A stretch of 64,000 bases of DNA from Phanerochaete sordida (Eukaryota > Basidiomycota > Agaricomycetes > Polyporales > Phanerochaetaceae). Location: contig BPQB01000074.1 in the NCBI GenBank assembly GCA_019973155.2, positions 62,001 through 126,000 of the forward strand, written 5' to 3'. The notes below the pieces were generated by a model. The model saw nothing but the letters and a program-made list of their open reading frames with translations. It was not told the DNA's origin and ran no database searches. The position numbers and the translations under genes were made by a program. Positions 1 through 64,000 of this stretch are shown in pieces. How positions within the stretch are numbered: position 1 is the stretch's first letter; every line of letters begins with the position of its first letter.

Positions 1-305
1 TACAGCTATTGAGAATATATTGAGAAATGTGCTTATTTCTGCAATGTGTAAAACAATGCATTGCTGCATATATATTATGAGTACAATAAAACTTTTATGC
101 GTGCACATTGTATGGGTAGCCAGCTATGCATACAAATATAAGGGGAATTTTAGAAGTCCTTCATCACAGTTTATGAGCCCAATAGCAAATGACCAAATAT
201 TCAAGCATTTGATTTTTAACACACTTGATAGAATCCCCATCATTACACAAACTTAATTATATCATACCATTAGCATCACACTACCACTCACAATTATTGT
301 GGCTG
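1..305. other. AT-rich flank with no recognised gene
   Basis: AT-rich sequence outside the Helitron-tail arm. The one open stretch (20-256) has no domain-like pattern and I do not treat it as a gene. Nothing else is seen here. Confidence 0.4.
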
Positions 306-854
306 CTAAACAATAAGCAGAATATGCCAAAATAATGTTTTGGTTTTAGCCCCAAACATGAATTGCGTTATTTTTTGCAGCCACTGTATCATCCACAGTT
401 CTTCTGCCAATGGTATTTTGGCAAGACATTGTTGAAGATGTGGTTCTGTATTAGTCCGCAAGGCATGTAGCATTATTGAAAACAGAGAGTCATATGCACA
501 GCTTTGCCTGCTCCAAATAAATCCCCATTGATGATGCTGCACAAGCGGAGCATGTGAAGTTTTTGTTTTTTTGCTCTTCTGAGCTTCTTTTTGTGGCCCA
601 GACTCGGACTTCTTGCGCTTTTTTGTGGGTTTCTTATCTTCACTTAGTGCAGCTAAAGCGATCGTACCATGTGCTTTAACATAATTACTCGGACCATGTT
701 TGGATTTTTGCTTAGTTTCTTTGTTGGCCTTGTCTTCTGTCTTGTCTGCAGCTTTCCGTTTCTTTTTATCATCAACAATAGTCCAGAGTGGGTCTTCAGG
801 GGGATCTTCATTGTCCCAAGGGTTGATATATGACCACTTCAAATGTCCAGGCAT
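306..854 (-). CDS. Cysteine-protease-like protein fragment at the Helitron terminus
   Basis: This is a 182-residue open frame. The first half is lysine-rich and low in complexity, like a nuclear linker. It is followed by WGFIWSRQSCAYDSLFSIM. A Trp-rich lead-in followed by S-C-A-Y-D-S-L resembles the catalytic-cysteine box of OTU/UCH-type peptidases that occur in many basidiomycete proteins; this is family knowledge, not proof. No His box is visible, so the gene looks truncated or continues in unseen exons. Its ATG (852-854) directly abuts the outer end of the Helitron tail at 855. The element therefore inserted just upstream of, or inside, this gene, and the real start may have been displaced. 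It is probably a remnant. Confidence 0.4.
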   Translation of the reverse strand: MPGHLKWSYINPWDNEDPPEDPLWTIVDDKKKRKAADKTEDKANKETKQKSKHGPSNYVKAHGTIALAALSEDKKPTKKRKKSESGPQKEAQKSKKTKTSHAPLVQHHQWGFIWSRQSCAYDSLFSIMLHALRTNTEPHLQQCLAKIPLAEELWMIQWLQKITQFMFGAKTKTLFWHILLIV

Positions 855-884
855 TTACGATTTCTGAATGAAATGAAGAATCGT
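855..884 (-). other. Helitron-type terminal hairpin, copy 1
   Basis: The terminal 30 bases contain ACGATTTCT and AGAATCGT as stem arms around a loop of about 11 bases, at the extreme end of the arm. The same hairpin ends the right arm (37736-37765) and a third tail (40128-40157). Flanking bases differ in all three, so 855 is a true element boundary. A hairpin at the very 3' end, without an obvious CTRR tail, resembles Helitron2/Helentron termini; this class assignment is an inference. Confidence 0.7.
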
Positions 885-2909
885 CTTTACGGGTGACAGC
901 TTTGGGACCTTTTCAGCACCGTTACGAACCTTGGCCCTATGCGTGGGAACTTTGTTTGTTACTTCAATACACAATATTTAATCTCCGCTTCAATTCATTA
1001 CAAAGTTTGTATTGTAACTTGGCCGATTTTTTCAGCCTGGTGTGCTTGGTCTTTCAAGTTGATACTGCATCCATGCATAGATATGGACCTCAACTATGCA
1101 TCGGTAACACTTAGCTGCTTGGCTTGCTCAATGAGCCCATGCAATTGTGCCTTCTTTTCTGAGCACTTAGGTCAAGTGTCACGTGCCAGCACAGAGGCCT
1201 CACTGAAAGGTGGCCACATTGTTATATGTATACTACAAGTAGATAGTGCTCATCAGTAGCTTTCAGAATGTGTACATATGTTGCATAATTTCAACATCCT
1301 TGTGATGCAAAACAGAATATAGCTTATAAGCCTAGCGCTTAACAAGCGCCCACCAAGCGCTTACCTGCTGCAGCCAGAGGTCAACATGCATTCAAACTAG
1401 AAATAGCCTTGCTATGGACCTATACACATATGTTAAGTCTTGCATACCAGTCTATGGATCCAGCAGCTGTATGCAGCTGTCTATACAGTAATAATTGATT
1501 AACGGACTAAATAAATGTACTACAACCCCAGGTATGAAGCAGTATCTTTATTGTTGCTATCAAAAATGGTACGTTGCACACAAGATTGTATGTGTACTGT
1601 TCAGAATGATAAGTAGCAAAATTCCGAGATTTATTCACGGCTTACAGTAGCATTTTACTGGGAAAATCTTCAACTTGACGTGATCAGCTTAAGTGCATAA
1701 TCCTACATACTGCAAGGTCTCAACTACTTATGCAATACTATATACAGTATGCAAACATGTTGCTGAGATCTAGTCACATGGTATATCTGAGTTTTGCAGA
1801 AGCATACACTCTTTGAGATGAAGGCTTATTTTGAGCGCAATGGCCAAGTTTAAAAGGGTATCAGTAGCACCAAGCACATGCAAACAGTGCCTGTTGACCA
1901 TAGCCGCATAGTTCCAGTATCTCTAGGATTTTGCTTGCATTCTTAGAAGCTGAAAAGGGCTCCAGCCCTCTGATGTTACTTGTTGTTCTTGATTACATTA
2001 CACAGAATCATGTGCACTCTTTGCTACAGTGCTTACTAGCCTGGGTAATTCAGCATTCTGGCCTAGCGCAAGAGTGAATAAGCATCAGCAGGGCAACAAG
2101 AAACATCGTTTGGCATACTAGAAAAACACGGAAACCATCTGCAGACCATGACACTATGTTGGTCTGGCATACATGAAGCTTTCTCACTGAGCAGCAGCTT
2201 GTCGACTACAGTTCTGTATTCAAATGATTAGTCATTATGGTCTGATAATACAGCATGCACTCATAGTTATTAGGCACTATATGCTGTGGACCAATGGCTG
2301 GTTGTGTAAAGCCACAGACATGCAAGGTGGTTAAAGGTAAGTGCTTATTTCTAGTGCACTTTGCCAGTTTGAAACAATGGTGATGTCATCAAAACTATGC
2401 ACACAGATCTTCAGATTATAATTATATTTAGCTGCTATTACTAACATTTTACACAAGCCCTGATTCTTGGAATTTTCAGTTCCAGTACAGAAAACCTCTA
2501 TTTTGGCGGTGGCTGCCCAATTGGATCATCATTGATAGCATCAACAGTATGCAACATGCACCTCTGGATTATATTCTCATTTTTCCGATATTTGTAGCAT
2601 TTTGTGTGGGCTTGCAACTACTTAAAAGCCCCAATATTGGTGTGATTTCCTGATTGAGACACTGTTGATGGCATCAAAACCGTACAACCAGCACCTCTGG
2701 ATTATAATCTCATTTTTCCCATATTTGTAGCATTTTGTGTAAGCCTGCAAACACGTAAAAGCGCTGGTGCTGGTATGCTTACCTAATAGGACCACCGCTG
2801 ATGGCATCAAAACTATACAACAAGCCTCCCTGGAATATACTATGATTTTCCCGATATTTCTAGCATTTTATTTGAGCTCTCCAGGGCGGAAAAGCCCTGG
2901 AGGCCTTCA

Positions 2910-3001
2910 TTCTTGCTTATGCAGCTCCGATCACGTAGGGAAAGTGCGTACCTCCCTGAGGTACGCGTTTTCCCTACGTGATCGCTGGATGTAAGCAAGA
3001 A
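2910..3001. repeat. Palindromic hairpin element, copy 1
   Basis: Palindrome of about 90 bases. The half-site runs CTTGCTTATG, then GATCACGTAGGGAAA, then GTACCTCC, and is mirrored by GGTACGCG, TTTCCCTACGTGATC and GTAAGCAAG. It sits at the exact centre of the larger palindrome of the left arm. Copies lie at 35357-35446 and 29636-29730. Confidence 0.8.
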
Positions 3002-3154
3002 CAGGGGTCCCCACTACATTTCCGCGTTTGGGAGCTCAAATAAAATGCTAGAAATATCGGGAAAATCATAGTATATTCCAGGGAGGCTTGTTGTATAGTT
3101 TTGATGCCATCAGCGGCGGTCCTATTAGGTAAGCATACCAGCACCAGCGCTTTT

Positions 3155-3782
3155 CACTGCGGGGGTGATTCGATGTTAGCGGGTAAAAACATGGCGAAAA
3201 CATGCAGAAAACAGAAACCATGTTTCCCGTAGTGTTTTCAGCAGGGACATGGTGAGAACATGAGAAATGACGCACCGGAAGACATTCACAATGTTTTCCA
3301 GGGAAACATTGTGCATGTTCTCCGCATGTTTCTGCTCCGGAATCATGCCGGGGAATTGATTGAATGTTTTCTGCGATAACATACTGAATTTATGCGATAA
3401 TGTACCCGTTATGTTTACGCTGCTTACATTTTGCTCAAATGGAACCATATATAGTATGTTCTCTGCATGTTTCTGACGGAGTCGCATAACATGCCACAAA
3501 CATGCATTGATTGTCATGCGTGAACATGATGAAAACATTGAATCCCGTGATCTATGCTCAATTTGGTTAGAGTCATACCTCATGTTTCCCTCATGTTCCT
3601 AGCAGAAACATGCGGTAAACATGCACAATGTTTCCCTTGAAAACATTGTGAATGTTTCCTGGTGCGTCATATCTCATGATCTCATCATGTCCCTGCTTGG
3701 AAACATTGTGAGAACACGGTTTCTGTTTTCACGATGTTTTCATCATGTTTTCACCGGTTAACATGGAATTACCCCCGCAGTG
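3155..3782. mobile_element. Non-autonomous CACTG (EnSpm/CACTA-like) element
   Basis: A 628-base element begins CACTGCGGGGGT and ends with the inverse (ACCCCCGCAGTG). The inverted similarity continues about 180 bases inward, giving a foldback-like MITE rich in ATGTTT/AAACAT words. It is flanked by TTT at 3152-3154 and 3783-3785. The mirror half of the host palindrome (2752-2765) preserves the empty site with only one TTTT, so the 3-base target duplication is directly supported. CACT(A/G) termini with 3-base duplications are typical of the CMC/EnSpm superfamily. It has no coding capacity. Confidence 0.8.
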
Positions 3783-4501
3783 TTTACGTGTTTGCAGGCT
3801 TACACAAAATGCTACAAATATGGGAAAAATGAGATTATAATCCAGAGGTGCTGGTTGTACGGTTTTGATGCCATCAACAGTGTCTCAATCAGGAAATCAC
3901 ACCAATATTGGGGCTTTTGTATCTCTGCAAGCTTGCATAAAATGCTATAAATATCAGACAAATGCAATTATAATCCAGGATTGCTTGTTGTATAGTTCTG
4001 ATGTCATCAATGGAGCCCCAATTGGGAAGCTACCGCTGAAATTGAGCTTTTCTGTTGCTGGAGGCCTATATAAAATCCCAGAAATATTCCATGCCTCTCA
4101 TTGTCTTATAGAAGTGGGCTAGATGCAAAGCTGATGCTATCAGCAGCTGAGCAAGTGAGGAACAATGCTTAGAACATGTATGTCACCAAGTGTAAGCCAG
4201 AATAGATGCTCTAAGATGGAACTCCCTCTATTAGCCCAAGAAGGGGTGCTATAAGCGGTGTTGGGTTGTAAACATGGTTCAGTGTATACTCCAAACCTGG
4301 CAGGCACGCTAAATGAGTGTTTGTCACTTATCAGTGTTCAGGTTACATTGAACCACTGCTTAAGCTGCCTACTGCTGATAGCTTAGTTATCTGATTCACC
4401 TTTAGCAGTAGAAGTAATGCATCACTTCTGGGGCTTGACCCAAAGCTGTTATGTATTGCTTTGCAGTCTTCCCCATAATGCAGGGTAAATGAGTGGATAA
4501 T

Positions 4502-4582
4502 AGTAAAAAAGCGCACCTGTGCAGAATTGAACCTGCAGCCCTCTGAAAAATACCTTTGCTATCAACCGCTACACTACTTGGA
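4502..4582 (-). ncRNA. tRNA-derived (SINE-like) sequence
   Basis: On the minus strand there is a D-arm/A-box-like GTAGTGTAGCGGTT, then a T-arm GCAGGTTCAATTCTGC that carries a B-box, and then TTTTTT, a pol III-type stop. The acceptor stem does not pair, so this is not a functional tRNA but a tRNA-derived relic carried in the Helitron tail. The orthologous copy in the right arm is at 34396-34471. Confidence 0.5.
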
Positions 4583-4741
4583 ATGGCTTTCAAACTGATG
4601 CTTTTAGTGGTGAGAGATCTGTGTGTAAGTGCAGCTCACATCAGGGGTGTAGGGCTTTGGAGCTTTGGGGCTTTTGGGCTCTTGAGTTTAGAGTAGAAGG
4701 GTAATGTCTGCCCTCTCTTGTCCCGACTTGCATGTACTTGC

Positions 4742-5456
4742 ACATTATGCGACTCCTGCCGGAGTTAGGCTGCGCATCAAGGAATGGAATTCCAAGTCAA
4801 CATCAAGAAATGGTGGGAGTTCCTCTGTGCAAGGGTGAGTGTCAGGTAGAGCAGTGTATGTCAAGGAGTAGGTGTATAAGGTGTGAGAGATGAGGACTGA
4901 TACAGAACTGGGACTGGGACAACGATGGAAGACGAGACTGTGACTGGAATGACGAGGTAAGACAGCCTCAAACACAACAAAGGTTCCTCGGTGACACAAA
5001 GCCCCTCAGCGATGGGGCTGTAGCTGAACTAGACTAGACTAGACTAGACTGGACTAGACTGGACTAGACTGGACTAGACTGGACTAGACTGAAATGATGA
5101 AGGGCTTGCTTGCACTCTGAGAAGTCTGTATTTGCGGTGAATGTCTGTTTATTGAATGCACCGAGGTGCCATTTAAGTACTACAGCCACTCAGAAACTGC
5201 CGAGGGACTGCGCAGCGCCTAAGGCACTCGTGCTCAAACACCTCATGCAGGCCCTCCTCGCTGCCCCTGCCTACCTCGAGGCTCCCAAATCTTCCAGTCT
5301 TCTGGTGTGTGCCTCAGAGCTTTGCCTGAAAGCGACTGCGTCCTGTGCTTCTGTGTTGAGTATGTGCATCGAGGTGTCACACCTTGAGCGACCATATGCC
5401 AAGTTGCCGCGCTTGTGAGAGGCATGGCGGAGCTGCACCTCGAGGCGGCTTATACC
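4742..5456 (-). mobile_element. Solo-LTR-like insertion in the left arm
   Basis: This block of about 715 bases is absent from the right arm at the matching place (34252-34258). The right arm runs directly from GTGACA into GGCAAGTACATG. On the minus strand the block opens TGTGACGGTATAAGCCGCC and closes near GGAGTCGCATAATGTGCA, which suggests TG...CA long-terminal-repeat edges. I could not fix a clean 5-base target duplication, so the exact ends and the LTR label are tentative. It contains the ACTAGACTGG microsatellite and no convincing gene. Confidence 0.45.
5027..5090. repeat. ACTAGACTGG microsatellite
   Basis: Short tandem array that starts as ACTAG pentamers and becomes ACTAGACTGG decamers. 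It lies inside the LTR-like block. Confidence 0.9.
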
Positions 5457-5813
5457 GTCACACTAGTATTGCTACTAGCCAGGCAATATTACCAGGCTGA
5501 GATTATAGTGAAACCACTTTCATCCATACAGTATCTCAAAACTATGGCTTTTAGTTCTGACATCTTGTCTGAATCTGAGAGCTCTTTCTCTTGACTTTTG
5601 TAGCTCTCCATACATTTCAGTTGGCGTGCTACCTATTGCACTTTCACAGTCTGTTCTCTTGTTCCTGGCTCACTGAATAGCTTCATCAAGGAGCTCTCTG
5701 ATGATATCAATATGATCTCTCTGTATTCTCTTTTTGTGGTGCAACATTCTTAAAATTGAGTGCTTATGCTTTGTGCACTCTCATGAAGAAATCGTACCCG
5801 CCAATTTTTGGCC

Positions 5814-7232
5814 CTACCTACCTAGTGAATTTGGCACATAGTCCGCACCTTTCCATTTTCGATAGCTATGCACAAGTTGCCTTCTGGATATACCCCCTAC
5901 AGTGACTGGAAGCTTGTTGCGGTATTGTAAGCGGGTTATTTCATTCAAAATTTCCAGCTCCCTGAACTCTTGCCTCAGTGATCCGTTGATGCCGTTTCGA
6001 ACACAGGTAGCGTCAAACCCTTGAATAATTGCAGTTCCCTGTAGTGTGGACCCTCGTGACAAGCAAGTGTACATGGAAAAGTGATTTTTGCAGTTGTTCA
6101 GATCAATCACGTTGTTTGGCCTGGTTCTACCTTGTGCACAATAGTCTGTCATAGCAAAGTTAGGATTCAAAGGCACTTGGTCACGAGCAATGTGAATTTC
6201 TTTGCCATTTGGCATTATGCATTTTATGCGCTTTGTGTAGTGATGGATAGGCACTACGTTCAAGGGCAGACCCTCCAATTGTACAGGTGTAGGTGGTGAT
6301 GTAAGTTCTACAAACACAGTTTCCAAGTGTAGTTTGCCAGACTCTGTGTCTGGTTTAACTTTCCAGCCAACCACTGTAGCTTCAGCACCATTCGTTACAC
6401 AACATTCTGTGGCAATGTTCCGCTTAATCATGACCGGTAGTCCTATGCAAAGATGGAGTTTCCCAGGATGACTTTCAGAAACCGAATGAGACAAATCCCA
6501 GAGCACTTCTTTCAGGTGCGGATTAATTTCGTTATCTAAGCGTTGAGGGTCTACTTGGTGTGTCTTCTTGTGCCTGCTTTTCTTATCCTCTTTTGGGTCT
6601 GCCTTCCACTTGTCCTCGCTGTAGAATGTTGTTAGAGTCTGATATGTTTCTTCTGCAAATTGTTTGGACTTGATCTCATTAATCCTGTCTCTATAAGCGT
6701 TCCAAGAGGTGATTACAGAGACATGATGAAAATTGGGATCACTGAGATTGGGCTGATCTGGTCCAGTTCCTACCACTCTGGAGTTGAGCAACTTGATGTC
6801 ATCTGTGTTGCACATACCATATCGCATTCGCTCAAGACAGTCTCTGAACTTTTTGTCGTCTGATGTCTGTGATTTTTGCCGCATGTTTTTCTTAAGGATT
6901 ACGACTGTTGTAAACTGGTGCCAAGCTGCTTTGCCAAGATTTACTTGTTGTCCATAGTTTGCATTTGTTGTATGTGCCTGACTTTTGGGCCCTTCTATGT
7001 ACAAGGCCTCATGGTTTGCAATGGGAGGTAATTGTGCAAAGTCACCTGATACTATCATGTTAATACCTCCAAAAGGGTCATCTGGTCGGTTTTTAGCCTG
7101 GCACATGCGTACTGAAATTTCGTAGAATCTCAGACAATCCACCATGGACAGCTCATCAAAAAATACATATTCAACACCCTTCAGGTTGTCCATAGCTGTT
7201 TGTATGCCCTGCCTGTTGCTCATAGTGTTCAT
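5814..7232 (-). pseudogene. Helitron RepHel, C-terminal helicase half (after the in-frame TAG)
   Basis: This 472-residue frame carries the rest of the PIF1-like superfamily 1 helicase. It shows a Walker B/motif II box VFFDELSMVD, then GDFAQLPP (motif III type), the motif V segment AMTDYCAQGRTRP and a motif VI-like MYTCLSRG. It is in the same phase as 7239-12803: the junction reads ...GINP-TAG-QS-MNTM... with no frameshift and no intron-like border. This is therefore the C-terminal half of one broken protein, and its apparent ATG is only an internal methionine. It ends in SLGR and a stop where the non-coding tail begins; the right arm preserves those last bases as well. Confidence 0.85.
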
Positions 7233-7238
7233 AGATTG

Positions 7239-10200
7239 CTATGGATTTATGCCCAATATGTGATGATAGGTAGATCCTCCAATTAATGCTGCAGCTGAAC
7301 CTGTAGGTGCCATACAAATGAACCTATGCATCTCGTTTCTTTCTTTGAAAAAGTGCATCAGAGCTTTGATCACTTGTGACTTGCCTGTGCCTGCCATCCC
7401 CCCAAGATACATTTTCAGCTGTTCTCCGTTGGGCTTAGATGCATGGTGTGCAATAATTTTGAACGCTCTAGTCTGGTCCCTATTGAGAGTAAATTGTTTT
7501 GCGATGTCTGACACCAGCTTCTTGGTTTCTGGATTTGGTGCTTCAAAAGACTCCTTGAGATAGCTTTTATCGACAACTTTCACCTGATCATGATATGGGT
7601 TCTGAGCATCATTGGTGTTGTTTGTCTTCTCTGGGATTTCCCCATGTTTGGCTTTGAGAATTTCAGCCCTCTTGGCACTTAGTAGCTCATTCCAAGCTTG
7701 TCCTGTCCGTTCATGACCTTGAACTTTCATAGTTTTTGCGTCCTCGTTTGGATCAGTATACACATTCTTCAGTGCTCCAATATTGCGCATTAGCCGTTCT
7801 ACATCTTGCATTTTTGTCAATCGTGTTATGAATCCTGATGACCACCGGCCATACTCTTCTGCAATTTCCTGCTGTTCTTCAGCTGTCAAAATATCCAAAG
7901 CTTCAGCACCGTAGTACATAGTGTCCAAGTGTTCTTGAATTTCGGTGTCGATAAAAGAAGGCAAGTCAGAGTTTAACCCTTTTCTGCGAGCTGCAGCATA
8001 ATCGTCCCTGGCGTCGTTACATTCATATCTAATGTGGAAGTACTTCATAATTTCGGACTGCCTCTCCTTAAATGTATAGTCTAGAAAAGCCTCGTTCCAA
8101 GACTGGTCCTCTTGTTTCAGTTCCTTTCCAGTCCTCCAAGGCTTGAAAAAAGTCAGCATAGTCATGCAATAGTCTTCTCTATTACCTTGATCTTTTCTAG
8201 GCAGTGGTCCTCCAATGAAGTCAGGAACTCTTGATTCTGATTCAGTACATAACTTGACATGATGTGTTGCATATTGAGGATGTGATTCCGCAAACAGAGT
8301 CCATGATGCACTGCGCTTTTTGGGGCGCTCTGCCTCTGTGTCAGATTCATCTGAAGCTATTTTGGTTTTATCAGAGTCTGATTTCACGTCTTCCTCATCA
8401 GAGTCCACTACAGTTTCATCATCTTCACTGTTGTCATGCAAGATCTTCTCATCCACGTTTATTTGCATCTCATGAAGCACCTCAGCATGTTCAGCTTCTG
8501 CTTCAACATCACTTGTGGACGTATCTCTCTCCATTGGGAATAAAGATGTTTTTGGAAGGTCAGCTGGTTGTGTTACTCCGTGATATGCTAAATATTCATC
8601 AAGAGCATGCAGTCGTTTTGCAGCAGTCATGGAAATCCAGGTTCTATCTCCTGCATCCCACTTGACCAAAAATCGTAGCCTGCTTTTTTGCCATTGGTGA
8701 GATAGAATTTTTTCTACCAACCATTCACCTTCTTTTTGCACCAACTCCATTTTGCTCCTGGGAATTTTGTTTTTTGTAGCCAGTCGGATCCAGTCGTACA
8801 AAGTCACACTTTCGTACTCTGGAGGTCTGTGCATGTAGTCAGAGGTCGTGCCCAAGCCAACCATTTTTTTGTCATTGGGAACAAGCACTACCTTTTCATT
8901 TGCAATGATATTTTTGTCGTCCTCCGACAAGGGATTGACTGAGCTCCATGCGTTTTTAACTTGGTTTACAAAACTTCTCCAGTAGAACTTCTGGAACTTG
9001 TGGCTTGTGTAGTGGTCAGGATGATCCAATAAATACATGCACGCCATCGGACCACCTATTTCACTTTGTGAGGTCAAGTTGTTGACAACCTTTACAAGAA
9101 TCCGTTTGGCTTTAACAAATTTGCTATCGTCGCCATTCAGCATGGTTGACTCTCTTCGAAAGATATTTCTCACTGACTCAAACATTGTATGAGTTTTGAG
9201 TGAACTTTTTGTGACATAGTCTGTAATGTATGCAACCACAGACTTGATGGCAGTTCCTGATAAAAGGCTTGTTACATCAGTGTTACACCGAAGCAGATAG
9301 GATAAAGTTGGTGTCACTGTGTTTAGCCATGTTTCGCCTTTTTTCATGATTAATGAGCCTGTATTGGTGTCTATCTGAGTTTCAGAAATAACTGGGCGAG
9401 GGAATCGTGCTTTGCAAGTGTTATATTTGTTCAATTTGCATCCAAAGAGACAGCTGTGCACATTGTTCATAAATAGAACATTGTTGACTGTGCTGATAAA
9501 CCGCTTATGCCAACTCTGTGCTGCTTCGCAGACTTTACACAAGTGTTCACAGCCGCCTTCACATGCTGGTGGCATTGGCTCTGGCAATGTCTGGGATGGA
9601 TCACAGTATGCAGGGTTATTATCCCGTTCCTGGAGTATCTCTTCTGCAAGTTCTGACATGGTTTTTCCAATAAATTCTCCAATGTGAGCTGCTTCCAAGT
9701 ACTCTACCATTTGCTTTTGAAACGTTGACTCTGGATCCAAAATTCTGTCTCTAATTTCTTGGGGGGTCAGAGAATTCTTGATCCAGATTAACATGTGCAA
9801 ATGCAATGCTAAACGGCCTTGCTGCTCTACAGTCCCATAATATCCTGCTGTTTTTCCATACAAGCCTTCGTGATCACTATCACAGCCTAGGACATGTTTA
9901 ATAAAGGCATCTACTAGGAATTTGAAAAATCGGGCACTTGCTACTGAATTTGCAGACATTAGTTTCAATCTTTGACTCTGAGTGTATGTGTTGGGAAAGA
10001 TGGCTTCTTTAGAGTCAGCAAAATAGATCGCAATAGGATGTTTTTCATCTGCTGGAGCAAACGTAATGAACCAACTAGGTGCTCCAAGATATGATGTAAG
10101 TGACCATATTTCATTACGCATGTGCTTCTTCTGCGTGTTGGAGCCGGGAACATGCGTGTTAATGTAATCAATATTGCTGATCATCTTGAAGCACTCTTGT

Positions 10201-12803
10201 TCTTCAGGGCTTAGCTCCTCAAATTTTACAGAGCCGCTCTGCAGTTTGGTAATCAGAGGTAACAGCATAGATTCTCTGGTGTTCAACACACGGTTTGCTA
10301 TGGAATCAAAGTCTGACTTTTTGGTGAGTAAGTATCCTCCTACATTACTCTTTTTTATCTGAGCATGATTGAATGCAATCAAGGGAAAGTATGGATCTTG
10401 TTGGAATCGCTTGTCATGATACATTAGTAAATGCTTTTTGTGCAGCTGCTCTGATATTTGCTGTTGTCCACGATTGTTTCCTAGGCCTCCTAATCCATAT
10501 GGAAACAGCCAAGGGAATATCTGAGGATATAACTGTGGGTTGTCATATATGCTTTCAGCATCTTCTTTTTCTCCAATCCCAAGTGCCTTGCCACCTCGAG
10601 CAAAGTGCATTAAGGCTTTTTGTTTGATTACTCCTCTTTCATCTTGATCCATCAGTCTTGTGAGCTCATCAGGAGTCAAAGTCTGCACCGTGAACGAACA
10701 TGGACCTTCTTCAGTACCTTGATCTGGCTCACTGTCATTGACTGCTGTTGACTCTGGATCCTTCGTGGCATTAACTTCTTGATACTCAACAACTACAGGA
10801 GGAACATCCTCTGGATATTCATCCATGTTTTTCTGTGAGATCTCAATGTCCTGATAGTCTATGTGGTTCAACTTCAGCCATTCTAATGCGTCAATTACTC
10901 TGTTCTTGCGTACTAACAAAGGTGTTCTTTTCCAGTCACCTGATGATGGCTGAGATGGACCCAAATACAAAAAGGCTAAGACCTCGTCTAGTTCTTCTTT
11001 CTTGGGTGGTAACACTGACATAATCTTAGGCATTGGTACAGCATGGCAAACAGCATTGCAATGCATCTTGGATTTTCTGGACTTATTGACTTGGACAACA
11101 CAGTAGTTTCTGACAACTTTGGATATTAAAAGGTGTTCTGTCCATGACAAATACTTTAGCTGCAGAGGAATATCTCCGATCCATAGTCCATTGGCAAGAG
11201 CAAGCTGTGGAATTTTGTCCTGGTTTAAGGTATCCAAACAAGCGTGACACACGTGCTCACAGCTGCGGTCTAATACAGGGCCCTTCAAATCTGTAATAAC
11301 CTTCTTCTTGGATAGTCTCTCTTTGTGTGTTACACCAGGTACTTCTAAGCAGGAAAAAATGTTATTGTCTATCAAATCTAATGCTGTAACATGTTTAACG
11401 CTTTTCAGTTCTCCGCATACTGCACATCCATATTCTTCGATGTTTTCAAATTCCATCTCCTTACAAAATCCGTTTATTATTGATCTTTGTAGCTTTTCTG
11501 AAGGTGGTTGAGGAGGAAACAGAGATTCCTTGTATTTTTTGGCGTTGTACTTTCGCTTTTTCTCCTTAAATTCAGCATCATCTGCCTTTGTTTCCTTCCA
11601 TCTATTGTGCTCTTTTAATCTCAGCTGAGCTTCGTTTTTCTGTCGATACAGACGCATTCGTTGAGCTGTTGTAAGGGGTTCTTTGTTTGCTTCAAATACA
11701 GTCAAAAACTGTGGGCATTTGCTGCAGTCATGCTCATTGATTTTTGCTATAATGTAGAACAAGTCTAATCCACGCCTGTTGCCAATCACCTTGTGCTTTT
11801 TTCCAATTTGCAGCAGCATGTTTTTTGTAGCTCTTTCACAAAGTAGTGAAAGTGGTACCTGAATTGCAGGAACACTTGCGAATACTTCTTTGTCTTTATT
11901 GTGGATATACCCTGCAATACGATATGTTTTATCAAGATTCACTTGTGCATTCGGATCTAATGCAAGCAAGTCTTCTGCAGTCCAAGACTTTTTTGCTTTG
12001 TATCCACCGCCGTAATATTTTTGATCAATTGAGACTGATTCACTCAATGTTACTTGATTACTGTGCTTCAGTGGTTCATACATAACAAAACCATGTGAGT
12101 ATACTGATGTCTGACCTATTAACATACAGAAATCTGCTCTTTTGATAAAATTCCGTTGCATTAAAGTTCTAACATAACGAATGATGTGTGCAACTTGTCT
12201 CCTAGGAACACAGAATTGCCACCAGTGGTATGGGCAGAACATCTGAGTATAGTGTAGAGTTTTCAATGGATAGCACAAGCAATTCTGGTAAGAAGCATTC
12301 TGTGTTTCAATACAGCGTTCCAATATGCTCAAGTGTTTTGTTTTGTGATTTTCAGATCTAGTTCCATGTAGGCTAGTCCACGAAGAAGACATTGCCAATG
12401 TACATTGCTTTTTTTGACAGTTCATGTACGGGAACTGTTCAGCGCTTTTGGTGATGGTGGCTGCTACCATGCTGCTAGGCAGCGAGAGTTTTGGATGATC
12501 CCTATACTCTCCTAAAGGGAGGCTACTCATTTCTTTGAAACAGCCAGAGTCCAAAGGCTGTACAGAGCTTATGGTGCCTGTTACCAGGGTACTCCTGTCT
12601 CTAAAACAGCTGGAGTCCAGAAGCTGCCCAGAACTTATGGTGCCTGGTACCAGGTTACTCCTGTGTCTGAGGCAGCCCGAGTCCAAAGGCTGCACAGGTC
12701 TTGTGGTGCCTGTTACCAGGGTACCCAGGTACATAGACCAGTCTGGGTCCATGGACTGAGCAAAGTGCATCCCTATGGCATTTGCACTCAAGTTGCAGGG
12801 CAA
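7239..12803 (-). pseudogene. Helitron RepHel with inserted chromodomain, N-terminal and Rep part
   Basis: This 1854-residue frame is the rolling-circle transposase of a Helitron. In order it shows a repetitive N-terminus; a region with Cys pairs (CSKCPQF, YGCAVCGELK); the Rep domain with its metal-binding LHLHMLIW motif (near residue 1000) and the tyrosine motif YITDYVTKSS (near 1195); a chromodomain-like insert EWLVEKIL...FLVKWDAGDRTW (near 1355-1410); an acidic linker; and the helicase Walker A GGMAGTGKS (near 1800). The expected role is nicking and strand transfer plus DNA unwinding. It stops at TAG (7239-7241), and the same frame continues in 5814-7232, giving about 2330 residues overall. 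Autonomy is doubtful unless the stop is read through. The true start codon is uncertain. Confidence 0.85.
12535..12738 (-). repeat. Three tandem 66-base repeats coding 22-residue repeats
   Basis: CAGYYNGAGTCC boxes begin at 12541, 12607 and 12673, exactly 66 bases apart. They encode three imperfect 22-residue repeats (VTGT...QPLDSGC) near the N-terminus of RepHel. The repeat keeps the frame open. Confidence 0.85.
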
Positions 12804-13376
12804 GAAGAGATACTGCTTGCATCTTCCAAGAGTGGAAGGTGCAGCGATTGTATTACCCTTGCCTATAGTGTCTAGTGTGGCTCAGTCATATTATGCAATC
12901 AAGCAACCGCTGTCATGGACGCACTTTGTTTGGCAAGTGGTGAGTGGTAAATAGAAGGCCTGCTACAGCTTTCATATAGAAGAGCTGTAGCCAGAAAGCA
13001 GAGAGCTAGAACCATAAAGACGCTGGTGGGCATGGTGGTGGTTCAGAATCAAGAGGTGAGACGCTCAATCAATGATGGGATCCCGCTATATACTGCTTAC
13101 ATAAGACAAATTGACGCTCAGTGTGAAGGAAAGGTGTTTGTCGCCTCTTTCATTATGAACACAGTACTATGAATGTCTAGAGTAAGAAGATCGTACACTA
13201 TGTTGACAGAAGCTTTGAATAGCTACAAACAGTGTGATGTCACAGTGCGTAAGCTTGTAACTGCATTCAGTCTCCGCTTTAATTTAGAGCGGCACATTAT
13301 AATTTGAAGAACAGCAGAGTTTCACGTGCAGAAGTGTCATACACGTCAGCTTGCTCCTTCACTCTATCCCGCTCAA
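12804..13376. other. Intergenic region between RepHel and the first F-box-like gene
   Basis: AT-rich DNA between divergently transcribed genes, so it should hold both promoters. I could not find the Helitron 5' terminus here. A CACGTCAG motif lies at 13342-13349. Confidence 0.4.
13342..13349 (+). promoter_or_regulatory. CACGTCAG motif upstream of F-box-like gene 1
   Basis: An E-box/CRE-like CACGTCAG octamer lies 28 bases before the ATG at 13377. The same octamer stands before the two downstream paralogues at 14970 and 16749, which argues for a retained regulatory site. Confidence 0.5.
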
Positions 13377-14614
13377 ATGTTCAGTAAACTGGCTGAGGAG
13401 ACTATTGTTGACATTTTCCACTATGTAGGCACAGATGAGGACCACAAACATGCAATGTTCATGGCTTGTCGCTATGTCAACAAACAATTTGCTCGAATAC
13501 TCATCCCTGAAGTCTTTCGTGTCATTCATGTGAAGCCGTTTGACCATGGGTTCAAGAAGGACTACTTCAAGGACATTATCAAGTTTCTCTTTGTTAAAGA
13601 TCACATTGGGGAAGCTGTCCGGAAGTTTATCATTCAAGGGCCATCCAACCATTCTGCTGCCCGTTCCACAGGCACCCGTGGAGTGTTGCAGTCAGCAGTA
13701 CTCTCCCAAATGCTATCCATGCTTCCTCGCCTTCTGGATCTTCACATGATAGACCTCACCTTTGTCACCACCGAAGTCTTCCTGGATGGTACCACCCGAG
13801 ATCCTCCAAACTCTTTCACCTCTCTTGTTCTTTCACATGTGATCATGGATAGTGCTGCTCTATATCCTCGACAATCACTCCTCTTGCCATCATCTTTGCA
13901 GAACCTGACAATTGGGTTCTGCATGTGGCCATCTTTGTCTCATAACATTTACCATGGTTACTCGACATATCCACTCAACGTTACCTCAGCATGCACCTAT
14001 ACGTCAGCTCCCACTCGCCTCTTTGCCACGATGACAATGTTGCAACATCTTCATGTATACCATCATCACACGAGGGAAGTCTCTAAGGTCACTGCCGCTA
14101 TCAAGAACAATGAAGCAACCCTGGAGACGTTGAGCATCTGCCTTGACATGAATGGTCTGTATTTCACTTTATATTCCCCTTGCTGCAGCACTGACAGAGC
14201 TGTTCAGACTCGTACCTTCCACTTCTCCATACTTGCAACAAGTTACAGCACTTGTGTATTTTACCTGCAGTCAGAAATACTGCAAACATCCTTCACCTTC
14301 TTTTCAAGAACATTCCTACATCTCCCTTTCCTTCATCCATCACGAAGCTTACAATCGCACTGGAGATCAGTGGGATGAAGTCACTGAACTCCATCCGTGA
14401 CCAGCTTCAAGGATACTCATGGGCACACCTTGCTGCTCAGGTTCTTCAACATTTGCCAAACATTCAAGAGGTCTGCTTACATATATCCAAGTCACAAATC
14501 TTGCCTGCACTTGGAGAAGAAAGTCTTCCATTCGTTCGCATGTTCCAGAACAGCTTTCAAGAAACAAATGTATCAGGTATAGTCAGGAATGTATATACAA
14601 ATACAGATCACTGA
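13377..14614 (+). CDS. F-box/LRR-like protein, paralogue 1
   Basis: The N-terminus MFSKLAEETIVDIFHYVG...CRYVNKQFARILIPEVFRVI matches the F-box-like pattern (hydrophobic helix pairs, 'vc+..+ll.p.lf..i') seen in agaricomycete F-box families. The following 250 residues contain leucine-rich, LRR-like segments (LPRLLDLHMIDLTF, LPSSLQNLTIGF, MLQHLHVYHHH). Exon 1 is long. A short intron starts at GTCTGT (about 14155) and ends CTGCAG. Another lies near 14230-14270, after which the frame FKNIPTSPFPSSITKLTIAL...VLQHLPNIQEVCLHIS carries the C-terminus. The presumed role is substrate choice for an SCF ubiquitin ligase, inferred only from the motif. The exact 3' exon border is uncertain. Confidence 0.6.
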
Positions 14615-15012
14615 TAGATTTTGCAGCTACTTACAACTGTGTAACTGGCCAGCGATGCTGCATTGACTCTAATCACTCTATTAGCATCGCATGGTATGCT
14701 TTACGGCAGCTGACTTTATGATATAAGCACTGATACCTAGTTAGATAATGTGCTCCACACATGCGGGTATATTCGCTGTCCCCTCTTGGAAGTATAGTAC
14801 TTGTTGGGTTAGAGTATTCACCGTGTTTATGCAAACAATTTTCTGCAGTACAAGGGGACTATGTGTTCAAGGAATGTAGTGCAGAAATCCGACAGGAAAT
14901 GCTTGAAAATATTCCAATTGCAAATCGGACGCTTGCATTAGTAAGCACATAGGCGCCTGAGCCGCAAGCCACGTCAGCAAAGACTGCTTCACGCCTTTCA
15001 ACGCTTACCACC
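14615..15012 (+). promoter_or_regulatory. Upstream region of F-box-like gene 2, with CACGTCAG at 14970
   Basis: About 400 bases without a gene. CACGTCAGC lies at 14970-14978, 35 bases before the ATG at 15013, followed by a pyrimidine-rich stretch and CTTACCACC directly before the ATG. The layout matches the region before gene 3. Confidence 0.45.
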
Positions 15013-16398
15013 ATGAACAAGCAGCCTGTGGAGCTGCTGGACAAGGTAATGAAGGAGCTGAGCATAGATGACGCTCAAGGTGTTCAAGCTCTTCGTCAAT
15101 GCTGTGAAGTCAGCAAGCATTTGCGGAAGATAGCACTGCCTCATGCTTGGAAGTCCATCCGATGCTTGCCACCAGCTGGTGGAAGCTTGGAAACGTTCCG
15201 CGAGTTTGACACCAGCTCTCCGTGGGAGAATCACAACAAGTTCTTCTTTGCTACACCTACCATATCCTGCCATGTCAAGAAATTGACAGTGGTGGGAGTT
15301 CACCCCGAATACTTTCTTCACCCAAAGCATCACTACCACAAGCACGCCTTTTCCTACGTTTCGATCCATGCCATCCATAACCTCATCAGCGCTTTTCCCA
15401 ATCTCAAACATCTTTCAGTCCAGAGGGTAGTTTTGAAGCCTTGGCTTCATAGCAGCCATGAGGACTACCTTCCTGCTGTTCTGCAGCTTCCCTCAATCCA
15501 GAAGCTATCTTTGCATGAAGTCAGACTCCCTGAACTCCCCATCGATTCGATCAGCTTCCTCCAGATTCCTTCTATTACCTCTCAGCTCTACATTCGGTGC
15601 ACATGGTCCCTCGATGACCCAACGCTGGCTCCCGACTTCTCCGACATCATCTCCCCTTCTGCCTCTCTACAGAGCCACGTTTCCTACAACATAACACGGT
15701 CGCACATGGAGTATATGACAAAGATGGAGGGATTGAAGACGCTTCAGGTGTACAAGGAAATGGTTACGAACCCGGAAAAGCTACAAGCTGTGATCAACAC
15801 CAACGCTGGTACACTTGAAACTGTGCTGCTCCAAATCTGTAAGTTGTCACTCTGGCACTTAAAGAGCTCATTCGATGACGGTATTGTAGGGGATAGTTCG
15901 GAACAGCCCTGTCTCTCCGAATGCTTAAAGCTGAAAGAGTTTACTCTTGCGCTTTGGCCATGTATCAACGAGACTTGCGGCAAGTACTTCAGGGAGATGT
16001 TCCAAGGTCTTTTCCTTCAATTGCCAAAAAATTTGCAACGCATCCGCATTCTTCTTTTTTGGGGATTGGACATCTGGAGTACGTGAATCTAAAAATTACG
16101 CTATATATGCAAAAAGGGCTAAAATATGGTTGGTGTAGCGGTCTATGTCCCTGCTGTTGAGGATTACGAGCAGGAGGAACAAAGCGTAACAGAAGACAAA
16201 CAATGCCAATGCACAGAGTCTATCAACTGGGCACTGCTTGCTCAACATCTTGTTGCTTCACCTGCCAATCCAGGTGTCATGGACATCGAACTTGTTGGGC
16301 CTGAGAAAGCACACGAAGGGTTTTGGTCTAGGCAAGACAATCTCAAGGAGCATATTTCCCAGCAGCTTTATGGTGAAGGGTACAAAGGTCTGTCATAA
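15013..16398 (+). CDS. F-box/LRR-like protein, paralogue 2
   Basis: It starts MNKQPVELLDKVMKEL...CCEVSKHLRKIALPHAWKSI, an F-box-like helix set. LRR-like segments follow (FPNLKHLSVQRVVL, YLPAVLQLPSIQKLSLHEV, FLQIPSIT). Exon 1 ends about 15839 at GTAAGT. A middle exon codes LKEFTLALWP...LPKNLQRIRILLFWG. The last exon from about 16160 codes DYEQEEQSV...INWALLAQHLV...QLYGEGYKG. It is closest to the next gene: the YLPAVLQLP and FLQIPSIT blocks are the same, and the three-exon plan is shared. It is probably an SCF adaptor or an orphan relative. Its neighbours mark a local tandem expansion inside the mobile unit. Confidence 0.6.
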
Positions 16399-16795
16399 TA
16401 CTTATCGACTGAGATCAAAAGGTCTAATAACAGAAAATTGATGTACAGGATCGTTGAACTTTCTGTATTGCACTGGGTTCCCTTTTCTCTCTGAGTTGTA
16501 GATGGGAGTACGATCATGAGTATGGAGAACAGGAATGCAATGCGTCAATGTTTTGAATGGCAAAAATTGGATCTAAGCATGCACACAGTATAATTGGCCC
16601 ACACGTTAATGTCACTTCCTAACTTCCTTTTGCCATAAGCTATGATATTCTAACAGTTGCAACTGAAAGGCCCTTTCAGAGCACGTGTAAGCACCCTGCT
16701 TGATAAGTGTAAAATCACATGACACAAATCACATGATTATGTGAGGGCCACGTCAGTGCGCTCAGCAACTACCCTTGCTTTTAACACTCACCACC
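16399..16795 (+). promoter_or_regulatory. Upstream region of F-box-like gene 3, with CACGTCAG at 16749
   Basis: Intergenic DNA of about 400 bases. CACGTCAG occurs at 16749-16756, 39 bases before the ATG at 16796. ACTCACCACC precedes the ATG, as it does before paralogue 2. Confidence 0.45.
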
Positions 16796-18202
16796 ATGAA
16801 CAATCAGCCAGCAGAACTCATCGACAAGGTCTTTGAAGAGCTCGCTCTAGACAAGGATGGTGGCTACGAGGCCCTGCACTCATGTATCAAGGTCAACAAA
16901 GCGCTCCGAGCCCTGGGAAGACGCTTTGCTTGGAAAAGTGTTGAGTGCTTGCCACGCGGACACCCACACTCCTACATCTCTGCCTCTGATTCTCCCTGGG
17001 AGAAGCAAACCAAGTTTTTCCATACCACTCCGGATACATCTCAGTTGGTCAAGCACATAACAGTCATAGGAGTCAAGCCCGAATATATCTACGACGAGGA
17101 GGAATCATACCTTTTCGGCGATCTACTGGCTTCGGTACCCATTTGTGCCATCAACAACCTTATCAGTGCGCTCCCCAACCTTACCTCTCTGTACCTCGAC
17201 AGGGTCGCCATACACCCTTGCCTTCATAAAGACCACGAGAGCTACCTCCCTGCCGTCCTTCAGCTTCCCGCCCTTCAGAAGTTGGCTCTCCAAATGGTAG
17301 TCATTCCCAACCTTGACAACAATTCTACCACCTCCACCTTTCTCCAAATACCCTCTATCACTTCTGAAGTCTATGCCGAATGCAAGTGGCTCACCGACCA
17401 GGTCCAGTATGAAGATAATGACGACCCGAATCGTTTCAATTCCATCATCCCTCCTCCTTTGTCCCTGTCCAGCCACGTGTGTTTCAGGGTTACACAGTTC
17501 CACTTGGAGTATCTCAAGAGAACGAAAGGCTTGAAGAGGCTGGAAATATACGACATGGTGCTGTTCGGGAATGATGTCGATCCTCATGTGGATGAGGTGA
17601 TCAAGAACAACAAGGATACGCTCGAGTCGTTATCTCTTGAATCCTGTAAGAGGTTCTTCACATATTCTTGTCCAGGCACTAATCGCCCAGTATTTAGACC
17701 TGGCTTTCACCACACTGGCATCTCACTCACAGTGCACCAAGTTGAAGGATTTCACCTATGGGATAGTGGGCATTACGCAAGACTCTACATTCGAGGACGA
17801 AGAACTGGCCCTCAGCAACCTGATACCTCGGATGCCTAAGAACCTCAGCCGCATTCGCCTGACTTTTGTCTGGGGGTCAATGAGATGGTGTATGTTTAAT
17901 TCATCAGATCATGGTCCATTTATCATCTCACATACTGTTGAGTAGACGATTACGATTACCAAAACCATCACTCAGTTACCGTACATGCAAGCATGAGCCA
18001 GAACGAATTCAGAGAGCGTCTGGAAGGCTTCTTTTGGGGGCAGCTGGCGGGATATCTCAAGATCTCTCTTTCGACACACGCTGCAGTGGAGATAGAGATC
18101 CTTGCATCTGGTCACGATGCAGCTGACTTTTGGCCTAATCAAGTCGGCTTGCAAGAGTATATCCGCAAGGAGTTCTACAACCAGGGGTTCCAAGGTACGT
18201 AA
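16796..18202 (+). CDS. F-box/LRR-like protein, paralogue 3
   Basis: It starts MNNQPAELIDKVFEEL...CIKVNKALRALGRRFAWKSV, aligned with paralogue 2 from the first codon. LRR-like runs are LPNLTSLYLDRVAI, YLPAVLQLPALQKLALQMV and TFLQIPSIT. Exon 1 ends at about 17646 (SLES, then GTAAGA). A second exon codes YLDLAFTTLAS...LPRMPKNLSRIRLTFVWGS-type sequence. The last exon from about 17993 codes NEFRERLEGFFWGQLAGYL...VGLQEYIRKEFYNQGFQG and ends TAA at 18200. Function beyond an F-box-like label is unknown. High similarity to its neighbour in protein, intron plan and promoter motif shows tandem duplication. Confidence 0.6.
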
Positions 18203-19004
18203 CACTGACTGAGCACATTGGACACCGTGAAGCTTACTGTGCAGCCAGATGTAGACAGGGTCACTTTCCTGTACAACGAGCGGTACCCTTTGTACTCTGC
18301 GCTGTACGCCGAATCAGTGCACTAAACTGCACTGCTCTTCGAACCTTCTCCCTTTCCGTCTATGCTTCCCAGTGCACAGCTGTATTTTGCTGACTCATCT
18401 GCTGTCCCTTAACTCCCACGAGTTTGTAGGTTAAGATGAGCGGTAGTATATAGCTAGTCAACCTGTACACGCAAATATCCAGAATATTTATACCTCCTTT
18501 GCCTCATGACAGAGCGCTATCGGACCATATTGATCTTGTAAGGGTAGATTCGTCGAACAGAAGAAGCAGAAAGGAACTTGATTGCAGAGACCATCATCTG
18601 GAAAAACCCCATATGTTAATTAGGTGTATTCAAAAGATAAGCCCACGCTAACTGCTTTATCAATATTTTACAGATTAATTCATAGTTAAACGCACTTTTT
18701 AATTGCTTTTCCTCTATTTGGCTGTTTTTTGTACAGCATTTCCATATTATGGAACTACTATTTATCTAATCATCTTTTTTTAGCTCTTTGACATGAGATA
18801 GATCAAGTAGTAATGAAATAGGATCAAATAGATTAAATAGAAGCAAATTAGAGCACAAAATTAGTGTACAATTGGAGCATAATTAGTATCTGCTACGGCA
18901 TGAAATACCCCTCTACATCTATTTCCATATTTACCGCTAAATAGTACTAACTAGCCATGGAGGTTTTTGCAGATGATGCTAGATTACACACACGAGACAA
19001 AGAA
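18203..19004. other. AT-rich intergenic region, no gene seen
   Basis: This 800-base stretch between converging genes is AT-rich with short ATTAGAGCA-like runs. I see no open frame, repeat border or RNA gene in it. Confidence 0.4.
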
Positions 19005-22000
19005 TTACGAGCGCATGGGAGCCTTGCCCTTGCTCTTGTAAGTTCCATGTGGAGAGGCGACAACCACTAAGCCAAAGACGTTAAGATTAAGGTTGGGCAC
19101 GATGGTGTTGTTGTTGTTCTTGTCCCAATAACCGATGCTGTAGAACACGCCCAAAATACACTGCTCCGGAATGTCTTGTGCAGCGATCTTTGGCGCAGTG
19201 TCCATGACGGTATGAACATCGATCTTGTTGCTGGAGAGACTGCCCTGAACATACTCCCGCAGATCCCATACTGGAACTGTGACAAGTTGTATCAGAAACC
19301 AGCATGGAAACATATGTGAGAACTTACCGTCGTCAGTAGCATTAAGGATCTGCTGATCGCCCATAGGCACAATGAACGACTTGTAAAAGGCTCCTTGAGG
19401 CTGCTGCTTGATCTTCTTCTTCTGAGGCCCGAAAATGAATGACTTTCCGCTACTGGAAGCAGAGAAGTACGGAGCCGCTAGAGGTGCAGTTTATTGTACA
19501 GTGAGTTATATGACGAAGTGCATATATTTGATACATACAAGGAGTCTTTCGTGGAGAGCCGGTATAACCATCTGACTGAGGCATGGTCTTGAAGCTGATC
19601 CCACTGTTGTAGGTAGGAATGCTGATCCTCTTGACCCTTCGAACAGCTCCAGCAAATCCAGCAAGACGATGGAGATGAATGTCTGAAAAGGCAAGCTGAA
19701 TAGCCTTTTGCTGTCTATTGTTGACTGCATGTCCATGAGCACCGCGATTAAACATCAATAACATACGGTACTCACCTTGAGTACCGCCAAGGTCGTTCGA
19801 CACATGCATACCCCAAGACACAAACACCTCTGCAGCGCTGACAGACCCAACCTTTGCAATGGCCTTGACACGGCTAGTTCTGAGAATGAAGTAGTCCTTG
19901 GGGTTAGCGGTCATCATATTGACGGCACCGCAGAAGACGGGAGCGGTGATAACAGCCTTGACTTGACTGTACAAAGACTGAGTATGAACCAGGCGAGAGT
20001 TATTGAAGGCAACTTACTTCTTCGACTCAACAGTAGGGATCTTAAAGTGCCGTAGAGCAACTTCAATATGTGCTGCATGAGCTGAAACCTCCATCTGAGG
20101 CTCAACATAGCTGCACAGTAATATGTCAGCCAGATTTAGTGAATTTGTCAAAGATATTGCTTACCGAAGCGGAGGGAGGGTCTGGTAAAAAGGCACCAGG
20201 AACTTGTCAAATTTATCAGCCAGGTCTTCGTCGTTCATCATTTGCTCGAGGATTGCTGGGCTGCAAATGTGACATTCCTTTGGCCTGCTGAACGTCAACA
20301 TCACGACTTGGAACCACCACGGGAACACTTACGCCTTCCAAGGCTCCACAGGGCCACCAGCAGGAGGAATAGGGGCCTTCTCGTCATAGTCAGACTCAGC
20401 CTCACTATCCTCGTCATTGTCGTTGCTAGGCTCCATGTCTTTATGTTGGCTGTCGTCGAGGAAGAGGTTGTTGCCTCGGTCTTCCTCTGGCTGAGAGAAC
20501 CGTGTGGCAGATGAGGAACCAACATGCTGACGTTGAGACTGAGGTGGAGTCGTGAAGTCCTCCAGTCGGAGCTTCTTAGCAGCGGATCTTTTGAGGATTG
20601 AAAGTAAGAGGGGGTGCGAATATTAGATGTAGGCGTACGTACTGAGAAAATGATTGATCTTCAACATCGTCTAGCTCCATAGGGCTGGATAACGCAGGAA
20701 GCTGGCGCTTTCTAGACGGTGTCTTCCTGTACAAATGTAAGATGTGACGTTCCTTGACAGTATACAGTGTCTCAGCTTACATGGGAGAAGGCGTGGGCGG
20801 TGTGACTCTGTCCTCATCCTCATGACGAGCACTATTGCTGCTGGTCAGTTGTGTACATAAGTCAAGCACTTCACAGCAAACGCACGGCTTCCTTGGGCTC
20901 TCCATGATATTTTCATCCCAGTCTTCGCTGAAACGACCACGAGAGGTGACCTTGCCTTGTCGAGCGCTGGAGGTCTGGTGCTTCTCAGGTGCAGAAGAAC
21001 GAACACTTGTGTGTACGAGAATAAGCATGGGAGTATGTTGATTGAGGGCTGACTTCTTACGGAATAACAACCTCCACCTTGTTCTTGACAGAGGAGGACG
21101 GCTGCTTAGCAGGTGGTCTACGAGTATCCTCATCATCTTCATCAAGCTCATCCACCTGGTCGTTCTCCTCATCCTCGTCTCCATGGTCCCGATAGCTGGA
21201 AAAAAAGCAGGGCACTTGTCAATACACACAAGTAAGGTGGCAACCTATAATGAGCTTCGTACCTGATAGCAGGTATAGGGACTTTGCGTCTAGGCTTAGG
21301 AGGAGAGACAGAAACCGGAGGGTCTAGCAGCTCAACGTCCTCTTCGTCGTCTCTAAAAGAACACTGATTAGCAGCCACCGTGTTCAGAACCATACAAGCA
21401 GAGCAGTGAAACTGCTCAGCATGCAGAGGGCCTATACGGTGAAGCAGGGTAAAGTATAAAGAATGCAAGACGTACTGAACAACTTCTGCAGTCTTCACAA
21501 CCTTCGGAGGACGGCCTCGCTTGCGTGGAGGAGGTTTCGGAGCTTCTTCCTCCATACCATCCTCGTCGTTCCTGATGACTTGGTCAGACGAAGGTATAGT
21601 ATGATCGAATATGAGAGGCTTACTTTGCAGGAGGCTGGACTTTGCGAGGACGACCAGGGCCTCGACGAGCAGCAGGTTTTCCGTCATCTGCTTGCTTCCT
21701 GCACACAGAAGGAATTAAGTTTATTGAACGCAGCCTCAGGTAATAACTGACTTCTTGGCCTCCTCGTCCTTGGGCTTGGGAGGGCGGCCACGGCGCTTGG
21801 TAGGGACTTCCTCCTCAGAGGACAGGACATAGTCTGCATCAACCTTGGAAGGCTTCTTCCTTACGTTGCGTGAAACCCTAAGATTACTACAGGTTAGAAT
21901 AACAACCACCATGACGAAAATAAGGAACGTACTTTGGGTCATCCTCATCATCATCGATCTCGTCCTCGCTGAAGGTCACATTGAAAAGCTCCTCCTTGAT

Positions 22001-22157
22001 CCAGTCCTGAGAAGCCTTGGCGTTGGCCTCCTTGCCTCCAGAGCGCTGCTGGTAGGTGCTAAAAATATGGATTAATTGTGCGCACAAAAAGCAGGCAGCA
22101 GGTAACATACTTGGTGACCTTAGTGTTGGTAGTGTTCTTCGTAGATGCAGCAGGCAT
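19005..22157 (-). CDS. Multi-exon AT-hook protein with a conserved C-terminal domain
   Basis: Start ATG is at 22155-22157 (MPAASTKNTTNTKVTK). More than ten short exons read on to MRS-stop at 19005. The N-terminal half is acidic and disordered. It holds three AT-hooks, RRGRPPK (about 21790), RRGPGRPRK (about 21650) and KRGRPPK (about 21520), so minor-groove DNA binding is expected. The C-terminal third has the blocks PAILEQMMNDEDLADKFDKF, VFCGAVNMMTANPKDYF, HLHRLAGFAGAVRRVKRISI and IPEQCILGVFYSIGYWDK. These align with the gene at 41104-42472, so this is a distinct conserved domain of unknown function. The gene is divergent from 22539-23718 and shares a 380-base promoter. One intron (about 21357-21474) holds a GAGCAGTGAAACTGCTC hairpin. 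Confidence 0.65.
21401..21417. repeat. GCAGTGAAACTGC hairpin, copy 1 (intronic)
   Basis: GAGCAGTGAAACTGCTC has a perfect 7-base stem around GAA. It sits in an intron of the AT-hook gene. Related copies are at 29166, 29989, 30039, 30524, 30717 and 30867. Confidence 0.65.
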
Positions 22158-22538
22158 ATTGAAGATAGAGAGGTAGCTCAGGGTAAGCTGAACAAAGGTG
22201 GGGGATAGAGACTGAGAGATCTCTGGAGTGCCACGTCGACATTGCAGCCTTTTATAACAATGTCTCTGATGGGTTTATCGGAGTCTAGGGGTACTGTACA
22301 GTTTTGATTACCAAAGACTGACTTTCAGAACATGTGATTAATCCGTTGAGGTGACGACGTCGATAAGACCCGTCCTTTCAGAGTGTTCTTGACCTCGTAC
22401 CACAACCTACTCACTGCAAGTAGAATTGCTGCTTTGAGCTACAACATGGCAGTGGATATTTTGTATTGCAACAAGGAGAAATTCCGCAAGTAGCCTCTAC
22501 CTCAAAGATTACTCAACATTTACACATCTTCAGAGAAT
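22158..22538. promoter_or_regulatory. Shared promoter of the divergent AT-hook and OB-fold-like genes
   Basis: This 381-base gap separates two head-to-head start codons, so it must serve both genes. TTTTATAACAATG near 22250 could be a TATA-like site for the minus-strand gene. No repeated element is seen. Confidence 0.45.
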
Positions 22539-23718
22539 ATGCTGGTGAAATCTATAGCAGACTCCGCAGGACACAACCCAGTGGTGAAGTCCTTGGCCGA
22601 TATGGCTAATGTAGTGTATATATTAATTTCGAGGATATTCAGTGACTGATGGCATTATTTTCTACGTTAGCCCATGGTCGTACAAAGTGAGATCGAAGTT
22701 TTGAAGATCACCCCTCAAGGCTGGCTGCAGCTAGTTCAGCCTTCGGCAAACACAGACGAAGTAGAGGAAATTACCCTCAGTGCCCAAGGCTATATCACAA
22801 GCGTCAATCTTCCTCCGATATACCATCGCAAACAGTAAGTGCAGATTTAAATGCAGAAGAATGCGTTAATCTTCAAAATAATAGGCTCCGCAAGAACATC
22901 AACCACAGCAGTCAATCTGTGGTCATCACAGGGCTAGGGGCGGATGTCTTCGACAAATACATGGAAGCCCTGATCTCCATTCATCACGTACTTGGTTTAT
23001 ACCTACCCCATGACGCTCTTTTGCCCTTGAAAACAGAAGAAGAGCGAGGAGACCTTGCTATATACTCTCACAACCGATACTACACCTTGCAGGAGAACAT
23101 ACAAGAGGCAATCATCGACTTCGACAAGACCATAGACCCAAATGATGTGCTACGTGCCAACAAACCTGTCAATGCAGAGTATACGGAGGACAACAAGGTG
23201 GAGTATTTTGAGCAACACACAGACATCTCCAAGTAAGTTTCGATGATTCTTGTGTTATGCAATGCTCATGTTATCAATCTCTGGGAATGCTAGAGTACCG
23301 ACCTATACCGCGATCTTACCCAACATGGTCCAACTCGGTGATTTGGTAGACTTGCAGTTTACTATTCGCGCCTTTCCGTTCGGAGGTGGAAAGTACAAGA
23401 CCGTCCTTCAGTTACGTGCTATAGGTGTTCTGGATCGCACAGCAGAGAAGGTATAGGTGGTCTAGTTGCTTCATGCGATATATATTGACCAGAGACAAGG
23501 ATCTCATTCAAGCCAGACTATCGACCATGAAGGAAGAGGCAGTCAAACGCAAGCACACAAAGCGCAAAGTAGTATACCGGAACCTCATTACAGAGACCGA
23601 GTATAGGCTCAAGAAGCTGAAACTTGACGAGACTACTGCAAGCACAGAAGACAAGGAGGAGGGTTCCAAGGAAGCGCAGAAGGAGGGTGAGGGGAGCCAG
23701 CCTATGGAGGTATCTTAA
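22539..23718 (+). CDS. Conserved basidiomycete orphan protein, possible OB-fold
   Basis: It reads from MLVKSIADSAG over five exons split by introns near 22614, 22833, 23234 and 23450. A middle segment has VVITGLGADVF and LGLYLPHDALLPL. A later conserved block, VPTYTAILPN then VQLGDLVDLQFTIRAFP, then KYKTVLQLRAIGVLDR, has alternating hydrophobic strands around a 'GDLV...' turn. I recall this block as a multicopy family in mushroom genomes; an OB-fold/ssDNA-binding role is a guess from the pattern. The C-terminus is a charged Lys/Glu tail. It is divergently paired with the AT-hook gene, which suggests co-expression. Confidence 0.6.
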
Positions 23719-23835
23719 TAACAACGTGTCCTTGGGAATGCAATCAATATATGGTAGAAAAGAATGTCAGAGATTAGTCCAAAGAGGCGAAAGGTCAAAT
23801 ATTACGAATCACAGAGCGTAGCACTATCTGAAGAA

Positions 23836-24633
23836 TTATTGCCTATCGTTGTGACAGACCAAGAGGAAGATATACGCTTGAATAACTTTAATAAGGCTCA
23901 GAGAACAGTAGGCCGATAGACAACTCACAGGAGCAGAGGATATCGCTGGTGGAGGAGACGCTCCGCCCCAAACTGTTCCAGACAGAATATAATGCGTACC
24001 CGCACTGTAGTTGGAAACTCTTTGTGGGGATGCACGACGCAAAGAGGGAGGCGTAACAGGAGTATTTTGCAGTGGGACTAGCCAGCCTATGATTAATGAG
24101 CAAAGCATGAAATACGTGATTTGTTATAGCCTACCTCGCAGCTTCTGTAGAACAGCAACACTGTAGAGCCGGCAGCAAGCCAGGGGCGGCAAAAAAACAA
24201 GCTGCCTACAGGCAACCAGATGCCCCATGCTGCGCGTGGTTGGAGTGCTTGTGGATGTATACTGGACGAACAGTTCCACTTCACCACGGGATAGGCGACG
24301 AATGGCAGCGACTTGTCCTACACGGCCAGCCCAATAGCAAGGGTGTGAAGGGGACGACATGGTCCAGAAAGAGACGTAGTTGCCAAGGGCAAGCTTGTCT
24401 CCATGTCTGTTGTCTGAGTGAAGGACAGGGCCACCAATGACGTCCGTAGGCCAGGAATGGGCAAGGTAAACTTTCTTGAACCCTAGTCCAGAGCGCCTGG
24501 TAACAGCAGTGGATTGTGCACGTTCTTGAGCTGTACTAGAGGCAATGAAGGTGCGCATGAGGGAGTATTCTTCTCTGTTCAGGAAATCAATGTTTCTAGC
24601 TGCTTCTGGCCACCAAGAGAAGGCGTCATGCAT
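23836..24633 (-). CDS. Small protein with a possible BAH-like chromatin domain
   Basis: From ATG 24631-24633 it codes HDAFSWWPEAARNIDFLN...YSLMRTFIASSTAQERAQ, then KLALGNYVSFWTMSS...PCYWAGRVGQVAAIRRL...GEVELFVQYT. The 'GNYVSF....P.YWAGRVGQV' run is the kind of beta-barrel entry seen in BAH-type domains, but the match is weak and is my inference. A splice from RG to GWLVPLQNTPVTPP at about 24130-24085 gives a second exon, which ends in or before the stop at 23836. It lies 3' to 3' with the OB-like gene. An upstream start at 24696 in the same frame cannot be excluded. Confidence 0.45.
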
Positions 24634-24856
24634 AGGTAAGGGGAAAAATGAATGGATTGAGCAAGGTAAAGAACGTGAATGTTGACTGAAGATCAAAAGA
24701 ACGGCAGAGTAGCAGATGTGATGATCGTGGAGACCAAACTCAACATTGGCGTCAATTCATATGTAAAAGCGCCCACTTGAATGCGTGAGAAGATACAACA
24801 TAGATTCACAAACGTCGTAGACAACAAACAGTACGGACAAAATCTACAAGCAAAGA

Positions 24857-27344
24857 CTACTCTGTCTCCCACCCCATGACATCCTCCTCGGTAACATTAA
24901 GCCTTTTGAACTTGCACAAAGCGTGTTCCAGCATAATGAAATCCAAACGTGCCAAGTCCTGCTCCTCGGTGATCAGCGCAGACCTCATGAAGTTCATCAC
25001 CGTCCTCAAAGCCCATTCTACGTTGTCCGGAGTATGCGAGCGAGCAGCGGAAGGCAGGAGGTGCAGCTTCTCCAGCCCTCCAATGGCACCAGCGCCAATA
25101 GCGCATATCAGCTTCGCCATCTCAGCTGCGGTCGGAGGGGTAACAAGTCCAGCTGCAACATAGTCCGCTGTGAGAAGATAGGCGGTGAGATTGCCGACGT
25201 TGGGAAACCTGGTCACTTGCTGATTCTTCTTGTTGCGCTTGAAGCGGATGAAGTTGAACATGGTTAGAGGAGGGATTTGTCGACCTTCGTGAGCCTTCAA
25301 GAAAGGCACCCATGCGACAGTACCACGCCAAATGTCATCAGCAATTGCCGGAGTGCGATGCTTGTTGGGCTGCCCATAAGCACCCTTGTTGGCGAAGTAG
25401 CTGTCTGGCATTGCCTTGTGATCCTCGAGGAACGCCTTCCAGTCCACCAGGTCTGCAAACCAAACCTGCTGATCTTGAGTGACAATGGGGGTGGAAAAGG
25501 TGAGAGCACGGAATAGGATGCTGCTGAACGCTCCAGCTCTTGTCTCCACCTCTGAAGAGGAGTAAGGTCCAACTGATGCCTCGCAGGCGATCCGGAGCGA
25601 TGGCGCATGTTCGCGGAAGGGCAAATAGAAGTCTGGCCTGTTGAAGACCTTGCGTTGCAATGCGTGCTGAGGCTCCTTGCCGTCCAAATTGTCGATGAGA
25701 GGCAGAAGGCAAAGAATGAAGTCCGCAAACAGCTTCAACGAAGTGTTTCGGATACCGTCAGGGCGGGGAACAGGAGGACAGAACGGAGAAGTGTCGACGC
25801 TATTGAAGACACCTTCCAAGTTTGCAAGGTTCTTGAGCATGATAGAGTCTTCTTCGAGCAAAGGGTGTACTTTCAACTGCTTCAGGAAGGGTTTGAACGC
25901 AGATTGCGAGTAGGGCTTGTATCTGGCCTTGCCGAGGACGTGTTGGTTGATGTACCGGAACGCAGTGTATGTCTGGGGAAGGTAGAGCAAAGCGTGGCTT
26001 CCATATCGACAAAGGAGGGAGAGGAAGTAAGCTTTGGCGTAACTGGCGGATTCTGTAGGGAAACCCAACCAGCTGGCGCAAATCTGCATAAGATGTTCCC
26101 AGGCCAGAGCAAGAACCTGGGGTTCAGGAAGAACAGTCTTTTTGAAGGAGACTGTCTGTGCTACAGCGTTTGGGAAACGCTCCAGGTGCTCAGGCTGAAG
26201 GTAATCCTTGGGGTCGTAGGTAACCAAGGTCTTCTTGGTCTTGATATGCGTGTAGACGTCAAAGGCCAGGGAGCAGTACCACTCAGAGGAGTCAGCTTGC
26301 CTGCCGTTGAGAGCAACGTCCACGAAGCCCTCTAGCCAGGTAAAGGCATGAGCGTACATGAGTAGGTACTCATGTCGCAGAGCCATTGTCAAGAGTTCAG
26401 CCCTCCCTGACTCCTTGAGGAGAACAGGCATGAAGCTCCAAGCAAGCGGAAGTTGACAAGCAGCGTCGTGTGTGTATGTGTGTTCTTGAAGAATGCGGGC
26501 CATATCTACGAAAGAAGTCTTCTGTTGAGGTGTGAGGCCAGGGGAAGGCTGTAGACCAAAGTCGTAGATGTTGAGAACCCTGTTAAGGGTGTTGCACAGC
26601 ATGGTCGGTGTCAAGACTCCCAGGTACTCTGAGCAATTAACGTGTGAGTAGGTCGACAAGGCAAACTAGGGAGGAACATACTGCAAAACTCTACGTCCGA
26701 TGTACCCTCCTGCTCGTCTTCTTCTTTTTCTCCTTGTCCTTGTCCGTCGCCCTCTTCGGCGTCTTCGTCTTCGGCTTCTTCGTCTTCAGCTTCTTCGTCT
26801 TTGTCTTCTTTGTCTTCCTCGTCTTCTTGATCACCTTCTTCACCACGAACAGGAGCCTGTGACGCAAGGTCTAATACGCATCTATTAATGCCTACAGCTA
26901 AAACAATCACGGCAGCGTTTTCGCACCCTTTCCCTTCTGGCGACTGCTGCGACGAACTTCAGTACGTTCTACCTCTGGGGCAGTCTGTACTGCATCAAGA
27001 CGAAGGCGGGTCTCTGAAGCGGTGCGTAAGTAAGTTTAAGGTCTGATACAACGGAACAATGCTCACTTTTTACAGGAGGCGGTGCCACAAGGCCTGTCTG
27101 TCTAGCAGTCTTGATTGGAATGTCTTCTTCATCTGATTTTCATAAGAATAAGACCTTCAAGAAGCCATGAACACTGACCTGAAGACTCAGACTCAGACGC
27201 TTGACGGCCACGCTTACGGTTACGGCCCTGCGGTGCCACGAAGTCTTGCTGCTGCAAGTCTTCTTCTGTCTGCTGCAGGTCCTGGTCCATCTGCTGCTCG
27301 CTGCTCTCCACCTGCGTAGAGACCTGCTGAGGGTCCTCTTCCAT
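24857..27344 (-). CDS. C-terminal part of the TET/JBP gene: conserved helical domain of about 600 residues
   Basis: From 27344 the frame reads MEEDPQQVSTQVESSEQQ, a Gln/Glu-rich linker, then basic and charged low-complexity exons (ESESSG, DEEDIPIKTARQTG, RRSSRQKGKGAK). A clean splice (VEFC-A/AG-TAC) at about 26681-26628 enters a long uninterrupted exon, KYLGVLTPTMLCNTLNRVLN...RLNVTEEDVMGWETE, ending at 24857. That exon is rich in predicted helix (LAWSFMPVLLKESGRAELL, AELLTMALRHEYLLMYAHAF) and resembles no enzyme I know. The linker is in the same frame as the upstream TET/JBP exon, separated only by TAG at 27357-27359. I read both as one gene broken by a nonsense change, or a readthrough pair. 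The acidic versus basic reading of the 26690-26870 exon is unresolved. Confidence 0.6.
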
Positions 27345-27356
27345 CTCATCCTCACT

Positions 27357-29542
27357 CTACTGACTGCCTTGCTCTTCGTCGATATCGTACATGTCATCTT
27401 GTTCATGCTGCTCATGCTCATCACGGGCTTCAGCAAGGGATTCTCCAGTAGAAGGCGCAGAGGAATGGATACGAGGGATGTGCTTGCTGCGCCTGTCACA
27501 GCGTGCCGACCATGACTGAAAGGCTTCAGGACGCTTGACGGATTGATCTTCGTCGTAAGAGGGCGAATCGGTGAACTGCTCCATGGAGGGCGCTTCAGGC
27601 CAGTCGCCAGCGTCCATGCGACCTTCGCCATGCTGCATAGTGACGGCGTTGAGGATGGCGGGCACGTCAACACGGACGTCCCACTCCGGAGGTAGCTGCG
27701 CCATGCACCACACTAGAAACATGACCGCAGTTCTGACCGCGAACATGAAGATGGATCTCGGCTCCATGATGGGCATGCCGTCTTGCATGTAGGACGTGGG
27801 CTGCACAGGACTGATAGACGGACGAGTGTTACTACGCAACAACTAGGTTAGAACTTGTCGGTGGACAAACAGGCAATACTTACAAACGCAGTTGATACTC
27901 TGGGCGTAGAGTGAACAAGCCAAGAAGAGGCGAAGACCTTGTAGACGGTTCTGACGAGTGACCTCCAGATGCAGCGTCAGAGGACTTGCGGTGGGGAAGG
28001 GGGATGAGGGGCATGATAGCGTCGCCATCGATAGGCATGGCGTGCGTGTAGTGGATTAACGTGAGGCGATATGGGTAGTCCTTCTGCTCAGCGTCGCGAG
28101 ACATGGGCTTCGGACTGGTGCCACCGTGCATGTGCTGCCCGCAGAAGTTGACAGCGCCGAGGCCGGCAAGGTAAGCCCCAAGACCGAGCTCAGGGAAGTA
28201 CATCATGCCCGCCAAGTAGGAGTCGGGAAGGTCAGAGCACCACACCATGATCGTAAACGTGCCGACAGAGTCCTTGTTGTCGACGTGAAAGCCGCCAAAG
28301 TCTCCAAGCTGGGCCTGAAGCTCAGAATGTGCAGACTGACCCTGCGGAGACGCGGAGGTGTTGCGACGAGTGTTCCGGCCGACGACAGGTGGATCATCTT
28401 CAGCAGGAGTAAGCAGGTCCGCCGCAGCGATGTTGATTTGCACGGCGGTGAAGGCGGTGTTCTCGTGCGCCGCGATGCGAGGAGCGTTCACCGTCGACAT
28501 TTGGGTCGACACCGCATCACGGTCCTCCTTTGGCAGAGTGTGAAACACAGCCATTGCTACGCGCGCAGAGACCTTGTAGCACAAAATCAATATATTATTG
28601 AGCGAAGACGGTCCAGAATAACTACATTGACTATCTCGTGACGCATCTTGAAGCTCGCGGGAAGCTCTGAGACGGAGGCAGCGATGGGCTCGCTGCGGTC
28701 GGGGATCTTGCCCCAAGCGACAGGGCTGTTGCACTTGGTTTGCGCCTGGTCGGTCGCGCACATCTGAAAGGCACGAGGCGAGCCCTTCACGCAGACAGGC
28801 TTGACGACTCGCTCGAGCTGAGTTCCGCCAACTGGGTTCTGAGGATCCGGCCGATCCCTCGTTCGCTCAGCGCGAGGTCCAAGCACCATCTGCTGCGCCC
28901 CCTGCATAGACTGTAAGAGGTCTGGCGGCAAAATGAGGCTGAGAGGACGTGAGTATGTAAGAAGTTCTCGAAGACGGAGGTATACGTACCAGCAATCGAC
29001 GACGTTTCCAAACAAGGTGTCTTGCATGGGGTCGGCGGGCTCGACGTCGAGGTCTCGGATGAAGACGTAGTCGCCATGGGCCAGGAGAACCCAGCCTGAG
29101 AACGTACACGGACATGAGTACGCAATCAGACGACGGCGACGATCAATCCATGGACCCAGCGCAATGAGCAAAGTGAAACTTCGCACAATGCAGGAGGGGG
29201 ACAAAGACCGGAAGACGGGAAGACAGGAGGACAGGAGGACTCACCAAGCTGATGAACGTCGATTCCTTCAGCGGGGGGCTTTGAGTTCTTCAGCCTGTTG
29301 AAGATACGCTTGAGGTAGCTCGTGCCGCCGGGCCAAAGCAGGACGAAGTGGCGGCCTTGGACATGGGCATCGGCAGGAACAAGAGGATGCTGGTCGACGA
29401 GCCAGAGCGTAGTCCAGCCCGCCTTACCGACCCTCTTCGGAACCTCAAGACGTTGCTTCAGGTCGGAGAAGGTGGGATGCTGCTCGGCGACCACTTCAGG
29501 TATCGTGTAACAGGGGGGGAAATACTTCGAAGGCGGCGGCAT
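27357..29542 (-). CDS. TET/JBP-family 2-oxoglutarate/Fe(II) dioxygenase
   Basis: Exons read MPPPSKYFPPCYTIPEVVAE...GIDVHQLG, then GWVLLAHGDYVFIRDLDVEP, then LILPPDLLQSM...KMRHEIVN, then VSARVAMAVFHTLP...QLGDFGGFHVDNKDS. The H-x-D iron pair lies at about 28270-28295 (FHVDNKD). The distal His is in FCGQHMHGGTSP (about 28120), and an Arg able to bind 2-oxoglutarate is in DYPYRLTLIHY (about 28060). All key positions are present, so the domain looks catalytically intact. The family oxidises modified DNA bases (5-methylcytosine or thymine); the substrate here is unknown. Introns are about 50-150 bases, and one holds a GCAGTGAAAC-type hairpin. The frame ends at TAG 27357-27359 but continues in phase into 24857-27344. 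Confidence 0.75.
29166..29184. repeat. GCAGTGAAACTGC hairpin, copy 2 (degenerate, intronic)
   Basis: AATGAGCAAAGTGAAACTTCGC followed by ACAATG keeps the GTGAAAC core and the AATG flanks. It lies in the first intron of the TET/JBP gene. Confidence 0.5.
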
Positions 29543-29635
29543 GCTGTCGAAGGGGCTGGGGAAGGGAACAGGACGGTGAGGAGGAAGCAGAGGGCAAAAG
29601 ACAGAGGGGAGAGGGCAAAATGGAGACGACGAGAC

Positions 29636-29730
29636 CTCTTGCTGACGCGGCCGCGATCACGTAGGGAAAACGCGTACCTCCAGGAGGTACGCGGTTTCCC
29701 TACGTGATCGCGGCCGCATAAGCAGGAGGG
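29636..29730. repeat. Palindromic hairpin element, copy 3 (upstream of TET/JBP)
   Basis: CTTGCTGACGCGGCCGC, GATCACGTAGGGAAAACG and GTACCTCC are mirrored about base 29683. The core equals the hairpins at the centres of both arms, but the surroundings are unrelated GC-rich DNA. The hairpin itself has therefore moved or been copied. It sits about 95 bases upstream of the TET/JBP start. Confidence 0.8.
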
Positions 29731-29988
29731 AGGAGGAGGAGAGACGTCGCCCAGCGAATCAGAGACAGCGAGCGGAGGGCCGAGGCGGTGAGGCGGGTCA
29801 GAGCAGGGGCGGGTCGCCGAGAGGGTGTGACGTCGAGGACGACGAGTAGGGCGATCGATGGGCAGATAGCCCTGGGTGCAGACCGACGGCGGGCAGAACA
29901 GAGCGACCGGCGGGGCGGCGATGGCGTCCATCGATTGAGACGACGCCAAGCCAAACTAGGGTGAACGTCGGCGACGAGCAAGCAATCA

Positions 29989-30055
29989 GGACAGTGAAAC
30001 TGTCCAGAATGCCGTGCACGTAGGGCGGAAAGCAATCAGGGCGGTGAAACCGCCC
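29989..30055. repeat. GCAGTGAAACTGC hairpins, copies 3 and 4
   Basis: GGACAGTGAAACTGTCC (29989-30005) and GGGCGGTGAAACCGCCC (30039-30055) are each flanked by GCAATC before and AGAATGC after. The stem bases differ but co-vary (GGACAGT/ACTGTCC, GGGCGGT/ACCGCCC), so pairing is kept while sequence changes. Confidence 0.75.
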
Positions 30056-30523
30056 AGAATGCGACGAGGAGGAGGAGGCGGACGACGAGGAAGGGAGGAC
30101 GCGAAGGGAGTAGCAGTGGTGCCCAGACCGCGCTCGTCGGCACACGCCGAATGAGCACGTGGAGCCGAGGACCGGTCTGGGCAGGGGGAGCGCTCTGGAA
30201 AGGCGCTTGAGCTCGCGTGGCTGAGGCGCTTGAGCTGGAGTGCTCAGGGCGCTCGGGCACACCGGCCTTCGGAACCGGACTGAGCAAGCACGTGCCGCAA
30301 CGGCGCCTGCAAACGGGCGTCCGGGCATCTCGGGCATACCGGTGAGCTCGGGCCCAAGTCGCGCGCTCAGATCACGCGCGTGACGTCACCTCCCTCACGT
30401 GCAGCACACGCGACTCACCACGCGACACAGACGCCTTAGCCCCCTTCCGGCACTTTCTACTTGTCCTCGTCGACATCGACCTCTCTGTGCTCGCCACCGC
30501 CGTCGCCGCCCTTCGTTCATTGT

Positions 30524-30540
30524 AGGCAGTTTCACTGCCT
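30524..30540. repeat. GCAGTGAAACTGC hairpin, copy 5
   Basis: AGGCAGTTTCACTGCCT, the inverse orientation of copies 3 and 4, is flanked by TTCATTGT and GCATTGAC. Confidence 0.75.
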
Positions 30541-30648
30541 GCATTGACTGCTCCCACATCGACTTCGAGAAACGCCCTACCCTCGCACACCGTCGCTGCT
30601 GTCCTTCGACGTCTCCACCGCCCGCACCGCCGCCACCGCCGCCTAATT

Positions 30649-30930
30649 CCTGCCGCCGCCTTCGCCCTGCACCGCGCCGTTCGTCGCGTCCGATCGCTCG
30701 ACGTCAAGAATTCATTGTGGGTAGTTTCACTGCCCACATTGACGTCGACCTTCGCCGTGCTCGCTGCCGTTGTTCACTGCCGCCACCGCCGCCATATCCC
30801 TGCCGCCGCATTCGCCCTGCACCGCGCCGTTCGTCGCGCCCGATCGCTCGACGTCAAGAGTTCATTGTGGGTAGTTTCACTGCCCACATTGACGTCGACC
30901 TTCGCCGTCGCTCGCTGCCGTCGCTCTGCC
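30649..30930. repeat. Tandem 150-base repeat carrying hairpin copies 6 and 7
   Basis: CCTGCCGCCG starts at 30649 and again at 30799, giving a 150-base period with nearly two units. Each unit has GTGGGTAGTTTCACTGCCCAC (30717-30737 and 30867-30887) and then ATTGACGTCGACC. A possible promoter repeat for the gene starting at 31070. Confidence 0.75.
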
Positions 30931-31069
30931 CTGCGCTGTTTGTAGCCCGACTCCGCTACAGTACACGCACCTTCGCCGCCTGTCTACATCCTGCGCTTTG
31001 ACGGTAAGTTCTAGTCAGAATAAAGGCGACACGTACATAGTCTACTATCGTTCTAGCGTATACTCGAGG

Positions 31070-33721
31070 ATGACGACCTACAACAATATGTTCTCGCCAG
31101 AACAGAACTCTGTAAGTACCTATATCTTGTAAAGCGCACCAGTACCAAGCCTCATATCGCCACAGCTGCTGCAAACGTGCCACCCTGTCCTCGACTTCGA
31201 CGCCACGCTCGAGAAGCAAGATCGAACCTACTACGTGGGGCTACACACGAAGGAACGCCACCTCCCTGAGAACGCAGTCACGAACGACATTCCGACGCAC
31301 CCCGAGGAGCTTACACGCTTACACTGCCTCGACGACCAGACGTACTACCTCGCCTTTGTCCCGACAATCTACGAGCCAATATTCGCGAGCAGAGAGCACA
31401 CATACCACTCTCTCCCAATCATATCCGCAGAGATCAGCAAGCGAACATGGTATTTCCTCGAGCCGACAATCGCAAACAACTGGCAGCAGCTGGAAGTAGC
31501 CATCGACGACCTAATCGCCGAAATAACGAGAAATTGTCACATCCCGCTGCCTCTGAACCACGACCCCACGAAAGACATTCGTCCGTCGCGCTACCAGTTC
31601 TTGACCGGCTTCAACACCGCCTACTATGCGCGCAAAACGGCGTACAAAGCAATGACGGCCTTCACCGCGAGGCTAGCAATGCTCTCGTACGTGTACTTCC
31701 ACGCGTCGTTCAACGGCTACGACCCCTTCGAGAACCTTTCAAGTTGCGCGACGTTCACAGCAGCGTTCATCGCGGACATCAAGGGCTCCTGGGTCTGTGG
31801 GAGCAAGGTTCACCGCGTCGGCGTCTTGATAGACAGTCGAGCGAGGAGTACGACGACCGCCGATATGCAATGGCGGACGGCGATCTGGCCGTTCCTCGTG
31901 CTCGATAACCTGCCGATCTGGATTTCGTACGGCCAGCTCCCGTTCGTTGTCCCGGAACCATTCTCGCGTCACTTCCAGCCACCGCCAGAGTTGCTCGATC
32001 GCCCGCCTCAAGTTGCTGCCGTCCCTACCGCGCAGCGAGACCACCCATCGGTGTACGCCTGGCTGAGCACACGCCACGAGCAAGCGCAGCGTTATCTCGA
32101 GACAGAGTCGTCTCAGAAACGCGAAGCACGCCTGCAACGCGAGAAGTCGCAGGCAAAGCAGCCTATCCCAGGGCGACGCAGCGCGAAGGTCTATGAATGG
32201 GACTACGACGACGTAACCGACGTGTGGACGCGCGAGGGCATCAGCAACACGGACTATCAGCGGATCGAGAACGTGTGGGAGCAGACGAAGCCTGCGATGC
32301 GCGCGTACAACAGCATACGCCATGAGTACGACGTCTACTACGGTCTTATGCCGATCGTCCTCCCTGAAGACCCTTACCAGGAATTCGACGACGACGACGA
32401 CGACGACGACGACCTCTCCTACCTCCTGGAGCGACGACAAGAAGAGCGTGCGCAGCTAGCAGGACAACAAGAGGGAGCGAGCCCGAACGCACCAGCAGAA
32501 GACGCTGAACCGCTCGACAACTACTCCGACGACGACTACTCCGACGACGACTTCAAGCTTGGCGACATTCACTACCTATACGCGGTCGCCGATCGCTACG
32601 GCATACAGCTGCCGAACAATATTCACGAGACTCCCAAGATCGTCGACTTCACGAGCTACGAGCAGAGGGCCTACCAAATCCTTCGTTTCCCCATCGACGT
32701 CCCGTCAGATCACTACCGCGTCGCCGTCAGCCAAGTCACAAGCTTCGTCGATGCAGTTGCAGGCAGCATACCACCGTCAAACGACGTCGCAGGCTTTACG
32801 CCAGACCTGAGCGGTACTCCATGGTGCGCAACTCCCCTTCGGATCGAGAACTGGGACCCCGACCTGCTACGCCTTGGATGTCGCATGGACGCGCACAACG
32901 ACGAGCAGCCGTACATCCTGCACCACGTCAACGTTCCGGCTTCCGAAGAGCCGTGGCGCCTTGTGGTCTTCAGCAATACCGACGCCATGCATGCGATCCG
33001 CTATGCTATGCGCAACGACCTCAAAGCGCCGCAAGACTTGGCGTTTAGTTTGCTCTACTGGGGCATGTCGTTCCGCACGATCGCGCCGCTCGACGGGCCA
33101 ATGCCACAGCCAATTCCTAGGCAGCGCGTTGGGTTAGGCCACAAGAAGCCTAAGTACCGCTACACCGTCGATGACTACCGGGAGTACGAGCAACGTCGCG
33201 ACGCGATCCTGAGGACAAGTCAAGCTCGCGAGGTGCGCATGCTCGGCGGAGTTTTGGCGAGGCTCGCCTCCGACCATGTCACCATCAACGACGTACTGCG
33301 CGGGCCTACCATGTCGCGCTCGACCCACATCTTCACGACGATCAACGGCACCGACTACGTCGACAACGCCCTTGGCTGGCATGAGATCGATATCCTGTGC
33401 GGAGTCAGCAGAACGTGGACGCGTAAGTAAAGATATTGTCTCAATGTAGCAAATTCTCATTACGCTGTACATGCAGATTACTCAGACGCATCGAACGTCA
33501 AGAACGTCTCCTGGTGGCCGCTGCCGTCGCAATGGAAGCGCTCTGGTCAAGACGTTGGGTACTGGTCCTCTGAGAACGAGATCTGGTACCAACGCCGGCT
33601 CGCGCGCATCCTCGCAGGAGAAGAGCAGCCCAAGACGAACAGAGAATGGAAACGGGCCCTGAAATTGCAAAGCTTGACGCCGACGGTGGAGAACAACATA
33701 ACTAAGCTTCTGACCTTGTAG
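31070..33721 (+). CDS. Large conserved agaricomycete orphan protein
   Basis: Exon 1 codes MTTYNNMFSPEQNS, followed by GTAAGT. Exon 2 begins LLQTCHPVLDFDATLEKQDR and runs to NALGWHEIDILCGVSRTWT. The last exon (from about 33479) codes HYSDASNVKNVSWWPLPSQW...VGYWSSENEIWYQRRLARIL and ends TAG at 33721. Blocks such as HRVGVLIDS, the basic stretch ...REARLQREKSQ... then KVYEWDYDD, an Asp-rich run (about 32386-32412) and the C-terminal SWWPLPSQW...VGYWS...W box match a multicopy mushroom family that I recognise but whose function is unknown. No catalytic motif is evident. The gene ends 31 bases before the right Helitron arm, so it is the cargo gene next to that tail. Confidence 0.65.
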
Positions 33722-33920
33722 GCTTAGTGTATTGAAGTCCGATGTATTATGTACTAGGTAGGTAGGGCCAAAAATTGGCAGGTACGATTTCTTCATGAGA
33801 GTGCACAAAATACGATCACTCAATTTTAAGAATATTGCATCACAACAAGAAATACAAAGGGATCATATTGATGAAGCTATTCAGTGAACCATGGACAAGA
33901 GAACAGATTGTAACCGTGTA

Positions 33921-34070
33921 CTGTAGTTTCGCGATCAATGCGGCCCGAAGCGCCCAGGGCGCTTTTTTCGAGAAATGCCCAAAAATCCCATAAATTGAAA
34001 GAAAATTATTGCCGGGGTCGACAGAAAATCGTTGTGACATGTGACAGCCGCATTGATCGCGAAACTACAG
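33921..34070. mobile_element. 150-base MITE with TA target duplication
   Basis: Perfect 24-base terminal inverted repeats start CTGTAGTTTCGCGATC and are mirrored at the other end. TA flanks both sides (33919-33920, 34071-34072). The left arm has the uninterrupted site near 5620-5640. TA duplication fits a Tc1/mariner-type mobiliser; which one is unknown. Confidence 0.85.
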
Positions 34071-34395
34071 TAATATGTACCACACCAACTGAAACATATG
34101 CAGAAGTACAAAAGTCAAAAGGAAGAGCTCTCAAGTTCCAACAAGACATCAGAGCTAAAAGCCATAGTTTTGAGATACTGTACGTATTGAAGTGTGTTCA
34201 CTATAATCCCAGCCTTGTGATGTTGCCCAGTTAGTAGCAATATTAGTGTGACAGGCAAGTACATGCAAGTTTAGACAACAGAGGGTAAACATTGCCTTCT
34301 ACTCTGAACTCAAAAGCTCTAAAGCCCTAGGACACTAATGTGGGCTGTGCATACATATAGCTCTCTCATGACTAAAGCCATCTTTAACACCATCC

Positions 34396-34471
34396 CAAGT
34401 AGTGTAGTGGTTAACAGCAAAGGTATTTCTTAGAGAGCTGCAGGTTCAATTCTGCTCAGGTGCGCTTTTTT
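34396..34471 (+). ncRNA. tRNA-derived (SINE-like) sequence, right-arm copy
   Basis: GTAGTGTAGTGGTTAACA (A-box/D-arm) and GCAGGTTCAATTCTGC (T-arm/B-box) are followed by GCGCTTTTTT. The acceptor stem cannot pair. Orthologue of 4502-4582. Confidence 0.5.
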
Positions 34472-34899
34472 GCTATTGTCCACTCATTTACCCTGCATTA
34501 TGGGGAAAACTGCAAAGTAATGCATAACAGCTTAGAGTCAAGGCTCAAAAGTGATGCATTACTTTACTGCCAAAGGCAAACCAGATAATTAAGCTACCAG
34601 AAGCCATAGAAAGCTCAAGCAGTAGTTCAATGGAACCTGAACAGTGATAAGTGACAGACACTCATTTTAGCATGTCTTCTAGGTGCAGACTATATAGTAA
34701 GTATAGCTGAACCATGTTTACTACTCAACATTACTTATAGCACCTCTTCTTGGGCTAATAGAGGGAAATCCATCTTGAGATATCTAGTGTTGCTTACACT
34801 CGGTAACACACATGATCTAAGCATTGGTGCTCACTTGCTCAACTGCTGATAGCATCAGCTTCATATTGAGATCACTTCAAGATGACAATGAGAGGCATG

Positions 34900-36150
34900 G
34901 GATATCTCTGGTATTTAATATCAGCCTCCAGAGACAGAAAAGCTCTATTTTGGTGAGGGACTCTCAATTGGGCGCAATTGATAGCATCAAAACTATGCAA
35001 CAAGCAATACTGAATTATAATTGCGTTTTTCTGATATTTGTAGCATTTTATATGAACCTCCAAAGATGCAAACACCCCAATGGTGGTATAAATTCCTGAT
35101 TGAGACACGGTTGATGGCATCAAAACTGTACAACACACATCGCTGGATTATATCCGCATTTTTCTCATATTTGTAGTATTTGTTGTGAGCTTCCAGACAC
35201 ATAAACGTGTTTGTGCAAGTATGATTACGTAATGAGAACGCTATTGATGGCGTCAAAACTATACAACACGCATCCCTGGAATATCCTATCATTTTTGCGA
35301 TATTTCTAGCATTTTATTCGAGCTCCCAGGCGCAGAAATGTAGTAGAGACCCCTGTTCTTGCTTACTCATGGGTGATCACGTAGGGAAAACGCGTAGCTC
35401 AGGGAGGTACGCGTTTTCCCTACGTGATCGGAGCTGCATAAGCAAGAATGAAGGCCTCCAGGGCTTTTCCGGCCTGGAGGGCTCAGATAAAATGCTAGAA
35501 ATGTCGGAAAAATGTTAGTATATTTCAGGGATACGTGTTGTATAGTTTTGATGCCATCAGCAGCGGTCTCATTACGTAATCTTACCAACCAAAACGTGTT
35601 TATGAGTTTGTAGGCCTACACTGAAGGCTACAATTATGGAGAAAATGTGAATATAATCCAGGGATGCTTGTTGTATAGTTTTGATGCGATCAACGGCGTC
35701 TAAATGAGTAAATCACACCAGCACTGGGCTTTTGTCTCCCTGCAAGCTTGCATAAAATACTACAAATATCAGAAAAATGCGATTATAATCTAGGAACACT
35801 TATTACATGCCTTTGATGTCATCAGCACTGGCCCAATCGGAAACCTGCTGCCAGAACAGAGCTTTCTATCACTGGAGGCCTATATGAAATGCTAGAAATA
35901 CTGTAACAAATGCCATTATAATACTGACACAGTTTTGATATAAGTTTCATGCCATTGGCACCCTTCTGCCATGAAAAAGTGCATCCCTGATTGGAATTTC
36001 CAAGTTGGAGTGCTTTTCAAAGTGTACAAATGTCGAATCAAAGTGAATATAATCTGAAGATGTTCTCATACAGGTTTGATAGCATCGGCACTGCTTCAGA
36101 CTGAAAGATACCATGTTTCTAGCTCCCTTGAAATGCTAAACATCTATAGA
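34900..36150. repeat. Array of about 125-base units around a palindrome (right arm)
   Basis: Direct units with GATAGCATCAAAACTAT-type boxes lie near 34980, 35110 and 35245. Inverse units follow near 35545, 35680, 35815, 35945 and 36080 and become progressively degenerate. The mirror centre is near 35402. It is the counterpart of 2510-4070 but has no CACTG insertion. Confidence 0.75.
35357..35446. repeat. Palindromic hairpin element, copy 2
   Basis: CTTGCTTACTCATGGGT, then GATCACGTAGGGAAAACGCG, is mirrored by CGCGTTTTCCCTACGTGATC and then GCATAAGCAAG. It is at the centre of the right-arm palindrome. Confidence 0.8.
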
Positions 36151-37735
36151 AGAGGGAAACCATATTAGGCAGACTCAATTTTGGTCAGCTTCTGCTTCAG
36201 TTATTTGAGAATAGATGTGAACAAAGAAAAAAGGCAGAGGATAGAGTTCAGAGAGTGCGTTGCAGAAATAGGAGAGAAGCATATAAAAGATCTACCTGCA
36301 GATCGCTCTTCAGCAGACCCAAATTTCACATTCAAAGCACATAACCAAAGTTCTAAACAGAGTTTTGGAAACCTAACTACACAGACAGGTTCCTGCAAAA
36401 TCTATGAACACAAGGTACAGGCTGGCAATATAGGCAGACACTGCTTTACACTGTAATACTGTTGCCAGACTGGAGAACAGTCTGCAGCAACACTGAACAC
36501 AGAAATATTGGACCCTGGGCTACAGTTGCTGGACTAGAGCATATCCAGCCAAATACCCGCTGTACAGATACACAAGCATATGAAGCTGGATTATCGTTGC
36601 TGGACTACAGCTAAAATGGACAATCAAGCCGTCTCAAAGTACTTGACACTGGTCTACTTGCTAGACCAGAGTACTACAGGCAGCAGCATACTGATGTTAC
36701 ACTGAGAACACAACAAATAGAGGATGGAGCCTACTCACGATGGGAAAACACAGGCCAACAAGGACTTAGACTGCTAGAGGCTTTTCAGGAGACTTATAAA
36801 GTCTTCCAGAGAGATCATGCTATAGCATTCGAAAACAATCTACGCTATCTACTCTCAGAGATCCTTCTGCTACAAGTTCCAAGCTTCCATGGTACGCCTG
36901 CCAAGTTCTACAGTATTTTACAATATCTCTCAAAGTGTGCAGATTATTTTCGCATTTCCTGTAACAAAATGCTGCTGTGTGGTGACCTTCAAAGACCTGT
37001 TCACTCTTGCACGAAGTCAGAATGCTAAATCATCAGCTAATATCCGGACTAATGAGCGCTGCAGTAAAGTGCACATGATTTTGTGCATTCAGGAATAGCC
37101 AAGTAAAGATAATGAGCCAAAGCCCTTTTAAGCCTTTGAACACATCTTAAAGTTACTAGATCCATGTACTTGCATGCAAGGCTTAGAGCGTATGTATAGC
37201 TCCATAGCAAGACCATTTCTGCTCTGAACATATGCCAACCTCTGTCTGCAGCAGGCAAGCGCTTAGTGGGCGCTTGTCAAGCGCTAAGCTTACAAGCTGT
37301 TTTCTGTTTTGCATCACAAGAAGGTGAGAGCTATACAACATAAGTACATATTCTGAAACCCACTGATAACCTCTATCCACTGATAGTACAGCCACCATAA
37401 TGTGGCTACTTTCCAGGAGTGCCCTCAGCATAGGCACGTGACACTTGGCCTAAGCGCTCAAAGAAAGGCAAGCAATTGCCAAGGCTCATTGAGTAATCCA
37501 ACAAGCTCAGTGTAACCGATGTATAGTTGGGGCCTATGTCTATACATATACACAGTACTAGCTTGAAAGGTGAGCCACAGCAGGCTGAAAAAATTGAGCA
37601 AGTTTCAATACAAACTTTGTAATGAATTGAAGCGGAGCTTGAACTTTGTGTATTGAAGTAACAAACAATGTTCCCACGCATAGGGCCAAGGTTCGTAACG
37701 GTGCTGAAAAGGTCCCAAAGCTGTCACCCGTAAGG

Positions 37736-37765
37736 ACGATTCTTCATTTCATTCAGAAATCGTAA
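37736..37765 (+). other. Helitron-type terminal hairpin, copy 2
   Basis: ACGATTCT and AGAAATCGT pair around TCATTTCATTC, and the shared sequence ends CGTAA at 37765. Beyond it the DNA is unrelated to the other copies. Confidence 0.7.
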
Positions 37766-37959
37766 CTATGAGAAATTTGATGATTATGTCTGCTATGTCT
37801 TGCATATTTAAGCTTGAAGGAATGGTTTGCGTTTCAACAGGTGCCCACTCAGTAGTGTAGATCTGGAAAAATATGTTGAAACACAATGCATAGAGTCATG
37901 GAATTGCACAGCAACTTATGGAAGTAAATGCTATGAAAAATCCATGGTAGAAAGATAAA

Positions 37960-39573
37960 TCACAAGGCTACTATGCAAGCAAAGCCGTGCATCCACTCAA
38001 GTGCAGGAGGTCCTAACAGCACAGCCTGCTCTATGCGCGAACTAGAAGTCACCAAGGCTTCACTACAATAAGGCAAAAGAGTTAGAGCATGGAGAAGGTT
38101 AAAGCCAGAAATATACAAACCCTGTACATGATCTGTAGTAGCATCTAAAAACTGTTGCTCTGAGGTGTAAACATTGATTGTGGTACGGATTGCCTTTCCT
38201 AGAAATTGCAAAGAATTGAGTACTTCAGGAAAATGCCGGAAAGATTAGGACTCACCTCGAAATGTGTGCTGCACAATAGGGACCATATATTCATATATCG
38301 CAGCTGTTGCATGTGCTCCGACGATACAAAATGCCAATCGATCCAAGCGAACACGACCGCGGCCAGACAGTGCTTGTAAAATTGCTGGCCAGTCCATTCT
38401 TCTCAACATAGACTTGAGGTGGTGAGGCCGCATTTTCTTGCAATAAAACACCAGTTGCAAGGTGGAAATATTTCTTGACAGGCCACGAATAAAGCCTGAG
38501 TATAAGTCTGCCCTGCTTGCCGAGGAATGCGCATCTCCTGCATTTTGCAGCCCTTCCTGCCAGGTAACTCCGAAGCTGGCGTAGGTAAATTTATCGCAGC
38601 TTCCCAGCATGGCTGTAATCTGCTGCAAGAATCCTGTACCTGATAAAACATCAGAAAAAGCTGGTACTTAGATGCGCCAGAAACAGTAAAGAATTACAAA
38701 CATACCCCGTCGTAAGGAGTCTGACTCCCCGAGACCTAGACCAAACTTGCATAGAGTAGGTCGATTGTTGGCAATGAGCTCACAAGCATGCTGAAGAGTG
38801 TCGGGTAGAAGATGTGGAGACAGCAGAAAAATCGAAGCTGCGTTGCTGAGAGGAGCAAGAAAGCGGATGAGATCAAATGAAGGATGTAGGAGGAGAAGCT
38901 GGGTGGTGGCAGTGGGGCAAAGCTGGATATTCTTGAAAGGCAGAGGCTCGTCTTCTGGTATGTCCAAGTTGCTGAGTGTAAGGCGAGTCAGGTGTTGGGT
39001 AGGAGAGCCATTGACGTGAGCTGAGGAGCCAAGCATCATGCCAAGAATCTGCCATCCACTGACAGAGCACAGAACTCCATCTACGACCAACGAAGAGATA
39101 GTGGGGTGGAGAAGAGGGATGACGTGAAGGGGGGGGTCATGTTCTGCAGTAAAACAATGAGTAAAGTTGAGACCCGTAAGCCAAACAGTCTGGGTGTTAG
39201 GAAGAAGCTGCACTATGTAACCGAACGTACAGGGATGAAGAGTAGTGTAAGTGTCAATACGACCGGAGTCGTATGAAAAGTTGCCTGAAAACACAACATG
39301 CCGAATTACATTACACAAGGAAGAGTTGAGCTTGTGGGACAGAAAGGCTTGATGGGGCCGAAAGGGGTCTGGAAGGTGTTCATAACCTTTGAGAAATACA
39401 ACCTGGAAAGCATATGGAAAGGCAATGTGGTAGAAATGCTTGCAAACAAGAAGTAGAGTGCGCAGAATGGCTCTGTCCTGGATGTTTTGGGGATCGAAAC
39501 ACTTGAAAACAGCATCAAACAACTCCGTTGGAAGAATGTAAGCAGCTGGAAGTGGTCTGGAGAGTATAGGCAT
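37960..39573 (-). CDS. F-box-like protein (second locus)
   Basis: From MPILSRPLPAAYILPTELFDAVF...LLLVCKHFYHIAFPYAF the N-terminus has the F-box pattern: LPTEL, then VCKHF, then PYAF. LRR-like segments follow (LLPNTQTVWLTGLNF, HLTRLTLSNLDIP). Splices near 38700-38640 and 38270-38200 add LQQITAMLGSCDKFTYASFG...RVRLDRLAFCIVGAH and then KAIRTTINVYTSEQQFLDA...LLHALTLLPYCSEAL. This repeats the long-first-exon plan of the 13-18 kb F-box genes, but the sequence is distant. It lies between two Helitron termini (37765 and 40157) in the opposite orientation, so it may have been captured by the third, short Helitron-tail element. Confidence 0.55.
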
Positions 39574-39959
39574 GATAGTCAAGCAAGGAGAAGACAAGCG
39601 ACAATGTGGAAGGGAACAGAAAAGTGTAAGGCGGCATTTAGCGCCACGCCTGGACACAAGGCGCCTACCAAGCGCTTATGGAATTTCAAAGTATACTCAC
39701 CTGAGCAGACACAGAGAATAAATATAGCAAGACATATAGATGAATATGATTGTAAAATCAAAAAGAACATGTCCCGCACACTATCCATGAGATGTGGCCA
39801 CATGCGGGAAACAGCATGCATTCCAAGGCGCTTAGTGGAACGAAGCGCTCGTACCGAAATACATGAATAGCAAAGACATACATTAAGCTAGTCCAACATG
39901 GAGGGAAACATTGTGAACACCACCAAGCACAGTAGGCAACTGCCAAAATCCAGACAAAA

Positions 39960-40157
39960 AGGCTCAGGGGACAAGGCTAAAAAAATCGCTCAAGTTTCAA
40001 TACAAACTTTGTAATGAATTCAAGCGGAGCTTAAACATTGTGTATTGAAGTAACAAACAAAGTTCCCACGCATAGGGCCAAGGTTTGTAACGGTGCTGAA
40101 AAGGTCCCAAAGCTGTCACCCGTAAGGACGATTCTTCATTTCATTCAGAAATCGTAA
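39960..40157 (+). mobile_element. Third Helitron tail (terminal 200 bases only)
   Basis: Closely matches the last 200 bases of the right arm (37565-37765), from GGCT(G)AAAAAA through CAATACAAACTTTGTAATG to the terminal hairpin at 40128-40157. Upstream similarity fades quickly, which defines a shorter or more decayed element, possibly 37766-40157, that includes the F-box-like gene. Its 5' end is not identified. Confidence 0.7.
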
Positions 40158-40749
40158 TACAGTCTAAAGATATACTTTGACATGGAATTTCTTTGAAGAC
40201 ATAATTTGGCAAGTTTGGCAATGTTTTCCACTGTTTTCACTGGAGTCATAAAGTACGCCCAAAGAATTCTGCTATGAAGTGGAATGGCAAGTGTATACTT
40301 AGAAGCTGTTGGATAAATCTGTTCACAGTGTGTATTGAATGCAGAGGCTAGGCAGAGTAAATTATGATGCACATTGTGCAGATTAAGGTGAATGTTAAAA
40401 TTATCTGAGATGACCTGGGAAGTCATGCGTTTGTCAGGCTGGAGGCTTAGATGCCGGTGCTCCACTCTATAATAACCGGTGTGCTCATAGATGTAAAACT
40501 GCCTGAGCCTGACAGTACAGAGAAATGTAGTATGGTCTCTGCAGCCATATTGCCAGAAGTAGGGGCACAATAGGTGTGAAGTGACGTAGATAGAGTAGGC
40601 TTGGGGGGTGTGATGTAGGAATGATCAGAGACAAGGACATGTAGTGCAAAGACACAGCCTACAGAGGTAGTACTCTCTGTAAAGGTGTGCAAAGCTGCAG
40701 CACACATAATATAGCAATGCGTGAGCATCCATAAGAGGGGAAGGAGCAT
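40145..40749 (-). CDS. Unidentified protein truncated by the Helitron terminus
   Basis: It starts MLLPLLWMLTHCYIMCAAAL (a hydrophobic, signal-like start) and continues FTESTTSVGCVFALHVLVSD...ILHFSVLSGSGSFTSMSTP. A splice at about 40480-40420 (GTTATT to TTCCCAG) joins VISDNFNIHLNLHNVHHNLL...ILWAYFMTPVKTVENIAKL. The last residues YDF and the stop come from the Helitron terminal hairpin (40145-40157), so the native C-terminus was lost. I do not recognise the family. The VISDNFN...LHN pattern is seen in unannotated basidiomycete proteins. Confidence 0.45.
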
Positions 40750-41103
40750 AGTGAGAGATGTCTGTGCAGAAGATGAAGTGACAGGTGGTGGTAGTCAGAA
40801 GGAAGAAGCAAAGCGCCCAGGGCTGTCCTTAAATACTCCAGAATGATGGTTACATAAGCAAATCAAGATGTAGGCGCCTATTGTCACATGATCTCTGTAA
40901 AGGCAACTCCAGGCTATGAATATATGCAGCAATATTGCAAGGGATGACTTGGCATAGGAGTATCGCTCTAGTACTCGCAGACCACACAGAAATATCATGG
41001 AGGCATGAGCATATGCATAGAATTGGAACACATGTGAGGCATACAGGGCATAGAAGACACAGAGAGGTGAGGAGCATAGAAGGGAACAGCTACAAGACTA
41101 CGC

Positions 41104-42472
41104 CTACTTGCGGAAGTTGGCAGAGCGTTTGAAGTCATCAGGGTCAGAAATAAGAAGAACAGCGCCAAGAAGGTTGAGGTTGAGAGCATCCACGGTACCT
41201 CTAGACTGACCACTGTTGTCTATGCCCAAGTCCTTCTCCCAGAAGCTGATGCTGTGGATAGCACCAACAATGGACATAGCAGGGATCTCCTCGTTGAGAG
41301 GAAGCTTGGGAGCCTCGGACATGATCTTGTGGAAGTCCAAAACTTCACCTTGACGATGTCCTTGGTACCAAGACCGCAGGTCAAAGACATCAACTGCAGA
41401 TGAAAATAAGCTTCATGCTTGTGAACAGCACAAAGCACTCACTTGTGTTGTCAACCCCAAGCACGGCCCTTTGGCGCATGCTAGACAGCCAGCTGGTCAT
41501 GAAAGGGGAAGGGCGAGTGGTGTTTTCATCAGCCTTGCTGGTAGACGCAATACTTTGAGCAGCATGGGTCGGAGTGCTGAAGAAGATCCGGGCTGCCAAG
41601 TGTCAGTATAGAGAAAAATGTATGGGCCAGCAGAAGACTCACAAAGCTTGGACTTCTGTGGTGAGAACATCTTGCTGGATCCTGGCACCTCCACCTTGGT
41701 GCGGACGGAAAGAGCGTTGTTCCAGAGCGTGATCCTCAATGAGGCAGCAGACTTGACCATTCCAGCAAAGCTGAACAGCCGGTGTGCATCTATGGAGGGG
41801 GGAACCAGGTAGAGAGTCCTGCTGACTTTTCCACCTCCTCCCTGGCCTAAGAAATGTGCATGAGCAATGGGTTATGTTGGAGTAAAAGGAACAGAGCACT
41901 CACGTTCTTCTGCACGACGCAGATGAAGCTGAGAAGCAGCACCAAATGTGACAAAGCCCTCACAAAGACCACTAGCCTGAGCAACAATTACACTGTTGTA
42001 GGAGGAACCAACAGTGTAGAGCTCAGGCGCAGCAGCAATGGAGTTGACCAGACCAGCAATGGATGGTCTGGTTACTGTATCCACCAGCCTTCTAAGAAGG
42101 TTCAAGTCAGCATAAGCTGCAGCTATGCGTGCAAAGGAAAGCTTACTTGGTGGTGCTCTTGGTGTTGAGGCCGTATTTCTTGAGGAGGTCCCCATAGCGG
42201 AAGCCAGCAAGCTGACCGTCTGGCCCAGCATTGTTGTCCGTCATAATCCATCTAAATCCACACTATGTCAGACAACATAGCACAGGACTGGTTGCAGGAC
42301 GCCACATACCTCAACTTTGGCATGTGAACGTAGCGCTCCTTGAGCAGAGGATCAACAATGTCTGCTCTCTCAGCCAGAACTCTGGCGCTAGATACTTGAC
42401 ACTCTGTGGGGCTAAGAAATCATAAGAGACAGAAGGTGATCCAGTAGAGAATGAACATACGCGTCGATCTTA
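41104..42472 (-). CDS. Paralogue of the AT-hook gene's C-terminal domain, 5'-truncated
   Basis: Exons read PTECQVSSARVLAERADIVDP, WIMTDNNAGPDGQLAGFRYG, RLVDTVTRPSIAGLVNSIAA, GQGGGGKVSRTLYLVPPSID, RIFFSTPTHAAQS...VLGVDNT, then VDVFDLRSWYQGH...IPAMSIVGAIHSISFWEK and the stop at 41104. The last three blocks align with VFCGAVNMM, HLHRLAGFAGAVRR and IPEQCILGVFYSIGYWDK of the gene at 19005-22157. No AT-hooks remain. The upstream exon runs into the Harbinger terminus at 42473 (reading RNRSGPKIDA across it), so the gene has lost its 5' end. Probably a pseudogene unless the element supplies a start. Confidence 0.55.
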
Positions 42473-43016
42473 GGGCCTGATCGGTTGCGCTCGTAGCAGT
42501 GGCGACCGCTCGCCGCGCGTGGATTAGATAAGCGAGCGTGACTTCCAAATATAGAAGTTAGCCGCGATCTCGCGCAGATGCTCGCGCAGCCTTGCTCAGT
42601 GTGATCCTGCCAGCTCCCCTTGCCTTGTACCTCTACCTATGGCAGCAGAAATAACCGACGAGACGCGCAGGGCCCTTGCGGTCATCTCAGGTATTGTTGC
42701 TGCTGCTGCTGCCCTTGAATATGCGTCAGCTCGTAATGATCCCAAGCCTTATCACACATCTATTCTCACTGGAGAGCTATGGGTTCAGAAGCTGCTCACG
42801 GGCCACTCCTCCCGTATGCTGAACAGCTTGAGACTGACACAGGAGGTATTTCTGAGCTTATGCACTGAGCTCAGGGTGAAGAGTGGGTTGAGGGACTCGA
42901 CGCATATTGGAATGCACGAGAAGGTTGCAATGTTCCTATACTTTGGCCGCTACGTTGCAGGACAGCGTGCCCTTGCAGAACGCTTTCAGCACAGTGGAGA
43001 CACCATCTCAAGGTAA
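42473..43016 (+). mobile_element. PIF/Harbinger transposon fragment with N-terminal transposase exon
   Basis: TTA is followed by GGGCCTGATCGGTTGCG, a typical Harbinger-type terminus with a 3-base TTA target. From 42639 the frame codes MAAEITDETRRALAVISGIV, and later YHTSILTGELWVQKLLTGHS and FLSLCTELRVKSGL...VAMFLYFGRYVAGQRALAERF. The last blocks match the N-terminal (DUF8040-like) helix region of Harbinger nucleases. The DDE catalytic part is missing and the frame ends at a GTAAGC donor (43015). The 3' end has been replaced by an LTR element. It is inactive. Confidence 0.65.
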
Positions 43017-43058
43017 GCAGACCATTATTCCAATCATCCGACATCTTAAACTCATAAG

Positions 43059-43729
43059 GTCTAGGCACATCCACCGCTGTTGCGGAACGAGGCTCAAACG
43101 CAGCACGAGGGACGGCGGACGGGGAAGACGACGACGAGGCGCGGCGGAGCGAGTCACGCAGCGACGCACAACTTATTCAGCTGTCCGTATTGACCAAGAT
43201 AACATTAGCATAGTAAACTACCATACAACGGAGACTTACCTGTCCGTATTGACCAAGAGGTCGAGATGACGGACAGGCTACAGGAGCAGGGGTATATATA
43301 CTACTGAGGGCTGCGCACGGACCAGGCAATCATGTGATGTGAAGGTCGCGCGCGTTTCAGAGCGCTTGGGATCGAAGGGCGAAACAGGTCGGAGATGCAT
43401 CAGCGTAGCTGAGTATTCCGGCCCTTTCGGCGAGGCTGCGTCCGGGGAGTCATCAGGCATGATGGTTTCAGCCCGGGGAGATCACGAGGCTACGCGCAGA
43501 GCCCTGGGGCTGTTCTGACACGTGATGGACCGACAGTGACGCGCGTCGGGGACGCTGGCGGCTGTGGTGTGATGCGCCATCAGGAGCGCTGGTGTCTGTG
43601 CCAAGCGCGTGCCCTGGGCGGCTATGACTCCGGATGCGTCGAGGTCTGCTCGAGCACTGGATTAAACCAGGGAAATTCGCAATAAATCGGCGAAAAATAG
43701 GGCAGGACCGTCATATCCATGATATTACC
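43059..43729 (-). mobile_element. Probable 3' LTR of the chromovirus fragment
   Basis: A purine tract AGGAGGGGGG (minus strand, about 43727-43737) directly follows the pol stop and marks the 3' LTR start, near TGGATATGACGG. A TATATATA box (43297-43302 region) fits an LTR promoter. The other end is probably near CGTTCCGCAACA (about 43080). Neither end was confirmed by a second LTR. Confidence 0.5.
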
Positions 43730-43761
43730 CCCCTCCTAAAACCGAGCGTCCTCGCGAGGGC

Positions 43762-44988
43762 TCAGGCTCGGCGCCCCTCCTCCCAGCTGAGATCGGCCTT
43801 GGCGCAATCGTACGGTGCTAGGTAGAAGTATTCCGTTTCCGTGTGGAAGGGTCGGAAAGAGGCGGCCAGAGACTCGAAGTTCGTGGCTGCGAGCTTGCGT
43901 GGGGCTTCAGGATTCTCGCGATGGAACTTCTTGACTAGCGCGGAGGCGTGGTCGAGGTTCGCAGCAGGTTCCCAGGAGTCACCAGCAGCGCCGTATCCCT
44001 TCCAGCGGACTTTGTACTGGAGTTGGCGACGGAATAGGCGGCTGTCGAGGATCTTCTCGACGGTGTACTCCTCCTCGCCGTCCACTTGGACAGGCTTGGG
44101 TGGTGGTGGCTTGGAGACGCCCTGGTCGTGCCACGGGCTGAGGCGGTTGACGTGCAGGACAGGGTGGATCTTTAGCCAGTGCGGCAGCTCAAGCTTATAG
44201 TCGAGTTCACCGACTTTCTCGAGGACCTTAAACGGGCCAAGCTGGCGTGGACCGAGCTTGGGCGAGGGTTGATGGACCTTGATGTCCTTGGAGCTGAGCC
44301 AGACCATATCTCCAGGCTTGAAGACGTGGGCGCGTTTCTTTGCGGCCTCGTAGTCCTCTTTCATGCGGAGTTTGGTTTGGCGAAGGGCAGCTTCAGCTTC
44401 CTTGCGGATATGGGCCATACGATCCAGACGTTCGTCCAGTGCCGGTATGTTGGAGTGCTTTCCGGCGGGGATAGTGAAGTCTGGGGTATACCCGTAAACG
44501 ATTTCAAAAGGCGTGCGTCCAGTGGCGCTGGAGACGTGTGAATTCAGCACGAACTCCGCCATGGGTAGCCAATCGACCCAGTTGTCTTGTCGCTGGGAGA
44601 CAAAGAGGCGCAGGAACTTCTCTACTTCTTGGTTCTTGCGCTCGACCTTGCCGTTGCCTTCAGGATGATAGGCGGTGGTCAAGCCGGTCTGAATACCAAG
44701 GCGCTTGTAGAGAGCACGCATGTAGCGAGCAGCAAACTGAGGTCCGCGATCGGAGAAGATCTTGCGCGGGAGACCATGTAGACGGAAGATATCGGTGTCG
44801 TGGACATCGGCCATGCCTTCGGCGGTGACTGTAGAGTCAACGGGCACGAGATGGCATTGGTCTGAGTGATGGTCCACGTAGACAGCGACAGAGTCTTTCT
44901 TAGTCTTCGCGTCGCGCGGGAGCTGAGTGATGAGATCGACTCCGACGTGTTCCCAGGGCCCGGGAGGTACTTCTTGCACCAGACCATG
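43762..44988 (-). pseudogene. Ty3/Gypsy chromovirus pol fragment: integrase plus chromodomain
   Basis: The frame begins within LVQEVPPGPWEHVGVDLITQL. It has the integrase catalytic triad (Asp in GVDLI, Asp in FSDRGPQF, Glu in YHPEGNGKVER), a GPFKVLEKVG C-terminal beta region, and an integrase-fused chromodomain EEEYTVEKILDSR...YKVRWKGYG...SWEPAANL. Reverse transcriptase, RNase H and gag are absent. The 5' side stops at the CATG border of the 44989-47168 element and does not resume beyond it, so the retroelement is truncated and inactive. The domains present match chromovirus integrases. Confidence 0.85.
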
Positions 44989-47168
44989 TAGCTCTTTTAT
45001 AAAACGTCCCTACTATACTAATAAATCGTTTAGCAAAAAACGCTACAAGCCCTAGTTGGCAATATAACGCATTTTCCGGGCATTTACAGGGGTATGTTTT
45101 TAAAAGGGACTGTTTCGGGCGCCTATTTTCGAAACTGTCTGGAAAGCTGCGCAGCTTAACGGAAAGACATATTCCAAAAGGAGACAGCCCAAAAATGGAC
45201 AGGGGAGGAGTTATTCACAAAAGAACGGCGGGGAGCCGAGTCTTTGCGGCTTTAGTGCGGCCTCCCGGTGCCGCCATCAGCGCATCAGCGCCACAAAGGA
45301 GACCCTGACCGGGCCAACCGGGTACCTGTCCGGGAAGCGCCCAATGCGGTCATGGGCATCAATTTCGCTTCTGGGGGCCATTTCTGCTGCTTCTCCTCGC
45401 TCCCCTGGCTTCCTGGGGCCTCTACACTATGTAGATTACTGTTTACTATGTATGTATAGTATAGAGGGAAGACAGGGACCCAATTGAACCGCTGTGGAAT
45501 ATAATAAATGATTGATTATATTTGATTTCGATTTTTCTGGGCCTGAAAGCGGCCTGCAACCCTTTCCACCGGTTCTGAGCCCTTTCCAGCTATGCCAAAG
45601 GGTTATGTAACCCTTAAAGAAGCTAGACGAGAGATTTGGGGGCCTAGGGGTAGCAGGGAAGTGGTAGGGGACCTGCGAGGATCTGCCAAAAAAAGGTGTG
45701 AATATCGTGTGGCAAATGCCTGGATTCTCATCGCATAAGGTCTATAAACTGCCCTGTATACTTGCTTTTGCATCCCCCGCCTTCGTTCCCATGCGATCTT
45801 CAAGATCTGGTCGTTTCCCACGGGCGCTTTTTGGCTGATTTTGACGAAATCGCCCAGATCGCAGCGCAACCGTTGAGAATGGCGCGGGCGCTGTATCTCA
45901 GATCGATTCGCAGTCTATGAAAACGGGGGAGTACAGATTCGCAAGTAAATCGGAGGGGAAATGGTGGATATACATACCTGCAAAAGCGAAAAGTGGCCTT
46001 TGGTTTGCTTCTGGGCACTTCAGAACACCGAAGTGAAAGCAGGTATGTGCCTGGCTGCTGTAGGATAGGAAGACAGGTCCGGACCTCTCAAACATGTCAG
46101 TACATCTTTGTAGGGCTTGTATGTAGCAGGAATTGATCCAATACTGCGTGGATCCTTTTGGGTAGCTGCATATATGGTGTTTTGGGGCCAAAGTGCCCAA
46201 AAATGCGCATTCAAGAGCCAGGAACATTTCATTCCCACTATCCTACAGCTCCGAGACGTTGGATATAGCGTTATATAGCACCCATACACATTGTGGCACA
46301 GCCCCAGCAAGATTGGACCGCTGTGGAAGCTGCAGGAGCCTGGGGAATGCCCCCTGAACGCGATTTTGGAGGGTTTTGACCCCCTGTATAGATTCCCCTA
46401 CGTGTTACACGCGTCAAAACACCTTTCCCATGGTACTACATACCAATGACACGTAAACGACGCGTCCGACACGTCAGGGACGCGATGAGGAAGGTATGGA
46501 AGCCCCTGTCCCTGGCGCATTAATTCCCCGAAATTCGAGGATACTTCCCAGGATATTGCTGGGCCCTAAGACCGCCCTGGGACTCTCCATATGGGCTCTC
46601 CCCATGCTATAGTACCTATACGACGCGCTGTACCGTGCCCACACCCCATTGAAGGCCCAAGGGTGCCCCAGTGCACGCATTTGAAATTCGTTGAAATTCC
46701 AGTTAATTCCGTAATATATTCGCATACCCTGGGGAACCCCCACAGATGAGGTTTAGTACTACAATACCTTCTAGCTACGGTATCTACCACTTTGCCCCAT
46801 GCTCCTGGCTCTGGAGGGAGCAGGGGAGCAGCAGGAATACCCCTGCCAGCCAAATTCTCGCTTATGGCGCTTATTTCCGTTTTGGGCAGGTGCCCAGCTT
46901 GGTGGCGCTAGGGCGCCAAATGCTTTCATCGCCGGCTCCCGGCGGGTATTTTGCGAATAGCGGGCTCAGTTTTGATCGGGAGGGGTCCCTGTCAATGAGA
47001 GATATGATATTTTCTATGTTCTCTACAACTTTGGTTTTCTGACATATGACCCCGGAAAAACATATGCCTTTTTAAAAAGAAGTCCCTCCCCTTTTGGCCC
47101 ACATACCCCTGGTAGCATTTTTTGCAAAACGACTTACTACTATACTAGCTGCTTTTACAAAAACGCTA
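44989..47168. mobile_element. 2.2 kb non-coding DNA element with about 60-base imperfect terminal inverted repeats
   Basis: The left end TAGCTCTTTTATAAAACG...TCGTTTAGCAAAAAACGCTAC (to 45043) matches the inverse of the right end, CGTTTTTGTAAAAGC...TCGTTTTGCAAAAAATGCTAC, over about 60 positions. CATG flanks both sides (44985-44988, 47169-47172), but the word is palindromic, so a target duplication is only likely. Each terminal repeat can also fold on itself (TAGCGTTTTT / AAAAAACGCTA). I recognise no transposase in the interior; the open frames there are short and unlike proteins. The superfamily is unassigned. Confidence 0.65.
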
Positions 47169-47215
47169 CATGGACGGCTGCGGCCAGCGTCATTTTGAGT
47201 CCCCTGGGCAGAGGT

Positions 47216-48388
47216 TCAGGTGAACCGAACGTCAAGTCGGGCGTTGGGGACGTGCCACCCCGGCATGCGCCGGAAGGCCTCCTGCCAGATGTCTTCGATG
47301 GCTGGGCCCTGGTCGGGGGCGCGGTCGATGTCGAGGGACATTTCGATGGTCCGGAGGTTCGGAGCGCGCTGGGTGGTGGTGCTGATGATGTCGGCCAGCA
47401 GGAAGAAGGTGAGGGCCCCGCAGAGGTCGACATAGTTCCTGGGCCTGGAGAGGATGACGATGACGAGGCGCTCGAGGGTCGAAGGGGTCGTCCCTAGCAT
47501 CCTCATGAGGGGCCGGGTGGAGGCCTCGGCCTCGCCGCTCCATTCGCGGGGGGCGAACGGGACCGTGGCGATGAGTTCGCGCATCTCGCTGTTCCTGCCC
47601 AGGTCGATGTGGAGGGCGGGGGCCTCCTCGTACTGATCCGCGTAGACGGGCGCGAGATCGATTGTGAGGCATCTGACGTTTGGGCCTGAGCTGGCGAGGC
47701 ACCTGTTGATGAGGGGTGTCTTGTCCAGGGTGCAATGTCCGAGATGGAGCGTGCTGGCCTTGAGGGTTTTCGTCATGAGGGGGTCTGAGAGTAAGGTGCA
47801 GAAGGGAATGTCGACCTCCTTCGTGACCCGGATCGTGAGGTCGTCTACGTGCGTGGCTGAGGGCAGGAAGCAGACTAGTGCGTCGACCGCGGAGGTGGTT
47901 TCGTTGAGGTCGATGGACAGCGTGCGGACGGTGTTGAGGGCAGGGAAGGTCGGGGCTGCGATGTAGAACCTGAACGGGATGTGGCAGCTTAGCGCTTCCA
48001 GCCTGACGGACTCGAGGCGGGGGAACTTGGCACAGAAGTGAATCACGTCCTCCGGATTGACGACGGCGTCGGAAGGCAGCGCACGGTGCGAGAGGCTGAC
48101 CCGTCCGTTGAAGCGCAGCTGCCGGACGAGTGGGCGTAGGCCTGACTCCGCACCGAACGGCAGCTCAGAGAATTGGAATGCGCGCCCGCCGTGATAGGCC
48201 GGGATGGTGGTGTCGCGAAAGATAGCAGGCCGGGCGAGGTACATGAGTCGCGGACCCAAGTGCGCGAGCCGGAGGGCTTCGACGAGCGTCATGCCTTGGA
48301 CAGCGTCGACAAGGATGGGCTCGAGCACCTCGTCCGGGAGATGCGGCATGGGGCCCTCTTGCTCGCCTGTCGTCTCGCTGTGTTTCAT
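47216..48388 (-). CDS. F-box/LRR-like protein, single exon
   Basis: This 390-residue frame starts MKHSETTGEQEGPMPHLPDEVLEPILVDAV. The LPDEVLEPIL box plus ALRLAHLGPRLMYLARPAIFRDTTI is a classic agaricomycete F-box N-terminus. LRR-like strands follow (FPRLESVRLEALSC, LNTVRTLSIDLNE, ALIRCLTIDLAP-type). The GC-rich codon use fits its surroundings, unlike the AT-rich F-box genes at 13-18 kb. It begins about 45 bases from the right end of the 2.2 kb element. Role inferred: SCF adaptor. Confidence 0.7.
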   Translation of the reverse strand: MKHSETTGEQEGPMPHLPDEVLEPILVDAVQGMTLVEALRLAHLGPRLMYLARPAIFRDTTIPAYHGGRAFQFSELPFGAESGLRPLVRQLRFNGRVSLSHRALPSDAVVNPEDVIHFCAKFPRLESVRLEALSCHIPFRFYIAAPTFPALNTVRTLSIDLNETTSAVDALVCFLPSATHVDDLTIRVTKEVDIPFCTLLSDPLMTKTLKASTLHLGHCTLDKTPLINRCLASSGPNVRCLTIDLAPVYADQYEEAPALHIDLGRNSEMRELIATVPFAPREWSGEAEASTRPLMRMLGTTPSTLERLVIVILSRPRNYVDLCGALTFFLLADIISTTTQRAPNLRTIEMSLDIDRAPDQGPAIEDIWQEAFRRMPGWHVPNARLDVRFT

Positions 48389-49875
48389 GCTGTGAGTCGT
48401 GGTTTGCCGGTGAAGTGGGGCGCGACATACGTCTGGTGCTCTCGCTCGATTCTCGCGCCCGCCAGTCGCCGGAGACGTGCGATGGTTCTGCCCAGGGCTC
48501 GCGTCATGGCCTCTCTGGTGGGCATTGTTCGGTTTGTGGCTGGGGTATGGATGAGTTCTGGTCGCTTATGTGGTGTCAGGACGTGTCTGCCAGTGTCTGC
48601 CACTCACGCAAGCGCCTTCGCGTAACGTCGGCTGCCCGCATGCGCGAGAGTCAGCCTTCGCCCGCTCGCATGGGCCATCGTCGGCCTGTAGTGCGGGTTC
48701 CTTGCGAGCCGCGTTGCCCCGCCGGGCGTGCTGCTTCTGGGGTCCGCGCCCTCCGAGTGCTAAGTGGTCGTGATACGCCCGCACTCGGTGGATCTGTGTG
48801 CGGGGAAATGGCGGTGAGCTGTTGCTCGCGTGCCGTTAGTCGGTGTCTTACGAGTGCGGCCGACCAGTTAATATATCCATACTGGTGCGGGTGTGATGCC
48901 GTAGCCGTCGCGGTGAGGGGCAGCGTGATGTCGTTGATTCTTTGTTCCCTTTTCGTGTCGCCGGAGGCGGGTTAAGGCCCGGCCTCCGTATGGTGGCCAG
49001 TACGCCTGTGCCCGTCATCGGTTTGCGGCCCTGTGTGTGGCGTGAGTGGTTTAGGGAGACCCGCCCGCCCCAAACGAGGAGGGGGGGCGTGACTCTGTCT
49101 GCGCGCTGGAGGCGCGCCGCGTCGGTGTCGGCTCCGCGTGGCGGCGTGAATCTCGTAGTCGCGGTGATGGCGGGAACTCGCGGGCGGTGAAAAGCTCCCA
49201 CGTTTTAGCCGGAGATCGCGCTGTCGGTTTCAGGGCTGTGCCCACATGGTGGTGGTTGCCCTGTCCCCCCGATGCCCAGCGCCTCCGGTTGGGGCCGTAG
49301 GTAAATCGGGCGAGCCCTAACCAATATGGCAATTCCTGGTTCATGACGCCGCGAATAGATTAAATTCTTCGCTTCAGTTGCATGTTGGCGCCGCACTCCG
49401 GTCCCTGCAGCGTTTGCTTCGCCATCAGAAAGTCGTCGAAGGTTTGGTAGGTGGCAGGTTCTCGATGTGGGCTCCAAGTCGCCGTGTTTGTTTGACGCTT
49501 CTTCCTTATTTTAGTAATTGTTGGCGTTCCGTCGGTCGTGTCCCGCTTTGTTCTGACGCGGCCGCCGTCGATTCCCCAAGGTCGCTAGGGTCTAGAATGA
49601 GACCTTGCGGCCCTATGCCGTAGGCGTCCCTGCTTTCCGGCTGCGGTGCCTCAGCGTTGTCCACGCCGCTGTCGCTTGTCTTTGATGGTCGCGCGGGATG
49701 CTGTTGGCGCGTGTGCGTTCCGCTCACTGTTCCATTCTTTCGCCCGCCCTAGCTTTTTCACGTCCGCCCGTAGGTCCCATTTGTCAGACGAATGCTTCGG
49801 CTCGTGCGGCCGGTGTTTATTCCCGCTCGGGCTGTGTGACTCCCAGCGGTGAGCTACATTCTCTGGTAGGCCCCC
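48389..49875. other. GC-rich gap between two F-box-like genes, nothing recognised
   Basis: Several long open frames on both strands reflect high GC and show no domain-like pattern. No repeat borders found. Confidence 0.35.
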
Positions 49876-50991
49876 TCAAGCGAGCGTGAGCGTGGGCCTG
49901 AGCTCTTCGCATGTTTCTCTCCAGGTCCGGCTTCGTTCCAGGATGTGTCCCCAATGCGCCGCTCTGTCAGTCGCACTGGAGCCCTGAGTTCCCGCCGTGA
50001 ACGTGATCTTAACTTGGACGCGGAGGAGCGGGGCGAGGAGGGCCCGTACTGGGAAGCGCGCCATCGCTTTGATGAACGCTCCCCGCGTGTCGCACTCGTT
50101 CCAGAACACGACGTGTACCTCCTCGACGCGTTTGGGTATTGAGCGGAGCATGTCCCGGGCGGGCGAGAGGTGCGCGGAGGGGTCGTACCCGCTCGTGTAG
50201 CCAAGGATGGGGATGTAGACGTCCAGCTCTCGCAGCTGGTGCAGGCCGGTGAGGTCAGCACGAACCGGTCCGAGAATTTCGTAGTGGAGTTGTGGGGTGG
50301 GGAAGAGTTCGATGCTGAGGTGTCTGAGGGTCGACGCGGTTTTTCTGAGGAGGACGTTGATGCCGTCGAGCTGGTCAACGCCGCTGCGTTTGACTCGCAG
50401 CTCGCGGATGGGTAGGTCGCGGCGGCGGAGGTAGTGCTGCAGGTGGGCCATGCTGACCGAGTCGAGCTGTCCGTCTGGTCCTTCGATGTTAAGAGTTTGG
50501 AGGTTACGGAAGCGTGTGGCCACGCTGGCGACTGCGGGCAAGGTGACCTCAATGGCGGGAGATGCGATGGTGAGGGAGTGGACCGTGTCGGGCCCCATAG
50601 GTGCGTCTTGCGCGAATGGGCCCTCCAGGGCAACGTCGAGGCCCCTGAGAGTGACGTCGGTGACGAAGGGCGTGGCGTTGCAGAGGTCCATGATTTCCCG
50701 AGGGGAGATGATTCTGTCTTGAATGTCTCTCTGGTCGTCGGAGAGGCCGCGCTCGGAGATCGTGAGTCGGCATACGTATTCCGCTTGGTATTTTGAGCTG
50801 GCGAACCAGGCTATCGCGTTCGCGACCGGTGGGCCTTCGTCTGCGACGTAGACGGTGGTGTTTCGCATCAGCTCTGGGACGATGGCTGCAGCGAAGGCTC
50901 TTGCAGTGCCCGCCAGGGCCCAAGCGTCGTCGCGCGTTCCGTGCGTGAGGACCGCGCTGACAATACCCCCGAGGGCATGTTTCTGCTTCAC
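49876..50991 (-). CDS. F-box-family protein with degenerate F-box
   Basis: This 371-residue frame has MKQKHALGGIVSAVLTHGTR then WALAGTARAFAAAIVPELMR, the second half of an F-box-like pattern without the first LPxEl box. LRR-like segments follow: VTDVTLRGLDVAL, FRNLQTLNIEGPDG, LPIRELRVKRSG, LHQLRELDVYIP. It ends in a charged tail. It is near and codirectional with the 47.2-48.4 kb gene and similar in length and layout, so the two are probably distant paralogues. The start is uncertain and an upstream exon may be missing. Confidence 0.6.
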   Translation of the reverse strand: MKQKHALGGIVSAVLTHGTRDDAWALAGTARAFAAAIVPELMRNTTVYVADEGPPVANAIAWFASSKYQAEYVCRLTISERGLSDDQRDIQDRIISPREIMDLCNATPFVTDVTLRGLDVALEGPFAQDAPMGPDTVHSLTIASPAIEVTLPAVASVATRFRNLQTLNIEGPDGQLDSVSMAHLQHYLRRRDLPIRELRVKRSGVDQLDGINVLLRKTASTLRHLSIELFPTPQLHYEILGPVRADLTGLHQLRELDVYIPILGYTSGYDPSAHLSPARDMLRSIPKRVEEVHVVFWNECDTRGAFIKAMARFPVRALLAPLLRVQVKITFTAGTQGSSATDRAAHWGHILERSRTWRETCEELRPTLTLA

Positions 50992-51455
50992 TTCTCGGGT
51001 CAGCGACGTTCACAGGTTGGTCATGTCCGTTGGGCCTACTGATGTGTCCGATGAGCGACATTGCACGCGGTGGGCCGACGTTTCTTGTCGCCTTGGTGGC
51101 CTGCGCAGCGTAAGTTCAGTGTTGCTGCCTGGGCGAGCCGCCTGCGGTGTTAGAGCTGCGCTGCTGGTTGGCGTCCGCCCGGTCGTTTCCTCTGTTTAGC
51201 TCATTTTCGTAAGGTTGCCTATTGGTAGGCCACCTCTCCGATTAGCTTTGCTCGTGATCCCTGTGCGCGTTGCCGCCGTTTTTGTTTCTCTAGCGGCCCA
51301 CTTTACTCTGTTTCTTAGGGTTTGGTCGGGTACCATGTTTTATTACTCGAGCGGGTAGTATACTAAGGAGCGGCGGAGAGCTACAGCCCCGTCTGACGCG
51401 TTCCCATTCTCCTCAAGCCCTATCTTGTGGTTAGGCTTGGCCGGTGATGTCCGTG

Positions 51456-52030
51456 CTAATGTTCTGCTCGTCGTATTGCTGCTGGTGATCCTATGAGCGT
51501 GTATAGGAGGCATGAGGAAGCCTGGCGTACCTCGGACTGCGCCAGCTTTGTGAAGTGTCCTGGCGATGGGCCGTTCATGTGCCTTAGAGCGTACAGAGCC
51601 CTGTCAATTTTGAATTGGCGGGTCCGATTGGAGAACCGGTAGCGTTCGACGGCTGACGGCTTCGCCGATCGAGACGGGACTGCAACGTAGCAGTTGCTGA
51701 TCTCTTCGCCCACAGTCCTCTCGAGGCGGAAGATGTAGTGGTCGAAGGCCATGGCGGCGACCTCCTTGACTTGGGCGAGGCCGCGGGCGCCTTCAATTTG
51801 GACCCAGAGTCCGTGGCGGATTTTGTCGCCTGGGAGTTGGGTAAGGACGAGGGGAACGGCTGGGGACGAGAGCAGGCCATGGATGTATCGGGCTTCATCC
51901 TCGGAGCACTTGCAGCCCGCCGGGCTGAGCGTGCGCCACGCTGGATGCGGGCTGACGTGTAGGGTAGTCGGGGCTTGTCGCGCTGGACGAAGGCTGCGGA
52001 GGGCTGTGGGAGTAGGCTCATATCAGTTCT
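51456..52030 (-). CDS. Unidentified reading frame, partial
   Basis: The minus-strand frame from an upstream TGA (about 52022) is open to 51456. It codes YEPTPTALRSLRPAR, then CKCSEDEARYIHGLLSS, LPGDKIRHGLWVQIEGARGL, AQVKEVAAMAFDHYIFRLER and CYVAVPSRSAKPSAVERYRF. The composition looks protein-like, with balanced hydrophobics and clear helix/strand runs, whereas the other frames here are Arg/Ser-rich. There is no Met before MAFDHY, so it is an exon or a remnant. Function unknown. Confidence 0.35.
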
Positions 52031-53265
52031 CCTGTAGGGGCTTATTGGAGGAGTTCCGCGCCGTCGGCCAAGACTGACCTATGGGGCCTGGCATGGTGTA
52101 GCAGGATGTAATGAGCGTTGTGGTTTGTTGACTGTCGTGTGGGTGGTTTGGGCTGGTGGTGTCCCATGTTGGGCCCGCGTTTTAACCCGGCCCTGGTGTT
52201 GGGCGTTTCTCTGGCTGTCATTTTGTGTGTGATACGTGAGCTGCGGTGAGGACGGTGCTTCGCGAAGCTTAAGGCGTGGCAGCCGCAAGGATTAGCATAT
52301 GTCTGTGTCTCACCGTGAGCGGGTGACATGGCCGTACACTTACGAGGTCTGTCCCTGTCGTGTCTGGCCGGGTGGACACGGTGGTTGTCGGTGTCAGTAT
52401 GTGGCCCGTGGGTCAGCAGGTCGGTCGCTATTACGCCGAATCTGGTGCGGGAGCGCCCATCCGCCTCCGGGCCGTGCGCTGATGCGCCGCTGTAACCAGC
52501 GCAACGTCGGGACCCCCGCGCGCGCTATTCTTGGCTCGCGAGGAGCGCCCCGTACCTCCAAGGCGCCGGCAGCATAGGCGCCTGTTGTATGGGTGACGCG
52601 TCGTCCTCAAGCCCGGGGCAGGTGGGGCGAGTCGGGGTATCGCTCAGGCTCATTGACTTGCAGGCACGCTGGTCTTCCTCTTCAGCGTTGTCTGGGCTTT
52701 GTTGCGGGCTCGTCTGCTACGTCCAGACAGGGTTGCAGCTCAGTACAGTTCGCGCTACGAGTGCGTCGTTGGAGGGTGGGTGCCTGGGGTGTGCGTCGTA
52801 CTTCGGGACCTGCTGTTGCTCCCGTCGGCGATACTTTCGCGCTTGGGGTCTCGTTCAGCAGTCTGGTCGGCCCAGGTCGTTCGACTATGGGGTTGGTCCG
52901 TGGGGCCTTGCGCCCTTGCCCGCTGAGTCTGCGAGCACGTTGTTGCGGTCTATCATCATCACACACCGCTACGGGGCGCAGTGTCGCAGCTTTCACGTTC
53001 TTATGTCACTCTTTTTCGGGGCCCCTGGGGTTCTGGGTACGTTGTTATGAGTGCTCGGTTCGTCTCATGGGCCGCAAGGCTACGTTTTTAGGACTGGGTC
53101 TGTCCAAGCGCCTCTCCTCATGGTGGTGGTAGGAGATCAAGGGGCGCTCATCGGGGTTGTATCGCGACGCGTATTTACGCCAGATGCCATCCACGGCGGT
53201 GTTGCGCTGCATGGAGCAGCAGGGAGCAGCTCGGGCCTCCTACGCGCTCGCCTGTAGTCTCGTTC
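52031..53265. other. GC-rich stretch, nothing recognised
   Basis: No supported gene. Open frames on both strands lack protein-like patterns. Confidence 0.35.
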
Positions 53266-53372
53266 CCAGACGTTCGATCCCCACCTGAACCAAACTCCGA
53301 CAGGACCAGCCTGTCGGGAACCTAATCGGGTCTACAACCCGTGAAAGGTTCAGTTGGGGATCGAACGTCTGG
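53266..53372. repeat. Long hairpin with two inner hairpins (three-way junction)
   Basis: CCAGACGTTCGATCCCCA at the left pairs with TGGGGATCGAACGTCTGG at the right, a stem of about 26 bases with one mismatch. The loop contains CCGACAGGACCAGCCTGTCGG (8-base stem) and CGGGTCTACAACCCG (5-base stem). GTTCGATCC resembles a pol III B-box on both strands. It could be a structured RNA, a tRNA-related relic or a MITE. Confidence 0.7.
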
Positions 53373-54148
53373 TGAGTTTGAACCGCGCGGGTGTGGGTCA
53401 TCCCCCACGTGGCCTCGTCGCGTACTACTTTCACGGCCGGACGCCTGCTCCTTCCCCGCGCATACCACCATAGTCCGTCTCCTCCACCCTCCCTATCTAT
53501 GCCACACCGCGCCTAGCTAGCTCTATCCACCGAGCGGCCGCCAGCAGACGCGATCTCCTCTCCGCCATGGTCGCAATTCTCGCAGACAGCAACCAATACT
53601 TCGACTTGCGTCAAGCTCTGCATGACACGCGTTCCGCGAAGGCTGCGGAGCGCGACAGCCTTCTAACTATCGCGTAAAGCGTGGCGTACATCCTCAGATT
53701 CCGCCAGAAGGCCGGCTAGGAAGGGCGGCGACAATGGCCTTCAAGTGCGTAGCTGGAGTTATGCATATATGCGCCCATCTGACAGGCTGCCCACCAGTGC
53801 GCATGAAGCCGTCATTGAGCAGGCAGTATCTCGGAAGGTAAGCTCGCGATTGCTCCCCCGATATCTCCGCCATCTCACGGTCCTAGTCATCGTGTATAGA
53901 GCTCAGTTCACGCGGTGTCCCTCCCCCGCCAGGAGCCGCGGTGACGCGGTCCTATGCCTCAGTCCGAAGCTTCAGCCCCATATTCTAGCCAACATTATCA
54001 TATTGTACAACTATATACATGTTCTCAATGGAATGGCAGTGCACTCTTATCCATGGCGACGGGAGGAGGGTGCGAGAGTAGGGCAGCAGCGAGCTGAGCG
54101 TCGGCACGTGGGGATGACCCACACCCGCACGGTTCAATTTCACCAGAC
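53367..54148. mobile_element. 782-base element with about 48-base terminal inverted repeats
   Basis: GTCTGGTGAGTTTGAACCG...GGGTGTGGGTCATCCCC at the left is matched in inverse at 54101-54148. No transposase is recognised in between and no target duplication could be fixed, so mobility is inferred from the inverted repeats only. Confidence 0.45.
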
Positions 54149-55592
54149 TTTGTAGCGCAGGTAGGGCTTCGCCATATTAAATCTCCGCCGATGCCCGCAC
54201 CGGCAGCATTGATCGCAGATCAACTCCGCAAGGAGGCTGCCGTGGATGCGCTCGCAAAGGCAGGGAACGAGACTAGCTCGCCTGCGCCACGAAGCCTTCG
54301 GAGTTTCAAGAGCTTCGGCGCTCGGGCGCCGGCTGGTCTTTCTTCCGCTCTCCTCCAAACTCACGCGAGTCACTCACACGCAAGTCCGGATCTGGCGGAT
54401 GTGGCCGAGGATGTACCTACAACAGCCCGTAGGTCCCGTGCCTAGAGCGCTGCCGGACTTACCCTGCACCGCCACGCTCGCCGCCGCGGGCGCGCGACGG
54501 GCCAGCGAAGAGTCAGAACGCCGCGCCGCACGCGACGTGCCTCTCGAGCGACCTTATGCGCGCGACACCCGTGCGCGACTGTGCCATTGGCGGTGTACTG
54601 CAGTGCATGCGTGTCCACGGCCGGGTTCGCAGCGAACCCACCCTAGATCCAATGCGCCCACGACCGCACCTCGCAACAATGCCCGCAGCCGTTTACTGTT
54701 CCGAATTCGCGTTCGGAACTGTGTTACAACCATCGGGCACAGTTCTCTGCAGGTATTCCTTGACCCGCTAAATGCTCAGACTAGCAGCTTGTAGGACACG
54801 CCGCGCGCACGACGCCAGCGCGCCCCGGCCGCACGCCAACGCCGTGGCGCTCTACAGCTCTTACGGACAAGCACCCCGCGCCGAGCTCACTTCCGGGCGG
54901 CCCGCGATCCCCACCGCACCTTCTCTTACCCCTGCACCAGGGAAACCGAGCAGGTGCCCACACGTCTTTCGACGCTCCCGCCCCAGCCTCCGACCGCGCG
55001 CGGCCCTGAGACATGGGCTCGTGCGCCGCACCGGGGCGCACGGCGGCGCGTGGTGGCGCGCTACGAATGCGTCAGTCGCGGTCCGTGCGGCGTTGGGCGT
55101 GTCGGACGAACTAGCGGGCGCGTTCGCCTCCGTGTCGGACGAAGCACGCGCGAGTGCGGTCGCAATCTGACGCTGCTGGCCGCACGGAGAGGCAAGCGTG
55201 ACGCTTTCTTGTGGCACAATCAAGCATCTGACGTCTACAGACGGTTCACTGGCGACGGACGCCATCATCTGGCCCCCGGTGCTCGTGATGGCACACTGGG
55301 ATGGGGGACGCGCATCACGCTTGCGGCGCGCATCGGTGATGTGCTGGCTAATGTCCGTGGCTGAGCGACAATTGATTCGCTGACACCTGCGGTGGAGTGC
55401 CGAGAAGGTGGTCCACGACCTACATCCAGTGTCGCCAGCTAACTATTCTGTCATTAGGCACGTTAGCTATCGCCCCAATCACTCCCGACGAAGCAGTTTG
55501 GGGCAGACGCCACATGCGAGCTGCTACCTCTGCCGCGCACAGCGCCGCCACCCAGAAAGCCCGGATACGGCTTGCCAAGGCGCCCCGCGACA
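54149..55592. other. GC-rich stretch, nothing recognised
   Basis: Overlapping open frames on both strands are Arg/Ala/Pro-rich and look like GC artefacts. No RNA gene or repeat border seen. Confidence 0.35.
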
Positions 55593-55598
55593 TATATA
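55593..55598 (+). promoter_or_regulatory. TATA box of secreted-protein gene A
   Basis: CATATATAGA lies 82-87 bases before the ATG at 55680, a normal distance for a fungal TATA promoter. Confidence 0.5.
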
Positions 55599-55679
55599 GA
55601 CCCCAAACGCGACTCTCAAATCTCCAGAACAACCTCGCTCTCTGCTGCACCCCATCCAGCTCGCACACACCCGATCGCC

Positions 55680-56528
55680 ATGCTCATGCGCACCACCACC
55701 CTGCTCGCCGCCTCCACCCTCGCCTTCGTCGGCGCGCACGCCGAGAGCCACACCGTGCACTTTGTGAACAAGTGCGCTCCCCTCTTCCTTGCTCCATCCT
55801 ATGCGCTGACGCCGTGCGTGCCCTCCGCCCAGGTGCGGCTACGGCACGGTGCGTCGCGCGCGGCCTAGCGTAGCCCGCGGGCGGAGCTAATGCATGTGGT
55901 GCGCGCAGCCGCTGCTCAAGGCCGCCGGCCGCACGCTCTCGACGGGCGCGGACTACCGCAGCAGCGGGCCGCTCGTCGCCGCCATCGCGTGCGTCGTCCT
56001 TCCCCTCCCACCCGCTCCCCTCCTCTCCTCGTCCGCCGCCCTCACTCGCCCCCCGCTGATTCGGCGCTGGGCAGCTTCCTGCAGACCGGGCACTGCGGCG
56101 ACAACGGCGAGGGCTGCACGCTGCTCGAGACGACGCTCCAGAACCCGACGCGTCCCGGCGGCGGCTCGAGCAGCGACGTCTCGCTCATCCCGCCGTGCGT
56201 CCGCGCCCGCCTCCTTGACTATTCTGGCTGACGGTGCGGATGGTTAGCCACAAGTTCAGCGTCGCGTCCGGCTTTGGATATTATGGCGGGTGCGACGGCG
56301 CGGGCGCGGACTGTAATTGCTTTACGCTGCGCATTTGAGAGGGATGGCTGACGAAGGTGCGCTGCAGGCAAAGACGCGAACTGCCCGACCGCGTTCCGCA
56401 AGCCGGACGACACGCACGTGCAGGTCGCGTGCCAGAGCAACGACGTGCGTCGCGCGCGCCTTCGCCTCTCCTGCACCAACTGATGCATCTGCGCGCAGGT
56501 CAACCTCGCGATCACGTTCTGCGAGTAG
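55680..56528 (+). CDS. Small secreted 'glycopeptide'-family protein A
   Basis: MLMRTTTLLAASTLAFVGAHA is a signal peptide, followed by ESHTVHFVNKCGYGTPLLKA. Splicing five or six short introns (most with GTGCG donors) gives GRTLSTGADYRSSGPLVAAI, FLQTGHCGDNGEGCTLLETT, PGGGSSSDVSLIPPHKFSVA, GFGYYGGCDGAGADC, NCPTAFRKPDDTHVQVACQS and DVNLAITFCE-stop (56526-56528). The even spacing of about eight Cys points to disulfides. This is the basidiomycete family often labelled 'glycopeptide'. It is a secreted protein of unknown role with a thaumatin-like flavour (HFVNKC..GTP), which is only a resemblance. Confidence 0.75.
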
Positions 56529-58370
56529 GCACGCTGCGCCCCTCTCCGCGCGTTCGTTCTCGCGTCCCGTTTCCTAGTACCTGCGCCAGCGCCTGTATGA
56601 TTCGCACATACGCACGACATCGATAGTCTCGGCCTGTTTCATCCCACGCTGCGTACCAACCCACAGAACGAGCAGCGCACCTACCGTATACGTCCGAGCT
56701 AGTCACGCGTCCGGAAGCGCATGCCCCGCCGAGCACGGAAACCCTATCCGCACACACGCATATATACTCGCGCCCGAGCGAGCGTCGCGCCCGCGCCTGC
56801 GTCTGTGTCCCGCGTCAGCACGCCATATCTGGGTTCTGCGTTTGTGCCACGGAACTCCGCAGACCGCCGCGCCGCCTGTACGCTGCTGTCTTCCTACTGC
56901 CCACGCCGCCTTGCAAGCCGCTGGACGGCGGCAGCGTACATGTGGCGGCGGCGCGACGCCGCGCATCTGTAGGAGGCTGGGGATCGTGCGGCGGACTGCT
57001 GGCTCTGCTGGAGCCACATGGCGTCGTCGCGCGCGGATCGGTTGGGTCGCGCGCCGGCGCAGTGTGGGCGCAGAGATGCGTGGGCGCGGTGTGCGACGGT
57101 CGGATAGCATTGTGGCGCATAGCATGTACGCATACATGCGCAGTAGCAGCGGCCGCGTACGTGCACGTCGCACGCGCGTGTCGTGCCGTGGCTGCGCCTG
57201 GCCCCCGCGAGGGCGAGCGGCCAGCACGTGGGGTCGTGCGCGTGGTGGATAAAGGGGCGGTATATATATGCTGTCAGTGGTCGTCGAAGATGGCGGAGTG
57301 TGTCTCCGCGGCCGCGCCAATGAGCGCGGCCGCGGCCGCGGAGGGTGTGTTAAACATGGATAAACACGGCGACGAAGCGCATCGGCGAGTTCGGAGCGAG
57401 GTCCGGACGTTTCAGGAACGCGGAGACGTTGCTGGGGGAGCAGGAAAGCGTCCAGCGCGGGGCTTATACTCTCCGGAAGAGCCGCTCTGAAGACGCGCGC
57501 TCGTGCGTCCGATTCCACAGCCAGTAGAGATGTTACTGCCGCGTAGAGCGCGCTGTACAGCAGATAGCGACAGGAGTCGCACATCCCGGCTGCCCAGGGC
57601 CAGATGCAATATTAATAGGCTGGGATGACGACCATGAGCGACGTCGGGGGCCATACAGTCGTATCCGCCTCAGCGCCTTGCAGCTGTTTTCACCGTCCGA
57701 CGTGGGTCGTACAGAGCTTTGCTAGGCCCTCGATGGACAAACCGCACGCCTGGCTGTTTCAAGCTCCGACGGCTTCGTGGCGCAAGTAAGCGCTCAGCGA
57801 GCGTGGCGAGGCACCCACCACGAGCGAAGCTTCAAGATTTGAGCCTCGAGTCATGCGCAGATTTACCTCAAAGCACGAGCACTGCTCCGCGCATTTAGCG
57901 CAAATTCTAGCCCGCATGCTCCGAGGTCCCAGCTTACGGAGCCACCCTTCCGCTCAGTGCGGCGATTCAAGTCGGCCGACGGTGGAGCCCGGTTTTCGAG
58001 CCGCATTTGCGCCTTTTGGCTATCGAATTTCTCCTTTCCCCACCTTGGAAACCGGAAACCGGGATTAAGCATCGCGTGAGATATGGAGATTACTTCACGC
58101 AATATATAAGAGGCGAGGTAGCCCCAAGCTTAAGGAGCGTAACTTACGGCATACTATGCTGGGCAAGAAGACGCGTGGCGGCCGCCGCGCGCGCACGCTC
58201 GGCTGAGAGCGGAGTCCAGCCCAGCGTTCTCCTCGGTCCTTAGTATCCGTAATCGGATGACACAGGTGCACATATAATCATCATTCGGACACTGGTCGCA
58301 GGAAGGAAGCATCCACAGCACACATCGCATTTGCTCCCAAGTCCCTCGCATTTCGCACGCCGCCCGCACC
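56529..58370. other. GC-rich gap, no supported gene
   Basis: Many long frames but no protein-like pattern. Notable short signals are TATATATA at 57262-57269 and a NotI-rich inverted repeat CTCCGCGGCCGC / GCGGCCGCGGAG at 57304-57343, followed by no recognisable gene. ATATATAAG at about 58101 is a possible orphan TATA box. Confidence 0.35.
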
Positions 58371-59168
58371 TCACCCGCAGAACGTAATGACCAGGTTGAC
58401 CTAGACCAACACAACGTCAGCACCCAATTACCGCACCGAACGGACCCGCGCACGTCGTTGCCGTTGCAGATGCACAGCTCCTTGTTGCCTGCAGCGCAGT
58501 CAGCGGCAGCACCCCTCCAAAACAGAAGACGCACGCGACGTTGATCGTCGGCGAGTTGATGCTGGCACCGGCGGCACGGCAGTCAGCGGGGTGTGTGGAG
58601 AAGGAGGGAGGACGCGCACCCGCCCGAGACGACGTCGATGCTGCTCGACGGGTTCTGCAGGTTCATCTCGACGACGTTGCACCCGCTGCCGTTCGCGCCG
58701 CAGCTCCCTGCGCGCGTGTCAGCGCTCCCCCTCCCACTTCTCCCACAAATGTCACTCACCGGTCTGCAGGTACCTGCGTGCGCATCAGAGCGCAGCGGGG
58801 AGGGGAATGTCAGACGGCGCGCGGGGGAAGGAGGAGAGGGGCGCACACAATGGCGCGCAGAAGCGGCCCGCTGGACGTGTAGTCGTGGCCCGACGAGAGC
58901 GTCGCGCCGCTCGACGACTTGAGGATCGCCTGCGCGTCTCGTCAGCCCACTGTGCCCCTCACATCCTCCGAAATGATACGCACGGTACCGCCGCCGCATC
59001 TGCGCGTGGGTCGGCATGTGAGCGGTGGTGCGAAGGAGAAGGAGGGGTGGCGACGCACTTGTCTACGAAGTGGATGTGGTGCGACTCGGCGCGCGCGCCG
59101 GAGAGCGCGGCGCACGCGAGGGCGAGGGCGAGGCGCGACTTGGCGAACATGCTGTTGTAGAGCTGCAA
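58371..59168 (-). CDS. Divergent small secreted 'glycopeptide'-family protein B
   Basis: MQLYNSMFAKSRLALALACA then ALSGARAESHHIHFVDKC is the signal peptide plus the family's mature start; an internal Met at 59150 may be the true start. Spliced exons read GGGTAILKSSSGATLSSGHD, YTSSGPLLRAIVYLQTGSCG, NGSGCNVVEMNLQNPSSSID, INSPTINVA, NKELCICNGND and VNLVITFCG-stop. It keeps the frame and intron positions of copies A, C and D, but the centre (GFGYY...GADC in the others) is replaced by a short INSPTINVA segment with a different Cys set. It is the outlier of the cluster. Confidence 0.65.
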
Positions 59169-59783
59169 GTGTCAGTGGTCGACGCGTCGGCTGCTACAGA
59201 CGAGTCTGAAGACTCCCCACTGTGCCCGCGAGAATGATATCCCTCGCTGTGGGTCGCGCGCAGCCCACGCCACCCCTGCGTATGCCCCGCACACCCAACG
59301 CCTTGCGCGCAACGGAGCGTTGCGGCACGGCGCGCGGCATCGCTCGCCCGCGCGATTCTGGCGCAGCAGCAGCCCCGCCGGGCTTTGCACGCCCGCATTA
59401 CCCCTCTCGCCGAAAACGACAGCGAAAGGAGAGTCCAGGGTCGGCCTCCTGGGCGGAAATTAACGCAATATGATGCCGGGGCACAGCGCACAGCGCGGCG
59501 AGAGTAATGTGATGATCGTCGGTGGCGAGCCAAGCCCGGCTGCCCGTCAAGCGCCGGGGCGCGTGCGGGGGCCCCGCGGCGGGGAGGCGTGCTTGGTTGT
59601 GTGGGGTAGATTCTAGAGCTGGTCGGGCGAACGTGGGCCGTGTGTGTCGGTGCGTCGGGCTGCGCGCGTGCGGTTGTGCAGGCATATCGAACATCCATTC
59701 GTCCAGCAAGCCGGAGCCGTACACCCCGAGGCTACACTACCGTACCACATTCCATCCTGAGCTTCAACGCCTCGTCTTGGCCT

Positions 59784-60706
59784 TCAGTCGCAGAATGTGA
59801 TCGCGAGGTTGACCTGCCCGACCAAAAAATCAGACACCACGGCCCGCGCCGCGCACGGAAGCACGCACGTTGTCGACTTGGCACGCGACCTGCACGCCCG
59901 TGTCGCCCGGCTGGCGGAACGCCGTCGGGCAGTTCGCGTTCGTGCCTGCACGCCCCGTGCACCAATCAGCTGGCCATCCCTTGACAGTGGCAGGAGCACG
60001 TACAGTCCGCGCCGGCGCCGTCGCACCCGTTGTAGTAGCCGAAGCCAGACGTGACCGAGAACGCGTGGCTGCGGAGGCGTTGTTAGCGAAGCGCACAGGC
60101 TGGAGGATGCGGAAAGCAAGGGGGGAATGAGGTAGGATGGGGAAGGGATGGCGTACGGAGGAATGAGCGAGATGTCGGTGCTCGAGCCGCTGCCCGGGCT
60201 GGTCGGATTCTTGAGCGTCGTCTCGATGAGCGTGCAGCCCTCGCCGTTATCGCCGCACGAGCCTGCGCAAATCAGAGTGCATGAGTGCACATCGTTGAAG
60301 GGAACAGATATCACGAACCGGTCTGCAGGAAGCTGTGCGCGGTCAGCGAGGTCAGAGAGAGAGGTCAGCGAGGGAGAGCAACGGCGGCGGGAGGCGCACG
60401 CACGCGATGGCTGAGATGAGCGGGCCGTTGCTCGTGTAGTCGCCGCCGGTCGAGAGCGTCGCGCCGCCGGCCTTGAGCAGAGGCTGCGGGAACCGTGAGC
60501 CAGCGTCCACCACCGTCCTGGGCCCGACTTACCGTGCCGCGGCCACAGCTGTGCGAGGCGAGGAGAGCAGTCAGTATGAGGACGAGGGCAGCGGCGGGCG
60601 AGAGGAGGACGCACTTGTTCACGAAGTGCACGGTGTGCGACTCGGCGCGCGCGCCGGCGAAGACGGCGGACGCGAGCGCGGCGGTGGCGATGGCGGTGAA
60701 GAGCAT
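59784..60706 (-). CDS. Small secreted 'glycopeptide'-family protein C
   Basis: MLFTAIATAALASAVFAGARA is a signal peptide, followed by ESHTVHFVNKC. Later exons read GRGTPLLKAGGATLSTGGDY, GPLISAIA, FLQTGSCGDNGEGCTLIETT, PGSGSSTDISLIPPHAFSVT, GFGYYNGCDGAGADC, NANCPTAFRQPGDTGVQVAC and NVNLAITFCD-stop (59784-59786). It has the same intron plan as A and is very similar to it. The minus-strand TATAAAA at 60784-60790 lies about 80 bases upstream of the ATG. It is head-to-tail with B and opposite to A, which indicates local duplication with inversion. Confidence 0.75.
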
Positions 60707-60783
60707 GTTGCTGGTAGTTGCTTGTGAGGCTGGTGAAGTATCGAAAGAACTTGGTGGTGCATTTGCCCATGGGCCTCTACAGC

Positions 60784-60790
60784 TTTTATA
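60784..60790 (-). promoter_or_regulatory. TATA box of secreted-protein gene C
   Basis: TATAAAA on the minus strand, about 80 bases before the ATG at 60706. Confidence 0.5.
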
Positions 60791-61971
60791 CCTCTCGCGA
60801 CGAGGCGCAGAGGCGCAGAGCAGCCTGCGCAGATGCACGCCGCCGTCCGAGGCTCGCACGTCCGCAGGCCACTGCAACGCTCGACGCGCGTGGTCCCGCT
60901 GGTCGCGCCTCGCCATTCGAAATTCGAGGCATTGACCAGCAGGGCGTCGGGCCCTGTGGCGCCTGTCGTCGCACTCGAGCTCGCGGAGGCGTCTGCGAGT
61001 CCGGACGACGCCCCGTGGGGGACGCTGCAGGGCCGCCGCGGGGAAATGCTAATCGTGATGCGCGCCGTGCGGGTGCGCGCCGCGTGCGCAATGTTTGGCG
61101 ACGCCGCCATGAAGGCGAATGATGGCGGAGTCTGCGGCTGCATTGCGTGCGGGCCCTGCGATGGAGGAGCGACACAGGTCGTGCGCGATCCTCGCGATCG
61201 ACGTTGGAACAGAGGAGGAGGAGGCACGTCGCGTCTGCCACCTCAGGAATGTCAGTCTACCGCCGAGCAAAGGACTCTGTCGCTCACCCCTAGTCTGTTG
61301 TTAGAATGTGATGTCTTGGCAGACATGCCGTAAGATCCTCAAGCTTTTGCTATTAGGAAGCCATCGAGCAGACGCCATCAAGCAGCCTCGTCAGCAAGAA
61401 CGCTATCACGGCGCGACAGCCTCTGCGTCCCATGCGATGCATGGGTGTCTGGGCCCTCCATACCGGTACCGCCCAGTTGACCGCAGCGAGCGCGCCGCTG
61501 GTCTGAACGCGAGGCTCTCGCGGAGTAGCAGCCACGGGCGGCAGAGGCTCGAGTCAACCTGGCAGACGCCCTCTGCCAGCGTGGAGCCGACCCGCCGCGC
61601 CGACAGGCTCGGATCGCAGGCGTAATTACCGGGACGTTTCTAGCCCGGCCTTCTGTAGGATGCTGACGTTGGAGACGAGCAGGGCGTGCATATCGCACGC
61701 GGAGCTGCGGTTGTTAGCTAGCGGGAAATATTCAGTTTGTGCCGCTCTCGAGCGCTGTGTTAAAGTCACTGTCGCCTGCACTGTCGCATACCACTCAGCG
61801 GTCTGCACAATAGGGATGGGTATCGCAGAGGGAAGAGAGCCTCGGCTATAGCGAAGCTGGGACATTTATCCGATATGTCCATAAATGGACGGTAGCGCTC
61901 ATAAATAATCGACCCCGAATTCCCGAGATGCTCGCGCTCCGTCCTGCTCGTCCTTCGTCCTGTCGCACGCC
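60791..61971. other. GC-rich intergenic stretch
   Basis: No supported gene. The long frames on both strands lack domain-like features. The last part should hold the promoter of the RNA14-like fragment. Confidence 0.35.
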
Positions 61972-62196
61972 ATGTCCCAAAAATCTCAGGCGAACACTTC
62001 ATCTTCGCAGACTCAGTCCTCGGAGTATGAAGTTCTGCAGGCGGAAGTGCGCGAAAACCCGCGCGATGTCGACGCGTGGCTGAAGCTAGTCGACGTCGCG
62101 AAAGAGAGCAAGGACTTCGAGAGGATCAACCAGACGTACGAGGCGTTGCTCGAGGCGTTTCAGAACAGTGTCAGCACCGTGCTCTGGCTCCTATGA
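61972..62196 (+). pseudogene. 5' fragment of an RNA14-like (CstF-77) gene
   Basis: MSQKSQANTSSSQTQSSEYE then VLQAEVRENPRDVDAWLKLV then DFERINQTYEALLEAF matches the N-terminal HAT-repeat start of RNA14/CstF-77, the mRNA 3'-end cleavage factor subunit ('RENPRDADAWLKLVD...YEALLE.YP'). The match stops after about 65 residues, at QNSVSTVLWLL. The full protein has several hundred residues more, and none are found downstream. It is a truncated copy. A possible exon continuation 62200-62330 has no family match. Confidence 0.6.
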
Positions 62197-62640
62197 GCTT
62201 CGCTTGACTGAAGTTGCCGTGAAGTCCTCTGCGCAGATCCCGTACATCAGGCATATTCTCCAGTCGAGCTCCCCGACGAGGTCAAGAGAGCGAGCTGGAA
62301 GCGTGGAACCGGGTGAGCGGAAAAATATAAATGATTTGCAGGACATATAATGGTATACAGAGCAGGTCGTGAGATGGCTCCATGTCTGATCCAATGCCAA
62401 TGATCATTGATGAATCGACCCCCCAGTTCGGCCCCAAAAGGCTGTCGGACAACCAGAAGCTCGAATCATAGATTGGGTAGCTGGAACAGAGAATTTATTG
62501 CATGTTGAAACTGAAAGGTAGGAAATTTCACTTGAGCTAAGAATAGAGACGGATGAGTCGCGCAATCATAGGCATCAAATATCGTAATGTGCCATCCCGC
62601 CTGTAAGACGCACTCAAGTCTACCCTCACCGTCTTCCGAA
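62197..62640. other. Gap after the RNA14 fragment
   Basis: No recognised gene or repeat border; more AT-rich than its surroundings. Confidence 0.35.
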
Positions 62641-63515
62641 TTAGTCACAGAAGGTGATAACCAGATCTACCTGAAAGAAGACGCAGTCAGATCCCGAGCA
62701 GCGCCGCAGTGGCACTAGAATTGCTCACGTTGGCCCCCTGGCAAGCGACCTGTACGTCCGTATCGTTAGGATAATGGAACGCCGTCTTGCACTTCTCGCT
62801 TTTACCTGCGCATCTCCGTCAGCTGCGCCCGCCCTGCTACAGAGAATTGCACTCACAGTCTGCACCCAGGTGGTCGCACCCGGCGCCGATGTACCCGAAG
62901 CCGGAAGTCACGGAGAACTTGTGGCTAGAAGGCCAATGATCAGGAAAAGTGGGTAAAAACGCATGAAGAAAGTGGGCGTACGGCGGGATGAGCGAGATGT
63001 CGGTGCTCGAGCCCGAGCCGGGCTCGCCCTTCGTCGGGTTCTTGAGCGTCGTCTCGATGAGCGTGCAGCTCTCGCCGTTGTCGCCGCAGTGTCCTGCGCG
63101 ACACACCCTAAGTGAGCGGCCGTCCCCAGCAGCATTAGCCTGAGCGCACCGGTCTGCAGGTAGCTGAAGCACGGTCAGCACGTTCAAAGCGCGAGGGGCA
63201 GGGAAGGCTTACGCGATGGCTGAGATGAGCCGGCCATGGATGGTGTAATCTTTGCCCTTCGAGAGCGTCTTGCCGTCGGCCTTGAGCAGGGGCTGCGGAG
63301 CTGTGTGAGCGCGCTGTCATCGATGTTCGGGGGCAGCAGACTCACGGTGCCGTGGCCGCACCTGCACACAGCGGAGGGGTACGATGAGTGCATAGGGACA
63401 CGACGGAGTGAAGGGCGTACTTGTTTACGAAGGATACGGTGTGCTTCTCCGCGGCCATGCCCGCAAGCGCGGCGAAGATGGCGACGGTGTCGGTGATGAT
63501 GTTGGAGACGAGCAT
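62641..63515 (-). CDS. Small secreted 'glycopeptide'-family protein D
   Basis: MLVSNIITDTVAIFAALAGM then AAEKHTVSFVNKC gives the signal peptide and mature start. Spliced exons read GHGT..PLLKADGKTLSKGK, DYTIHGRLISAIA, YLQTGHCGDNGESCTLIETT, GSGSSTDISLIPPHKFSVTS, GFGYIGAGCDHLGADC, EKCKTAFHYPNDTDVQVACQ and VDLVITFCD-stop (62641-62643). It has the same intron positions as A and C, more substitutions, and all conserved Cys. It probably forms a normal secreted disulfide-bonded protein; its role is unknown. Confidence 0.75.
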
Positions 63516-64000
63516 GTTTCCTGGGGTGTAGATAGTAGATACGGCGGGAAGGGTCAGAGAACCTTGGCCAGTGCAGTCGCCGTACGCTATACTCGGCGAC
63601 TTTAATACGCCTTGCTAGGGTTCAATAGTGGCATGGGCGCATGCGCTCGCACAGGTTGGTGCCCGCGTCATCAGATGAGACTAGGCACGGAGGGCAGCAT
63701 CGCAGCGCTGGGTGGAGTACACGCCTGCTGTCGCCCACAGTATTCGGAATTCTAAATGGTTGCAAGCTGGACGTCAGCGCGCGCTGTCAGTCCATAGCAG
63801 TCACGCGCCGACTGTAATGCATACCTTGAGAGAACTCACCGTGCTCCCTCGATGTCGTCGGTGCCAGCCGAGCTTAGCGTTTGAGACGCCTCCTGGCCCA
63901 TACGAATTCCTCTCCGCTCGAAGCAAGTGAACCTCAGTAATGCTCTCCGAATTTTTTTATCGCAACGTGCGTCGGTCTACCGCCATCCAGGAGGATGCCT
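63516..64000. other. Upstream region of gene D and window end
   Basis: No gene recognised. The first 100 bases are the probable promoter of gene D. Confidence 0.35.

Follow-up and report, generated by a model that had tools for sequence, protein, structure and literature searches.

The locus examined here, in the genome of the wood-rotting fungus Phanerochaete sordida, carries two inverted Helitron-like arms whose outer ends lie about 37 kb apart, and the question that it raises is whether these arms bound a single mobile unit or arrived separately within something larger. The window is a stretch of 64,000 nucleotides of contig BPQB01000074.1 (C74), and positions are those of the window unless a contig is named; C130 and C4 are contigs with paralogous copies in the same genome. 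The preliminary description had set the bounds of the unit at 855 and 37765, and had read it either as a giant Helitron-derived element with inverted tails or as two Helitrons that had trapped genes. From the comparisons given below, the locus is very probably a giant Helitron that was later hit by two smaller non-autonomous relatives, each landing separately.

The outer element reads on the minus strand from a 5' end (TTACG) at 40157 to a 3' CTAG at C74:60516, which lies 1,485 bases outside the left edge of the window, and it occupies window positions 1..40157. Its total length is 41,642 bp, or 31,795 bp minus the arms and a TIR element, or approximately 31.4 kb minus all four nested insertions. 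The terminal 187 bp of its 5' end (39971..40157, minus strand) are common to the arms and were 94.7-95.1% identical to the arm ends, 93.6-94% to C130 and 95% to C4. A third copy of the hairpin end at 40157, and a CTAG end a short way beyond the left edge of the window, show that the unit extends past both 855 and 37765. By position and length, the 5' and 3' ends on C74 pair as nested brackets. The giant gene-carrying unit of the preliminary description was thus retained, with C74:60516 and 40157 as its bounds, and the inverted tails were dropped as its boundaries.

The hairpin end is the 5' end of these elements, and the end at the RepHel junction, a palindrome followed by CTAG, is the 3' end; the opposite assignment was rejected, since the palindrome and CTAG with a fixed host T place the 3' end on the other side. 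In a genome-wide scan for termini (≤ 3 mismatches), the 5' terminus was matched 29 times and the 3' terminus 12 times, and reversed-pattern controls gave 0 matches in the same scan. A T follows CTAG in all ten of the 3' ends read (12 found), whereas the base preceding the 5' end is G in 11, T in 9 and A in 9 of 29 cases, a departure from the A|T rule that canonical Helitrons follow. The 3' end consists of GCCAATTTTTGGC and then 13 letters ending in CTAG, so that the outer element and both arms have the CTRR end typical of Helitrons, with a short palindrome lying 10-12 nt before it. At the 5' end stands TACGATTTCT, which recurs in inverted form some 28 bases from the 3' end, and hairpins were seen at both ends by eye and on folding. 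An asymmetric terminal inverted repeat with hairpins at both ends is a feature of Helitron2; the 5' TC and the insertion between A and T of canonical Helitron1 were not found, the 5' end being TTACG.

Three copies of the element can be compared, and no two of them are alike over their full length. C130 follows the gene order of C74 up to a 5' end at C130:41317 (as read from protein matches alone within C130:20001-30874), with 94-100% identity to about 20.4 kb and 55-84% thereafter, its middle being strongly diverged. C4 shares the 5' part only, at approximately 93%. At the 5' end the similarity of all three copies ends at the same terminal base: window DNA past 40157 is unlike the flank of C4 or C130 past the same 5' end, and the C130 flank is a relative of window 44977-46000 whose identity stops at the terminus. 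Because a 19.9-kb DNA query listed neither the window nor C130, DNA copy counts from the search tool are lower bounds.

The most durable alternative is that a shorter Helitron, made up of RepHel and its near neighbours, lies among clustered unrelated genes and Helitron ends, and that C130 and C4 share these through segmental duplication or recombination and not because one giant unit transposed. The drop in C130 identity past 20.4 kb would fit such a history, as would the position of several copies near contig ends, where segmental exchange is common; moreover, both outer ends were seen together in C74 only, the 3' end of C130 lying beyond its contig. Against this, the C130 gene order carries on past the drop in identity to the same 5' end, the three copies stop being similar at one and the same base, and in the terminus scan the stretch of C74 from RepHel to the right arm yielded no hairpin 5' end of this type, while C130 yielded none other than 41317. 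We therefore consider the shorter element unlikely. When the flanks of the outer element were joined, the junction fell before the start codon of a neighbouring frame and gave no clear readout. Tandem TTAGGG was absent from eight contig-end stretches examined, and the idea that the Helitron ends near contig ends are joined to telomere repeats was accordingly left unsupported.

The RepHel gene lies at the 3' end of the outer element. Its main part (5826..12803, minus strand) contains DUF6570, Helitron_like_N (PF14214) and PIF1 (PF05970) by Pfam, and it continues past the left arm at 387..854 (minus strand); on the far side of the TIR element it is picked up again at C74:61524 and runs to about C74:60830. 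The window copy is broken three ways, by the inserted arm, by the TIR element and by an in-frame stop codon at 7239-7241. Its C130 counterpart (97.7% DNA identity) is free of stops for 2,554 codons to the contig edge and holds PF14214 and PF05970, the Rep (HUH) and PIF1-type helicase parts of a RepHel, in that one frame. Helentrons have a C-terminal AP endonuclease fused to RepHel; Pfam gave no endonuclease in this frame, which stops at the contig edge, or in the 175-aa C-terminal piece of RepHel, for which Pfam and PDB searches were without result. The TIR element is 862 bp long and TA-flanked, covers C74:61525-62386 (1..386 in the window), lies in RepHel and is absent from C130. An inserted repeat of about 376 bp (18595..18970) is likewise absent from C130, with a 7-base overlap at C130:13370-13376, and has relatives on five other contigs at 89-94%.

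Self-alignment confirmed that the arms are inverted, diverged copies which finish in an identical terminal hairpin, as first described. Five blocks were recovered at 79.6-83.0% identity: 855-1471 against 37765-37148 (81.0%), 2564-3144 against 35793-35213 (83.0%), 3782-4741 against 35206-34255 (79.6%), 5457-5637 against 34252-34072 (82.9%) and 5646-5826 against 33911-33753 (79.6%). With E-values from 1.6e-42 to 0, these matches are not due to chance; direct inverted matches to the right arm were not listed for left-arm stretches ~1472-2486 and ~4742-5456. Each arm is a complete Helitron, TTACG...CTAG, which retains ~187 bp from the 5' end of the outer element and ~48 bp from its 3' end. The left arm (855..5825, plus strand, 4,971 bp) has its 5' end at 855 and its CTAG at 5825, and the right arm (33754..37765, minus strand, 4,012 bp) begins about 32 bases past the stop codon of an orphan gene. 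Neither contains a RepHel frame (longest stop-to-stop frames 140 aa on the left and 137 aa on the right), and both are accordingly non-autonomous Helitrons.

Empty sites in the paralogous copies are exact for both arms. Window 387-855 and 5826-18594 meet at C130:608, and window 31838-33755 and 37765-40157 meet at C4:1213887-1213889. Neither insertion produced a target-site duplication; for the left arm, a one-base duplication of T is indistinguishable from the element-terminal T. The left arm had been described as joined to RepHel, and it does touch that frame (PF14214, PF05970), but as an insertion inside the coding sequence rather than as its tail, since the C130 RepHel frame is continuous across the junction. 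Similarly, the right arm does begin after the orphan gene, at the homologous base, but its bounds are now 33754-37765, and the reading of either arm as a RepHel tail is rejected by the empty sites. The preliminary description had held that its unit would be refuted by allelic or related genomes in which the arms were inserted independently and the cargo was present without them. Paralogs within this genome show just that, the left arm being missing from the cargo copy of C130 and the right arm from the 5' part that C4 has. Each arm inserted on its own, in an orientation opposite to the other, and the two do not form the inverted tails of a single unit; that they face opposite ways is a coincidence.

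The genome assembly was built from Illumina reads only, using SPAdes (PMC8530024), and because it is a short-read assembly, joins across repeats may be wrong. Artefactual joins between similar repeats on C74 or C130 might therefore be proposed, the more so as many family members sit at contig ends. However, divergence of several percent or more separates the two arms and sets them apart from other copies. The empty sites of both arms are base-exact, one of them restoring a long reading frame, and the gene order is the same on two contigs. Together these points leave this explanation quite improbable. A 37-kb unit moving whole between 855 and 37765, suggested by two related, outward-facing inverted arms with one hairpin, is refuted for practical purposes by a separate exact empty site for each arm in C130 and C4, by a left arm that interrupts a frame continuous in C130, and by further terminal sequences beyond both bounds.

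The cargo genes of the proposed giant Helitron lie on both strands, a point that counts against reading it as one element. Three neighbouring genes on the plus strand were first labelled F-box-like. The first (13308..14375) is 97.8% identical to C130 in amino acids (dN/dS 0.19) and has no Pfam match, and the second (14953..16083; 99.7%, dN/dS 0.03) has a sub-threshold F-box-like match (E 0.02). The third (16745..17839), a paralog of the second at about 44%, has no Pfam match; it is 94.8% identical to C130 with a dN/dS of 0.84, which indicates no constraint, and one stop in C130, and appears relaxed or decayed. A fourth such gene lies near the 5' end of the outer element (38668..39675, minus strand), has a sub-threshold match to PF12937 (E 0.0023) and 42% amino acid identity to C130, and falls within the 93% block of C4. 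The F-box-like label thus has Pfam matches in two of the four genes, both below cut-off, and none in the other two.

Other labels of the preliminary description were kept in part. A gene of several exons with approximate bounds (19005..22177, minus strand) is conserved in C130 (last exon 94% in amino acids) and contains three motifs, read by eye, which we take to be AT-hooks. The gene called OB-like (22691..23718, plus strand) is conserved, with exons 45-74% identical to C130 in amino acids, and Pfam gave no support for an OB fold. A conserved orphan, an open frame of 602 codons (24857..26665, minus strand), has two C130 copies at 41% and 35-40%; beyond these, one 31% fragment with a stop was found on contig C102.

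The domain labelled TET/JBP (27880..28566, minus strand) has the residues HVD, a downstream H and R, which are conserved in metagenome protein P0002 and resemble the HxD...H...R pattern of TET/JBP dioxygenases. Pfam gave no TET family match, and the one PDB match was weak and not significant (E 0.25). A fold model from a two-sequence alignment had a pLDDT of 31 and was unusable. Relatives within this genome were found in C130 only, and protein searches returned one homolog in one search and two in another, all unnamed ENA entries. Judged from its sequence, the TET/JBP identity is a motif-level resemblance only. The orphan gene beside the right arm (31133..33721, plus strand) has 765 codons in its first frame plus a final exon, with its stop at 33719-33721. 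Its C4 copy is 92% identical in amino acids with one TGA in the matched frame (dN/dS 0.245), two C130 copies are at 33-44%, and more distant relatives occur elsewhere; outside this genome, 7,998 scored candidates yielded one protein (E 0.001), which was the genome's own. Together with RepHel (dN/dS 0.13), this orphan gene and the first two F-box-like genes show substitution patterns that point to purifying selection.

Within the giant element, whose minus-strand termini are TTACG at 40157 and CTAG at C74:60516, RepHel occupies the 3' end and about nine other genes lie upstream of RepHel. In transposition, RepHel would nick the 5' end, rolling-circle replication would displace a strand as far as the palindrome and CTAG of the 3' end, and this strand would be inserted before a host T with no duplication of the target. 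We infer that the giant element is mobile as a whole. The arms were presumably mobilised in trans by such a RepHel; one landed inside the RepHel gene and the other just behind the orphan gene. The cargo may possibly act in the element's favour by clearing marks from DNA, by binding to AT-rich stretches or by directing the turnover of proteins.

Comparisons with known systems were drawn from the accessible parts of the papers cited. Helitrons with TET genes are described there from Puccinia graminis and Pezizales (Helitron1) and Agaricus bisporus (Helitron2), and for Polyporales the accessible part reports Kyakuja as the only TET-bearing elements (PMC12730594). The element described here is similarly a Helitron with a dioxygenase-like gene, the likeness being at motif level, but it has a Polyporales host and many other genes alongside. 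HELPO1 Helitrons of Pleurotus ostreatus are 1.5-13.7 kb with captured genes downstream of RepHel, whereas here the element is ~31 kb with cargo upstream of RepHel (PMC4289320). FoHeli of Fusarium oxysporum shares asymmetric terminal inverted repeats, a 5' hairpin, non-autonomous copies and an autonomous copy with a non-autonomous one nested inside it, but is ~5-11 kb and, as far as the accessible part goes, has other terminal letters and no CTAG end (PMC5148889). Proto-Helentron-Pi of Phytophthora infestans likewise has 5' TT, 3' CTAG and no target duplication, and encodes several proteins including a chromatin-type SET domain; it is smaller (~14 kb), carries other genes and inserts between A and T, whereas here G, T or A precedes the 5' end (PMC4067079). 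Large maize Helitrons reach 39 kb with up to nine captured gene fragments, in contrast to the whole genes found here, several with signs of purifying selection (PMC6431247). A nematode study dealing with F-box genes and transposons contains nothing on fungi in its accessible part (PMC12062965).

TET-bearing, nested and, in maize, very large Helitrons are therefore already published, and what is new here is that a fungal Helitron reaches this size and has a conserved cargo of whole genes. No report of such an element was found in the literature searched, a scope outside which most subscription papers and bioRxiv preprints fell. Carrying ~31 kb of sequence that belongs to it, together with whole genes that are conserved as a set, the element would extend the known reach of rolling-circle transposition in fungi. 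It would also allow experiments on genes, borne by an element, that may work against silencing or direct the turnover of proteins. The exact empty sites define the ends and the target rule of this Helitron family, in a species for which transformation is established (PMC8530024). Starships are giant cargo-carrying transposons of other fungi. The chances are about even that Polyporales harbour a lineage of giant Helitrons (~30-40 kb or more) which keep a conserved repertoire of whole genes of their own, coding for AT-hook, dioxygenase-like, F-box-like and orphan proteins, in the service of the element, and which are reshuffled by recombination between diverged copies, as the resemblance of C74 to C4 in its 5' part and to C130 in its 3' part would suggest. 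If so, this lineage would be a rolling-circle counterpart to Starships.

C74, the contig that carries the window, has three Helitron 5' ends, each matched with one of three 3' ends in a nested-bracket arrangement whose outermost pair encloses 41,642 bp. The outer giant element lies on the minus strand and begins with TTACG at window position 40157; the 187-bp 5' end occurs there for the third time (39971-40157) and is oriented like the RepHel gene. Past a terminal-inverted-repeat (TIR) element, the RepHel frame resumes left of the window and stops near C74:60830; a CTAG end follows at C74:60516, approximately 310 bp past the end of RepHel and with 98% identity to the arm's last 48 bp. The inner brackets are the left arm (855-5825, plus strand) and the right arm (33754-37765, minus strand). 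Without these arms and the TIR element, the giant measures 31,795 bp, or approximately 31.4 kb when a 376-bp repeat at 18595-18970 is also removed.

The preliminary description had taken the interval from 855 to 37765 as a 37-kb unit bounded by inverted Helitron tails. Self-comparison confirmed that the arms are inverted and related: between 855-5826 and 33753-37765, five blocks align at 79.6-83.0% identity, separated by unmatched stretches. In its own 5'-3' direction, each arm starts with TTACGATTTCTGAATG and has a short palindrome plus CCTACCTACCTAG at its 3' terminus; the longest stop-to-stop frames are 140 aa and 137 aa. A genome-wide search allowing ≤ 3 mismatches found the arm-type hairpin 5' end 29 times and the arm-type CTAG end 12 times, and reversed-pattern controls under the same limit returned 0 ends. 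The arms are thus members of a repeat family. From end coordinates, further pairs lie, for example, 5,998 bp and 3,859 bp apart on C2, 4,233 bp apart on C102 and 3,954 bp apart on C209; the nearest partner ends are 14.5 kb apart on C4 and 20.0 kb apart on C169, and no partner end was seen on C170 or C136. Large imperfect palindromes were observed in the left arm (2757-3154, self-inverted over ~0.4 kb, 88%) and the right arm (34903-35900, ~1 kb, 75%), and the arms' central ~90-bp palindrome has a solitary further copy at 29635-29729. Helitron ends of this type cluster close to the ends of contigs, no more than a few tens of kb away (C2:1.53-1.55 Mb, C4:1.20-1.222 Mb, C107:86-98 kb), perhaps in subtelomeric regions; tandem TTAGGG was absent from the eight contig-end stretches examined.

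Sites empty of each arm were found within the same genome. C130 matches 387-855 (99.4%) and 5826-18594 (97.7%) in pieces that meet at C130:608, the left arm being exactly absent, and 2,554 stop-free codons run across this junction up to the contig edge. The right arm is likewise exactly absent from C4, which matches 31838-33755 (92.9%) and 37765-40157 (93.2%) in pieces meeting at C4:1213887-1213889. Both empty-site copies are paralogous, from one genome, and are not alleles of other strains. Their bases (insertion point as a slash: left, GGCAT/TGAATTT; right, plus strand, TATA/CTCTGAG) fit insertion of TTACG...CTAG before a host T without duplication. A T directly follows CTAG in all ten ends read (nine distinct ends, plus that of the outer element; 10 of the 12 ends genome-wide were read), whereas the base preceding TTACG varies (G 11, T 9 and A 9 of 29). 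The CTAG end is therefore the 3' end, and the sense of RepHel is that of the outer element.

Three lesions break RepHel within the window: the left arm, the TIR element and an in-frame stop (7239-7241) that is absent from C130. The 862-bp TIR element (C74:61525-62386; window 1-386) has inverted ends CAGTGGCTGCAAAAAATAACGC, is inserted in RepHel with TA on both sides and is not in C130; it resembles a non-autonomous element of the Tc1/mariner type. Also absent from C130 is the ~376-bp repeat at 18595-18970, possibly a solo LTR, with relatives (89-94%) on C102, C68, C49, C12 and C171. Upstream of the orphan gene, 30625-30921 is a tandem pair of 150-bp units with 94% matches.

C130 is colinear with the window through RepHel, three F-box-like genes, the AT-hook gene, the gene at 22691-23718, the 602-codon gene (24857-26665), the dioxygenase-like gene (27880-28566), the orphan gene (31133-33721) and an F-box-like gene, up to a 5' end at C130:41317, colinearity within C130:20001-30874 coming from protein matches only. 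C130 has two copies each of the 602-codon, dioxygenase-like and orphan genes, and C4 holds the 5' part of the giant from the orphan gene onward. No match links the DNA beyond 40157 to C130 sequence past 41317 or to C4 sequence past 1216276; the C4 and C130 flanks were compared with each other by eye over 40 bases. The C130 5' flank is a retroelement akin to 44977-46000, with identity stopping at the terminus, and a retroelement of this kind also includes the integrase-chromodomain frame at 43762-44979. A Gypsy-type retroelement (integrase core, chromodomain) occupies 43762-46171, and another relative sits next to the C4 cluster. The giant's immediate left neighbor is a second, diverged RepHel (C74:55856-60421, 58% aa, two stops), and the giant's right flank carries a 38% relative of the AT-hook gene's last exon; from these two neighbors, the simplest reading is insertion of the giant into an older relative. 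RepHel frames at C101:98338-103356 (58%) and C131:37550-42850 (55%) are stop-free in the matched part, and no hairpin 5' end of the arm type was found on either contig. Several 65-70% identical repeats of a different family, in both orientations, occur at 55721-63518.

By a simple counting method applied to paralogs, dN/dS between C74 and C130 was 0.13 for RepHel (2,325 codons); the three F-box-like genes gave 0.19, 0.03 and 0.84, and the third of them has a stop in C130. For the orphan gene, dN/dS between C74 and C4 was 0.245 (529 codons), and a TGA interrupts the matched frame of the C4 copy. Identity between C74 and C130 is 94-100% up to ~20.4 kb and then drops to 55-84%; no confident alignment was obtained at 37766-39565, and the last 497 bp return to 94%. 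The 5' part of C74 is ~93% like C4. This pattern suggests exchange between diverged giant elements or, less probably, assembly chimerism. The genome containing the window comprises 40.8 Mb in 222 contigs; the published draft of strain YK-624 of the white-rot fungus Phanerochaete sordida (Polyporales) comprises 41.2 Mb and was assembled from short reads using SPAdes (PMC8530024).

Relatives of the cargo within the genome were searched for exon by exon, which gives lower bounds: the dioxygenase-like domain turned up on no contig other than C74 and C130, nor did the AT-hook last exon, which has the right-flank relative in addition; the 602-codon gene lies on both, with a 31% stop-bearing fragment on C102; and further orphan-gene relatives lie on C4 (92% and 31%) and on C141, C117, C180 and C157 (27-38%). 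The AT-hook label reflects motifs spotted by eye and is presumptive. Pfam matched two of the four F-box-like genes, both below threshold, and lent no support to the "OB-like" label in the preliminary description. In the dioxygenase-like domain, HxD, a downstream H and R are conserved in a 52%-identical metagenome protein; no supporting evidence came from Pfam, a PDB sequence search or folding. By eye, a Cys...His arrangement at the RepHel C-terminus is reminiscent of a cysteine protease; Pfam and PDB returned nothing useful for this C-terminus. Animal Helentrons with deubiquitinase domains are known (PMC9741609).

RepHel and these ends place the giant among the Helitrons, though its type is mixed. 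By the definitions of the groups in PMC5148889 and PMC4067079, its CTAG and 3' palindrome are Helitron1-like, whereas its asymmetric inverted repeat and 5' hairpin are Helitron2-like; in terminal letters it is closest to proto-Helentron-Pi (PMC4067079). Earlier publications already describe Helitrons bearing TET (PMC12730594), Pleurotus Helitrons that carry between one and four additional genes (PMC4289320), an autonomous copy with a non-autonomous one nested inside it (PMC5148889) and very large Helitrons in maize (PMC6431247). What is new here is the scale and the conserved whole-gene set in a fungal Helitron.
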